Origin: Acanthopleura granulata
Taxonomy: Eukaryota; Mollusca; Polyplacophora; Chitonida; Chitonidae
Length of the DNA stretch: 64,000 bases
Assembly (NCBI GenBank): GCA_016165875.1
Contig: JABBOT010000023.1
Location: 372,001-436,000 of the forward strand
Reading direction: 5' to 3'
Shown: one piece after another, positions 1-64,000 of the stretch
How positions within the stretch are numbered: the first letter of the stretch is position 1
How the letters are laid out: every line of letters begins with the position of its first letter
Notes under the pieces: generated by a model
What the model saw: the letters and a program-made list of their open reading frames with translations, nothing else
Databases searched by the model: none
Told to the model about the DNA's origin: nothing
Translations under genes and position numbers: made by a program

Positions 1-3000
1 TTGTAAACAATAGACAGCATACAGCGAAATCTGCAACAATTTTTCGCGACATCTGATACTTTCTAGGAATGAATACAAATGGATTCACCTCGTGGTGCGT
101 ACGTTTAAGAGATATTTGTTCATCTAGAACCGTTGTGCTTTTGAGAAGGCCATTACCACACACCACTGTCATTCAAACTATGTATGCCATGAGTAACAAC
201 GATTTCAGTTTTATACGTTGTCTAAGTTAGACACATTTAGAGGATAAAAGTGCAGAATACCCACGTCCATGTAGCTCTGCATAAATCAATAAATAAAAAC
301 TTGCATATTTCCAATTCTGTATGCAACTGATCCTTAGTAATGTTACGGAGAGCAATGCGGATCATTAGCTTTAGTGAACCATGCCTATTTCGTAATTTAT
401 TATTAGTTAAAGTGTTAGACGCTAGTAATGAATATACATTTGAATTAAATTATAAGCTATCTTGTTATAACTTCATTGAATTTAGAAACAACAGAAAATT
501 TTCAAGATATGAAAGAAGAAACATGTCAAATGAGGACGACAACAGTATATATGGACTTACCACAAGGATATACATTAATTGTTAACCTTGAAACATTTAC
601 TGAAAATAAATTTGAACAACACACAACTCGATAAAAGTATGATTTAGTCATCTGAGTATCACAAGGTGTTGATCCGGTGAAGGTCACGACCAAAGATGGA
701 CGATCGATTGTCCACGACGTTAACAGATTTGTCCCTTACGCGTGAACTGTGCTAAAGAATAGTATGGAAACCATTATCATTTGTCCACTGTTTGGCAGAG
801 TACCCGATAAGTGAAACACTGACATATTCATTCTGTTTATGCTGTTAATGCAGGATGTAGATCGATGACAGTAGGTTATTCCGAGCCTGTGTAGTGAACA
901 GAAAACACCTTATAACAAATATGAGGGTATATATGGCCCTATGTTTACAAGGCTCATGAACCAGTCCAAGGATCTCCATTTAAGTTAGACATTATGGTAT
1001 TATCTCTCATCTCTTAGATTTGAACTTGAACGGTAAGTTTCAATTAAATAACGAACGTCTTAAACAACTTTCAGTAAAACTCAAAAATACTGAGGTAAGT
1101 CACAATTTAAACCATATTTTTTTTTAGTTAAGAAGACTGTCCTAAGTATAAGATAGCTTCGTGAGCCTATGACCAGATCTAAAGCGCGCTCTATAGAAGC
1201 CGCCGACAGGCTTGTGCTACTATTGTTTCGGGAGTCCCAGCTCCTACTGGTACGCCCATATTGAACAGACCTCATTGACTTTCGCTGTCTAACTATTTAC
1301 AAATTTTATTACCACTTAAATACGATATATCAAACATTGGAAAAGTTGATATTTTATGAGAGGTTACAATTTTGGATAGGGGCCTATATGGGGAAAATCA
1401 GTTGTGTCTGATTAGCACTTCGCGATTGTTTCCTCATAACATGCGGTCTGGCATCTTGATGTATATAGCCATTGAACAAGACCTGAAACTCAATCAGAGA
1501 AAAGAAGCTACTTATACTACATAATGCCGGAACACATATCGTATGGTCGAAGATGAAATCACAAACCCCAAGTCCATACTTGCAGATTAAATCACCTAGC
1601 CGTATAATCATACAAGGCCACGCTTATGTGTCTTCGTTACATGGCACACGTTCCTGAAGGATCATTATCTTAGTTTGTTATGCAAAGGTATTTCACCTAG
1701 TGAAAAGCCAAATGATTATTTGTGAGAAAGTCTTGGAAAAAAGAAGCTTTACCTTTTCCCATGTAAGGCAAATTTGAAGAACAAATAACTCCAAATATGA
1801 ATGCCACATTCACTACGTCTCAGGGATTTAGAGAAGCCGTCTTGCTATGTTAAATTAAGAGGCGTGAAGTAATGTTAAATACAAAATATGGCATAAATGA
1901 AGTGCACTTACCTGAATAGCGTCAATACACAGGCACTTTCTGTTTTTAGTAGGCGGCTTGATAACTCCCGTCTGATACCACAAACCGCCTCAGCCCCAGC
2001 CGTTGTTCCAGAGTACATGACTAATATAGACACCTTGAGCCATCCCCGGAAGTGACGTTATCCGTCCTCTATTGGCTGTAGGATTCATCCAGTCTGTATA
2101 CTGACCATCTACTGATACTTGTCTGATGTGAACTGGTGAGATCAAAGAACCCATAAAACATCCACGGAGAGTGCTAATGATGGGTTAAAAATAAACTGGG
2201 TTACACATTGACAGGAGTCAGCCTCCTGAGGCAGTCTCAACTGTATTTTCAGTGATACCGGCCTAAGAGCCGAAGGGGCACAATACTGTCGCACCTTTTC
2301 AGCAAACATAAAGCACCTGTTTGAAAACCATTTTAACAACCATATTATTGCCCTTTTTCTTGTCTATGGGCATCGTAGGTGATGTACTCTGCTTAAAGGG
2401 GAACATCTGAATACGGTTGGACCATTATCCACTGGGCTTGAATCACAGAACTTATATCTGTATTGCATAGTCAATGTATTTCCCATTCGGTCTAAGACAA
2501 TCAGTATCGATCATAATCAGGAATAGCTGCAGACCAGTGCATTGAAAAATAAACAAATATATACCAGTTGTCAAGGTGGATAAGAAAGAAGGAAGCGTCG
2601 CCTGATGTTTATGTCATCTAGAAAGCCATCAGAGTCCTCATTCTCATTAGTAAACCATACGGAATCTCGAGCCCTTATGCTTTATAAAGCAATGGGATAG
2701 GCATGGGTAATCATCTCTTACGTCAATGAAACACAATGTGCAGACTGTTTTTTTTTTAATCATTGCCTATCTTTGGTGCACAGTCCATTTTCTTTTCCAT
2801 CAACACTGATGTACAATTAGTTAGCGTTGAGGTCTGCGTCGTCAGCAGAGTTACGATTCGAACATTGGCCATAACTAGTGTGCATATAGCTGACGCTAAA
2901 GCAAATGTTACGTACACGTATGAAATTCTGTTCGTTGCAGCTGAAAGTTCCATAGCTTGTATAATTCGAAAATTATCTCATTGTGAGGGGGGTTTGGTTT

Positions 3001-4154
3001 CCCCGATTGTTTGATAGTCAGCTATATTCTATATATAGAGAGAGAGTTACTTCGCCGGACGCCTTAAATGGAATTTTAAAGAAATATGTACAAACATTCT
3101 TCATTTTTTTCAAACTGTGTAGAAGTATTTGCAGATATGTTGTCTTGGCTACATGGCTGGATTTCTCAGACAAATTCTTCTGATAGTGAGGTTAAAGGAG
3201 GGACATTTGTTGATTATTTTGATGGATGCCGATGCCAACAACAACAGTCATGTAATTCAGTAAATTGCAACATCAAATAAGAAAGCTGTATCGATGACAA
3301 TGGCCTCGGGATTTCAGTGCACGGGCTTAGTGACTTCTGAACAGATCTATTCCCTTGGGAGACCTACACTGGGTTTTAAAGTAGAAAATGTTTATGAATA
3401 TTCTGTTTTGAAAGATCCAAGCAATGTGTTCTTGTCCAGAGTAGGTAATGAACTTTGAGAAGCCTGTGACACCAGGTTTAAATAATACATATAACTAATT
3501 TGTGTAAGGTACTACCCTGGGAGGAAACCCAATCATGCATAGGTCGAGCTTGTCTTAATGAAAAAAAGAATAAAACAAAACAATCATACAAGGGTGCATC
3601 CATATATTTACTATAAAATTATTAACAACGCGAGAGATGAGTCAAACAGCGATACATAAATAATAGCGAACACAATTCCCTGAGCGAAGAGTTCCTTGGA
3701 GCTCCGGGCCTCGCATCCTTCCTTCTTGTATTGTGTAATCCGGGATATTTCGTCAGAGAAATTAATTTAATTTGTGCAATAACAATGTTAACAAAAGCCT
3801 ACTCTAGAAAATGCCATACATCCAAATTACAGTTGCACTGGTACATAATTCAAACAACATTTCAAACAATTTACAGTCCAGACATCGAGAAAAAAAGTGA
3901 CATCTCAGTTAGCACAGCTAGCTGCTGGCCTACATACGTTAGCGCCCAGTACCAGTCCCACAGAAGTCCACGAGAAAAATTCCACTAAAAATGACAGCTC
4001 TAACCCTACCTTACATTTGGTATGAGCCAATTCTTTGGGTCAAAGCCGGTGCCGGTAAATCATCTTTAAACAGCAATCCAGGCGGTTAAACTTTTGAACT
4101 GGGCTTTTCGAGCCAACATCTTGAATTCAAACTTCTCGCAGCCGATAGGCCGCG

Positions 4155-4222
4155 AAAATTTTATCCCACCCCACACATACTCTGTACAGCGCATGGGTAT
4201 GTGTAGGGTGGGATACAATTTT
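4155..4222. repeat. 68-nt near-perfect hairpin
   Basis: Two 26-nt arms (4155-4180 and 4197-4222) pair with 24 of 26 matches around a 16-nt loop. On the minus strand one mismatch becomes a G:U wobble. The size and shape fit an invertebrate pre-miRNA, or a very small fold-back element. No other copy was noticed in the window. Function unknown. Confidence 0.6.
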
Positions 4223-7019
4223 ACAGCTAGCTGTGCTACATCTCAGTTCCTTTTCCGTAACTAGGTCACGTTTTCCGTTGTGACGGGCAAATCTGGCGAC
4301 AATCTCACCCTAGGGTGTTTATTTTTTGGCGTTATGTCAAGCAGTCAAAGTCCTGACTGTAAAAAAAGCTTCGTGTCTTTTCGATGAAATAGTTTTGAGC
4401 TTAATTCCAACAGTGGAAAGTGTGTAAAATTTGTACTTTTTGTCCGAATCCCTCTGTGAATAATATGCATGACATGGATTTCCAATGGGGATTCCCCAGC
4501 TTTGCAGCGTCATTCTGGAATTTCCTGTTGGCTTCCACAGCCAAGCAAAATCTTTTTTTCATGTTGATTTATCTACCTTTCTATACATATCACACACGTT
4601 TCAATGGATGAGAAAATCCTGTGTGTATTTAAATTTTCGTCACCGAACACATCATCCAGTTTTGCTTTCGTGCATGTGTGTATCTGGTGTTTTCGACTTC
4701 CGTCTCGGAGAAAGTTTCGAAGCTCCAGAAATCAACCATCAAACCATCAGACTCATCAAAGTGAGTTGTTCGTGGTGCTAATAAATCGTTTAACAGTTGC
4801 TTGTTAGGCTCAACAAGAGACTGGCCACTGATCTCGTTAACTGATAAAGCTGTCGTGTAGAATATTTTGCTTTTGGATTGGCCGTTTTAGTGACAAACAA
4901 CCATCGCATGCACACTGAAGGCCATGGAGCCTCTATGTTTTAGTGTACAGGGGTGTTGGGTTGTACAGAACCACGGGAGTCTCTTTTTTTAAACATTTTT
5001 TCGTACTCTCATTTTTTGTCAAACGCGTTTTATGTGGAATAATAGTTGAAGTATCCATTCGCCTCAAAATTTTCATTTCTTAATGTAAAAGATATATCTA
5101 CCGATATTTTGAATACACACACTAAAGTAATTAAATAAATGAGAAAGACAATAGTTTTTCGTGCCAGTCCAGAGAGTGACAAGAATTCAAGAACAGAAGG
5201 CTGAAAAGCTACAAACTTTGAACACATGTATAGGTTATGCTAGTGGACTAAGGTTTAACACAATACCAATATGTTGAGTCAAGATAGTTAAAACTGAGAA
5301 AACTCACTGATATTTCAATATTACCAGAAACGTTAAAGGAGTAATGTCAAAGAAGATAAAAGTTTGGAGTTTTCTTTGCACAGAGCTAAATATCATGCAT
5401 GTATCTAAAATACTATATTGATTTTATTTTAAAGAAATTTGTCTAGCATCAAAGAAGCAATAATTCATGTTGGATCAGTAGATGGATGAATGAAAAATTT
5501 CAGAAATTTTCTTGATTTTTTAAAACGCACAAGAATTACACCCATTATGGTGTTCAGCTGTAGGAAAAGATAACTCTAACTTTGGACTTTTTGATGAGTA
5601 TACATTACTTTACATTAATTTATCTTTCTTTGACATCGGCTGAAGAAAAATATGTTTTCTAGATTAAAAATTTAAAAAACCAAATGTATGCTAAGAAAAA
5701 CACTTCAACTTCGAATTATGAACACTTACCGATTTTCAAGCTGTATGCCAACCAGATATATTCAATCAGAGAATTTCCCCAGTCCTATTAAATTAAAGAA
5801 ATAACATGATATTTGAGAATAAAAAATAAAAGTCATTCAAATATTTTTTATTATTATTCAGATATCTTATTTTCCTAACCAGAAGCATAGCTAAAGTCAG
5901 CAGTGTTAGAAATTAAAATTTAGAAGAAATTAAAATAACCCCGAAAATTCAGGAAAATTGATTTTCTTCTCAACAAAATTCTTCCTGCTTCAGATTCTTC
6001 AAATGAAAAGTCTCACACTGATGGGTATAAATATAAGTTATTAATTTCTATCCTTAGAACAGTAAAGGGTAAATTGGCCGGTAGGGTGTTGTGGCTGATT
6101 GGTTTCAATCTCTAGGGCTCACATGATGTGTGTTTAATACTAGCCTTGAACAGGCACCTGGGTGGCAATATTACAGCGACGACAACTTGTCTTACATCAG
6201 TATATGGTGTGCACATCTGTACACATCGAATACGGGAATCAGCTGAGGGTCTACTGATATCCGATACTGCAAACTTGTAGTCGACCATACCTTCATTTAT
6301 ACTAAACATAGCACAACAATGAAAAACTACAAATAATCCTTGTCAAACACCAAATATATATATATATTATCAATAATTGAGATTGACCTATTTATGCTCT
6401 AAGACAATGACATGGGCAAAAGTATGCAGAGCTCTGATTTTTCATACAATTTACATGTACACTAATACTCATGTTTCCATTTGGGGCGCTGCACATGCAT
6501 TTTTGAAAAATGTTATTGTTGATACCACTGAGCAGTTCAACCCAAGTAACTGACAGAAACAATAACCTGATGTGATACATCTATTGTCAGAAATTGCCAC
6601 AAATGTCGCGGACTCGGTGTACTCTAGAAGGATATGAGAGGCTGTGTTTCTTCGTTTGGAATGTGAAGTGGAAAATTGCAAAAGTTCTGCATGTTCCAGA
6701 CAATGTCATTGTGTTACAAGATAATAAGACAGAATTAAAAGGATTTAACTGGCTCACACATTCGATATGTTCTGTCTATTCTTATGTATTCTGAGAGTTA
6801 TATTTATAGGTTGTTGCTGTGCTGTGTAAAATAGGGATAAAGAGTAATGTACAGATCTGCAAATTTTCTGGCAAATATGAGAAGTGCATACCTTTAAAAC
6901 TTATTAGTGATGAAATGTTGGAGGTTTACACTAGACACTCCAGTTTCTTCCATGCTTAAAACTGACATGAACGGAACAACAGAATGGTTTTCTGATATAA
7001 ACTTTCTTCGGATGGTTGT

Positions 7020-7135
7020 TCCCCCGGGCTCTGACCAGCTTCCTCTCACCATAATGCCAGCCGAGGTCTTAGTCCGCTATAGGACTAAGTAAAATATTCT
7101 TGAGTATGGCGTGAAACATCAATCAAATAAACAAA
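7020..7135 (-). repeat. Dispersed repeat family A, copy 1
   Basis: Read on the minus strand, this begins TTTATTTGATTGATG, continues with a CATACTCAAGAATATT block and a GGCATTATGGTGAGAGG block, and ends in an AGAGCCCGGGGGAA block. The same order of blocks recurs at 42.3, 44.6, 55.9 and 56.6 kb. It looks like a SINE-type or small non-autonomous repeat with a conserved core. Exact ends and tail were not defined. Confidence 0.6.
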
Positions 7136-8069
7136 TGAAAGAAATACAGTTAAGTTTCAAACTGCTTCCTTCTTCGTAACGGTACTCTGCATGTGTGAGC
7201 ATTTTAGTGGCGTATTATCATAAAAATAGTCAGATAATGACAATTTTGGGGTTGCAATGACATTCCACGGCAGACAGATGTCTACCACAGCTAGTCCACG
7301 GGAACAACAACAACATATAGGCAGGTTGTTAACATAGCAAGCAGACATTTAAATGCAGCAACGCTGTGTTATTAGTATAAGATTTCTGTTAATGAAGGGG
7401 AAGACGGTCTACGCTATCCATAGTTACTGGTTTCTGCAAAACAATTTCTACTACAGTTTCTTCGTAGAATCTAGCCCAAGGCTGTAACGCCACCCATAAA
7501 ATATCATGTTACTTCCGCCATCATTCTAGTAGCGACATCACTGGAGCAGCCTCCAGCGTAACAAGCCAGTGAATTCTGGAGTCGTAACTGGTGACGAAGG
7601 AAGGATTAAAAATACACCACTGGTGTTTTCGGCTCGATTCTCCATATCGAGGGCAGTCAGGACTGTGAGCTCTCGGCTGAGTCTAGGCCACGTTTGGGGA
7701 CGGGATGAAACTGCATTGGACTTCAAGTTAACCATGCAGTGTTTCTGTCGCTATGATAGTCAAGTACAGGGTCAAAGCACACCTGCAATAATGTACCTCT
7801 CGCTTCTTCGTGTTCTAAAATATCTCTGATTGAGAACTTTTATGAGTAAATATCTTTAAGAAGAAGCCAGGATGATATCTTTTGCACACAAACATCTTCT
7901 TTGCCAAAGTATAAACGTCACTAACTTTAGCTCAGAAATATTCGATGTTCAGTATATTGATTGTATGATGAGCAAATTCTAGAATAAACATGCATTGTAT
8001 TTCAGGTAAAACGCTGGGAGCAATAGTAGTAATGTTACATTTCATATTCGGAGAGGTGATATAATCAGA

Positions 8070-8165
8070 TGAATGAATGAATGAGTATATGGCTTAACAC
8101 CACATTGGCAGTATATTGTAGTAATAACATGACGAGAGCATGTTTAGGCCATGAGACAGTCATAA
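8070..8165 (+). repeat. Dispersed repeat family B, copy 1
   Basis: TGAATGAATGAATGAG is followed by GGCTTAACACCACATTGGCAGTATA, and the copy ends with a GACGAGAGC block. The same block order is seen at 19.27, 28.84, 53.20 and 60.85 kb. It is probably a SINE-like repeat common in mollusc genomes. Confidence 0.6.
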
Positions 8166-11100
8166 TACAACAAGGTTTTCGGAGCGATATTGCACGAGAG
8201 CATCCAAAAATAATAAATAAAAACAGACAAACACTTCTATAATCAGAAAAATGTTCAAATATCTCTGAAAACTCGAATTTCACATTAACATGAACATAAA
8301 TATTTTAACTTTTTATTCATTTTTTCAGTTCTACACCAGCAAAAGTATGGTCGGTATGACAGAATTTGAAATTTTCAATAAAAACTGAACAAAATTGACT
8401 CTGTTTGGGACCTAATCAACAACACACCAAACGCATGCTTTGTACTTGTGGAAGCCAACGGGGCGAATGAAAACGTCCATCAAAGATTAAAAGTGAAGGC
8501 AAACAGGGCCATAGCTCGGGCCGGGATGTCAAGGAACCACATCTGCACTGTAATGTAATGTACTGAGTGATAGACTTATTGCACATCGTTGACTTCTGGG
8601 GGACAATAAGGATTTGACGTTCTGACGTTCAGTAAAGGCCTATCTTATCAATATGGTACGAATTATAACTGTAACTCACGCGTGAGAAAGTAGACGTAGC
8701 TTGTTAATCCTTTGTGCAGGTCACTTCAGATAATAACGATTGCTTTCATATGATCAGTTTAACAAAATGTGTCATATTGTTATATATACTAACGAATTAA
8801 GAACTTTGTTGCACAGATTGACAGGAATTTAAAGGCTAATTTCTGTCAGATGTATGGTACAGAGTTCAAATCCTAATATATCTTTCCAGTCAGATGTTCA
8901 TCGGACTGATCGGAATAAGGTCATTTTAAATTGTATTTCTTTGTATGAAGCCCGGAATTCCTTGTAAGGTGACAAGGCCAGGCTTGTCGAGGTGAGCTCA
9001 GTCGCGGTCAGCCGTGGATATCTATAGCTACATGTACCGTCAGGGTCATCCATCACCTGAGGCCGCGGCCCTATGCTAAGGTTAGACATCTCACTGTAAT
9101 CCAGTAAAAAGAATCCAAGAAATTAATTTCCTTATAGATCCATTTAGCTGCCAAGAAGTGGACGTTCAAAGGACATAAAGGGTAACTTTATGTTTGCCAT
9201 TGTCCTCATCAAAGTTAGGCTTGTACAAAGAACCTTTGATGCTCTGGTACAGGTCACACTTTTTAGTTAATCAGTTGCCTTGTTTATGAAGTTCTTATCC
9301 TCAACCCAAATGAGACCATGTAGGGGTTTGATGTATTGCGGACAAAGAGCGATCATGTAACGGGTACTCACCGTCCCTAATCTGTATATGAAACTGTCGA
9401 GTGGTTGTGAAGCTTGCCTTTTAGTCAGTATGACACACTGGGTGCGGTTCAATTCCGATCTTGTCCAGGAAATCGTAGATTGCTCTGCTCTTTCTTTCGG
9501 GGGAATTTGCACTCGCATGTAGCACAAACCCTACTTTCTTCGTCAGGCCTACGTTGAGATATCAGCACTATTATACATATGTGCCAATTTGTTCTACCGG
9601 ACTTCTGTTAGAAGTCAAGTGGAAGGGTCACTCGATAACGTGCAAGCATTATTTGATTTAGAATCAGGTAACAATTGGATACGTTATTGTCACACTACTG
9701 GGCGCCGCCATGTTGGGACTTCCTCGTGTAAATCATAGTCGTTTTCCTTGGCTGATGTATCGTTCAGTTTTATTCCACGTGCAATTCTTCGAGTAGTCAG
9801 CATTATGAAGCTTTCAATGCACCAGTTTTTCTTTCTTTTCAAAATTTTGTATTTTTTATAATTTTGTTGCATATACTTTATTTCTGAACATGCCAATCAG
9901 TTATGTTGTTCTTTCACACGATCGATGGCGGTCAGTATTATGGGTGAAGGTGAACCGAAGTTGCTAACTTCCCTACATGCAGTACAGATACGCACACAAT
10001 ATTGGTGGAAGACAAGTAGTCTTCTACGAGAACGAGGCTGACATGCAGTGTCCTTAATGTCATGGCCTGTGTTGCGAACATTTTGATACATGTTCACGCC
10101 TTCCATTTATACCCGTGTACCATTTTTCTGCATGGTGTTCTCAATGTGATATTCAAACACCGATATAAAGTTCTTTTAAAACACACGCAGCGATATACAT
10201 CTTCCTGATGTAGGACACCCTATTAAGGCACTCCTGCAAACACGCCGTCGAGTACAAGTGAGCAGGAATGGCATGTCTTAATTGAACACTGGCACAGCGG
10301 GCCTGGTTGACGGAGAGAAGTAGTCAGTTTTCAAATCTGTAGAAAAGTCTGCATTATATTGTACTGGTAGGACGTACAATAACAATCAAAATCGTCTAAA
10401 TCAAATTCCAAACTTAGTCCTTGAATAATTTCCTCGTCACATGTAAAGTGTAAGTATAACGATCGCCCTTTGATTGCAACTGTTCATGAAGGCACCATGT
10501 TTATATACACCATGCTTATAGCCTTGAGTTTCAGCGGAATAAATGAAGGGTAGGGTTACGTCCACGTTAGCAGTATTTCAGCCATATCATGACCAGAACA
10601 TAGCAGAACCGTTAAACCGTTCTTTTCGAAACGAGAATAAAAATTTACAAATTAGAAGCATAAGACGTTTTTAAAACTTACCGAAACTAACAGAAATGAG
10701 TTACAATTCGAAAACCGTTTAGTTTTTGGTAATACCAGTGCAGTTACTTGTTTTAAATGTCTGAAACATTTAACTACCCCATCGCCAGTAACGCTGTCAA
10801 TATGTGGATGAACTTCTCCCATCACAGGAAACACATTTGCAGGCAGGCATAGTCGCAGTGGAGGACAAAACAATGTTATCAATTCCATGGAGCTAGCCTG
10901 TTCTGGGATAGTCGCCTTTTACGTCAAACTTGCCCAGAGATTCCACAGGGATGGTTTAAGGGGAATTAAAACACATGTACAAAACCTCAAAGCTCGAGGG
11001 TTTGAAATTACCTCGTCATTTTACTGAAGACCATGATAAATACAACAGCATTCTGTCCTATAAATTAAGTATAATTAAAAGTTATCTTTTTATAATTTTC

Positions 11101-12955
11101 ATCTAAAACATTAAAGTTTTTTCAGTTATACTAATTTATAATTTTTAATTATTTTAAGAGAAGTGATACATTTCGTCAGTTTCATATAATTCTTACCACA
11201 GCACATAATCAGGATAATATATAACCTCTTGGAAAAAATTCGAAGCAGATAATTTTTAATATCTTCTGAAAATGTCAAAGTATAGTTAAAAATTTCACAG
11301 TACAATTTATGATTCTCCTCCAGGAACTCATGGATTACTAGTCACAGCTTATTTATAAATCAACATGCCATTAAACCAAATATTTCAAGGTCTCCTGGAA
11401 ATGTCAGAATATCCTTATTTTCACAAAATAGGAATGTATTAATACACACATACATTTTAATGAAAGAGGGGAGTTAACGTGGCTATGTTCGACCAGGCGA
11501 CGTTCACTGCAACGTACAGTCATGCAATATTTGTCATTCGCAGCAGTTAGCGGTCGGTGCCATTTTTCAACGTGGTTCCTTTCTCACAGTGAGTGTTGTA
11601 TGTTCCACGTGGCTCTCGTGTATCACCGGTTCCTGCAGCTCTTCGCTCCGGATGTCCAGTGTACCGTCTCCGACATGAGGACCTGCTCACGTGGCTGTTG
11701 GCGTGCACTGGATCTCGTGTACCTAACGCTGTCAGACCTGTAGTTTGTTGAGTTCTCGCCCCATTTGACACAATGTGCATGGTGAGCAGAAGGTTAGCAT
11801 CATGCAGTCATCGCAGATAGAGCCCTGCAACGAAGAGAACGGTACACTGATGACCTCAGCATTCGTACGGCATAGCTTCACTTCTAATTAGCTCGGAATC
11901 TACAGAAAAGAGGATCCATAGAGGACAGCACATTTTTGCAATGCCTAACACGATATGCTTCCTAAGCATTCTGTCGCAACCCTTCTCTCCAATACATTTT
12001 CCTAATCCTATCCTGTCTGTATAGCATTATTGCTCAGACGGCTGTGTTATTCAGCTGAACTTACTTGGTTAACTTTTCACTGGTTTCTACATATCAGTGT
12101 AGGAAATCAGATCTATCTGATGTCACGCGATTGTGTAAAGAGGCTTTAGTATCTCTCACCATCGAGCCTGAAGGTGAACATCCGGATGTCAATGTTCAAC
12201 ATCTTGAGATGTAGGTGGTCATTGTTCACCTATTAAACTAGGTATATGAAGAACTCAATCCACTCTGCAAGAGTTGCTGTACAATATTCTGATATATAGG
12301 GGACCGACGGCATATATGTATTATTCTTTCCTTGGAAATTTACGCGCTGCCATTCACAACCCTCCCCATTCTAAATTGCGTCTTAATCTCAACTGTGGCA
12401 CGTGACCAAACCACCTACAAGAGAAAGGGTGATCACATCTAATAACTTTCTCTATCAAGTATTCATTTGGTTTTAATATCAAAGCTGAGAAGTCTGTGGA
12501 GGAAACCCTTTGGGCGACGAAGCCAACAAGGGCTTCATCTGACAAACATTGCATTAGCAATTGAGTAAGTAATTCAGCTATGGAGACGTACCCGGATGTT
12601 GTTCTTTACTCTGAGCTTGGTGCGGAGAGCCACCATACCGCTGGGAATGAAGGGGACAAAGCAGGACTCGGCTGACCGGGAGGACAGATGAAACTGATAG
12701 AACAAGGGACATAACATCGCGGCTAAACCTAAAACAGCACGGGCAACACAAGTGATTTCGATACACTTCAGATCACTTCGCTGTTTTAACAGTGTACACA
12801 AGCTCTTGTTACACGAGACCTTGCTACAACCATTTTTTCACATTTTAAATATCAAAGGTACTTGCATCTTCATCAACGCTGTGTCGATTATTGAAATTCC
12901 TTAAATATTAGGAGACATTTATTAGCATTTAATCGAAAATTATCGTTACCGCTAA

Positions 12956-12992
12956 TTTATCGATATCGATAAATGAATTAGCGATATCGATA
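12956..12992. promoter_or_regulatory. Palindromic cluster of three TATCGATA sites
   Basis: An 18-bp perfect palindrome at 12956-12973 contains two overlapping TATCGATA octamers. A third octamer lies at 12985-12992. TATCGATA is the DRE bound by the DREF/ZBED family in insect promoters. No gene was recognised next to it, so a promoter role is a guess only. Confidence 0.35.
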
Positions 12993-13684
12993 AAGTGTTT
13001 CCTGTTTGCTTCCAATGGAAAAATACTTCCCTCTCTGTGAGTCTATGAAATAGTGTAGGATAGAAAACGTACATGTATTTATTTACAGTGGCAGGGTCAA
13101 GCATTGAGGAGGCATTGCGGGTAACTAGTCCAGCATTTATTGTAACATTATTACGTAGTGGGTAGCAAAGGTTGCCCGCATAATGTTATAACTATTACAT
13201 TATGGGAAACAATCACCGACTTTTGTCTAGTCCGTATGAGATGTGTGTTACACTATGGCTAGGCCTGATTCATGCAGGTTTCTGAGGATTACATTGTGGC
13301 GCCCTCAGTGGAACACAGAAGCATTCACATGGGATGGCAATAATCAGTATTAAATTACGTCCTTGCTCAAATATGTTTTTTATTTCCTCCCCATGACCTT
13401 ATCAGGTAACGCCAGCTATAGAAGACTTAAAACACATTAGTGGTTGCCAAAACTAACCAATTCGGGCATTCAGTAACTTAGTATAAATAAAATGGATAGC
13501 CTCTTTCTTCAGAGATGTTTATATATTATATCTCATTATACAGACCACGCCAGATGAAGGAGAAGAGAGGCTGAATTACCAACAAGTACCATTTTTAAAG
13601 TCTTTGATTGATCAAAGATCTCTCGACCTCGGCTCTAGTCAGGCCACCGAGGCGGTCTTTCTAGAAAAGAGAACGACACAAGTG

Positions 13685-13704
13685 GATACGATACGATACG
13701 ATAG
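13685..13704. repeat. Short GATAC microsatellite
   Basis: About four tandem copies of GATAC. It lies just 3' of a partial copy of the tail of family B (the AACAAGTACCATTTTTAAAGTC block near 13,578). Confidence 0.6.
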
Positions 13705-14559
13705 TGTGACGGTTTCTCCGTGGTGAACTTACACCCAGAGCAGTCGTCGAAACAGCCACACGTGCCAGTGCTCCACTCTCTGCTAGCTTCCACTACCGGG
13801 CCCTGCATAACCACCTGAGTTTGCTGCAAGTAAAAGCTTTCATCAGATAATTACTTTTCATCAGTGTCCAGTGTTTCGTTCTTCAGGTAATAGAGTGGAA
13901 ATGGCTAGTTTCAGGAAGACAAAGAAACGGCAAGCTATAAGTGCAGGTACCCTTGCTGCCAAATATGTACATGTATTTATGACGTTAAATTATAAATCGA
14001 ATCGAATACATCGAATACCGACCCACATAGATCGATGGTAGTCGTTGGTAAAATCTGGATTTTAACATATAGGAGCTCATTTATCGGGAGTTACTGCCAT
14101 GGATCCATCTGCAACGGAAGACAAAGTGAAAAGGCGACAAAGAGCCAGGCTTACGTTCACAATCGGTGCTTGCTGGAGATGGTTGTTATTGACGGGGTGG
14201 CCTGAAACCGAAGAAAAATGGCTTAAGGACAACTGGGTAAGATTCAGACCATAAATATGGACATTTTTTCCTCTCCAGCTTTTGGATTCAAATTATTTTT
14301 GTTTTCTTTGAATGTATGGATTTTATTTGGGTTATAGTAAAGATGAAGGTGGTGGGAGTGTCGCTTTCCACGAGGCACGTGACGTCAATTCATTCATGCT
14401 TTCCTGAATGAGTCTTGTTGAACACTGACTGTAGCATGGAGGGTCCCCTTTTCAAATGTTGTTGACGTGACAAAGCCATGTGGCATACGCACATGAACAC
14501 TGAATCCTTACTAAATTCATCTGTCTTAACCTCATCTAAAAAACAATTTATGACACAAC

Positions 14560-14650
14560 TGAATAGTGCAGTGGTATAGACGTATGCTTATGAATCCATC
14601 TCTGCTGTGGGGTGGAAGTTCAAAACCAGCGACCGTCCCGAGAAATTTCA
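14560..14650 (+). repeat. tRNA-like (SINE-like) sequence
   Basis: TAGTGCAGTGGTATAGA resembles a tRNA A box. GAAGTTCAAAACC about 45 bases later resembles a B box. The acceptor stem is not closed, so this is a degraded tRNA-derived SINE head rather than a tRNA gene. Confidence 0.35.
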
Positions 14651-15612
14651 AGATAACACGTACAGTAAATTTTCATGCTACTTGTATATGTGATCAGCGC
14701 GAAAAACACTTGACAATATCATGAAAGACTTCCGGTACTGAACGAAACCCAGGTAATTTACCCTAATATTTTTTTCTTGGAAGATCAAAAATTCTATTTG
14801 TTAACCAATAAAAACACAGTACAAGCACATGACCGTGGGAAAATAATGACGCCATACAGAACTTGGAAAAAGACAGGCCCACCATCCTCAACTTCATGAA
14901 TTCCTTTGTTCGCCTTTCAAGAACGGTATGCGGAAAACATCACAAGGCAATTCACCCACATTTAGTCAGAGCATACCAGCTTAGACCAAGTTTTTTTTTT
15001 ATTAAAACCCCAAAGCCATTACAAACGCCATGTCTCTGAAGACAATTCCACCATTTTTTTCAGATTTTTTTCACCAAAATAAATACAGTCAAATACTTTG
15101 ATTGTGTGGTGGATTTTATGGGTACATGTTGATAATGTGTGTCATCGGCGACGTCACATCAATTTTACTTTGGCCGAAAAGCAGAACTTAACTGTCCTGT
15201 AAGCTTTTCCACATACAGGCACACATTTCAGGTATGCGGTTCACAGGAACTTTATTCAGGGCTGAACATAAAGATGTACAAAAATTGTTCCATTTTGGAA
15301 TTTTATTGTCATGAGAACTATCATTCTGTCTCTAAGTGACTGATCCAACTTTCTGGTCTCCAGTTTTTCAATTAGCAGTTGCATGTGCTCGTTTGTCTAA
15401 CGGTTTGTAATTTCACATTTGTCTGAGACAAACAGAGCACGATCCTAGTTTTAATGGAAGATTTCCGGCACAAGTTCTTATCTACCCCGACTACCTGACT
15501 GTCGCAAATGAGGGGCCCAAATTACAAAAATAATTGCACACATTATGACTCAAAGAAATTCTTAAAATGACTTTTCAATCGTTGGCAGTTGTAAACACGA
15601 AGTTTAAGCCTG

Positions 15613-16884
15613 TGTTGGTCGCTGACCCACTTTTCCGATTGTGTAATGGGCGTTCTTCAAGTATTCGACGTTACTCTACCTCTTCACAGTAACCACGTCT
15701 TAAAACTTTCACTGGTTCTTTCTATTTCCCTAAGACATCTCAACATGGGCGTGCTTGAAAATGGGCTTAATGGGGAATCATGCAAGTTGTGCAAACTTCT
15801 GCCATGTTACAGGTCTTCTCGCAGGTCATTTTGGAATCAGGTAAGCATAGGACCTTAAATTTTGAGGTTCATATGCAACAGACTTGAGAATATTTTGCAG
15901 TACTGCTCAACTTTATCAGCAATACACGAACACATTTATCAGATGTTCAACTTAACTTTCTGTGCTACACAGTTCTTTCAGCCGCCTTAGCTCCAGCAGC
16001 AATGTAAATGTACTAGAAACATTGCTCGGAACAATGTCTGTACCAACAGCTGCACTAAACGCCGTTTCAAAGCACGCGCCATTTTGGTCACAATGTTTAC
16101 AATCTTTATCGAAGTCTAACTTGTGCTCTGAACGTATCCTATAGCTAATGACCACTGATTAGCTTGTAAACCAATGTTTTTCAGCACAATAAAAAGCAAT
16201 ACTGGTTTGTAAACGAGCCATTTTGGGTACAGGAGCGCGAATTGAAAAAGGGTTACTTTCGGCTCTGTTGTTGTTTTTCATGATTCCGCGAAATGATATG
16301 GCTGCCAGCGAGAGTTGGTGCTAAACTTTTTGTTATTTCGAGAAGTTAAATCTGTTGTTGAGTGTAAATATTAGTAGCATTGTGTAGAGGAAGTTTTGTG
16401 GAATGTTTCAAATACATTCTTACCGCTGTTGGAGGTGTAGCTGTGAATGGAGCTATGAGGCCACGAGAAGTTGAGAATTTTATAATTCTGCTGTCCACAC
16501 CGCTTTTTTTTTTTTTTTTTGTCGCAAAACTTTCATCATATATTAATCTTGATGACCAGCAAGTTCCAAGGGTCTGGATTACTGGGTTACGAAATGACAG
16601 CGAAATCCGTGACAACACCTTCATTCTGGATGACAATGGCAAGAGTTGTACGATTGGTCCTTAAACTACGCTTTATAAGGACATCATGTATGTTTGAAAG
16701 TGTAAGGGTCATTTAAAAACGTTTCGTAAGTATAATACGCGGCATTTATAAGTAAGAATGCAAGAATCGAACCTTTAGTGGTTGTAGTAATGATGAGGGT
16801 GATGTCATGTGGAAGGGTGACGTCACTTCACTGAGAAATGTCCTTTTCTCAGTGAACATCGGAAAAGTGGGTCAGCGACGAACA
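15613..16884. mobile_element. Non-autonomous DNA transposon with 27-bp TIRs
   Basis: The ends 15613-15639 and 16858-16884 are inverted repeats with 26 of 27 bases identical. The shared core reads GTCGCTGACCCACTTTTCC. Just inside the right TIR lies a second hairpin (about 16,828-16,857, arms TTCACTGAGAAA-like). The 1.27-kb interior includes a T-run near 16,505 and two opposite-strand open frames of about 95 codons (16,346-16,664) with no recognised domain. No clear target duplication was found, so the superfamily is open. Confidence 0.6.
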
Positions 16885-17139
16885 ATAGCTCAACCTATTC
16901 TTTACAAATCCCCCTTTACTTAATATGTCCTATTCGTTAGACTGTGGTTGGTATTTATATCACGTGGTAAACGATATGTCGTCAGTTCATTGAAGAAGTG
17001 GCTTTCAGCATGGCACATCTGAGAATATAATAGATAGCAACCTCAGCTTTACAGCAACCCTTCCTGTTTTAAAAAATATTACCTCCAATCATTTAAAACA
17101 CTAGCCTAAAGCATTAAACATTGCATTAAACATTGTACA

Positions 17140-17666
17140 ACGTCTAACAGAGGTCTGTTTGAAAAACCAGAGTTATTTTCTTATCCGTATCTAGATGCTG
17201 CCTAGTTTTTAAAATCTGTGTGTTCCTCAGTCAGCAATGAATAGCCGAGGGGATCGCACAGTGCAGGAGTTTAAAAACCGATCTGTTAAGCTCGCATCAC
17301 TTGTTTTAGGCAGCCGCCTCACTAAGTACTTGCCCTTCGCTATACACTTTTTTATCATAAATTCTCCGCACTGTGGGAATGTTCGGCTTTTGACCTACCC
17401 TGTGTAACAGCGTGAATCTTGCAGCGAAAAACTCGATATTACGGAGATTACCAGACTCGCTTGACGGCTGACTAAGACATGGGGACAGCGGGAATTTTTA
17501 ACCAAAGCCGATATGGCCCTAACCCAAGCGTTTTAAAACCGATGCGACATGCGATCTCCTCGGGTGATCATTGCTGACTGAGGAATACAGATTTTAAAGG
17601 CTACACAACATCTTAATACGGATGGGGGAATACCCTTGGTTTTTCAATTGGGCCTCCGTTAGACGT
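17140..17666. mobile_element. MITE or fold-back element with ~118-bp TIRs
   Basis: Arms 17140-17258 and 17550-17666 are inverted and about three-quarters identical, with a conserved stretch TTCCTCAGTCAGCAATGA in both. The arms may extend weakly outward to about 17,090 and 17,695. The roughly 290-bp centre has no coding potential. The long arms suggest a fold-back or MITE-type element. Termini and target duplication were not resolved. Confidence 0.6.
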
Positions 17667-18520
17667 GGTATCCGCAGCATAGGCTATTAAAACACTTACC
17701 AGGCACTTGCTGCATCGTTGCGTCGTATTAGTTAACAGTACTAGACGACTTTAAAGTCTCTGTGGTCTTCTGGATTTCGGTTTTGAATTTCCTTTTGTTG
17801 GTGTCTTGGTTGCTACTCTAACAAAACAAGAACTTTCCTGTAAAGCGGTTAATAAACGGTAGGTCACACACTCACTGACTCCCGGGCATTTCTGAAAGTC
17901 AGCCAATCTGCTTATTTCTCAGGGACTAAGCCTCTGTATTCCCTAAACCGTGCACAAGTGCAAAGCGTGTTTGAATGTCGTCATCCCGAACAGAAAGTTA
18001 ACCAATCAAATTGAAGCTACTGTCGATTAACCGACACATTTGCTCTTAACCAGTGGAAAGTTGGCTTATTCTTTTCTGTGGCATATATATAACGCTGTGC
18101 GTCGCCTTACACGAAGAACTTTCTGTCTATGCATGTTGATCGTTTGGCATGAATGAAATAATACTTGAATGAAATGTATGTATCGATGATTTTGACAAGG
18201 ATGTGCATGACAATTGAACAGAAACTAAAGAGTAATTTATTGCTTATCTTGATGGGCGTTGCAAGAAAGTCGGATAAGCGAGTACGTATATGTTGACCTG
18301 TTAGCACACTTTATAGTCGAGAACGAATGGACCGTCCGCCTCCGTGGCGCCGCCGTGAATGTCTTCCGATGTTTATGGATTATTCTGTGTTAGGCTTGGC
18401 ACGAAATAACATTTCCTACTCGTTTCCTTTCAGCTAATTCAGAAATTCTCTTGTACAATGATGTAATTGTTAATAATCATAGGAATTCAAGAAAATTTAA
18501 TTTGAAACTGAAATAGAAAC

Positions 18521-18665
18521 GGCTGGTGGTGTAGTGGTAATAAGAAGCGTTTGCCTTTCAACAGCCAGGGGCGTATGAGATGTGAGTCCATCTCGACCGG
18601 GGACAGGGAATTTGTTACTTTCTCCGTTGTCACTGCTTGTGGGGCAGTCTCAGAGAGGTAATATT
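18521..18665 (+). repeat. tRNA-derived SINE
   Basis: GGCTGGTGGTGTAGTGGTAA matches a tRNA 5' end with an A box. GATGTGAGTCCATCTC stands where the B box would be. A non-tRNA body with CAGTCTCAGAGAGG follows. The spacing is tRNA-like, but the B box and acceptor are decayed. Confidence 0.5.
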
Positions 18666-18802
18666 TTCGCTCTTTTAGTCAGAAAGAAATAATGCGCATT
18701 GTGTTTTTGCGATTTTAGGGACATAATTAAACATTTGTCGCTTTATTCAAACGTGAAAATTTAAAAATTTAAAAATCCTGTAATAAATCGTACAGTGACA
18801 CA

Positions 18803-19215
18803 AGCAGGTTTCCTCATGTACCTAGAGAGGCGCCTTGGTTTCACACAGGATGTACCCCGTTTCCTCATGTACCTGGAGAAGCGCCATGGTTTTACACAGT
18901 ATGTACTCTGTTTCCTCATGTACCTGGAGAAGCGCCATGGTTTTCCGCAGGATGTACTCTGTTTCCTCATGTACCTTCATAAGCGCTATGGTTTTCCGCA
19001 GGAGCTACTCTTTCTCCTCATGTACCTGGAGAAGTGCCATGGTTTCACACAGGATTTTCTCTGTTTCCTCACGTACCTGGAGAGGGACTATTGTTTGACA
19101 CAAGGTCTGCTCTGTTTCCTTCTTATCTGGAGAGGAGCCATGGTTTCACACAGGGTTTACTCTCTTTCCTCCTGTAGAGCGGTCATGGTGTCCCACAGGA
19201 TCTGTTCTTTCCTCA
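18803..19215. repeat. 51-bp minisatellite, about eight copies
   Basis: The unit contains TTTCCTCATGTACCTGGAGA and GCGCCATGGTTT, with period 51 bp. Copies diverge toward the right end. Because 51 is a multiple of three, a 142-codon plus-strand frame with 17-residue repeats stays open. I read that as a by-product of the period, not a gene. Confidence 0.8.
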
Positions 19216-19271
19216 GCTCATAACCGTCGAAATTTAATTGCAGTGTTTGTCATCAATCAAAAGTATACTCG

Positions 19272-19610
19272 GTGACTTAGTGAGTGCTTGGGGTTTGACG
19301 CCGTAATTAGCAATGTTTTAGGTATATGACATCTGGTGTGTGCATATAGAGTGCCTTCTTTTAGCAAGGCGAGATCATGCCACCAAAGCGCTGCCGCCAC
19401 TGGAACATCATGCCAAACACACCAGACATGACACCACACCCAGTCACATTACACTGACACCTGACCGACCAGTTATGTTCCTTGGTCTAACCGCTCAGCG
19501 CCTAACGAAGCAGCAACAAGTAACATTTTTAAAGTCTTGGCTATGACCCCGCCCGGGCTTGAACCTGGATCTCCTGGCCCCCATGTATACTGACCATGCG
19601 TATGAAAATT
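19272..19610 (+). repeat. Dispersed repeat family B, long copy
   Basis: It starts GTGAGTGCTTGGGGTTTGACGC and continues through a TGTGTGCATATAGAGTGCC block. Next comes a block about a CACTGGAACATCATGCC segment and ACACCACACCCAGTCACATT. It ends with CTAACCGCTCAGCGCC and CGCCCGGGCTTGAACC. This is the most complete copy in the window, and the 60.85-kb copy shares its first 100 bases. Confidence 0.65.
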
Positions 19611-20042
19611 AGACATACCGGTACAAGTATGTGTCACATAGGGCACTTCAAACGATACTAGATTATCTTAACTTCATGTGAGCTATCATCAACAAGGCAG
19701 CTGTAGCGGAAAAACAATTCATTTTATCTCGCCTTGTATACGGGAAAACTAGTCAGAGTCAAGTTAAATAGTCATACAATTAACGTCATTGTCATATTTA
19801 ACAATTTTCAAATTGAAGAAAATTCAGATTGTGACAAATGAAGGAGAACCAAAGAAAGTTTAAACTTGTTGATAAATGTCAGGCACACCTCGCTCACTGA
19901 AGGTTAGTTACATAGCCGCAATGGCTAGGCTAGTAGTGACACGTGCACGAGTTTGGAATACAACACATAACACAGTATATATAATACACACTGTAGAAAC
20001 TCATTTCCGCCAACCAGACTGAAAATATTTAGCGTTACAGCA

Positions 20043-20048
20043 CGCGGC
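20043..20048. other. Left target-site duplication (CGCGGC)
   Basis: Six bases before the left TIR read CGCGGC. The six after the right TIR read TGCGGC, a 5 of 6 match. Maverick/Polinton elements make 6-bp target duplications, so the single mismatch is consistent with an old insertion. Confidence 0.7.
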
Positions 20049-20122
20049 AGTAGTATACTAGGGAACTTATAGGTCTCATTCCTATCTTTTAACCTGGGTG
20101 GTACCGTGGTGACGTCATATGA
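20049..20122 (+). repeat. Left terminal inverted repeat
   Basis: Begins AGTAGTATACTA and contains GGTCTCATTCCTATCTTTTA and GGTGGTACCGTGGTGACGTC. It matches the reverse complement of 37309-37382 at 70 of 74 positions; homology stops abruptly after GACGTCATATGA. The terminal AG is typical of Polinton ends. Confidence 0.92.
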
Positions 20123-20433
20123 CGTCAGGCGGTGTACACGTGATCGGGGTTATACAGTGGGGAGGACTATGCCTGCATATAGAGAAATAGGGCTTATCAA
20201 TGGGTTGTGTGTACTGAAATATAGTATACAATATAGTGTTAAATATTACCTTTTAGTTGAGATACAAATTTAAATAATCAGAAAAAAAATATATAGACAT
20301 TAGTAATACATTGAATTGTTTTTCAGTAAGGATGTAAATACGGGTGTTATATGGGGATGGGAGCGGATATAATTTGCTGTCTGTACATGTATGTAAAATC
20401 GCTAGTAAATTGGTTAAGGGAGGTTGAGTGTTG

Positions 20434-20514
20434 GGAGGGCTGATTTTTTGGTTTTACATAAAAAACGGACAAATCACAAACAATAAACGAGACAAACATG
20501 AATCATATATATTG
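20434..20514 (-). repeat. Left subterminal inverted block
   Basis: Read on the minus strand this block (TCTCGTTTATTGTTTGTG, then ATTTGTCCGTTTT, then ATCAGCCCTCC) is a diverged copy of 34143-34225 on the plus strand. Weaker similarity continues outward to a CTCTATATG...GTCCT...ACTGTAT...ACCCCG stretch (left 20,140-20,195; right about 34,335-34,375). The two arms of the element are therefore related beyond the 74-bp TIR. The stretch 20,123-20,433 has no gene. Confidence 0.65.
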
Positions 20515-20549
20515 TGCTAAGATGTGAAAGTTCTTTCGGTAGAATGGGT

Positions 20550-20565
20550 CGCCTTGAAAAAGGCG
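20550..20565 (-). terminator. Histone-type 3' stem-loop (left arm, ORF a)
   Basis: On the minus strand: CGCCTT stem, TTTC loop, AAGGCG stem, preceded by CCCAAA and followed by ACCCA. About 10 bases further is ACCGAAAGAA, resembling the purine-rich histone downstream element that pairs with U7 snRNA. It sits 30 nt after the stop of the leftward ORF at 20596-20805, the normal spacing in replication-dependent histone mRNAs. Confidence 0.6.
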
Positions 20566-20595
20566 TTTGGGATGGCTTTTTCCGCCATGGCCTGG

Positions 20596-20805
20596 TCACT
20601 CTCCGCCTCCGGTCCGGGAATGAAAGATGACGGTTGGTGTTGCTCGTGCATCCAGCCTCCCCACTGCTTGCACGAACCGCTCCCACGCAGCCCTCCTCTG
20701 TCTCCGAGCGGTGAGATGGTGGTAGGTGATATTACCCTTTAGATAGGAACGCCGTGTCCAGTCGTACCAAGGCCTACTCCGCCGATGCACGTTACTCATC
20801 TCCAT
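20596..20805 (-). CDS. Small basic arm protein (unknown function)
   Basis: About 69 residues, starting MEMSNVHRRSRPWYDWTRR. It is rich in Arg and has a C-proximal AAWERFVQAV helix. That helix resembles DAWERLLQPA in the rightward ORF at 33.6 kb and an FWEQWRTVQAV segment in the frame at 21.0-21.2 kb, so I group these as one arm-encoded family. The start at 20805 was chosen because a repeated promoter module (GCTCTCT, CCGC, TTTTTGGCG) lies immediately upstream and the histone-type stem-loop lies 30 nt downstream. An upstream ATG at 20856 would fall inside the promoter module. No known domain recognised. It may be an accessory or early protein. Confidence 0.45.
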   Translation of the reverse strand: MEMSNVHRRSRPWYDWTRRSYLKGNITYHHLTARRQRRAAWERFVQAVGRLDARATPTVIFHSRTGGGE

Positions 20806-20834
20806 TGTGAGAGAGGAATATGAAAAATAGTCCG

Positions 20835-20890
20835 GTAAGGTTTGGAAGGGCGCCAAAAAGCGCGGCGGTTGGAGAGAGCAATTTCAGAAA
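20835..20890 (-). promoter_or_regulatory. Arm promoter module, left copy
   Basis: On the minus strand: GAAATTGCTCTCTCCAACCG, then CGCGCTTTTTGGCGCCC, then CAAACCTTACC. The same order appears on the plus strand at 33,513-33,570 and 34,785-34,850. In the 33.5-kb copy the module is followed by a TATAAAAG box. Here the TATA position is occupied by a weaker ATTTTTCATAT sequence. Confidence 0.5.
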
Positions 20891-20954
20891 CGATGCATAC
20901 ATAACTCATATATCATGCTCAGATTTTGAAAGTTTCCTTCGAGAAGGCTTGGTT

Positions 20955-20970
20955 AGTCCTAAAAAGGACC
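20955..20970 (-). terminator. Histone-type 3' stem-loop (left arm, ORF b)
   Basis: On the minus strand: GGTCCT stem, TTTT loop, AGGACT stem (one G:U at the base), flanked by AACAAC and AACCAAG. A purine-rich CTCGAAGGAAAC follows. It lies 15 nt after the stop of the leftward frame ending at 20985. Confidence 0.5.
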
Positions 20971-20984
20971 GTTGTTCTGCCCAG

Positions 20985-21321
20985 CTAACCTCCCGTAAGC
21001 TTCTCCTCAGCGTGAGGGTGAATCTGCTGCTGGTTCTCCTGGGGAGGCTGGTCATGTTGGTTGGAGTGTTGTTGGGGCTTGCCTCCTACAGCCCTCCTCC
21101 ATCCCGGCCATCCAACTAGCCAGATATAGTGGGGTGGCTCTTCCCTTCCGTCACATACGGCTTGCACAGTGCGCCACTGCTCCCAAAAAACCTGCTCACA
21201 CCTTTTACCCCTGTCGTTTAGCCATGGCGATTAATTCCGCATGAATACGGAGCGCAGCCTCATATCTTTCGTACGCCACGACGTACTCTATCATTAGTCT
21301 TCTGACGAAGCCGTCGCTCAT
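20985..21321 (-). pseudogene. Arm helical protein, frameshifted
   Basis: Starts at 21321 with MSDGFVRRLMIEYVVAYERY, an amphipathic helix, and hits a stop at 21205. Coding character resumes in another frame at about the same place and runs to 20985. It has an FWEQWRTVQAV helix and then a Gln/His/Pro-rich tail. One indel near 21,205 explains the break. A TATAAAAG box (21372-21379 on the minus strand) lies about 55 nt upstream of the ATG, and a histone-type stem-loop follows the stop. The protein resembles the ORFs at 33.6 and perhaps 35.1 kb. Function unknown. Confidence 0.45.
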
Positions 21322-21371
21322 TTTTTTCCCAAATGTCGAGTGATTGGTTCAGTACCACTTGAACGGTGTTG

Positions 21372-21379
21372 CTTTTATA
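21372..21379 (-). promoter_or_regulatory. TATA box of leftward arm gene
   Basis: TATAAAAG on the minus strand, about 50 nt before the ATG at 21321. It is preceded (further upstream) by GGCGCACTTTC, like the TTTTTGGCGCG of the 33.5-kb promoter module. Confidence 0.5.
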
Positions 21380-21534
21380 TGATTCGTGCGGATTCTGCTA
21401 TTTTTAGAAAGTGCGCCAGCCAGCCAGCGCGGACCGAACGGAAAACCGTTACAAGCATCACACCGCCATCTGTCGGGATTCCCCGTCTGTGGGGAACCCC
21501 CATTTTGTGACAGTTGTTTTTGGCATTATGTCAA

Positions 21535-21542
21535 ATTTGCAT
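21535..21542 (+). promoter_or_regulatory. Octamer motif ATTTGCAT
   Basis: A perfect octamer lies in the divergent region between the leftward arm gene (ATG 21321) and the rightward PC4-like gene (ATG 21799). Octamers are typical of H2B and snRNA promoters. A direct repeat TTTTTGGCATTAT (about 21,518 and 21,646) lies on either side. The remainder of 21,380-21,670 has no gene. Confidence 0.35.
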
Positions 21543-21673
21543 CTACCTGGTACTATTGCACTTAACTGGTACATCAGGAAATTTCCACGAGTTTTAGCAT
21601 GACGCAAAAAAAAATCGTCCGTATTATGAAAACAATTTGCACCAGTTTTTGGCATTATACCCAAAAATTGTTC

Positions 21674-21681
21674 TATATAAA
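21674..21681 (+). promoter_or_regulatory. TATA box of PC4-like gene
   Basis: TATATAAA, followed about 25 nt later by an initiator-like CACTTCAGCC. The first good ATG is at 21799. Confidence 0.55.
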
Positions 21682-21798
21682 GCCGTTCATTTCCACACTT
21701 CAGCCAGCAGTCTACCTCGGGACGTCACACTGTCAACTACCACAGCCTGCTTACCTGCCTGCCTGCCTACCTGCCTGACTTACTTTCTTTTCCTCATT

Positions 21799-23145
21799 AT
21801 GCCGAGAAGTAAACAGCAGCCATCAACAACAACAACAGCAACTGGCGCAATGAATACTGTTTTAGCTGACAAAGAAGAAGAAGTGGATGTACAGCCCACG
21901 CCTAAGAAGCGTATTAAAGTAGTTCGGCCGGTGAAGAAGATTTTGCTAAAAACCCGTGATATCAATATTTCTGATGGGTATCGTATTCGGGTTGGTGAAG
22001 GTAAAATCACCTTTGTTCAACATGTTAACCAACCTTACGAGCGCAGTATAGCCATTCCAGTGAGCGCCTGGGATGAGTTTGAAAACCTCTTACAATCACA
22101 AACCGCCCGAAGAGTAATCGGGTCTATACCAGAGAGTGAAGATGAATGTGCAATTATCGTAGCGTCAGAACAGCTGTTTCGCTTGAAAGATGGCGTTTTC
22201 TTCAGTTTGTCAAGATATAAGAATCCGCAAACTGGGAAGCCCTGGTGGTATTTGAATATTAAACAGTGGATGCAATACAGCAAGCAGGGGAAATATTATC
22301 CCAGGAAAGGTGGTATCACTTTCCGAGCTGATATGTGGAAACACTTGACCGAGGCCTGCGTATACGAGGGATACTTGGAAAAACGGATGAGGCAGTGTCC
22401 CATACAGCCAATGCATCACCTATCTCCCCACAGCCACCAATGCCTCTCACTGATGAGGAGAACAGCATACTTGATAATTTAATGTGGGGTGTAATGATGC
22501 AGCATATGATCCCTCTTGTCAAGTCAAAGAGGAACAATGTGAAGGCTGCCTCGTGCAGCATCCTAGTCAAAATCGCCAGTGTCTCGAGGCATTACAATAC
22601 ATGGATATGGAAAGTGAAATTGTAGTTGAGCAAGCAGCATTATGTTTGGATGAGACTAAGCTGCTCGAGGATTTTCGAGATTCGGCTAAAGAGGATCAAT
22701 GGAGCGATGATAAAATCCACCGGTATCTAGACAGGTGTGAGGTCCAGAAGCCTAATCCAGATTTTCCCCACATGTTCTTGCAGCGGTTGACAGGGCGAAA
22801 GTGTGAAGGTGACGCAGAGGCGTAAGTAAGTATTCTTTTAAAAAAATATGAAAGTCATTCTTTTTACACTGAGCTATATATATATATGTATAATGTTAAG
22901 TTAATTTTACAGACTAGTGTTTTCCAGGTATATACTATATAAGCTGTGGTGCAAAGTCATGTGACCTTATACTGAATTATGGATATGTATAGTTATTTAT
23001 TTATTTATTTTTTTACAGACCACCTACTTCTTCCCGCAATCGATTTCAATTTAACTCGGATCATGGAGGAAATATCAGCGTGCTTAATTTCGACAATTGT
23101 AAGGGTTTTCATTTGGGCAATATTTCATTTCGATATCAACAGTGA
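21799..23145 (+). pseudogene. PC4-like ssDNA-binding protein, spliced, with RHIM-like tail
   Basis: Start at 21799 (MPRSKQQPS) is preferred over an upstream ATG at 21637 because that lies before the TATA box. Residues 1-45 are a Thr-rich then Lys-rich linker. Residues about 130-186 (KDGVFFSLSRYKN, then WWYLNIKQW, then KGGITFRADMWKHL) have the strand pattern and KKGI...W..L ending of PC4/Sub1 transcription coactivators. Residues 50-97 look like a degenerate first copy. A CEGC...HPSQ...C motif follows, possibly zinc-binding. Two frameshifts (about 22,377 and 22,535) interrupt it. A consensus donor GTAAGT at 22822 and a T-rich acceptor ending at 23018 would add an exon (23019-23145) ending in NCKGFHLGNISF, which resembles a RHIM. 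PC4 identity is fairly confident; splicing and RHIM are inferred. Confidence 0.65.
22822..23018 (+). other. Putative intron in the PC4-like gene
   Basis: Donor GGC/GTAAGTAAG at 22821/22822. Acceptor TTATTTTTTTACAG ends at 23018. The interior is AT-rich with a TA run. Splicing keeps the frame open to a TGA at 23143-23145 and avoids the TAA at 22823. An unspliced frame ending GDAEA is the alternative. Confidence 0.5.
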
Positions 23146-23752
23146 ATACGTATCAGGGGAATGGACGTATGGGGACGGAGAGTACAACAAAACTAAGCCA
23201 TTACATGGAGAATTTATTGAATTTTGAAATTTGGTGACATGTTGTTGTTGTTAACTAATAGTGCTAGTTTTCGCAAGTTCTCGATATTATTTTTCTGTAC
23301 ATACTCTACGATTTGATTTTTGCGATTTGGTGAGGAAAAAAAATGTTATTGCTGTTAACTCATACTTCCAGTTTACGAGTTCTCGATTTATTTTTTCTGT
23401 ACATATCTTGAAGGTTGAATACTATAAAATATCGTTATATTGTTCAGTGCGTTTGTAATGTTCGAGTAAAAAAAATAAAAGAGAAAAAAAGAATTGTGGA
23501 AAAATATGTGTTTGTTTGTTTTATGATGTCGCAGTTTATCTCGATAATCGCTCTTGATCTGATTGATGTTTAGTGTTATTTATCGTGCGCTACAAAAAAG
23601 AATGGTGTTGATTTTGGATTTATTCATAGTCTAGGGGCCTCTGGCTTATGGTGCGAAGAGTATCTCCCTTTGAAACGGGAAAAGGTCTGACTGACGGTCA
23701 GTGGGAGGTAACTCATGCCAAACCTCACTTTAGCAGTTTTTGTACATGTACG
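23146..23752. other. Non-coding spacer in the element
   Basis: AT-rich, with two near-copies of a GTTGTTAACT...TTCTCGATATTATTTTTCTGTACAT-type segment (about 23,240-23,300 and 23,345-23,405). AATAAA occurs at about 23,473, plausibly the poly(A) signal of the PC4-like transcript. No gene seen. Confidence 0.4.
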
Positions 23753-23760
23753 TATAAATA
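23753..23760 (+). promoter_or_regulatory. TATA box upstream of membrane protein
   Basis: TATAAATA about 120 nt before the ATG at 23881; the likely late promoter for the integrase-side genes. Confidence 0.4.
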
Positions 23761-23880
23761 TCGCTAAATATTGAGGCTCTGTACATATGTATACTTTGGT
23801 CGAGGATAGTATAAGACGTATGGTGCTCTACAATATTTCATTATTATTTCACTGGCTACACAGGTGATAAGACGCCTAAG

Positions 23881-24099
23881 ATGAAATCGCAGGTTTTAGG
23901 ATGGAGAGAACTTGTTGATTCAGTAACCAACCTCCAAGGACTACCGAAACTCATGGACTTACAGAGCAAGTCACCCACTAAAACCCCTATAAACCCTGAA
24001 TCAATATCTCTCACGCCCTGGATGCTTTACACATCTCTAGCTGTCTGTATCACTTGCGCTGCTACTTGTTGGTTTTTAGTGAAAATGGGTATAAAATAA
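23881..24099 (+). CDS. Small single-pass membrane protein (unknown)
   Basis: 72 residues. The N-terminal 45 residues are polar (MKSQVLGWRELVDSVTNL). They are followed by a hydrophobic helix from about residue 47 to 68 (WMLYTSLAVCITCAATCWFL) and a short KMGIK end, giving a C-terminal tail anchor. It lies immediately upstream of the basic peptide and integrase and downstream of a TATA box. I do not recognise the family. Small membrane proteins are common accessory or virion proteins in related viruses, but no function can be assigned. Confidence 0.5.
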   Translation: MKSQVLGWRELVDSVTNLQGLPKLMDLQSKSPTKTPINPESISLTPWMLYTSLAVCITCAATCWFLVKMGIK

Positions 24100-24114
24100 A
24101 ACGCGGTGTCCAAT

Positions 24115-24234
24115 ATGACTTACCGCCGAGGAGGAAAGAAGAAAGTTCGATTCCATACGAGGGCAAAGAAGAAGAAGAAAGCAGGCATAACCAAATACAC
24201 ATCATCGGCCGGCTCGGCGACACTACGCTCGTGA
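24115..24234 (+). CDS. Small basic peptide (core-protein-like)
   Basis: 39 residues beginning MTYRRGGKKKVRFHTRAKKK, very rich in Lys and Arg with no acidic residue. It starts 15 nt after the membrane protein stop and overlaps the start of the integrase-like frame. Such peptides resemble adenovirus-type mu/pX core peptides that condense DNA. It could also be a decayed N-terminal piece of a longer protein, since the integrase frame beside it lacks its N-terminus. Confidence 0.4.
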   Translation: MTYRRGGKKKVRFHTRAKKKKKAGITKYTSSAGSATLRS

Positions 24235-24640
24235 TAGAGTTATTGTTGGAGGAATAGACAGTCAGTGGCAAGCTGATTTGGTTGACATGAGCAAACTAGC
24301 CAGGTATAATTCGGGCAACTGTTACCTCCTCACATACATCGATATTCTTTCTAAATATGCTTGAGTAGTCCACGTACCTACAAAGACAGGTGCTAATCTT
24401 ATTAAAGCGTTTAAAAGGATATTCAAGTCTGGACGAAAACCATTATTTTTACAAACTGATGAGGGAACGGAGTTTCTCAACAAGTCATTTCAGACATTTT
24501 TAAAGAAGCATGGGATTTTTTATTTTCATACATTTAATGAAACGAAAGCCTCCGTAATTGAACGGTTTAATCGCACCTTTAAAGGTTGTATGTATAAATA
24601 TTTCACCACTAATAACACTCGACGTTACCTGTATGTACCA
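24191..24640 (+). pseudogene. Integrase (rve/DDE family), truncated
   Basis: The catalytic core of a Polinton integrase is clear: DRVIVGGIDSQWQADLVDM with the first Asp, YLLTYIDILSKYA, LQTDEGTEF with the second Asp, and NETKASVIERFNRTFK with the catalytic Glu. It would insert the element into host DNA. An in-frame TGA at 24362-24364 stands where Trp is expected. The N-terminal zinc-binding region is missing, since the frame opens only at 24191. Similarity ends after NTRRYL near 24,635, so the C-terminal chromodomain-like part is also lost. Non-functional. Confidence 0.9.
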
Positions 24641-25685
24641 GGCGTCATAGATTACTCGGGAGGACTGACATTACCTCGATTCCTTCTTCTTCTCCGGTGC
24701 CTACTCAACCTCCAGCTTACCAAAGCCCGAACACAGCGCCTAGTATTCGAGATATTACTAGCCAAATTTGGCCTAGCGATATTAGTGAGCAATCTAAGTG
24801 CAAGACTGAACTTACTACAGCACCTGTACAGGTGAATTCATCTCAGCACATTACCGTAAACACTGAACCTACCAGCCCACCTGCTACAGCACCTGTACAG
24901 GTGAATTCATCTCAACACAGTGCCGTAAACACTGAACCTACCAGCCCACCTGCCCAGGTGAATTCATCTCAACACAGCACCGTAAAGGTTGCCCTTACGA
25001 GCCCACCTGCCCAGGTGAATTCATCTCAGCCATTTTCCTTCAACTTGACTTTGCCACTAAGCCCATGGATGTACGATGAAGCCACCCCATTTATCTGCCT
25101 TGTCAGCGGACCGACCGGAAGTGGGAAATCGGTCTTCGTCAACGTTTTATAGAGCAAGCTAGCCAACTTACGCATCCATCTCCCCAGCGTGTAGTATGGT
25201 GTTACGGCCAATGGCAACCCATGTACGCTACCTTACCAAATGTCGAATTTCAAGAAGGTGTACATAGTCCGACAGCGTTTAATCCAGAGGAATGGACTTT
25301 AGTAATTGTTGATGATTTAATGCCTGAAACAGACGAGTGTGTAACAGCGCTATTTACGAAGGGAAGTCACCATCGTAATATCAGTGTGATCTATATTGTG
25401 CAGAATCTTTATAACAAAAGCAAAGACCATAGAACGATTAGCTTAAACGCTCATTATTTAGTCGTATTTAAAAACCCTCGAGACTCTTCTCAGATTACTA
25501 CCATTGCCAAACAAATGGTGCCAGGTAAAACTCATTACGTGCAAGAAGCCTTTAAAGGTGCCACATCCGAACCTTACGGATATTTGCTTGTTGATTTCAA
25601 GCAAACTACACCCGATCATCTCCGTTTGCGTACGCATATTTTTTCTGATGATTCCATGCAGTTTGTCTACCTCCCCAAATCATAA
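24640..25685 (+). pseudogene. FtsK/HerA-type packaging ATPase, frameshifted
   Basis: Genome-packaging ATPase of the Polinton/adintovirus type. A Pro/Ser-rich N-terminal region has three to four repeats. Walker A GPTGSGKS lies at 25108-25131 and the Walker B-like VIVDDLM at about 25,302-25,322. Conserved blocks TKGSHHRNISVIYIVQN, TISLNAHYLVVFKNPRD and HLRLRTHIF complete the family pattern. The frame stops at 25150-25152, just after Walker A. The remainder is in another frame open from about 25,143, so one small indel breaks the gene. No convincing ATG precedes Walker A. The upstream side is fused to the truncated integrase, suggesting a deletion that removed the original start and possibly a neighbouring gene. 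Confidence 0.88.
24820..25026 (+). repeat. In-frame tandem repeats in ATPase N-terminus
   Basis: Units built on CAGGTGAATTCATCTCA, a CAC...GTAAA(C/G) block and ACCAGCCCACCTGC repeat three to four times with variable length (about 57-72 bp). They encode QVNSSQH...TSPPA repeats. Confidence 0.75.
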
Positions 25686-25782
25686 AAATATGAATTTTCA
25701 GGGGGAATAACTCTCACAGACATATGCAATAAAACCTCCCGACATATCACTTACTACGTCATTATAAAATTAGACACTGACA

Positions 25783-26174
25783 ATGTCAGCAAGATTACGT
25801 CGCTTTGCACCTTTGCTAAAACTTCTGGTCGAGGGTGACAGGCAGGTGAAGGACACAATTCTTCGTGGACCTAATGCTGAGTTTATTCGCTGTATGTGCG
25901 AGGTTTGTAAGAACATTTTAAATGGAAATATTCCATTGACACCAGTTCAGAAAAGGGGAAGGAAGAAACAGGCTTACGACGTCAGCCTCATAAACCAAAG
26001 GGGTCATCTCCAATTTCCCAGTATAAGAAGCGTAAATCAAAGCCTAAATCAAGAGCTGAATGGGAACGACTACAGAAGGCACTAGGGTATAGTCCCACCC
26101 CAAGCAAGACTCCATCTCGTGGTCCCTTTATTAAAAACGCGGTTATCCAAGCTATAAAGTTAGTTGGACTCTGA
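25783..26174 (+). pseudogene. Conserved Polinton small protein, frameshifted
   Basis: Begins MSARLRRFAPLLKLLVEGDR and contains FIRCMCEVCKNILNGNIPLT, followed by basic residues. This is the pattern of a short conserved metazoan Polinton protein of unknown function (ICEC...NVLKGNIPL). The frame ends at 26085. From about 25,977 another frame is coding-like (basic, PKGSSPISQYKKRKSKPKSR) and runs to 26174, so I infer one frameshift near 25,970. It lies between the ATPase and the penton-type gene, in the virion cluster, suggesting a structural or assembly role. Confidence 0.65.
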
Positions 26175-26191
26175 GACGTGGGATAAAGAGC

Positions 26192-27027
26192 ATGTTTTAT
26201 ATGAAGTTACCGAGCAACAGCTTGATGGACTATTTCCCAAATAATACATTAGCTAATTACACAGCTCAACTACCTAAACCGATTAATCTCTCAGGTGAAT
26301 GGGAGTGTGGTTTAGTGGAAATACAGTATCCGCGATTGTGGTCTAATGTTGCAGTAGGTGAGATCTGGTTTACGGTGCACAAGGACGATCTCGTTCGTAA
26401 CGAGCGAGTTGTATTACTCAAAGGCTATTACCGACACCGGACGCTATCACCTCAGCCCTCAACGCCCAACTGATGAATAGCAATAGCGCTTTTCTTAGAC
26501 CTAAAGCAGGTGAAATTCTGTTTGGCTATGACAGAGCTTCTGAAAAATATACACTGGAATTTAAATCACGCCAAACTGTAAGTTTTAGTCCACGCTTACT
26601 TGAAAGTTTTGGTCTCACCCCTGGGAATACGCAGATAACGGGAGAGGAAGGAAACAGATCACGCCAAACTGTAAGTTCTAGTCCGCACTTACTCCATGGA
26701 AATACGGTGATAAGAGGAGAGCAAGAAAAGATTCACTTTGGTTCGACTCATTCGACACGGACGGTCCCCACCCTTTACATATATTCCGATGTCCTCGAAC
26801 CTCGTGTAGTAGGGGATGTATTAGCTCCGCTACTCCGTGCAGTAGCTCTTCGTGGGACGTCTGAAGATCATGTTACTAAGTCCTTTACACATATTAAGTA
26901 TGTTCCTGTACTCAAGAAGAATTTTTCGACCATTGAAATAGATGTCAGGGATGACACAGGTAAACCTGTCCTATTTGTGCATGGCAAAGCGTTGGTAACA
27001 CTTCATTTTCGAGAGCGGCGCTCGTGA
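26192..27027 (+). pseudogene. Minor capsid (penton-type) protein, frameshifted
   Basis: Opens MFYMKLPSNSLMDYFPNNTL and continues WECGLVEIQYP, the N-terminus typical of the Polinton minor capsid (single jelly-roll, penton-like) protein. The C-terminal half has TLYIYSDVLEPRVVGDVLAP, KSFTHIKYVPV and FSTIEIDVRDDTG, also diagnostic. A frameshift near 26,437 separates the halves: the first frame ends at 26473, while the second is open upstream of it. A local duplication (SRQTVSFSP / SRQTVSSSP) lies in the second part. The protein would form vertex capsomers. The family is confident, the penton label moderately so. Confidence 0.82.
26567..26731 (+). repeat. Internal tandem duplication in the minor capsid gene
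   Basis: TCACGCCAAACTGTAAGTT at about 26,567 recurs at about 26,659. Each copy is followed by a TAGTCC...CTTACT block and a GGGAATACG.AGATAACGGGAGA-like block. The second copy is shorter. The duplication stays in frame. Confidence 0.75.
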
Positions 27028-27059
27028 CAAAAAAACCCCACAAAATTCAAAAATTTGAC

Positions 27060-27115
27060 CCTGATCACACGAGGATTCGAACCTGTGATCTTCCAATCCC
27101 TCCTACAAGATGTCA
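27060..27115 (-). repeat. tRNA 3'-half-like fragment
   Basis: On the minus strand, GGAAGATCACAGGTTCGAATCC includes a perfect B box (GGTTCGAATCC) followed by TCGTGTGATCA. The T-stem does not pair fully, and no 5' half is evident. It lies between the penton-type and PX-like genes, where no gene fragment was expected. It is either a SINE scrap or a tRNA-like element carried by the virus. Confidence 0.4.
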
Positions 27116-27563
27116 GATAGGCATCAACCTTACATCACGTACTACTGCAACCAAGGTACAACGAGGTCATTTATTAGGGAATGTTCTAAGTGCTCTTATC
27201 AAAGGGCCTCTGGTGCCCATTGCCAAAAACCTCGTGAGAAAAGCGGTGCTAGGGACGGCTCTGGGGGTTGCCGGTGATACGCTGTTTCGTCGCAAGTCAC
27301 TGGGGGAATCCCTGAAACAGCGTAGTAAGGCTGCTGGTAAAGAACTGCTAGGGACTGCTAAACGTGCACTCGTGGCGAAAGCCCGTCGTATTCTAGGTAT
27401 ATCTACACCCAGGGAAAGGCGACGTCCGCCAGGTAAACCAGCTCACCGGGGGCCTATAAAACACTCCGCTGTACCCAACCGCCTCAGTCAGCGTAGGAGA
27501 CGTTCCGGAACACGCACGGTCCGCAAGCGATCAGATATACTCCCCAGAGATATTTTTGCATAA
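27110..27563 (+). pseudogene. PX-like basic virion protein, frameshifted
   Basis: Starts at 27110 with MSDRHQPYITYYCNQG, the usual opening of this Polinton protein. It then shifts frame near 27,155 into QRGHLLGNVLSALIKGPL. A Gly/Ala-rich hydrophobic segment follows, with KSLGESLKQRSKAAGKELL and a very basic C-terminal third (RRRRSGTRTVRKRSD). The pattern, a glycine-rich amphipathic stretch plus a basic tail, is that of the adintovirus/Polinton PX protein, likened to adenovirus minor virion proteins that bind DNA or disrupt membranes. It sits between penton and major capsid genes, the standard order. Confidence 0.7.
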
Positions 27564-27582
27564 CACCCATAGTCATCCGACC

Positions 27583-28819
27583 ATGGCTTTACAGCACACA
27601 AATTCTGCCCCATCAGTGAACAGTGAATTTGATTTGTGGACTTTATCACCGACTCAAAGAAGTGTACAGGAAGGACGATGGGATACCTACAACCCTATTA
27701 CTAGCATTGTGGACGGTGGATCTGTAGAATTTTTATTAGCAACGGGGATCCAGAAACGTACTTGGACTTGGCTAGCTCTTATCTTTATGTGAAAGCCAAA
27801 AGAGTGAAAGGTGATGGGGATGATTTGCTAGAGAATGCTGCCGTGGCACCTGTTAATTTATGGCTACATTCCCTGTGGTAGCAAGTAGACGTCGCTATCA
27901 ACGATAAATTGATTACTCCGTCAACGAATATGTACCCTTACCGTGCGTACATAGAAACCTTACTTAGCTATGGGCAGGAAGCTAAAGAAACTCAGTTGAC
28001 AGGAAGTCTGTGGTATAAGGATACTCCTGACCAAATGGAGACTAAAGGAAATCAAAACAGTGGATTTCAGAAACGGAGGGCCTTGGCTGCTGGAAGTCGA
28101 TCAGTTAATATGCTGGGGAGATTACATTGTGACTTGTTTCAACACGATCGTTATTTGTTAAACAAAGTCACGGTTCGAGTGCGTCTGACGCGGAGCGGGC
28201 ACACCTTCGTAATTATGTCAACGGCTCAACATGGGGAAGGTGACAATGCCGAGGAGGCAGATTACAAGCCAGTCCTGGAGGAAGTGACAGTGTTTATACC
28301 GAAAATCAAAGTCCCCCCAGGTGTTCTACTAGGGCATTTGAAAGCCTTGGAGAAAGCCCCAGCCAAGTACCCAATTCGCCGTGTATTGACCAAGTATTTC
28401 AACGTAGGTATAGGACATACTAGAGTGAATGAGCAAAACCTATTTTCAGGCACTCTTCCTCAGCGTCTCGTCATAGGGTGTGTACGAAACACAACATTTA
28501 ACGGACATTACACACAAAATCCCTTCGGCTTCTACCACTATAACATAAGTCACGTGACCTTACACGTGGACGGACGCCAGATACCAGCCAAGCCACTCTC
28601 ACTCCCGATTTTGCGAATGATAATTACATCCGTTCTTGTGTGAACTTATGTGCTCCTACGGGTAAAGCTGGGTTAGATGCTAGAGGACGAACAATGAACT
28701 GTATTACGCAAACAGTTAATTCTCCACCCACAGATTATATCAATGATCTCTTGCTTTATGACTGGGCCCAGAGAATGTTCTGTATCCACACACCTTTCTT
28801 TAGTGATTACAAAACATAG
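27583..28819 (+). pseudogene. Major capsid protein (hexon, double jelly-roll), broken
   Basis: Begins MALQHTNSAPSVNSEFDLW and GRWDTYNPITSI. Downstream blocks YPYRAYIETLLSYGQEAK, LWYKDTPDQME, NMLGRLHCDLFQHDRYLLN and VRVRLTRSGHTFVIMS are diagnostic of the Polinton/adintovirus major capsid. Breaks: a frameshift near 27,747, an in-frame TAG at 27879-27881, and a frameshift near 28,608. The coding-like region ends at 28819 after about 410 codons, shorter than usual for the family, so the C-terminal part seems lost. It would form the main icosahedral shell. Confidence 0.88.
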
Positions 28820-28823
28820 ATGT

Positions 28824-28911
28824 GCATTTTTACGAATGAATGAATGAATGATTATGGCTTAACGCCACATCGGGAATATCTCAGCTATATTGTGGCGAGC
28901 ATTTTTACGAA
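28824..28911 (+). mobile_element. 62-bp family B insertion with 13-bp target duplication
   Basis: A family B head (TGAATGAATGAATGATTATGG, then CTTAACGCCACATCGGGAATAT) occupies 28837-28898. It is flanked by perfect 13-bp direct repeats GCATTTTTACGAA (28824-28836 and 28899-28911). It is a short retroposed fragment that entered just after the capsid frame. This dates it later than the element's insertion, or at least later than the gene order. Confidence 0.75.
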
Positions 28912-28917
28912 GATTGT

Positions 28918-28923
28918 AATAAA
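28918..28923 (+). terminator. Poly(A) signal of rightward cluster
   Basis: AATAAA about 100 nt after the capsid stop. A matching signal for the leftward polymerase (TTTATT at 29197-29202) lies 42 nt beyond its stop. The 28,924-29,196 gap between the convergent genes holds only AT-rich sequence with a TA run. Confidence 0.5.
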
Positions 28924-29243
28924 TCTTAATTGAATGAAATTAATCAGATATTGTTTTTATGTGTTCTTCCATGTTTATTGTTGTTGTTGTACAAACATAT
29001 GCTTATAACAAGGAATATGTTAGTATAGTGTTGCACAGAGGCTGTATTTGCTGATTAGAACAATGCATATATATATATACATTGATGGGTGTTGTTAAAA
29101 AAAATGACATATTTAATTCCAGTTGTTTGTTCTTGTTTATTGAACCAAAAAATTAATAAAAATTGAGATCTCACCAAAATAATATATTTTCTTTGTTTTA
29201 TTTACAAAATATTCAGAATCTTAAAGTGTATTTACATATGTAT

Positions 29244-32200
29244 CTAAATATCTAGGTAAGTCGTGTTTACTCCATCAGGCAAAATTTTACGTTTAGCATA
29301 AAAATACGTGAAAGCGTCCTTATGCTGTGTATAGGAACACATCTGATGTCCACGTACACGCATGCCGCGACTGACTCCCACTGCACTTCGTCCTTCCTGG
29401 AGCACCGAGAGATACAAATCCTTTTGAGCACTGTGACGGTTTACTCCTTTGCACGAAAATTTGTCGGCATCTCCACTGTCCCCAGGGTAGCAGTAATATG
29501 TTTTGGAACATAAAGCGATAATACCATCTCCACTCCATTCTACTTTAAACAGACCCAGGCGTACGTTTGTCATGTTGATAATACTCTCGACGAGGTAACC
29601 AGCGGTCACGTTCAGCCTCATAAGTTTCTCGTAGCTCAGGTTTAACCAAGGATTGCCAATTAGGGTCCGACGATGCAATGTAAGCTGAATCTGTATCTGT
29701 CTCCACGAGCTGATAATCACTGGAATGAAAATATTTTGCCAGGAAATCGTAATAGAATTCCAGCATGCGGAGTTTGGCGTATTGATACACCGTTCACCCT
29801 ATCTGTAAGGGTAAATTATATGAGATCCCTTAGTGCACGTGACCTCATAGGTATCATCATCAATTTCCTCCATGTTAATACATGCGTCTGACTGACTACT
29901 TTTCGAGCTTTCTGTAGCGTGCACACTTTCACATTCACATGGCGATCTTGATTAGTAATTGTCTTTCAATACTACGAATTTCCTAATAGCTTCACCGTTT
30001 TACCTATTAACACCTTGCTGACATCTACATCCCCTTGACGTCGTGCTTGAGTTACGTGATCAGCAAAGGTGCGAAAGCAGGTTTCAGGTGTGTATTGGAC
30101 AGCTTGATACACGCGAGTTACAACCAGTCCATGAGCCAAATACCATCTCAGCAGAGGGGTGCCCAAGAGAATTTTTGTCCCACACATACTCCCAATTGAT
30201 GTATGACGGGGCTGGGTCATAATATTATTGGCCTTGGAATATTCTTTCATAGTCGGACCGACATCTTCTACAGTGACATTTGCCTTTTTAAATATCGGCG
30301 GACATTCAGCAAAGGTTGATAATAATTCTTGGGGAACATGAATGTCACATTCCACAAACCCATACAGTTGCTGGTCTATAACTGATTTTAATAATTGATC
30401 TTCAGTAAGATGAGCTGGTGGGGAAGTATAGTAATGTCGGGACTCCCAGCTGAGCTGCTTGCCAATCTACCCAATACTCAGCCAGTCGAGGGTTTTTTTT
30501 TTTACTCCTTCGGATAAAAATTTATAGTGTCTTGTCTCACTTCTTCTATGGGTAGCCAGCGGATATAATGCCCAGCTGGCATAGGTGATGCTAAGCAAGG
30601 TAGGTATAACGCATTAGCGTCAAAACCGACAATACCCTGGCATAATTTTCTTCCCCTTATACGAGTCACTCCCTTCTCATGATAGCGATGAAATACAATA
30701 CTTGGTCCCCCGACAATATTCGATCTCAGACATTGATAGAGATCTTTATCCGCTTCCCCTATTAAGGGAAAGTAAGTTGGGAGATGTTGAAACAAGTAAC
30801 GTAAAGTGACCCCGGGAATACTAATGCAGTCTTTAAATATATCTACACGCATGGTTTGATAAAACGCTGACATCTTCCCTAAAGCTTCAAGAAATGGAAT
30901 GACGTCGAGATTATTGTACCAAATCACAAAATCACGAAGGGTTCTCATTCCACGTGATTGCCACACATTCTCCAAAGCACGGTAATTTGTTCAGAGTATA
31001 AAGTCCTTTAACTTGTTATGGAAAGCTTCACGCGGTGGCAGAGTTGTAGCATCTAAACTTGCTAAACTATCCAAGTATTCGTAACAAGACTGTCCTTTGG
31101 TCACCTGACATTCATAAGCTTTGACCCATTTATCATAACTATAATTCCGGGCTAAATAATTTCTCACGTCCAAAAATGTCAGCTGACACACTCATGTGAT
31201 CATTATTCCGCTTGATAACGTATTTTAACCCATCCGTTTTCACTAAATACTGATACAGCTGTCGCTTTATTAAATTAAAATCATATTTCCCAGAATTAAA
31301 ACCCAAAACAGGGAGTTCGGTTAGGTATGTTAAAAATCGCTCCTTAAGTTTTTCTGTGTAAGATTTCTTTTTCGTTTCGCAGGTAAAGCCACATAGCGCG
31401 GCTATACCTATACATTCATCCTAGCTGTCTAACACGTGATGGTAATGTTGACACAACAGCTTAAAACTAGCTTCACTGATCTCAGTGAGATATGCCATCA
31501 TAGTTTCAATCAAAGCGTGAGGATCACCCGTTGATACAAAACACATCAGTTTGTCATATCCAGGAACGTTACTGTTAACAGACACGCCCATGGGAATATG
31601 GAGGACAGTCCATTCTGTGTTTTCACCGCTGTTAGTTGCAGAAGGATCTAATTTTTGTAGATATGCCTCAAAATCAAAACAAGCTCTACATGGGAAATAC
31701 CTGTCCTCTTCAGCGACATCAATAATTCCTTCGTGAGCTAACTCCTCGAAAACAGTGGCTTTGTTTGTAAACACACCGCCTGGATACACTCGTTTCATAA
31801 CTCCATCACAAGTCCGCGCATGGCGTTTTAATTTGCAGGCCTTGGGAAATGCTTTATGACAAACCCTGCACAGATAAGAACGAGCGTATAAATTCATATC
31901 TTTCACCACGCTAAAATGCTTCTCGTGTAAATTAAGAGTCAGAGTAGTAGCGTGTCGCTTGGTAGACCGATAAAGACTCTCAGCGCACACATCTTTATCA
32001 ACCACTACCACTTCATACACAAGTATGTTTATGTTAAATAAATCCTCCAGAAAAGGCAGTTCGCTGACCGGAACACCTCGGAAATACCTGGTTTCCATAC
32101 CTTTAGCTTTCAAGTAAATTTTTAAATAACCCCTAGCTTTAACAGTACAGTATTTGGGGTTAGCGTTGTCTAGGTGAAAGGCTAAGCAAAGGAAGAAGCA

Positions 32201-32747
32201 CAAATGATCATCTTAAGCACCAGGTCCTCCACTCACCATGCTGTGCAAGCCTTTATTATTCTGCACGTGGCCAGGTAAATCTACTGGTGCACCGATGGGT
32301 GTGGCATGCGGTTTATGCGCATAAAACGCAACATTAGTCACATTGTTTACCCAGTATTTTGTATTCGGGCGCTGTTGCCGGGCTGATTCGATCGGATCGA
32401 TTGCTGACAAATCAGCGGTAAGTGTTTGTATATCTCCATAGGTGTGAGGCCCCTTATGCGGAAATTATACACATCCTGCAAAGGTCGATGGCGATGAAAT
32501 TGCTGACGGATAGCGGCCCAGTGACGTTGGTATATGTCGCGTAATCCTGGGTCTGTAGCCAACTCGTCATATAAAGGTATGGTGGGGTCCAAGCGAAATG
32601 AATTAGGGCTATTATTGAGGTTAACCTGGCCCTTACATTACCGACAGAGGCGGTATGAAATTCACCCTGATCATCTACGTCGCTATCTGACCCCAGCGGA
32701 CTAAACACACTCTCAGGTGAGGGCGGTTGATTGACAGGTGAAAGCAT
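29244..32747 (-). pseudogene. Protein-primed DNA polymerase B, multiply broken
   Basis: Replicative polymerase of the element. The N-terminal part has LQDVYNFRIRGLTPME and RQQRPNTKYWV. Next comes LCFFLCLAFH...HFSVVKD, consistent with the OTU-like segment of adintovirus polymerases. A CRVCHKAF...H...C knuckle follows. Exonuclease motifs: FDFEAY (31667-31678) and GFNSGKYD (about 31,281-31,304). Polymerase motifs: GFDANALYL (30601-30627), KLLGNS (near 29,975) and DTDS (29686-29697). The C-terminus ends in YFYAKRKILPDG. At least eight changes of frame or stops split it, at about 32,590, 32,450, 32,345, 32,210, 31,420, 31,195, 30,980 and 30,500-30,355, plus several between 29,971 and 29,545. The 3.5-kb length is near that of an intact gene, so decay is by small indels rather than a large deletion. 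Confidence 0.93.
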
Positions 32748-32954
32748 TGAGGAGCCCTTGGAGCGCTAGGATCTAGCAGCAGACTGAGCCCTGCGCTTTG
32801 ATGCTGAAGCGGTTACACGACCTCCAGTCTGTGAAATGGGCTGCACCTGCATAACAAAAAAGAAACCGAAATCACAGAATATGGCAAATCTTACGTTTCA
32901 AGGGAAGCAACTCGTACCGGCATATTCCTACTGTTTAATAGCTTGTCGCATGTG

Positions 32955-32966
32955 CATAAATATAAG
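32955..32966 (+). promoter_or_regulatory. TATA-like box in the divergent polymerase/basic-protein spacer
   Basis: CATAAATATAAG lies 56 nt before the ATG at 33022. The 274-bp spacer 32,748-33,021 must also hold the leftward polymerase promoter, for which I see no clear TATA box. Confidence 0.4.
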
Positions 32967-33021
32967 CCACAAAGTGTATACCTTATCAGTTTAACCTAGA
33001 ACACAGGGGAGAACGGATGTC

Positions 33022-33207
33022 ATGCCTCTCAAGAAGAAACGAAATCGATCCAGGAAATACAATACATACAAACGTCGAGCTCGGAGGAAGAGGAAGGTTG
33101 GGGGAAATAATTTACAACGAGCTATGCGGCGAAAATTCCGACAACGGAGACTTAGAAATAGCTATGAATCGCCTGGAGATTTCTACCGCCGTGTAACCCA
33201 TACCTAG
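33022..33207 (+). CDS. Arginine/lysine-rich core-like protein
   Basis: 61 residues, MPLKKKRNRSRKYNTYKRRA onward, with about half Arg/Lys in the first 48 residues and a neutral tail (SYESPGDFYRRVTHT). One intact frame with a TATA-like box upstream. It resembles protamine- or adenovirus core-type DNA-condensing proteins. About 68 nt after the stop is a degenerate hairpin followed by CCGAAAGAGTC, like the histone-type 3' ends of the neighbouring arm genes. It is one of the few undamaged frames in the element. Function inferred from composition only. Confidence 0.6.
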   Translation: MPLKKKRNRSRKYNTYKRRARRKRKVGGNNLQRAMRRKFRQRRLRNSYESPGDFYRRVTHT

Positions 33208-33275
33208 TGATTTTTGACAATCCAACGAAAACAAACGGACCAACCAAACCAACCAACCAACCCGACCTGACTATA

Positions 33276-33295
33276 GACCTTATAAAGAAAGGGTC
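33276..33295 (+). terminator. Degenerate histone-type 3' end
   Basis: GACCTT and AAGGGTC can pair around an A-rich loop. GCCCA follows, then TTCTGCCGAAAGAGTC, nearly identical to the downstream elements at 33,955 and (minus strand) 20,530. The stem is imperfect, so this call depends on the downstream element. Confidence 0.35.
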
Positions 33296-33448
33296 GCCCA
33301 ATTCTGCCGAAAGAGTCTTTCTAATAGAAAAGCACTACATTATTTTCACAGTTACTTTTTTTCCTTTATATGTGTAAAATAATTAATATATGTTTTGTGT
33401 TGTGTACATCGTAATTATACTCATAAGCGATATCGCTATGTTACTAAA

Positions 33449-33590
33449 ACACAGGGATTGAAAATCCACACCCGCTGATACGGCATAGATCCTCTCAGCC
33501 AATCAAATGCCCGGAATTTTGCTCTCTATTCGGCCCGCAGTTTTTGGCGCGCTGTCAAACTTTACAAGCCGCCCAATTCATATAAAAGGG
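33449..33590 (+). promoter_or_regulatory. Arm promoter module A
   Basis: In order: AACACAGGGATTGAAAATCC, AGCCAATCAAAT (CCAAT box), GGAATTTTGCTCTCT, CCGCAGTTTTTGGCGCG, CAAACTTTACAAGCCG, and TATAAAAG at 33581-33588. The ATG follows at 33623. Diverged copies of the same order are at 34,432-34,530, at 34,768-34,860, and inverted at 20,835-20,890. Confidence 0.6.
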
Positions 33591-33622
33591 AAACTCACTC
33601 ACTTGCCACTACAGACGTCAGC

Positions 33623-33899
33623 ATGGCTTAGGAAGAGCTACAGCGACGTGCGATCGTATACCGGCAAGCCTGCGCACAATATGAAGAGACCGTGAAAGAC
33701 GCTATGCATGACTGCATGTGGGAAAACAGAGAGCAGGAAATCAGCGAAGCTAAAGCCGTGAAAAGAGACGCCTGGGAGAGGCTGCTGCAACCGGCTATAG
33801 CAGTAACGACTTGAATGCCGATAACACCAGGCAACCAGCTAACCAGCCAGCACGACAAAGCCGGGCTAGTGCAGTGAGGCAAGTCACACCGCTGCCATA
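33623..33899 (+). pseudogene. Arm helical protein with early stop
   Basis: The ATG at 33623 lies 35 nt after a good TATA box, but codon 3 is TAG. The frame then stays open (EELQRRAIVYRQACAQYEET, later KRDAWERLLQPA) to 33814. In another frame a Gln/Asn/Pro-rich tail (ADNTRQPANQPARQSR) runs to a TAA at about 33,899, 32 nt before a consensus histone-type stem-loop. The predicted protein is mostly helical and resembles the leftward ORFs at 20.6-20.8 and 21.0-21.3 kb. Suppressed or edited TAG is conceivable, but decay is simpler. Function unknown. Confidence 0.45.
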
Positions 33900-33930
33900 A
33901 CCGTCCTTGGAGGGAACCGTGCAGTCCAAA

Positions 33931-33946
33931 GGCCCTTTTCAGGGCC
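33931..33946 (+). terminator. Consensus histone-type 3' stem-loop
   Basis: GGCCCT stem, TTTC loop, AGGGCC stem, preceded by CCAAA and followed by AAACCA. The downstream purine element TTCCGAAAGATTTG lies about 12 nt later. This fits the metazoan histone stem-loop consensus at every conserved position I know (GG base, T:A top, TTTC loop, 5' AAA). Confidence 0.75.
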
Positions 33947-33987
33947 AAACCAATTCTTCCGAAAGATTTGTTTTAGAAATTCGCCCG

Positions 33988-34066
<79 letters not shown>

Positions 34067-34079
34067 TTATGTATGCCCG

Positions 34080-34150
<71 letters not shown>
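33988..34150. repeat. Duplicated compound (CA)n(TA)n microsatellite
   Basis: CCCGTATTA, then (CA)n, (TA)n and TGAATTATGTATG occurs twice in tandem (about 33,983-34,078 and 34,078-34,161). The flanking words are the same in both. TATATGAGTTATGTATG also occurs on the minus strand in the left arm (near 20,895). Confidence 0.9.
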
Positions 34151-34152
<2 letters not shown>

Positions 34153-34225
34153 TTATGTATGTCTCGTTTTATTGTTTGTGATTTGTCCGTTTTATTTAAA
34201 AACAAAGAAAAAAATCAGCCCTCCT
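34143..34225 (+). repeat. Right subterminal block (inverted copy of 20434-20514)
   Basis: GTCTCGTTTTATTGTTTGTG, then ATTTGTCCGTTTTAT, then ATCAGCCCTCC. The left copy is followed within 0.4 kb by the TIR, whereas here a further 3.1 kb of modules precedes the right TIR. The right arm therefore looks expanded. Confidence 0.65.
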
Positions 34226-34431
34226 GACATGTAGCCCCACTCTAATTATTAAATGTATTTGTCAAAACTAAAAGCTGATTTTCACACTGCATTTGTTTTT
34301 TTTTATATTTCTGTACATACAAGTAAGCTATTGATATCTCTCTATATGTAGTCCTGTGTACTGTATGACCCCGCGAGCGGGAAACATTGTTTTTTAATAT
34401 ACTGTAAGGCAAACCACTATGCTATAGTGAA

Positions 34432-34669
34432 ACACAAGGATTGAAAATTTCCTAGAACTGCTCAGACATCGCCCACTATCGACCAATCAGAACAGCGGAA
34501 TTTGCCCTGCCTCCAGCTCGTACCGATATAGTGTACATCTGCTGTTGTGCTTCTCTTGGGGTGTAAAACACGAATTATCTCTTTACCTCTTTCATATTTT
34601 ATACCCACGCTGACAATTATGTCTATTCAGGAATTCTGTTTTTTAATTATTAAGATTATGTCTAAATAA
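34432..34669 (+). pseudogene. Second arm module, truncated gene
   Basis: AACACAAGGATTGAAAATTT, CCAATCAG and GCGGAATTTGCCC repeat the layout of the 33,449 module 983 bp earlier. A weak TATA (GATATAGTG) is followed by ATG at 34619 with only 16 codons (MSIQEFCFLIIKIMSK) before a stop. It looks like a duplicated unit whose gene has been lost. Confidence 0.4.
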
Positions 34670-34767
34670 AAGTTGATATTTAACGCTATATTCTTATGTT
34701 TCCATCCAAAAAAGAGACACGGTAAAGACACAATGCTTGTAAATGCAGAAAGCCCACGTGACCGCTG

Positions 34768-34860
34768 TGAACCAATGAGAAATGGTGAAATTGCTCTCTC
34801 TGACCACCGCACTTTTTGGTATGCTGCCGCTGCCGGAGTTTACAAGCACCGGTATATTTT
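34768..34860 (+). promoter_or_regulatory. Arm promoter module B
   Basis: AACCAATGAG, GAAATTGCTCTCTCTGACC, CCGCACTTTTTGG, GAGTTTACAAGCACCGG and a TATATTTTT box: the same order as the 33.5-kb module. No intact ORF follows directly. A further CCAATCAGCG occurs at 34,912 before the 35.1-kb ORF. Confidence 0.5.
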
Positions 34861-35089
34861 TTTCTAAAAACAACTCCCGGAGTACACCCGTGCGCGTATT
34901 TTTTTTCTTCACCAATCAGCGCTCAGATAATTCCAAAATCCTCAGATAATTGCTTTCGTTTAGATCCGAGCTGCTGCTATGTGGTCTGTGAGCATTGGTG
35001 ACAGACGCACAGTCACTCTACTGCATTTCTACGAGAGCTGATTTCACGACAAAAAACCAGAGAGGAAGATTTTGGATTCATTCACGGAG

Positions 35090-35413
35090 ATGATTATTCG
35101 ATTACGAGATTGCGCCGGCATCGTGGTACGTACAGGGGACCCTGAAACGGATGGAGGAGAGTTATGGCGCTTCCTCCTGAAGAAACGACTGGAATACTTT
35201 TATACGGAGTGTGAAACCGCCTATTTAAAATACATGGAAGCCTTGGAGCGAGAGGTTATGGTGGGACCAGGAACAGAGTTTAGAAGACTGATCGAGTTAC
35301 ACGCAGCAGAGGTGAACGACCTGCAGTACATAATGGAAAGGAATCATGTGAGACTTTTACGTGCGCAGGCAGAATATAGACATTTCAAAGAACCACCCAA
35401 CAACAACAACTAA
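35090..35413 (+). CDS. Arm helical protein (intact frame, unknown)
   Basis: 107 residues from the ATG at 35090 (MIIRLRDCAGIVV). Six codons upstream, in frame, a TTG (35072) stands where related ORFs would begin, so an original ATG may have mutated. It is predicted almost wholly helical: LKKRLEYFYTECETAYLKY, then EFRRLIELHAAEVNDLQYIM, ending PPNNNN. Charge pattern and size resemble the other arm ORFs, but the AWERL-type motif is not evident. It faces the right terminus. No clear histone-type stem-loop directly follows; the next is 470 nt away. Function unknown. Confidence 0.5.
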   Translation: MIIRLRDCAGIVVRTGDPETDGGELWRFLLKKRLEYFYTECETAYLKYMEALEREVMVGPGTEFRRLIELHAAEVNDLQYIMERNHVRLLRAQAEYRHFKEPPNNNN

Positions 35414-36852
35414 GTTTCATAACAACGCGTATCTGTGGCTGCTGGCTGGCTGAGGGATCTCTTATTCTTCACGAATCGTGGCAAGGCCTTGTTCTTCATG
35501 CAGTTTGCGAAGCACTTCTCGTACAAGGCGGTATACCTCGCTGGAATGTACATGCCGCATCTTTCCTCCGCCTTTATCACAGGAAACCTCCTGTGCAGGG
35601 ATCATTTTCACATCTTTTGACATCCTCCTGTGTATCTCTTAGCCTGACCAAGTCATTGGAAACCTCCTGCGTATGGATCTTAGGAAAAATGTCTATACCG
35701 CTGCTTTTCCTCCCTCTTTTTCTCTTGACCATTGGACTAACAGCGCCAAGTTTAATCGGTGATAATCAGTGACAAGATGTGTGTACCGTCGCTTTCCTTC
35801 CTCATCCTACCCCCTCTTCTAGACCCTTCTCCTATTATAATCACGGCTTTTCTTCATCGTGGACTCTCCCTATATCCAAAAGCTCTTTTCAGAGCCACCC
35901 ACCCTGTCAAAAGGACTTTCCGAAATATGAGCAGTATGGTTTTTGCATGTTTTTGGGATGTTTTTTTTGGCATGTTTTTGGATGTTTTGGCCTTTTTTGG
36001 ATTATTTTATTTATTTATTTATTTGTTGGTTACTTTTTGTGATTTATCCATTTTGTCTACGCCTGACGTCGCCAACCCCGGTTTATTGTACACTAGGTGA
36101 TGTCTGATGTTCACAGCGTAGTATAATTTGTGAGCACCTGACAGTCATCTAGCGCACGGCAGACCATGTCAACACTCCAGAGATGGATCAAGCACAACCT
36201 TGCTGTACACTATACTACATTGTCTATTTATAACGGTCGATGGTCACAGATGTAGTTAGTGTGCAACGCCCAACTCCACCTACCAGAATAGCCTACACGG
36301 ACGGAGTAGTGGCTATATGGGAGGAACACTAAACTCTCACTCGGTATATTGACATTATAATTATAACTATCAATGTATTGGGAAAGAGTATATTGTCCCA
36401 TCCCCTCAACACAACCTACCTGGAAAATCTACGCCAATGGACCAATGGGTATATGCCTGGTACACTTTACAGAGCCTATGTACATTATTTTAATTGTTAA
36501 TGTTCATAAGCTCCGTAAATTGTGCCACGCCCTCAACACCGACTACCCCAAGAAAACCCCTACACCGATGGATAAATGCTTGTTTGTTTTTTCATGTACT
36601 CTGTTTTATGTATTGTGTTTCTTTGTTATTTATATGTCTGTCTGTGATTGTCGTGACATCACACACCGTGATGTCTCATAATCAAACAAAGATTAACCCC
36701 TAACATTCACTGCCCCTTGACTTATCATATATATAAATATAAATACGACACACTATGCTCTGAAAATGTATACTCACAACAGTATAATATATATATATAC
36801 TCACCATTCTTTCTCCATCCATACAACTTTCCTCTCCATGTCCAGTTCGATG
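35414..36852. other. Right arm, degenerate repeated region without clear gene
   Basis: Three similar short openings, ATGTACATGCCGCATCTTTC (35,549), ATGTCTATACCGCTGCTTTT (35,691) and ATGTGTGTACCGTCGCTTTC (about 35,778), suggest tandem copies of a small gene. The second encodes a 27-residue signal-peptide-like MSIPLLFLPLFLLTIGLTAP before a stop. AAACCTCCTGTG/CGTA blocks repeat between them. From 36,260 to 36,570 three CCAACTCCACC / CAACACAACCTACC / CAACACCGACTACC blocks also look related. Nothing identifiable by family. Confidence 0.35.
35881..35896 (+). terminator. Histone-type 3' stem-loop (right arm)
   Basis: AGCTCT stem, TTTC loop, AGAGCC stem. The base pair is A:C instead of G:C, but the 5' flank CCAAA and 3' flank ACCCA are exactly the histone consensus. 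A purine-rich TCAAAAGGACTTTCCG follows. Which ORF it served is unclear. Confidence 0.6.
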
Positions 36853-37011
36853 TTAATGCCGTTTCAGGGTTGACATACGGGTAAACTGCTTAGCACAATC
36901 CTTACAACTATACGTACAGCTCCCCGATCCATGAACTTCCTGCTTGTGACGATTTAGGGTTTTACGTGCCTTAAAAACACGCGAACACAAATCACAGGTA
37001 AATCCCATCAT
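36853..37011 (-). CDS. Two-finger C2H2 zinc finger microprotein
   Basis: 52 residues. Finger 1 is FTCDLCSRVFKARKTLNRHK followed by QEVH. Finger 2 is YSCKDCAKQFTRMSTLKRH, ending at the first zinc-binding His, so its fourth ligand would be missing or supplied otherwise. Start: either ATG of ATGATG at 37011/37008. A TATAAAAA box (37090-37097, minus strand) lies about 80 nt upstream, only 285 bp from the right TIR. The frame is intact. It may bind element ends or host DNA. Capture from a host C2H2 gene, or derivation from a finger like that in the polymerase, are both possible. Confidence 0.6.
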   Translation of the reverse strand: MMGFTCDLCSRVFKARKTLNRHKQEVHGSGSCTYSCKDCAKQFTRMSTLKRH

Positions 37012-37089
37012 TTAACAACCTCCTCTAGTCATTCATGCCTACGTGCTTATACACTGCCAAACACAGTGAAAAATGACAACCACCCCCAC

Positions 37090-37097
37090 TTTTTATA
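37090..37097 (-). promoter_or_regulatory. TATA box of zinc finger microprotein
   Basis: GGTATAAAAA on the minus strand, 80 nt before the first ATG. Between it and the TIR are two GTGATAGG/ATGATAGG-AAAAAAA repeats (37,130 and 37,225). Confidence 0.45.
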
Positions 37098-37308
37098 CCT
37101 TTTAATGTTATCATCACGTGCACACCGCATGATAGGAAAAAAACAAATAATACCTTTCACCTTACCAAAACCTATGACGTCATAAAGGTAACTCCCTCAT
37201 GCACCTGATCACGCCCACACCACGTGATAGGAAAAAAAACTCCTCCGACCTCCCCCGTATCCTGTTCACTCCATGACCCCCTACCCCCTCCCACCACAAC
37301 CTATCACA

Positions 37309-37382
37309 TCATATGACGTCACCACGGTACCACCCAGATTAAAAGATAGGAATGAGACCTGTAAATTCCGTAGTATACTACT
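37309..37382 (-). repeat. Right terminal inverted repeat
   Basis: Reverse complement matches the left TIR at 70 of 74 positions; the four differences are at positions 13, 18, 22 and 45 of the repeat. It ends TAGTATACTACT. The following TGCGGC (37383-37388) is the right target duplication. Confidence 0.92.
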
Positions 37383-37388
37383 TGCGGC

Positions 37389-40300
37389 TATGTCATGGGT
37401 GCTGAAAACATATTGATGATTACCACGATGTATGTTGTCGGTAATTTATCAGCGATTACTCTAGCGTAAGGCCTCCTCCCCATCGACTTACAGGTCTCGA
37501 GCTAAGAGCCAAAGAGTATATCAATGACGAGCCATGTACAATGTGGACGGGCTATATGGTCTGTGACTCGTACCGTAATCTTGAATGACATTTCCACATA
37601 TAGACTTGGGAGTCTTTCATACTTTGAGAACGAATTCTCATCGAAATTAATACTCGTAGCGCACAATGATATGTCCACGGCAATTCGTGCTATTTGGTGT
37701 TCGTAAAGTCAACTTTAAAGCTACTGAAGGCATGTGGAACCAAGTTTTCTCAGTTTTCTAAAACGCCTCAAAACCAGTGAAAAACAGCTATTGCGTTTCC
37801 TATTTGTCTCGTACTTCGCGCGCTTGAGACGCGATCCTGTATCTGAATTATACACCTCGTACCTTCTTTGCGGAATCGCCCTTTGCTCTGCTTTATTTCG
37901 ACTGCACGCACGCTTAATCCCTTGGATAACTATTTTATGCGTAGGCTTGTGGTCAATATAGTGATTGTTGCACGTTTAACCCTGAACCTATGGACAACAA
38001 TGGCAGATACTGTGTCAGTTACCCAGCCGATCCGAAATTCATAAATGCTGATAAATAGATTGATCAGAAAGAGTTGGGACATCTGTCTGCTTCACACCTA
38101 AACTGGTTAAGTGCACTCGGTCAAGGACGTGTGAAGAAAACATAGGCCTCCTTTAGAACTACTGTTTCGTATAGAAACTGACGTCAAAGAGCGTATATGT
38201 TCTATTTAAAGGTAAACATGCTGAAAAAACACACAAGAAAACGCGATACTTTGCTGAATGACAGTTATCTTTAATTTCCAGAAGGTTGGTTACTTAGTGT
38301 GTCATTATTCATTGTCAATAGCTCGGTGTGTTCGACGATATCCCATAGCCAATCGTTTTAGGGAGATTATACCGACAAATCATGAACAATATCGGTACGG
38401 TAAATAAAGCCAAAAGATTGTGAGAAAGTGTGAAAAAATTAGCCACGGTGCGAGTAAGACCAGCATTATTTTTTTCTTTGAAATGCTAATGGTGTAACTG
38501 GCCAATATAGTATTAATTTCTTGAAGGAAAATACCGGGGCTTTTGAAAAAGCAGCAGCCCAGTGGTCTCATGAGAGCATGCTCCACCTGTAATGTAAGTG
38601 AATGGCCAGGATGTACAGAGTGTTATCTAGACCAAAGGAGAGAGCTGTAGCGTAAGGATTATCTCTGGGTTGCCCACTGTTCGCCAAAGTTATGGGCGTG
38701 AGGTAGACCCATAACCAAGTGTCCGTCGCATTAGATCACGTGTGCTTATGTAAGATACATGTAGTGAAAGAGGCTTATAAGTTACCTATACAAGAAATAT
38801 GCCATGGCCATTTGTAATGTCAAATTGAGCATCTGTCAAGAAACACTTATATCCCTCCCTGAGAGACTGACACTGGAACAGACTGAGTATTGTAAATAGA
38901 GGAGGGCGGTAAGTGGTGATGGTTTATTAGGGTATATAGGTGAAGAAGAATTAACTGTGATGCTGAAGAAAAGATTCCGTCTGACAACTTAGTGCGTTTG
39001 TGGGAATCTTAGAGTGAATTCTGGTGTGCCAGGAGTTGGTTCTTCCTGGCTATATAGGAGTGTCAAGATACAAACTGTGCTAAACAGGTGACTCCTGATC
39101 TAGACCAGTATGGCGACTTACTCAGCAGTGTCATCATTTTGGGGATCTGGTAGCGAGTCCTATGAGGGCATTTCTGAGGTGGTGAAAATTGTCAGATTTA
39201 CCGAAATGGTACCACATTTAGAGTGTACTGCCACGTTGATTTAACATCTCTGTCATGTTTTCGTTTATATTTGGGCATGTAAGGTCCATCAGGGCATTAT
39301 CATTGTGTAGAACAGCGCAACTAAGTGACGAAAGGTGGCTGAAATTATTTTCTGACAATAGCATGTTGGTCTTGTCGGCTGGCACTCTTTTGCTCCATGA
39401 TACAATGTGGTAGCATATTCCAGTGACTCTGTCACATCCAGAGCACAACCGCCAGCGATGCTCAGATTTAGCGAAATTAGGCTCAGCATTGCAGGTTTAG
39501 TCTCGCTGGAGCAAGAAGAAAAGGCTTCTTCCAGTAGTACATAGGCTCATCGTATTCTTGTCACCTTGCCAGTGTTAGCCTTAATGATCTGGGAATATTG
39601 TAGTTCGGGAAGGAAGTTCATTATATTGGGGGCCAACCAAAACCGCCTGAGCGCTATAACATGAACAAAAGCCGAGATATATTGGTGTGCAAATCGCAAA
39701 TTTCCGCGCAGCTCTGGGCTGCATTTGAAGTTCCAACATAGATTGTGCAACCGGTCAATCACAACGGAGGCCAGTGGGCTCGAGGCAAAAATAATGGTTT
39801 TATTCATATGTATTCTATAGAGAGAGGAGGGGAGTGCAATCTGGTACACAGCCAGATTGGCCAGTTACAAATTAACCCTTTACGCACCACGGACTACACC
39901 GGTCGGATGGCTGGCAAATGAAAGACATCGTGTGAGGCAAGTCTAGCAAATTTATCTCGCTTACGGCATCTGATGTGTTCCAAGTTATTATCATTGTAAG
40001 ACGTTGGTCGTATATATTTGAACTGAAGCCCGGCTAAATCAGTATTGAACATAGAAAACAACATGAAATGTTTTAAGAAATAATAGAAAAACTACCGCAG
40101 AAGTAAAGACCATTCTAGACTGACGAGAACGACATACATTTTAACATTGAAACACTAAGTAAAAATATATATGAGTCAAAAACAGCCGGCTAATATATAA
40201 TTTGTATTCTCACAGGTCTCCCTCTCTGTCTGTGCTGTATATTCTTTACAAACAGTGTGAACAGCTTAAGGGCTTAATCTGCTGAAAGGGCGCAACTATG

Positions 40301-41851
40301 ACAGTATTATTTGTAAGTTAAATGGAGTCTCCGAACTGGCTGTGTAGAATAAATCAGTCCGTCGGGGAATGGGAAATGCCATATAATCTATTACCACCAC
40401 CACAGCCAGAAAGAGGAAGTGCTGTGTTGTGATGTCTTTACTGAAATGGTATATACACACTGCAGAGAAAGGCGCGAACATGTTTATTTTGAATAAATCA
40501 CCAGGAAAATATCCTTGTTTTAAAAACTGACAAATAGCATCTCTTTTCGCCATAACGTCTTGAAGGCTGTGAATCAGAGATACATGTTTGCAACTATCGT
40601 ATGAGGTTCATTTGTTTATGGGGTTTTTTTTATATACATGTTGTGGGTTGATTCGGAACTTGGAGAACAATCAAGGTATAGAATTAATTAATATTTTTGT
40701 GTTTTATGTCTCATGTAGGTTTAATAAATGTGGAAGATGTGTTGAGGATAGTCCCATTTAGAAATATAACTGGAAATCATCTGATCCAGATCTTTGAAAG
40801 GAGTGTTACCAAGTACGACACGAACAACTAGATGGTGCTTTCTTATCGATATCTGGTAAAGTGAAATCACATACTGGCATCCTTCACCAACAAACAACCG
40901 TGTAGTACCGGTATACCACGGCCGGTAGTAATATATACCGGTATTCAGACAAGCAATATATGTAAAGACAAGATATTATGCATTGCAGGAAGTAATGCAC
41001 TTGCTGCCATGTTATCAATTTTGACCAATCGGACGCGAGTTCTTTCTACACCCCTGTCGTCACGCGAATCTTGTTTTGCATGCCTTTTGGAGTGTACGAA
41101 CGAGGGGTCCGAGTGACACGGCATCGTGTTTCCGGCTTCTCTAACATAGAGTATTCGATGGCCTCATAAGAATTCCAGATTAAATATTGATTTCTAGACC
41201 TGTGAACAGGTTGGCTGTATCCATCCCTCTTCCAAAATAACTAAGGATGTGTGTTACTTGGCAGTGATTTCACTAAATTGCTCACCACACTGCCCAATGG
41301 CAATAGCCAACTGAGAAGTGAGGGTGCAAATACCAACAGCATAGCCTTCGGATATTTTGAATGGTCTGGTTGATGAGCTGTTTTTATTGGTTTTATTCCA
41401 CTATCGACAGCTCTTTAAAGTCTTTCCTTTGCCCATCGGTACACACACTTCTTCAGAACGGCCCTGTTTGTTAAAAAATGCTACTTACCAGTCATGTTGA
41501 ATTTCTCTTCCATCTCATTCAAACGTTTCTTGTCTGATTCACAGGACATGCTTTTAAAGTTTCAATCGGATCACATGCCTGAACCATCCAGTAATATTTG
41601 TGTAACTGTCTAAAACATATTTTGAACATACAATAGACAAGCTTCCAGCTCTTTGCGCAGTTTCAGGCGGCCAAAATTACCCCGCGTTACATCAAAGCTG
41701 CTGTCGTGTGTCAAGGGGTGCAATTCCATTGAGGCGAATAAGCGTATTTCATTATATTTTAGCCCATTGGTTTTAGAAGTAAAGTTAAGTCGATTCAAGT
41801 TGTCCATAATTCTGGTATTGCATTCTTCTGGTATAGCATTCTTTCTATACC
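37389..41851. other. Non-genic flank right of the element
   Basis: No recognised gene, RNA or mobile element. Only scattered short frames without domain patterns. Confidence 0.4.
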
Positions 41852-41878
41852 AAATGACATCTCTACGAGATGTCATTT
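41852..41878. repeat. Perfect 12-bp hairpin
   Basis: AAATGACATCTC, TAC loop, GAGATGTCATTT. It is next to an imperfect repeat of GGTATAGCATTC / CTATACC. No role known. Confidence 0.55.
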
Positions 41879-42298
41879 ATACAGATTATTAACTGCCGGC
41901 CCGAACCATATGAGATCAAATTCCATCACACTGGCAGAATGGGAATTTATACACACATGTTGTTCCATTGTGGAGGGGAAACAAATAGATGCTTCTTAAA
42001 GACTGGACAAATTCGAAGGGCATTTTTCTTTTAAATTTTGTGAATTTAAACGAGAAAACGGTTGAGGGAATGGTGACAAACCTGGCGTGGTTGTGGCGAG
42101 TGGCACTACAGACTATAATATTAGCGGGAAACCGATTACAGTGTATATACATAAGTGACTGACAAAATAGGGCAGTTCATGCTACATATCAGTTACAAAT
42201 CCAAACTTGACAATATACGTTAATGCGCGGAAAAGAACTCAAACCACTCAAAATTTCGAATTTGTAACATCGTTGACTGACTTCAATCATGAGTTCAC

Positions 42299-42400
42299 AA
42301 TATTTATTTATTTATTTGACTGACGTTTTACGCCGCACTGAAGAATATTTCACTTACACGACGGCGGCCTGCATTATGGTGGGAGGGAAATCGATGACCA
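42299..42400 (+). repeat. Dispersed repeat family A, copy 2
   Basis: TATTTATTTATTTATTTGAC, ACGTTTTACGCCGCACTGAA, GAATATTTCACTTACACGAC, GCATTATGGTGGGAGG: the head and core of family A, without the CCCGGGGGAAACCC part. Confidence 0.65.
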
Positions 42401-44279
42401 TTTGCAGTTTCACAATATTTAAACTTCAGTTTAAGAACTCATGTTGCGGGTCTTCACTCTTAACTTTGGTTTTTCTAGCCATTTGAGGAAGTTTTCAGGA
42501 AATATCGACTGTTAAATAGTCTGGCATGACTGGTTCGCCAGAATTTGGGATTTTCCATTTTTTGAGGCATACCAGAAATCAGTGCCATAGTTTTTATAAT
42601 CCGCGTAATCCATATTCGTTCAAACTGAAGTTCAAAGTCGGACAAGGAAAGACTGTATACATAGCAGCTTAGCACTCTCTCCGGAAGGGACACATTCCGC
42701 ATGTGCTTCAATCTCAAACCATGAAGCAGGGAATTAATTGCTCCCTTGAGGCCCCCACCTTCTCTGTGGCAGATCATTTGTTACAAACACTGTAAACGGT
42801 TAAGCAGGCTGTTCGGATATGAATGTGTACGAGCCACTGACGAAGCAAAAACGATGATCAATAAACCGTACAGCACGAAATCGTCAAGCAACTACAACTA
42901 CACGGAACAGATTAGGGAATGTAGAATGTCTTTCAGTGAATTGGTAAATATAAACTTTTAGGCTCTAATGCTGCTTTAACTTCCACAGCTTATCGGTCGG
43001 TTTGTCCTGCTATACAATGCCCCGTATACATCTTTGACCTCTGCCAAACTGCATTCTGCCGATCTCTGTTCAGATGTATTGTGAAAGTTGAAACATCTTC
43101 CGCGGCTAGCACCCTAACATATTTATTATACCAGCTTATGACTCAATCCGCACAATTTAGAACAAACTCACAGAGTAATGAAACTGGTCTCCTGTTGGTA
43201 GCCAGAAGGTTTGAGCTGCAGCTGATAATTTAGTGATGACTGCTCGGTGAAGGGATAATTTTTGTCAGCACCTCTTGATTCCGCCTTCTCAGTTAAACGA
43301 GACGCAGGAGATACAGTTTATGAAATGATCGACTAATCTATACGCGAATTACAGTTACTAATTATTTAACTTATTAGTATTAATTTATTCACTTGATCGC
43401 TCTTTAATGAATAGAGGAAAACAGTCCGCGGAGCAAACCAGCGCCGTTCCCCAGCTACCATGTAAACATGCTGTTGAACCGACGAGAGCTTAGAAGAGGC
43501 TACCTCATTAGTCAAAAGCCGATTGGACAGTGACTACAACCAGGCCAGCTGTGGCACAAACGACTCCTGTTCATGAATGGAGAGTCACCCTGAAAACGAA
43601 TGTTTGCTGGACGGTGGTCAGCGTGCTTGCCCAGATCTAGGCCTGGAAGTGACATCAGTAGCATGAATTTCAAATAAATACATGCAAATAAAGTATTTAA
43701 TGATCAAAGTATTTCTTTTATTGAACGGTATATACATATTTTAACATTTATGAACCAAACTATGAACAACCTTATTTTTTTGGCAACAACTTCATAGAGA
43801 AGACATAGTTTTCAATAAATTTGTATCACAAATCAGATTGAGCAATTCAATGGCCATACAAGGTATGATACATCGCAACACTCCATATGGCAAACAAAAT
43901 TAGAAGTCTTTCCTTATACTGGATACATATTCAGGAACCAAACAGCATCCACATATATCTCAACAGTTCTTTGCCTCAATGGTACATAAGATGGGCCGGT
44001 CAATGGCAGTACAAGCTACGGATGAACCCTTCGGGAGATACTAAAGACAACTCGGTGGACCTTTTCCTGAAAACAGACTAGAAAACCTCATGTACGCCAA
44101 AGGAAGAATCATATCCTACAGTATTACCAATCAACAACATGCCGGAGTTCACAAAGGACCAGCTACTCAACATCCGATCACAGATTCTTACTCTTATTCA
44201 ATTCCCTGATTTATCACCAGCACCACATTGATAGGTTCAGAAATTAGAAACAACCCACTGAAACGTTCATAATCACACA

Positions 44280-46500
44280 ACCACCGGTCTTGAGTTTAGC
44301 TGCTGACACAAGTACCTGGCTCCCACCGTCATGAACATCACACGGTTGCTACTACGACAAACTAGCTGTTGACAAACAACATTGCTCTGACTCACCAAAC
44401 GTGGGCAACATATATATATATATATATAGCTATTCCCTTGCTATTCCCACATACTCACTGGTGGCACACAAGCTTACTCCCACTGCTAACACGATTGAGG
44501 TCATCACATACTTGTTCCCTTGCTTATCACAAATATTAGCTGCTGAGAACTTTGTCCTCACTGCTAACACCAACATAATCACCATACAGTTGTTCTGTAT
44601 GCGTACTTATTTGATGTTTTAGGCCATACTCCAGAATATTTCGCCTATCCAACTGCGACCAGCACTATGGTGGGAGGAAACCCCAAGACCATCCACATTA
44701 TTTCGCCTATACGACGGAGAGGAAGCCAGCATGAGCTGGACTTTCACTCACAGCGACAAAATTTGTGATCATTGGTACTTTTGGATCATTACGTTACGCT
44801 GGTACGCTACCTCCTCTGCCACACAACCTTTGCTCCATCTGCTAACACAATCATGGTTGCCATACTGTTATTCCCTTGCTTATCAGAAATATTACCTGTT
44901 GACATAACCTTGGTCCCTATGCTAACACCATCGTGGTGGTTACACATAACCTTTCTACCTCTCAACAACACAGGCACCTTACTGCTCAAAATAATACCTG
45001 CTAACACCACCGGGGTTTTCACACAGTATTTGCCTTACTGCTCACAAACACTGCTCGAGGACACAACCTGCTAACACCATCGTAGTCATCATACAGTTGT
45101 TCCCTTGCTACTTACAAAATGTTAATTGGTGACACGCGCCCTTGCTCCCACTGATCAACACAAGCACCTTACAGTTGTTCCCTTGCTACTCACAAATTGT
45201 TAACTGGTGACACGCTCCTTTGTTCCCACTCATCAACATAAGCACATAACAGTTGTTCCTTTTCTACTCACAAATGTTAGAAGTTGACACACAACCTTGC
45301 TCCCACTCGTCAACATAAGCACCACACAGTTTTTCCCTTGCTACTCACAAATACTGGCTATCTATTCCCATCGCTGACACGTACTTTCATATCCTACACA
45401 GTTTATTTCCTTGTAGCTCTACACTTTTAATACGTAATGCCTATACACAGCAGATTCCAACATATAATTCCCTTCCTGTACACACATTTTGACCACAAAT
45501 ACTCAAGTGTATATTCTTACTGCCAACTACAACGCCACATATATTCACAACCCACAGACACACTTGCCCATGTTTACACTTGCTCTGTTCACATTTCACA
45601 CTTCTGCCACTGGTAATTAAAACAACTGATATACTCCTGAGTGTTCTGTTCTTGGGCGGCTGCTAACCGCACATGTTTTTGGTATTACTTGCTAAAAGAC
45701 TCACACACAGTTACGACGCTGCTGTTCACACATTCTGGCAACTGGCAAATTATTCTGATCACTGGCCTGCTCGCACTCACACAGGCACGCTTGTTTTCTT
45801 CCTGTCAAATATGATAACGTCTGAACCATTATTCTGTTTCCACTCCTCAACCTCAACTCATACCCATACTAGCTGTTCACACACGATCATGTCTGACATT
45901 AGTCTCTTCTGAGTGCTCACACAACAGTCCTCCATGAATCCTATACACTGTTTTCTTGCCCTGCTGTTCTCATGTAATAATATGCGACATTACTGTGAAA
46001 TCGCCCGTCTCACACCGGCCATTTATCAATGAATCTATACACAGTTTCCTTGCTATTCAAACTTGTTGTCATCGGATAAATTATTCTGTTCTGTTTACAG
46101 CCTCATATTCACAAAGATATACACAACTGTTCTCGCACTGTTCACACATGCTTACATAGGACATTATTCTGTTTTCACTGATAACAATCATGTATCCATG
46201 AACCACATACACAACCCCGTACCCTGTTTTATTGCTGTTCACATATGTGCATACTTTTTGAAAATCACACATTGCTCTCTTCTCAAATGCTCAGATCCAT
46301 GCATCCATGAACCCTACACAAGTGTTCCCTTGTCATTCTCACATGCTGTTCTCAACTGCTCTAACACCCATTCATCTTTGATTCATACACACTCTTATTC
46401 CCTTGTCGTTCACACATGCTGACATCTGACTGTCACCCATCATTCTGTTCTCACTGCTTACACCCATCTACCTGTATCCAGGAATCCATACATGGTTCTT
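44280..46500. repeat. Degenerate 70-80-bp tandem repeat field
   Basis: Words such as CTTGCTCCCACTG, CTAACACCAT, CATACAGTTGTTCCCTTGCT, ACTCACAAAT and GACACA recur in the same order many times, with divergence growing toward 46.5 kb. A (TA)n tract lies at 44,410-44,428. A family A copy interrupts the field at 44,610-44,760. No coding function is inferred from the frames inside it. Confidence 0.65.
44610..44760 (+). repeat. Dispersed repeat family A, copy 3
   Basis: TTTGATGTTTTAGGCCATAC, CCAGAATATTTCGCCTATCC, GCACTATGGTGGGAGG and GAGGAAGCCAGCATGAGC. It ends in a direct-count CACTCACAGCGAC block typical of the family tail. Confidence 0.7.
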
Positions 46501-49500
46501 CTCTACAGATCATTGACTATTGCTAATGACACTCTCTACCATCACAATGTGCACCATTATATTTGAAATCCATCAGGCGTTTCCTTACTCTTGAAATACT
46601 TGAGCGACAACAATACACCATGTACCAGATTCATTCAGAACCCAAATATCATCACACAAGTACTTATCATATACAACAAAGGCAGAAATGAAAATAGAAC
46701 GTATTTAGCAAACAGATTTGAATGGTCACCCTACATCAACTTATTAAGTTATACAGTATAACAATTGCACAATTCCTATGACTGGGACACTAATAAATGC
46801 GTACATATGAAAACCAACCGCTTACAATAGTGTGACTCCATAGTCACTGTTTGATGTACACCTCTGACATTTCAATACACCATACATGAAAAACAATTAT
46901 TTCACGACAAACATTTCCCTCTCATGATCAGAAATCCTAAACAAACAGCATAATTTCAGCAAATGCTAGAACAGACAGAAGCAATATCAAACAGATTGCC
47001 ACATCCGTGAACAGAAGAGAAAGTGGTCAGGGTTGCAATGATATATCTCACAGCATAAGAAGTCCAACCAATGTTCACATTTGTAAATGAACCATTTCAA
47101 AATTCTGACCACAGCACGAGCACAATTAACAGTTTCCTGACAACCAGTTCTGTGCACAAGCAAAGGGCGTTCAGTTATATAACGGCAAGTACATAATCTG
47201 GTCCTTTGTGAACATCCAGCGATAACGCAGAGCTTGAATTTAGCGAGTCTTCTTGCCCCCAAGATACAGGTGACTAACCCAGGACTGCTGGATTGAAAAT
47301 CAGAAGTGACTTGGACGGTACATTTATGACCCAGAAAGGGTAGAAGAATAAAAGTACACCAGGTCTTCATAAAACCAGGGAACACTTGGACTGTTTTCCC
47401 CAAAACATCACTAAATACTCTGTATAATCTAAAACGATTAAGAAGGGATCAAAAATCATTAACAATGTTATGCTTTTAGGTTTCCCCATTTGAAATTTCA
47501 GTACATGCAGTTTAGTCAACGAAGAAGGGTTTCAGGAATAATGTATCACTATGAGTACAACTTTTCGTGGGTAGAAACCCACTGAAATCCAAGCCCTGCG
47601 TATATACATGTACATACATATAATAACAGCATAAAACACACACATTAACAATCAGGGTACCCTTCCACACGAAAAGAAAACTGCATTCCTTTGCTTGGCT
47701 GATTAAATCTTCTGTGCACAGTGAGCAGAAAAGAAGGAATATAAGTACATGTAAAAGGTGGATTTACTCATTTCCATGTAAAAGGTTTCCCTGATATAAG
47801 ATAAATGTAACTGTGGCATATGACTGGGACAAGACTTACCTCTACACAACACCAACCAACCAACCAATCAAGAAAACAATTATTACTTGCTTTATAAAAC
47901 TAATTTCAAATTGAATTCAATACACTAATCTTAAAACCCAGTAATATGCTGGTTACCATATCAGCCAAACAAGTATAATTGGCTTCTTATTGTAGGAAAG
48001 GTAAGAAAACATTCAAAACTTTCCTAGAATAGGCACATGACGCTTAAATGCTTTAAGCAGTACCCAGTTCATACATTTAACATGGAAGACAACTTGAAAT
48101 ACATATACATCTGCTTGTAATTTGAAAATTTTGAACTGTGTTATTTAATGTTATAATCTGAACACTGATGACTTCCTAGTTATACCTGATAACAAAGTTG
48201 GTCTTTGTTGATCATACACCTGATGATCATTTGTCTGTATCCTTAATTTTTGGTTAAGTATATTCTCAACATTTCAACAAACTAATTATAAATTTAAGAC
48301 ATATATTTGGCATTTGAACAACTGTTTTTCTGTGTATGTGTGGACATTAGTGTACATGCATTTTCTGATTTGATGAAGAATAGTACTTTATAATATAAGA
48401 GATACCGGCACATAAAATATGCGCAAACATAAGCATTTCTTCCAAAATATCAAAGGCACAGAATGACATTTTGAAATCACGAACTGAAGATAACCAAAAA
48501 CTTACGAGTGCTTACAGCTTACAAATCAACTTTTAAACCAAATGGCAAACACAGTCTGCACTGTCAAACCCATGCAACACCTGGTAACTCGATCATGTTT
48601 TTTGTAACCTGAACTCCACTAACAATGTAACACTTACCTTTCTCTCCTGCCTCACTCCTGAGAGGTAACAGTAAACTAAATCTCTATTGCACATCTCACC
48701 GGGATATGCATGCACAGAAACACAAAACTGGTTATACATATGACTTCCCTTTACCAAACGCCAGCCACGAGTACTTTGTTAACAGCAAGATAGATCAAAC
48801 CTGGCTTATATCAGACAAGTATATAACTCCACAAAATAGTACAAAAAAGGAAACATAACATAACTCACACTATGTCAGGCTGCTCTATGGAGGTGCTTCG
48901 AATTTGAACTCTTTTGTTGCGAGTGGTGAAATAATGTTTAACTCTATCATGTGACTTGTAAAAAAAATGCTCGGCAGCGTTTGTTGACATTACTTTACCA
49001 ATCGCCTGTCTCACCATGTTCCGGAGATAAAAGTCGCGCATGTTTTCCTAAAGAAACAGTCTCTCAATCGTTTGTGTACTATTTCAACCTTTTGTGAAAT
49101 GTTTTTCAGATGCTCTCGTTACAGTAAATCTTTTCAATAATCGTTCCCTAACATTTCTGACACCCAGGACCAGGACTTCTACCTCCGACTATACGATTTC
49201 GAAATCAAAACTCCCAAATTTGTCCTTATTTTAATAATCACTTTGTGGAAGGCTTACGAAAGACTATTCCCTAGACACAATACACATCCACTATATATAT
49301 TCTCGGAAAAATAACCTCTTCTAATCCCTAAGTTATGTGGGTTTCTTGTCTTTTTGTATTTACCTATTTTCTCCAAAGCTAACCAAATCATTTTGTTCCA
49401 AAATCAATTCAAACCTAAGTCATTTTGTACCAAAGTCAATTCAAACCTAATTCACTTTACACCCAACGAATTTAAAGGTGTACTCGATACCTTATTTCCA

Positions 49501-49687
49501 ATCAGGATATATTCCATACATATGTAATTAACATATCCACATCTCATGACAAAAGATAAACTTTACTTGTCACATCTATCTAGAGGAAGGGATTCTACTA
49601 CTCCATAGACCATATCTTTTACATTGTTTCTGTTAAAGTTTAGGGTACAAGGTCATACTTATTTAATTCACTGTTGTTTGACAGCAA
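46501..49687. other. Non-genic region
   Basis: No gene recognised. A 138-codon minus-strand frame (46,987-47,403) is open, but shows no domain and no splice or promoter context. Confidence 0.35.
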
Positions 49688-49832
49688 ACTCAAGAAATAG
49701 TATGGCATTTGAAGCCAGCAGCTAGGCGCCGCATTGATAAATTTGACATCTCTGGACACACACTCAAGAAATAGTATGGCATTTGAAGCCAGCAGCTAGG
49801 CGCCGCATTGATAAATTTGACATCTCTGGACA
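49688..49832. repeat. Perfect 74-bp tandem duplication
   Basis: The unit, from ACTCAAGAAATAGTATGGC to CATCTCTGGAC, occurs at 49688-49761 and again from 49762 with no mismatch over at least 70 bases, indicating a very recent duplication. Confidence 0.9.
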
Positions 49833-52800
49833 ATGTACAGCGCATTTCTTAATACACTATTTTATGAACTGTCTATCGTGGGTTTGTTTATTCACGGCTA
49901 GTTGCCATAAACCCGGTGACCCACCCTGGTGATCTACGTGGGTTCTGTGGTAAACTCACTGCATAGACTACTTCCTGTCGTTTTAACAACTCGACATGTG
50001 GGATCAGCTTTGTAGGGTTTACCACTACAAAAAGACTTAGGTAGATCTGACCAGATACAAAGCACCCTGTATACAATACCGATATGCTTATCACAATTCA
50101 ACAGGCCTACAATACTCGTGTGACGCTTGTTTGAAGCACCAATGAATGATAAATAACACTACATGCACTGAGAATAACTCCAAGCATTGAGTTAATCTTG
50201 TGGCATTTGTAGAATTTATAAGCGGTATTCTTTCATGTATACCAATATATTTTATTGTTAGATGAAATTCCTGATGAAGGCAGGATCTAGAAGTATATAC
50301 TTACCTTAGTCAGGCCTAATACTTGTAAGCAGAGGGGTATGAAATTTTACCGATAAGAATAGACAGATTTCAGAATTTTGACTTCCACATATCCACGGAA
50401 AGTTTGGCCAGATTCATGGCCTGGTCAACTATCAGTTAAACATGTCAAGCTCATGTGCTAGCCTACAAGTACATGTAGCTGGGATGGTCCTTCTTTAGAG
50501 CCCATGGGTAGTGGTACTATGCCTCTTAAGGTGGAAAATTGCTCTTACCTTTATAACATCTTTACGTTTAGTATACACTAGGATTATAAGACATGACAAA
50601 ACCGGCATCAGCAAATCCCCAATGTACTCAAAGCATTGAAACTCTTGTGTGAAGTGAGAAGCACCAATTTTTCACGTTCCAACTTTGACTAAGCTACGTG
50701 CCAAACACATTAATAGTTTACTTCACACTAATATAGACAAACAGCAAATTACAACGTAATGAAGGAGGTGGATGGGAATTAGATGTCTTCTTGTGGCAAT
50801 GGACAGCCAACACCTGATGCCAGGAACACTCCCTGTGCTATTTTACAGCATTACACACTTTGTGTTCCAGTGTATGGTGTGTCGGCGTCATTCAGAGAGA
50901 CTGGCGACAGGACCACACACATCTAGACACAAGGAGTTATTTCTGAGAATAGTATTGAATTAATCGTTAATACTACATATAATCCAAATATACATTCAGA
51001 CATAAAAACTGAACAACTAATATTCCCATCTATCAAGAAAGAATACACTACTTCTCCACCCAGACTGGAAATACATTTCCTTAACAGAACAGGAAACACA
51101 TTTCTTTGCCCCATTAAGAAATACAACTGTTTAACATAATAAGGTATACATTTCTTCTCCTCAACCATAGGACAAACATGCCATCTCCCCTGGCAATCAA
51201 TATACTCTGAGAAGGTTATCCCTATATGAAAAGTTGGCAAACATAAGCATTGAACACATTATAACACTTTCTTCACAAATGCACACGTTTGTGTAACACT
51301 GTAAATGAAACAGGAAATAATTCAACAGTTACTATGAGAAATGCATTAATAAACATGCCCAACATCAACAATAAAACATAAAAAACATAGAATTAGATGT
51401 AAGCCCCAGGCATACGCCACAATTCACATTAAGTACAAACATTAAGTTAGCACATTTAGTTTTAACAGCAAGACCACCAAATGCAATACAGTGTTACACA
51501 TAACTTGTAGACACATCACAAAGTAAAACATCATTGCTATAAAATATCACATGTGAAAGCTGAAAAGTCAGCTTGACTAGCCTCAATAGAGGAAACTTTG
51601 TAAATACTATAAAAAAAAACAGCATAACTTTGTAAAACTGTAGATGAATATGAAAATTAAATATAAATACAACCATATAAATGTAAAGCATAAATACTCT
51701 TTTGTCTCTGTAGATTCAATAAGTAGAAAAACCAGGATATTTCATAATAATGATAATCTTTAATAACGCTTTCTGTGGTACAATAACGAAACATAATATG
51801 GTGTCTTTTTAACACCTACGAAATGAAATTTCCTTCACCAAAATCTTTTTAACGGAAAGACTTTTGTTACATAACCATTTTTAAAGAGAAGCAGTAATGA
51901 AAAAATTTGTTTTTTCATGGTAAAATAACTAAAATGTCAAACAAATGCTTCTAGCATCAGAAAATTAAAACACTTTACCTGGTTAATTGATTGTTTAGTG
52001 CACAGCTGAGGCACCACTTAATCTGGCTGATCTTCCAAGCAAACACTGGAGGGTTGTCAGCTATACAGCCAACTTATAATTATCATCACTCTGACAACAA
52101 AGAAACCAGACTTTACCTCCAGCTAACACAAATGATAAAAATACCCCTACCAGTGAAGGAATATTTATACCAAGATACACAATGTTTTCCATGTAAATAT
52201 TTTTCTTGACAATGGCGACTGATGTTCACATTAACATAATTCATCATATAATAACACTGCAGAAATCATTCCCTCCCTCCCAAACTCCCACCCCATTACA
52301 CTCCAACAGATGCCAGTGTTTTGAGTAGGCTGGTGATGTCACAATAGGATAGTAAAAGCACCTGTATGCCATCCTGGATCACCACACCAACATATACTCC
52401 TATATATACTTCTATACTCCTAGCTGAATGTGTTACCAAGATAACAGATAGTCTTGTGGGTGTCAACAATATAACAAATGGCAATGTTGTAGAAATTTAC
52501 TTAAGGTGAGTGACATCATGCAAGCGATGGAATCAATGTTTATCTCAGTTTTCCTCATTAAAACCTCTAAATCTACGTAAAATATTATTCATGTATGCAG
52601 CATGCTCTCAAAGGTAATCTTCCATATAAAATGTTCAAATGCAATTTTCTTTTAGGTGCCTATTTTATGATGCAGGATGATGATTTTTCTACATGTATGC
52701 CCAGGCCTGTATATGAACAACACTAAGGAGGCTGCTTGACTAGTGCTGAAGTCTTTATTCCCCAAACATTCTCACACACTGCTGGGAACAGCTTATACCT

Positions 52801-53200
52801 GGATCCCAGGGCCCCTCTAACACATTCTTTACCTATCAACAGCAATACTGATACAAGGCCTCATGGGAATGAGCAGTTCCGGCTCATCCTGATATACAGC
52901 AGACAATTAGCAAAGCTGTAATCTCATTTTATGACTCCATTATGCTGCGGAGAATTAGATCTTATTATTAAGGTCTTACTTTAAATTATTCTTGCTGACA
53001 TTCAAGTAATAAATCAGTTTTCACCTCCTCGACCATTTCTCCTATGAAAGATTATCTTTCAATGTGATTTACGCACGTTTCTAATTTGATTTTGGACATT
53101 GGTTGCATTGGCTAGTGTCAAGGATTAAAGTATTAGTCTTCTTCTCTTCCCCTAATAACACTCAATTCTTTTTCACTAAACTATCTCACTGTTAAGAATG

Positions 53201-53275
53201 GTTTATGAATGAATGATTGTGTTTAAGCACCACACTGATAATATTTCACTCATACTGTGGCAAAGATGATTTATG
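53201..53275 (+). repeat. Dispersed repeat family B, copy
   Basis: TGAATGAATGATTGTGTTTAAGCACCACACTGATAATATTTC with an ATACTGTGGCAAAGA end. It is diverged from the 28.8-kb copy. Confidence 0.5.
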
Positions 53276-53942
53276 TGCCGTCACACAAGGAAATAAAGGC
53301 CAAGGATTTACGACAAAGCAAAACAATATTTTCACTTCCATATAAACAAGAAAAAGCCTGTAGTTGCTCAATTTGGATGCCACCTCTGAGGCCTTGTCTT
53401 GCAGCCTTTAATCATAGGATACATACGACAGTAGATAACAGGTGTACCTTAATTAGATTTGCCCTGTCATTATATACATGCAGTTCTGTGACAATTTGGA
53501 AAGTAAAGTTTAGAATGTTGGAAGGGTGCCTGGTAAATGTCTAGTGCACAGTGCTTCTCGCAGAGCACAAACTGTCGAACAAAAACACATGTACTAAACA
53601 GATGGGGCATCAAACAATACACAGTTCAAAGTCACAGTGTTACAACATCATACTGGCATTTCTTCCTGACGTGATGGCCGTCACTTCACAGCACAGTAGG
53701 GCCAATCTCTCACATCTAACACCTCTTGGTATATAGAGTAGTTGCAAGTGCATGATTCCAAAAACAATTATACTGATCATCCCATTTATGTTCTCCACTA
53801 TTACAGGGTGCTGAAAATCAAAAATATAAAAAAACGTTCCTAGCCACATTAGCAACAAAGCTGAAGTTGAGGTAAGTGGCCCTATCATGCCACAAAATGT
53901 TGACATCATGTCACTGTAACACTGAAACTCAAAAATCAAACA

Positions 53943-54143
53943 TCAGTCTTTTTTTTCTTCTTCAAATCTGGTTTTACTCTGAACTTTAACAATATATTTG
54001 CAGTTTCCAAAGTGTACAACTGCAGGCTGTACCTCTTCATCAGACATAGATCTTTCTTGAAAATCACTTACATGTATGTATTCAATCACTTGGAATCTTA
54101 AAATAAAAATTACAATCAATTTAAACAAGTTTTTTTCTTTCAA
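53943..54143 (-). CDS. Possible terminal exon of an unknown gene
   Basis: A frame ending HVSDFQERSMSDEEVQPAVV, then HFGNCKYIVKVQSKTRFEEE and a stop at 53943, has protein-like composition. It is preceded by a T-rich stretch with TTTTATTTTAAG, a possible 3' splice site near 54,098. It could also be chance sequence within the 3' UTR region downstream of the RBM33-like gene. No family recognised. Confidence 0.2.
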   Translation of the reverse strand: MKEKNLFKLIVIFILRFQVIEYIHVSDFQERSMSDEEVQPAVVHFGNCKYIVKVQSKTRFEEEKKD

Positions 54144-54244
54144 AGTCTTATTCTCATTGGCTCATTAATAAAACAATCTTTAACAGCTTCTATGTAATGT
54201 CAGCAACTTCCAATACGAAAATGCATTATTTAGAATTATATGTA

Positions 54245-54312
54245 GAAGACAGTAATAGTGGACAGTAACAGTGTCAGTGGATGGTAACAGTGTCAGTGGA
54301 TGGTAACAGTGT
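54245..54312. repeat. 21-bp tandem repeat, three copies
   Basis: GTCAGTGGATGGTAACAGT repeats with a 21-bp period; the first copy reads GTGGACAGTAACAGT. Confidence 0.8.
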
Positions 54313-54329
54313 CACCAGTGCGGTGGATG

Positions 54330-54335
54330 TTTATT
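54330..54335 (-). terminator. Candidate poly(A) signal for RBM33-like gene
   Basis: AATAAA on the minus strand, the first I find downstream of the stop at 55785. It would give a 3' UTR of about 1.45 kb. An earlier non-canonical signal is equally possible. Confidence 0.25.
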
Positions 54336-55784
54336 GAGATTTAAAGAGACGTGCCAGGGACACATATGACAATGGGAGAAAACATTACACTGTCGAGTTC
54401 TCAAAACAACCCTAAAGACTATGATATCTGTACAAAGCCCCAAAGGGCAAAATTTACAGACAAAATTTAACAAAGTATCTCAACTATGAATTTGTCAAAG
54501 ATCACATAATATAACTGATGAATGATATCCAGAAGTATGTGCTACTGACAGCCCAAACATATGTGAACTCTTGATACCTCAATACCTCAACATGTTCAGC
54601 TCACTTTCTGTCCCTATAGTGTGGACAGCTGTTTTTATCCATGACTAATATCATCTGATTGACTAAAATCTGTTGCTAATCTTCAGACATAGTTTTCAAG
54701 AAATTTTGATATACAGTCATAATTTCTGAATGGATCATGTCAATACTTGGTGTGGCACTGACCACTAACTTTACCAAATGGCATATGTGTATATATTCAC
54801 GACAAAGTCACGAACTGCAAGGAGAAAGATAAATTAATGCGAGAGAGTGAATTTTTTGTTAACAAATGAAACTTAACAAGATGATTTCTAATGATGTCAC
54901 TTTGTCTATCAAAATATTTTTATGGGTAACATGCGGCAACTAATCCTGAGGTGTTTCCCCACCAAGCTCCAGCCACCCCCTTCCTCCCGAAAAACCCTAA
55001 ACAGAAGATTGCCTGAGCCTAACACAAACAATGCACCAATTCTGCCATGTGGGCACAGTTTCAACATCTACACACAAATGTTTTTTAGCTGGCAGCACAG
55101 AGAAGTTTTATCATTTCCACAATCCCCCAATCATGTCTTTCACAGTCCTAGGTCATTGCCTTGAAGCTGGCACTGCTGTATGTGTGTAGGAGTACAACTG
55201 ATAACACGTGCCATCATATTTCACCACACAGACACTTGAATCTACTGATACACTCAAGACAGAATCGAGCCATCCACAAACCAATCCACATGTATGTCCT
55301 TATGGCTGCACTGTCTGCAGTGGTACACAAGTAGTTGTGCGCTTTCACCAGTAGTTTTGCATCCTCTCCTGTAGTTCCACATTGTCTCATTCGGTCTCTA
55401 GTGATAATCCACAAGTTCTTGTCGTCTCTTGTAGATCTGTCTTGTTTGCTGTAATGCTGCTGCTTTCCCCATGCTCCTTGTAACTTGTCATCTAGCGGAT
55501 AATGACATTCTACAGCTCCATGCCTGTCATTCCCACATACCATAATTATACAACTTGAATTATAATGCAATGCTGTACAGTAATGGTACTGGAACTAGAC
55601 CAGATTCATGTGACATTCTTGGGATATGACACCTACTAAAGCACTATGACTTCATGGCTGGGAAATGCCATACACTATATACCAAAACTACAACACCAAC
55701 TGTATCAGAAGGGCGTGGTAAGCCCCCTCTATTCAGGTGAGTAGAGCTCAGCATTCGCCCTCAGTGTTGTCTACACACCAGGGT

Positions 55785-58700
55785 TCAGGAGGGAAGGGTA
55801 GAGATCCTAATGGAGGACAGGTCCAACAAGTGCCTGTAACAACACAATAGGGTAATTTATCTGCTTATCTCTATCCAATTGTTAAGTGTTAGCCCAACAA
55901 TGAAAGTTTCAAAATATCTTGACATACTTTATAGTATTTATTTATTTATTGGATTGGTGTTAAATGCTGTACTCCAGAATATTTCACTTATACAACAGTG
56001 GTCAGCATAATGATGGGAGGAATGGGCAGAGCCAGAGAAAACCCACGACCATCTGCAGGTTGGTGGTGGACCTTTTCACGTATGGCCAGAGGGGAAGCTA
56101 GCATGAGTTCACAGTGAAATGCAAGCAGAGAAAAGTGCTTACCTGTCATACTTCTGGGCAAACATGTGACCATGGCTGGGGTTTTGAAACTTAATGATAG
56201 CCTTGTTCTGAGACTGTAGCAATTGTACATTCTGAAACAAAATAAATCCATGTTCTGGACTGATAAGGCATTCAGTCACTCCACCCTGCATAATACTCAC
56301 TTAAAGTAGTGGTGTCCAGGTTTATGGTCTTGATGTAATTCATAATCAGAACAATAAACATGAAGGCTACCAAGAAAGTGAATGTAATGAATTAAATGCA
56401 AAATCAAAACAAAACATCACTTCCTTTGCTTTTGTCGGCACTTTCTCATCTTGGTTACCCAGAGGGGAAACAAGTGTAAATTGAGCTTTTAGCAGCCTGC
56501 TTGCTCATTTTCAACCAGCAGTTAGATACACACGCCACTACTTAGAGCCGTGACATCACAGATGTTGTTCTGCAGGCATAGTGCACTTACGATTATGCGG
56601 AAACACTGGTGTGACCAGCCGACATTTATTTATTTATTTATTTGATTGGTGTTTTAGGCAGTACTCAAGAACACGACATTCAGCATTAAGGTGGGAGGTA
56701 ACCAGGGAGAGCCCGGGGGAAACCCAGGACCATCCGCAGGTTGCTGGCAGACCTTCCCACGTACAGCTGGTGAGGAAGCCAGCATGGACCATCACATAAG
56801 AACCTATCAAGGAACAATAAATACAAATAACACTGCATGACTGACTATGCTGGGTTGGCGACACTGGTGTTTCTGTATAATCCTAAGTGCCCCCTAGTTG
56901 GGCATCCTTCTATACCCTTCATATTCCTATCTAAACAGAATGAAGGACATGGGACCCCTAAGTCTATGGAAGGGAAATGATCCTACCACTGAGAGTTCTC
57001 TATATGTATTTCTAATCTCGCTATTACTTAAACAGAACTTGCATATTCACGGGTCAGCTTTATCACCATTCCACTCAGATAGTATGTAAATATACCTCTA
57101 CTGGGCCGACTGTTCTGCAAAGCTTGTACAGTTTTTGCTGTGTCGTTGACTTGGACAAATTGTCTATGGAGACAAACTGACTGGAATTTCCTTTCGTCAC
57201 ATTTGGCCCAACCACAACTCTCTGGAAATACAAAAGAGGTTTGAGGAATGCAGAGGAATAATGTTTAAAGTGAAACACCACTGAAAAATGAAGTTGTGGT
57301 GAGTTAAAAGAGCAGAAAAAGCTGAAAATACCTTGACTGATTTTGTTTTGATTTTTCTCCACAAAATTAAACACAGTAAAATGTTTTGAATGTGTGGTGG
57401 ACTCTACGGGCCATACTGAATAGGCTGAAGAATGATGATGTCACATTCCGTTTAGCTGTATGCTGTCCTTCCCGTCAGGGTCTGATCAAAAGGCAGGGAC
57501 ATTGTATGCTATCCTTCCTGTCAGGGTATGAACCACAGCCTGGGTCACTGTATGCTATCCTTCCTGTCAGGGTATGAACCACAGCCTGGGTCACTGTATG
57601 CTGTCCTTCCCGTTAGAGTATGAACCATAGCCTGGGTCACTGTATGCTGTCCTTCCTGTTAGAGTATGAACCAAAGCCAGGGACATTGTATGCTGTCCTT
57701 CATGTCAGTGTATGAACCACAGGTAGGGACATTATATGCTGTCCATCCTGTCTTGGTCTGATCCACAGGCAGGGATATAACATGCTGTCCTTCCTGTCAT
57801 TGCATAAACCAAAGGCAGGGACTGTATACTGTCCTCTCTATCATGGTCTGATCCAAAGGCAGGGACATTGTATGCTGTCCTTCCCGTCAAGGTCTGATCT
57901 ACAAGCAGGGACACTGTATGCTGTCCTTCCTGTCAGGGCCTGATCCACAGGCATGGACACTGTAGGCTGTCCTTCCCGTCAGGGTACGAACCACAGACAG
58001 GAACACTGCATGCTGTCCTATCGTGGTCTGATCGACAGCCTGGGCCATTGTATGCTGTCCTTCCCGTCAGGGTCTGATTCGCAGGCATGGACACTGTATG
58101 CTGTCCTTCCTGTCAGGGTACGAACCACAGACAGGAACACTGTCTGCTGTCCTTCCTGTCAGGGTACGAACCACAGACAGGAACACTGTATGCTGTCCTC
58201 CCTGTCAGGGTCTCATGCACAGACAGGGATATTGCACGCTGTCCTTCCGGTACATGTGTGAACCACAGGCAGGGACATTACATGCTGTCCTGTCAGGGTG
58301 TGATCCACAGATACATGCACTGTATGCTGTCCTGTCGAGGTGTGATCCACAGACATGGGACATTGTATGCTGTTCTGTCATAGTATGATCGACAGGCAGG
58401 GGATATTGCATGCTGCCTTGTCATGGTCCGATCCACAGACAGGAACACTGCATGCTGTCCTGTCGTGGTGTGATCCACAGATATGGGACACTGTATGCTG
58501 TCCTGTCAAGATGTGATCAACGGACATGGCATACTGAACCAACAACCTTTAGCTGATTACTGACACACTACCCTACCTGTGACGGACAGATATAGACACA
58601 ATATTTGTGGAAGGCAAGTAGTTTTCAATGAATTTCAGACGGTGCAATCAGTCATATGACCATCACGAACTGTGCCCATGGCAGGGATTGAACCCCACCT

Positions 58701-61700
58701 CATATGTCCTACGGATTTCAAACAAGTGCCAAAGCCACATGACCATGACCTACTCCAGCAAACCATAAGAAATAGCAATGTACAATGTAACAAACAGATG
58801 CAAATTCCAAGAGATATTATATATAATACCATCCATTCATAAAAATGTGTATGTCTGGTGTAAGTTTGGTGATAAACCGTTTCAGAGAAAGAGCCTTTAC
58901 AAGCCATGCATAAAATTTAACTTAAATGACCCCAGTGATCTCGCAGAAAAAAGTCAAGGTTGCTGAAAATAAATAGGAGTTCTATCTCATGCCAAATTGT
59001 AAGTGTGGTGTAAGTTTGGTCAACTTGAGATAAACCATTCTAGAGACAAAGTGTTTACAAGGATATGAACATCTTGTTTCACAATGACTTGTTTTAAGCA
59101 TATCTTAAAGGCATCGCTCTCTCAAGATTGAAATAATTATAGTTTCTGAGAAGACCTTATTTTGACAAAATCCAGAAGACGTAAATTATCCCTGTGATCA
59201 AAAGTCAAAGTAAACCTAAAAACACGCAAAAAAGTATAAAACATATGGTAGAACTAATATGAATTTTCAATAAACTTTCAAATGACTGGTCACTAAGTGT
59301 TTGATAAGTCTCCTTCCACAAGTATCATTCACACAGATGTTGCAACAGTCCACTGTTTAGATGCAGACAGAAATAACTAGACTAAGAGGCTTACCCGGTT
59401 TGCACTTGCATCCAGTTGACTACCCCCCAGCACAATGTTGTTACCACTCATACTTCTGGCCACTACCGTCCTCTCTCCTTGACCACCAGATGTTTGCTTC
59501 TGGAGCCCATGACCGGGGCCTCGTTGTACAGCATGACCCTGTCCTAGTGACAATCTTTGACCACGTCCCCTCAACGGCAGCTTACCTTTTCCAAACTGAC
59601 CTCTATTCATTTGGCCTCGACCTCTAAAGGTGCCTTGACCTTTCACATCATGACCTTGATCTTGTCCACTATGGTCTTGTTCACCAAGAGTGACAACACT
59701 CCATTTCATCTGGTTTTCCAATGCCTGAGCGCTTTGTTCCAATTTAACTTGCCGAGCCTGAAGCTGACTTGGAGCGATTTCTGTCTGGTTTATGTTCCCT
59801 CCACTCATCTGTCTGGTCACGCCTCCTCTTCTCACCCCTCTCGGACCCCGAACAAAGCTACCAAGCTGGCCCCTACTGTTCTGCCATGAGAAGCGTCCAT
59901 GGGCACCAGGCTGAGGCCCTGAACGGTTTGGCTGAGTGGTCATCTGTCCTTGACTAAGTTGCGACATCTGTAACATCTGCCTGGGAACTTTACATGGTGG
60001 CTCCTTTTGAAGAGTCTGCACTGTGCCTATGTTGCCACCCTGACGCTTTGTGGTTATCTCGTGGCCTGTCTTATTAGCTGCTATCTTTGTGGGGACAAAT
60101 GTCTTCTGGGACACTGGCTGCTGGTGCTGCTGTACATCTGGCTGACCTTGTGGCTGTTTCTGGGGTGAGGAGTTATCATTACTGGCCTCCACATCACTCA
60201 GAGTCATTCCTGAACAAGAAGTCACACAATACAAAATCAGCCAAATGGAAACACAAGCCACATGCTCTTTACCTACCGTGAACTTGGGCTTCATAAACTT
60301 TGCTTAACCCACCCATCATTCACAATACGAGTGAAGGTTACATTGCATGTTAAAAAAAGGGCAAATTCAGAGAACTTTTATCCGATGTTTCATCCCATAT
60401 GCAAAACTTATGCATCAATTCAAGTTAGTTTTCAAACTCGACCTGAGAAGCCACCAACGTAATCTGCACACAAAAGTTTTCCCTAACTGGACATATTTTT
60501 GTGTGACAGATGGACACACAGACCCACATTAATATGGGGCATATCTGCAGACAGTGTTAGCTAACAACCTTGTTCTGCCAGTTTTTTCTGAAGCTCAAGG
60601 CGACGTTGCTTTGCCTGCTGCAAGCGTCGGGCCTCTTTCCGTTTGATGATCTCTGCCCTAAGCCTCTTCTGTTCCTCTATCTTCTGGTTAAGAAGCCTTG
60701 TCTCCTCATCCATGGGTTCCTGAAATGAAGCATCGCTGATTACTACAGGCTTAAGTCAAGAAATACATGCATTTTACAAGACAGCTAAAAAACTTTTGCA
60801 AGTCTCTTGGACTCTTCAGAATAACAAATACTTCCTCATACAAGTCCTAAGTGAGTGAGTGCTCTTGGTTTAACGTCATACTAAACAATTCTTCAATCAC
60901 ATGATGACGAGGAGTCCTTCTAGTGTGTGCATATATAGTGCACGGCACAAAATAACTTTAAAAATTTGTATAGCAAATCTGCTGATCAAGAAGTAAAATT
61001 CATTAGCATTTCTGAAAATTGAAAATTTCATCAAATAAAATTAAGGTACACTGACAATATAGGAGTATAAAATCATCTACACCATATAGAAACAGTAATT
61101 CCAGTATGTGTCAAAACTAATGAGATAAATTCCAGAGAAATCTTTGTACCCATAATAGGTTTTCCAGAATAATTTAGAGGATTCAGCTCTCTTTACGCCC
61201 AGCTGATTGTCACCACACACCCACTGTCACAACTCTGTCTGGCAACAGTGGTTTAATAGCTATACAGCAGCCGGCCACATGCAGGGAGGAAACTATGAAA
61301 TAATCTGACCTCATGGGCTAATCCACATGTCTGAATGTTATCTATCTGGTTGTCTGGCCATTGTCTTTGATTGCACCTTGACTTTTGTCTTCATTTTGTT
61401 TTGCCAAATCATGGCCTACAAAAAGGCAAGTTGCTCCTCCTTGTCTCGTACATTGTTATTCTCACTGCACCTTAGATCTCTAATTGCCGTCATTGCAGCA
61501 TGACTGCCTGAACTTTCAAACTACTCAGTGGTCTGTAGGCCTATTTCACACTGCAACACCTTGATGAGAATTAATGTACCCATGTAACTGGCATTACAGA
61601 GCATGAAAATGTTGGTAAAAAAGGTGTATCGGTTACACATGCAAATATGGAAATATTGTCTACCAAGCCACCCTGCAATGGTTTTCTTTTGTATATCTAG

Positions 61701-64000
61701 GAACCACTTGTTGATTAGTTACAAAACATCATGTAAATGCCAAAATATATGATTCCACAATGTCCATTAAACACCACAAAATCTTGCAAGGGGCAGCTTT
61801 AGCTTCAACAATGCCATGTTCAAATCTCCACTATCCACGAGGTTGCGCTCCCAACCCTTGGCAAATACTTTTAAATACACCAACGCTGTCCGTGGTCAGA
61901 GCTATAAGGAGAAGAGCTTGAACTGATTCATTCTGACCTATCAGCAAGCGGTACCAGGGTGACAGTATCAGCAAGCGGTACCAGGGTAGGGATATTGAAT
62001 TCATATGAAAATTACCTCCCTTCTCTATTTGCTATTTATGTGTGGTGTGGGCCAAGAGCAGAAACTTTTGGAAAACAAATTTTCTTACAGCATATGTTTC
62101 GCATTTTTTCTAATAACACTGAAAAATGAATCGCATTTCATCAGTTTTAGGTCGTAAACTGTGATGTCAACAAAAACATTTCCTTATATAAATACGCACC
62201 CAAAATGTTAACTAATATTTTTCTGTACACTAAAATAAGCTCAAAAGGTCAATAACACAGGTTCCAAGAAATAACTACATAAATACAGCAGAGTAACAGT
62301 AAAACTGAATCAGCACAACTATGGACAAAAGATCTGCTTGCTAAGCTCCCTCTCAGCTCACCTCTGGCTCTTTCGGCTTGCCTGGGTCTGAAGGTTCAGT
62401 TGGCTGCTGTTTTTGTTGCTGTGGTTGAATACCAGTTTGTTTCTGTTGACTGGGAAGCTGAAGACGATCTCTTACATTCTTGCGTTCTGCATTCCGTGAA
62501 ATTTTTGGAGGAGAGGCACCAGTGGTCAACTCGCCAGATAGACGTTTCAGAGGAGCAGCATTTACCAAGGTAATATTGTTGTTATTGGTTTGACCCTGAG
62601 GCACAAGTCCAGGTTGACTTCTTCTCTGTAAATGTTGTCCCATCTGGCCCCTGGGAAACGTGCCACATATTAATGTATATACCAGTTAGGAACTGTTAAA
62701 GCCACAAGAAAGGGGAGACAATAAAAGTGCTCAGGGTGAATGTCACCATGGAGAAAAACAGTGCCATGGAGTCCCCTCAAAACAGCCTAACTGTAGCTAT
62801 CTAGAACCAAGTATCTGTAATGAGTATCAAACGAGTTACAAAACTCCACGGGACCTGATTTTTTTTATGCTATCCCACTCTTTCCAAGGATAACTTAATA
62901 TAAAATGTCCTCATTATTCATTATCCTGTGACGAAAAATAAATATAGATAAGGTGAAGACGTGTCACACTGGTATGGCTGAGTGGTTAAAGAGCTCCTAC
63001 CGTTTCCCTCTGTTCTGCATCGGGGCCTGTTGGAACCGGTTGGCCATGCTCATTTGTTGTTGTTGTGGATGTGGGAATGAGCGAGGGCCTGTAAGCTGAC
63101 ATGAGTGGCCGCCAGACCGGACATGAGCGCTGGAGACGTTCTGTCGGGGTGGTAGCAGGCCGAACTCAATGGCCGGATCACGGTGCTACAAACATGGGCA
63201 ACAGTACTGCATTGCAATCTTTGGAGATAACCATAATCAATTGAATAGATAATGCGTATTTCAACATGCACAATTCTTGGTGTTACAAGTATCCAGAGGT
63301 TCCAGGCCATTTTTTTTTTTTGAAAAGGGGATGAAAAGCATATACATTGCTGCAACAATGATTACAGGTACAAGTTGACAATACTGTACATATCTTGAAA
63401 AAGCCTAGAACAAAACCTATGTAATCCAGAAACTTCCCTAAGTACAAGGAGAAGTCCATGATGAGTAAATATAAGAAAAAAAAATGATTTGAGACATACA
63501 CAGCAGATGCTATGCACAGGCCCAATGTTGTGTATTACAAAATCTGTTGAGATTCAGAAGTTTTCTTGCTTGCTGTAAGAGAAACTAATTAATAAGAATT
63601 GCATCCCATATTAGAATGGTAAGCTTAATAAGTAAGAAATTGGCTAAGTTCTGCGCCATTAAAAATAATTAAATATCACTTAGGATACAAGATGCTGTGC
63701 AAATCTTGAAATATCATACCTTAAGAGGAGCTGAAGATATATAAATATACATACTCAATATAAAATCAGGATTACAATTCTTGCTAGAAGGCGCTGCCAA
63801 GAAATAATTATGAGAGACATCCTGACAGCTATAATCCTATATATCCACATGTTAACCGTGTGATAAGAACAACACAAGGCACAAGCCGTGAAATAGCTGC
63901 TAGGTACCGTATTAGCCGAGTGTTGTTGCTGTCGCTGTGGGGAATGAAAATGGTTGTTGGCTTGGTAGGGTATTCTCTGTGAGTGACTGCCGGTGGAGCC
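55785..64000 (-). CDS. RBM33-like RNA-binding protein, 3' part (eight coding exons)
   Basis: Exons, in transcription order: 63908-64000 (continues outside the window), 63001-63185, 62362-62650, 60569-60719, 59395-60209, 57096-57221, 56143-56231 and 55785-55833 (stop). All junctions use GT/AG, and phases match throughout. The protein is Gln/Pro-rich. It has the charged KIEEQKRLRAEIIKRKEARR coiled segment (60.6 kb) typical of RBM33, then Gly/Arg/Gln-rich RGRGQ and RGPRGVRRGG stretches. It ends in an RRM split over three exons: RNP2-like FVSIDNLS, AIIKFQNPSHG at the RNP1 place, and RHLLDLSSIRI at the end. A C-terminal RRM is the RBM33 layout. The vertebrate protein is nuclear, with reported roles in mRNA export and m6A demethylase recruitment. 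Introns carry repeats and a minisatellite. The N-terminus is missing. Confidence 0.85.
55934..56115 (+). repeat. Dispersed repeat family A, copy 4
   Basis: TATTTATTTATTGGATTGGT, GTACTCCAGAATATTTCACT, GCATAATGATGGGAGG, GCAGAGCCAGAGAAAACCCA and GGGAAGCTAGCATGAG. It lies in an intron of the RBM33-like gene, 28 bp from an exon. Confidence 0.75.
56618..56785 (+). repeat. Dispersed repeat family A, copy 5 (best preserved)
   Basis: CATTTATTTATTTATTTGAT, TGGTGTTTTAGGCAGTACTC, GCATTAAGGTGGGAGG, GAGAGCCCGGGGGAAACCCA, GGACCATCCGCAGGTTGC, CCTTCCCACGTACAGC and GAGGAAGCCAGCATGGA. Intronic. Confidence 0.8.
57455..58525. repeat. 46-bp minisatellite in an RBM33-like intron
   Basis: About 23 units of CACTGTATGCTGTCCTTCCT, then GTCAGGGTATGAACCACAG. 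The left part has 46-bp units; the right part (58,265 onward) has 43-bp units lacking TTC (CTGTCCTGTC). TCTGATC and TATGAACC variants alternate. Several overlapping frames are open by chance. Confidence 0.92.
58630..58760 (-). repeat. tRNA-like (SINE-like) sequence
   Basis: On the minus strand, GGTCATGTGGCTTTGGCAC stands as an A-box region and GTGGGGTTCAATCCCTGCC as a strong B box 45 nt later. The acceptor arm is not formed, so a tRNA-derived SINE head is more likely than a tRNA gene. Intronic. Confidence 0.5.
60848..60960 (+). repeat. Dispersed repeat family B, copy
   Basis: GTGAGTGAGTGCTCTTGG, TTTAACGTCATACTAAAC, GATGACGAGGAGTCC and TGTGTGCATATATAGTGC, the same order as the copy at 19.27 kb. 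Intronic. Confidence 0.65.
61945..61998. repeat. 25-bp tandem duplication
   Basis: TATCAGCAAGCGGTACCAGGG occurs twice in tandem within an intron of the RBM33-like gene. Confidence 0.85.

What the first reader, a model, noticed from the sequence alone, without database searches (positions are those of the whole stretch)
20550..35896. Histone mRNA-type 3' ends on small genes of a Polinton-like element
Four 16-nt hairpins (20550-20565 and 20955-20970 on minus; 33931-33946 and 35881-35896 on plus) have the replication-dependent histone layout. They share a 6-bp stem, TTTC or TTTT loop, 5' AAA-type flank and 3' ACCCA-type flank. About 12 nt later comes a purine element (CCGAAAGA, CGAAGGAAA, AAAAGGA). 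A fifth, degenerate copy is at 33276-33295. Two lie 15 and 30 nt after stop codons, and a third lies about 32 nt after a frameshifted stop. This suggests that the element used SLBP/U7 processing, tying expression to host S phase. I know of no description of this in Polintons or adintoviruses.
Basis: partly seen in the sequence, partly recalled or inferred. Interest (0 to 1): 0.88.

Follow-up and report, generated by a model that had tools for sequence, protein, structure and literature searches.

The report
Virus-like element with histone-type mRNA ends
Several small genes of a virus-like mobile element in an animal genome carry the same 3'-end signals that this animal puts on its own histone genes, which would likely make their messages tailless and tie them to the time when the cell copies its DNA.

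Summary
The hairpins are real and above chance: 4 sites with the histone layout in 64 kb against 0.18 expected, with Rfam Histone3 scores of 32.8, 28.8, 28.8 and 21.2 bits, all under the 34-bit cut-off. They sit on small genes near both ends of a decayed ~17.3-kb element with 77-nt terminal repeats, an integrase piece and a Polinton-type packaging ATPase. The same genome holds diverged copies whose ends carry the same units, several with open frames ending 30-37 nt before the stem. Stems differ between units with matching changes on both arms. Host H3 and H1 genes have the same signal: flank, stem, ACC, GAAAGA-type purine block and a third block TCTGAGCAC; BLASTN links one Polinton 3' end directly to host H3 3' ends. 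So the element most likely uses host SLBP/U7 processing for a set of small helical proteins. Against: close copies show no excess conservation of the stem. Not shown: RNA ends, host U7 and SLBP (genome search not answered), protein function. My paper searches listed nothing on this in Polintons.

The parts
20049..20125 (+). left terminal inverted repeat
   Evidence: 77 nt, 94% complementary to 37306-37382
37306..37382 (-). right terminal inverted repeat
20596..20805 (-). unit A open frame, 69 aa, stop 30 nt before stem
   Evidence: longer relative of 105 aa in L077
20550..20565 (-). unit A histone-type stem-loop CGCCTT TTTC AAGGCG
   Evidence: Histone3 28.8 bits
20532..20539 (-). unit A purine block CCGAAAGA
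   Evidence: host H3 genes have CGAAAGA or TGAAAGA
20514..20522 (-). unit A third block TCTTAGCAC
   Evidence: host H3 has TCTGAGCAC
20850..20886 (-). unit A promoter block with TTTGGCGC (E2F-type by recalled consensus)
   Evidence: 88% like 34786-34819
20985..21230 (-). unit B open frame remnant, 81 codons, stop 14 nt before stem
   Evidence: relative of 108 aa in L080 with stop 36 nt before stem
20955..20970 (-). unit B stem-loop GGTCCT TTTT AGGACT
   Evidence: Histone3 21.2 bits
20933..20941 (-). unit B purine block CGAAGGAAA
20915..20923 (-). unit B third block TCTGAGCAT
33543..33550 (+). unit C TTTGGCGC (E2F-type by recalled consensus)
33581..33588 (+). unit C TATA box TATAAAAG
33623..33900 (+). 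unit C coding remnant (stop after 2 codons, then other frames)
   Evidence: L037 copy open to 30 nt before the stem
33931..33946 (+). unit C stem-loop GGCCCT TTTC AGGGCC
   Evidence: Histone3 32.8 bits; identical 16-mer in host H3 and H1 genes
33959..33966 (+). unit C purine block CCGAAAGA
35072..35413 (+). unit D open frame, 113 codons, TTG where the other D frames have ATG
35881..35896 (+). unit D stem-loop, 5 of 6 pairs (A.C first)
   Evidence: Histone3 28.8 bits; GGCTCTTTTCAGAGCC in most other copies
35909..35915 (+). unit D purine block AAAAGGA
   Evidence: GAAAGGA in most copies
33276..33314 (+). possible degenerate fifth unit behind a basic 61-aa frame (33022-33207)
   Evidence: CCGAAAGA at 33307 but no Histone3 hit: doubtful
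24365..24835 (+). integrase piece
   Evidence: PF00665, 26.1 bits, E 1.1e-5, under Pfam's cut-off of 32.6
25080..25685 (+). packaging ATPase
   Evidence: 4074 homologues at E <= 1e-3, many of the 120 listed with PF04665/PF02456

Best explanation
Small genes at both ends of this Polinton carry the same 3'-end signals as the host's histone genes, so their transcripts are predicted to be cut by the host's SLBP/U7 machinery just after the hairpin and left without a poly(A) tail. Shown: the signal (stem-loop, usually with CCAAA/CCAAC before it and ACC after it; a purine block 10-13 nt on; in most units a TCTGAGCAC-type block 26-34 nt after the stem) is present on four units in the window, on units of other copies, and on host H3 and H1 genes. 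Inferred: SLBP binds the stem, U7 snRNA pairs with the purine block, and the histone cleavage complex cuts after ACC(C)A. Inferred: because such mRNAs are made and kept in S phase, and because two of the four window units have a TTTGGCGC (E2F-type) block upstream, the small proteins are made when host DNA is replicated. The proteins, about 100-118 aa, are probably two-helix hairpins and likely paralogues; what they do is unknown, and an early, S-phase-linked role is the likeliest guess.
For: Layout 4 observed vs 0.18 expected. Histone3 hits on all four. Of 71 Histone3 matches in the own genome (67 over cut-off; only the best candidates are scored, and the window's own units are not even listed) I examined 51: 27 lie in DNA that aligns with this element, 21 in two tandem arrays, 1 behind a host H1, 2 elsewhere. 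Units not used to find the copies: unit C keeps six pairs (G-U counted) in 11 of 14 copies that have it; in the left ends of 4 copies 11 hairpins were found by a four-pair pattern, 9 with six pairs. Covariation: 4 of 6 pairs change on both sides; 23 such cells vs 7.5 shuffled, score 0.475 vs 0.257 (both 0 of 500), at most 0.128 when slid. Host H3: stem 31-32 nt after the stop, same blocks. Unit C matches three host H3 3' ends at 80-93% over 30-51 nt. Third block in 18 of 26 units; the pattern hits 5.2% of random 40-nt stretches of element DNA. Frames end 30-37 nt before the stem in L048-D, L037-C, L077-A, L078-B2, L080-B. L048 D protein is 47-49% identical to other D, signal kept. D against L048: dN 0.36-0.42, dS 0.84-1.01.
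Against: No RNA evidence. Host U7 and SLBP not seen (search not answered), so pairing is untested. Among 13 close unit-C copies the stem is not better conserved than other 16-nt windows (0.909 vs median 0.904; 160 of 360 windows as high or higher). In the covariation test the number of pairs changed on both sides (4 vs 3.1, 157 of 500 shuffles) and of pair types (9 vs 8.1, 169 of 500) do not exceed shuffles, and relatedness is not corrected. D copies were all found through their hairpin; a left-end unit that had lost its hairpin would not be counted, and L079 shows none for unit B. The window units score below Rfam's cut-off and its genes are broken. In the close subfamily D stems lie 85-467 nt after the stop. 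AATAAA is rare after the stems (1 of 26) but not clearly rarer than expected (9.6% of random 200-nt stretches), and two units have AATAAA/ATTAAA 32 nt before the stem. No TTTGGCGC was found in the 160 nt before D frames, nor before A in L080.
Confidence: 0.8

Rival explanations
1. Passive relic: an ancestor of the element picked up a histone gene's 3' flank once, the unit was duplicated, and the hairpins now do nothing or act only as ends of transcription.
For: The units share promoter and tail sequence, so they are duplicates; close copies show no excess conservation of the stem.
Against: Different stems with matching arms between units, the signal kept in L048 where the coding part of unit C no longer aligns, and coding constraint on D.
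Confidence: 0.12
2. The hairpins act in DNA, for example as replication or packaging signals near the ends of a linear genome.
For: They lie towards both termini.
Against: They are oriented with the genes, follow stop codons, carry the histone-type loop and downstream blocks, and match the host's histone 3' ends.
Confidence: 0.03
3. The units are host genes (like the tandem-array genes with the same kind of 3' end) carried off by the element, and serve no function of the element.
For: This genome has arrays of other small non-histone genes with such 3' ends.
Against: The D hairpin region is in 27 examined stretches of element DNA including a diverged subfamily; the array protein and D show no homology by profile comparison (probability 0.3%). 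The C slot does differ between copies.
Confidence: 0.05

Closest known systems
Replication-dependent histone mRNA 3' ends (SLBP/U7 processing; Rfam RF00032 Histone3)
   Same: Six-base stem, mostly TTTC/TTTT loop, CCAAA/CCAAC before and ACC after, purine block, mostly short distance to the stop, small genes; same third block as host H3 genes.
   Different: The genes are not histones and belong to a mobile, virus-like element; window copies score 21.2-32.8, under the 34-bit cut-off.
Polintons/Mavericks and adintoviruses
   Same: Terminal inverted repeats, rve integrase piece, A32/IVa2-type packaging ATPase, polymerase-like frames (by eye).
   Different: My paper searches listed no histone-type mRNA end for them; the small unit proteins scanned match no Pfam family above its cut-off.
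Oncoid genes of adintoviruses (passages of PMC11071296)
   Same: Small accessory genes of related viruses, discussed there with candidate oncogenes.
   Different: Oncoids are defined by short linear motifs; I tested none by tool and saw no LxCxE (recalled motif) by eye.

Membership tests
Replication-dependent histone 3' end | Stem-loop of histone layout | tested here: met
   the 35881 copy has 5 of 6 pairs
Replication-dependent histone 3' end | Rfam Histone3 gathering score | tested here: inconclusive
   Not reached by the four window copies; reached by unit C in L056, L061, L063 (34.8) and by D in L071 and L072 (35.1, 36.9), and by 26 of the 27 element hits examined, a list of best candidates; not by any left-end unit (at most 30.2)
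Replication-dependent histone 3' end | Downstream element complementary to U7 snRNA | tested here: inconclusive
   Purine blocks present and like the host's; host U7 not obtained
Replication-dependent histone 3' end | Stem within about 50 nt of the stop | tested here: inconclusive
   14-37 nt for A, B, B2, C and L048-D; 85-467 nt for D of the close subfamily
Replication-dependent histone 3' end | Cleaved, tailless mRNA bound by SLBP | not testable with these tools
   needs RNA or binding assays
Histone genes | Encodes a histone | tested here: not met
   No Pfam histone match for window A, B, D or L077-A, L078-B2, L080-B, L022/L026-D; unit C was not scanned
Polinton/Maverick | Long terminal inverted repeats | tested here: met
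   77 nt, 94%
Polinton/Maverick | Retroviral-type integrase | tested here: met
   PF00665 E 1.1e-5 on one piece, under Pfam's curated cut-off
Polinton/Maverick | FtsK/A32-type packaging ATPase | tested here: met
Polinton/Maverick | Protein-primed family B polymerase | tested here: inconclusive
   Frames at 29244-32212 show a DTDS motif by eye (recalled); no Pfam polymerase match on the broken pieces
Polinton/Maverick | Jelly-roll capsid proteins | tested here: inconclusive
   No Pfam match on candidate frames

The most novel reading that the evidence does not exclude
An integrating animal DNA virus lineage runs a whole set of its own small genes, about five per element, on full histone-gene logic: short genes, E2F/TATA-type promoters and SLBP/U7 3' ends, giving tailless, S-phase-only viral messages. 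This would be the first virus known to me to write its mRNAs as histone mRNAs.
Probability: 0.62. Interest if true: 0.93.

Novelty: new variant of a known kind. Interest (0 to 1): 0.86.

Why it matters
Tailless mRNAs ending in the histone stem-loop are held to be a mark of histone genes. A DNA virus lineage that uses this ending on its own genes would show a new way to couple viral expression to host S phase and to do without poly(A), and gives natural, repeatedly duplicated test cases of what the SLBP/U7 signal needs. The third shared block (TCTGAGCAC) may be a further part of the signal in this animal.

Tried and rejected
Viral contig scans with a polymerase piece, the ATPase alignment and a histone stem pattern gave no relatives; the two pattern hits (L001, L002) share one sequence with a mispair in the stem and are taken as chance. 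Phage records: no match with the polymerase piece. D protein (L026): 17 candidates, none at E <= 1e-3. Homology of the tandem-array protein to D: not shown. A first conservation count put the stem at 0.92, above the neighbouring blocks, but it held host and distant rows; without them the excess vanished, so I do not use it. Scarcity of AATAAA is not clearly beyond what random stretches give. Unit promoters found no match in the host histone or array loci by BLASTN. Models: P0121, a homologue of the array protein (pLDDT 88.5), and window D alone (67.5) are mainly two long helices; I did not search them against libraries, since such hairpins match widely.

Rows dropped: the 29-row stem alignment leaves out L039-C (stem broken), L064-C (stem deleted), several copies of the same stem and most D copies; 95.7% paired would be lower with the first two. 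20 of 71 genome hits were not fetched. The 15 frames include L071, which repeats L048, and leave out shorter or broken D frames, the window's among them. L044 has a further C-slot hairpin that is not among the 14.

Full report
What is there. The window is G000:C23:372001-436000 of a 606.5-Mb assembly. Between inverted repeats 20049-20125 and 37306-37382 lies a ~17.3-kb element with an integrase piece (PF00665) and a packaging ATPase with 4074 homologues, many of the 120 listed carrying PF04665/PF02456. Frames at 29244-32212 look like a Polinton-type polymerase by eye; Pfam did not confirm it. I call it a Polinton on repeats, integrase and ATPase. The copy is broken in many frames.

The hairpins. 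Four sites have the histone layout, all inside the element; chance gives 0.18 (maximum 2 in 400 simulated sequences), with a pattern written after the sites were known. Histone3 scores are 32.8 (C, 33931), 28.8 (A, 20550), 28.8 (D, 35881) and 21.2 (B, 20955), all under the curated 34. Five sites behind host histone frames score 30.2-37.4. The fifth site claimed at 33276 has no Histone3 hit.

Copies. A genome-wide Histone3 search gave 71 matches, a lower bound that does not even list the window's own units. Of 51 examined, 27 align with this element, 21 have the 3' end of two tandem arrays, 1 follows a host H1 gene and 2 are elsewhere. Most element copies have a D stem of GGCTCTTTTCAGAGCC with ACCCACCCTGTCGAAAGGA or a near variant after it. 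They were found by this hairpin, so its presence is no test. Units not used for finding them are a fairer one. Unit C is present in 14 copies (window included): 11 keep six pairs, L039 and L060 have broken stems, L064 lost it. In other copies alignment with the window stops near 33605 and the C slot holds different sequence (L034, L035, L055, L059, L062, L065-L068); of these, L055, L059, L062 and L065-L068 were scanned and gave no Histone3 hit in the stretch fetched. Left ends of four copies show 11 hairpins, including a unit B2 whose stem is not found in the window; 9 have six pairs, 2 have four; the pattern needed four pairs, and L079 shows none for unit B. Histone3 scores of left-end units were 21.6-30.2 where listed, none over the cut-off.

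Anatomy of an open unit. L077 unit A: TTTGGCGC, TATAAAAG 58 nt on, ATG 45 nt further, a 105-aa frame, stop, 37 nt, stem. L078 B2: 101 aa, 36 nt. L080 B: 108 aa, 36 nt. L048 D: 111 aa, 30 nt. Host H3: 136 aa, 31-32 nt; tandem arrays: 106-107 aa, 37 nt. In the close subfamily D is 85-467 nt from its stem. TTTGGCGC is E2F-type by recalled consensus; it lies before A and C in the window and before A in L077-L079, not L080; D frames have none in 160 nt, L048 D has TTTTTGGCACA and TATAAAA.

The host comparison. Host H3 (L053): TCCAAC GGCCCTTTTCAGGGCC AACCAAAACCTCGAAAGAGTTTTTCTATCTGAGCAC. The unit C stem is the same 16-mer. BLASTN with unit C finds three host H3 3' ends at 80-93% over 30-51 nt, and the H1-like site at 85% over 41 nt. 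A third block (TCTGAGCAC, TCTAAGCAT, TATGAGCAC) begins 26-34 nt after the stem in 18 of 26 element units, 3 of 5 host sites, 1 of 2 arrays and 2 of 2 other sites; the same loose pattern hits 5.2% of random 40-nt stretches of element DNA. AATAAA lies within 200 nt after the stem in 1 of 26 units, against 9.6% of random stretches, so it is not clearly depleted; there is simply no regular poly(A) signal.

Selection. Across 27 distinct stems 95.7% of cells pair (shuffles 84.3%); 23 cells change on both sides (7.5 shuffled) and the score is 0.475 (0.257), both 0 of 500; sliding the partner destroys it. The number of pairs changed on both sides (4 vs 3.1) and of pair types (9 vs 8.1) is not beyond shuffles, and relatedness is not corrected. 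The plain form of the result is that four unit stems (GGCCCT, CGCCTT, GGTCCT, GGCTCT) each have their matching arm. D shows dN 0.36-0.42 against dS 0.84-1.01 with L048, and a median ratio of 0.52 over 94 usable pairs. Against this, among 13 close C copies the stem is not more conserved than its surroundings: dead copies drift.

What the genes encode. No Pfam family above its cut-off for the unit proteins scanned. B2 and B are 31% identical in a five-sequence alignment; A and D share only a core around EYxxAYxxYE, so a common origin is likely, not proven. The window D model is two long helices after a short one, at low confidence.

Literature. Search listings only, except passages of PMC9756948 (stem-loop and HDE requirement) and PMC11071296 (adintovirus definition, Oncoid, Histoid). 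Searches combining Polinton, Maverick, adintovirus or virus terms with histone stem-loop terms listed no paper whose title or shown abstract reports histone-type 3' ends in Polintons or adintoviruses. Subscription papers are mostly not held; the adintovirus founding paper is not.

Verdict. The step from signal to processing is inferred but rests on likeness to the host's own histone signal. The step to S phase is a further inference.

Noticed in passing
L003-L010, L024 (C31, period ~1455 bp) and L012-L021, L033 (C10, period ~1860 bp): Two tandem arrays of a non-histone, single-frame gene (106-107 aa, 62% identical between arrays, acidic tail) with a TATA box and a histone-type 3' end 37 nt after the stop. 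20 homologues in public proteins; homologue P0121 is predicted as a two-helix hairpin (pLDDT 88.5). Possibly a host gene family expressed like histones.
   Followed up: partly
L041 about 2217-2262 minus; L051 about 2076-2122 minus: Two more Histone3 sites (37.2 and 29.1 bits) with no match to the element and no histone motif found nearby.
   Followed up: partly
G000:C27:3241708-3284920: Five Histone3 hits of equal score on one strand, 9.8-13.5 kb apart; the first is a D unit (L032). A tandem series of element pieces?
   Followed up: no
window 20526-20537 minus, host L053 and others: The purine block is often followed by CTTTC or TTTTC, giving GAAAG-N-CTTTC in element units and a like pattern in host histone genes; it may pair with itself or with U7.
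   Followed up: no
L044 1961, L048 2075, L077 1007, C10 array: Loop TCTC instead of TTTC in some element and array stems, with the stem kept.
   Followed up: no
window 21637-22479 plus: Frame with a weak PC4 (transcription coactivator p15) match, 21.5 bits, under the cut-off of 25.
   Followed up: no
window 18757-19164: Six 51-nt-spaced tandem repeat copies overlapping an open frame of 142 aa just outside the element.
   Followed up: no
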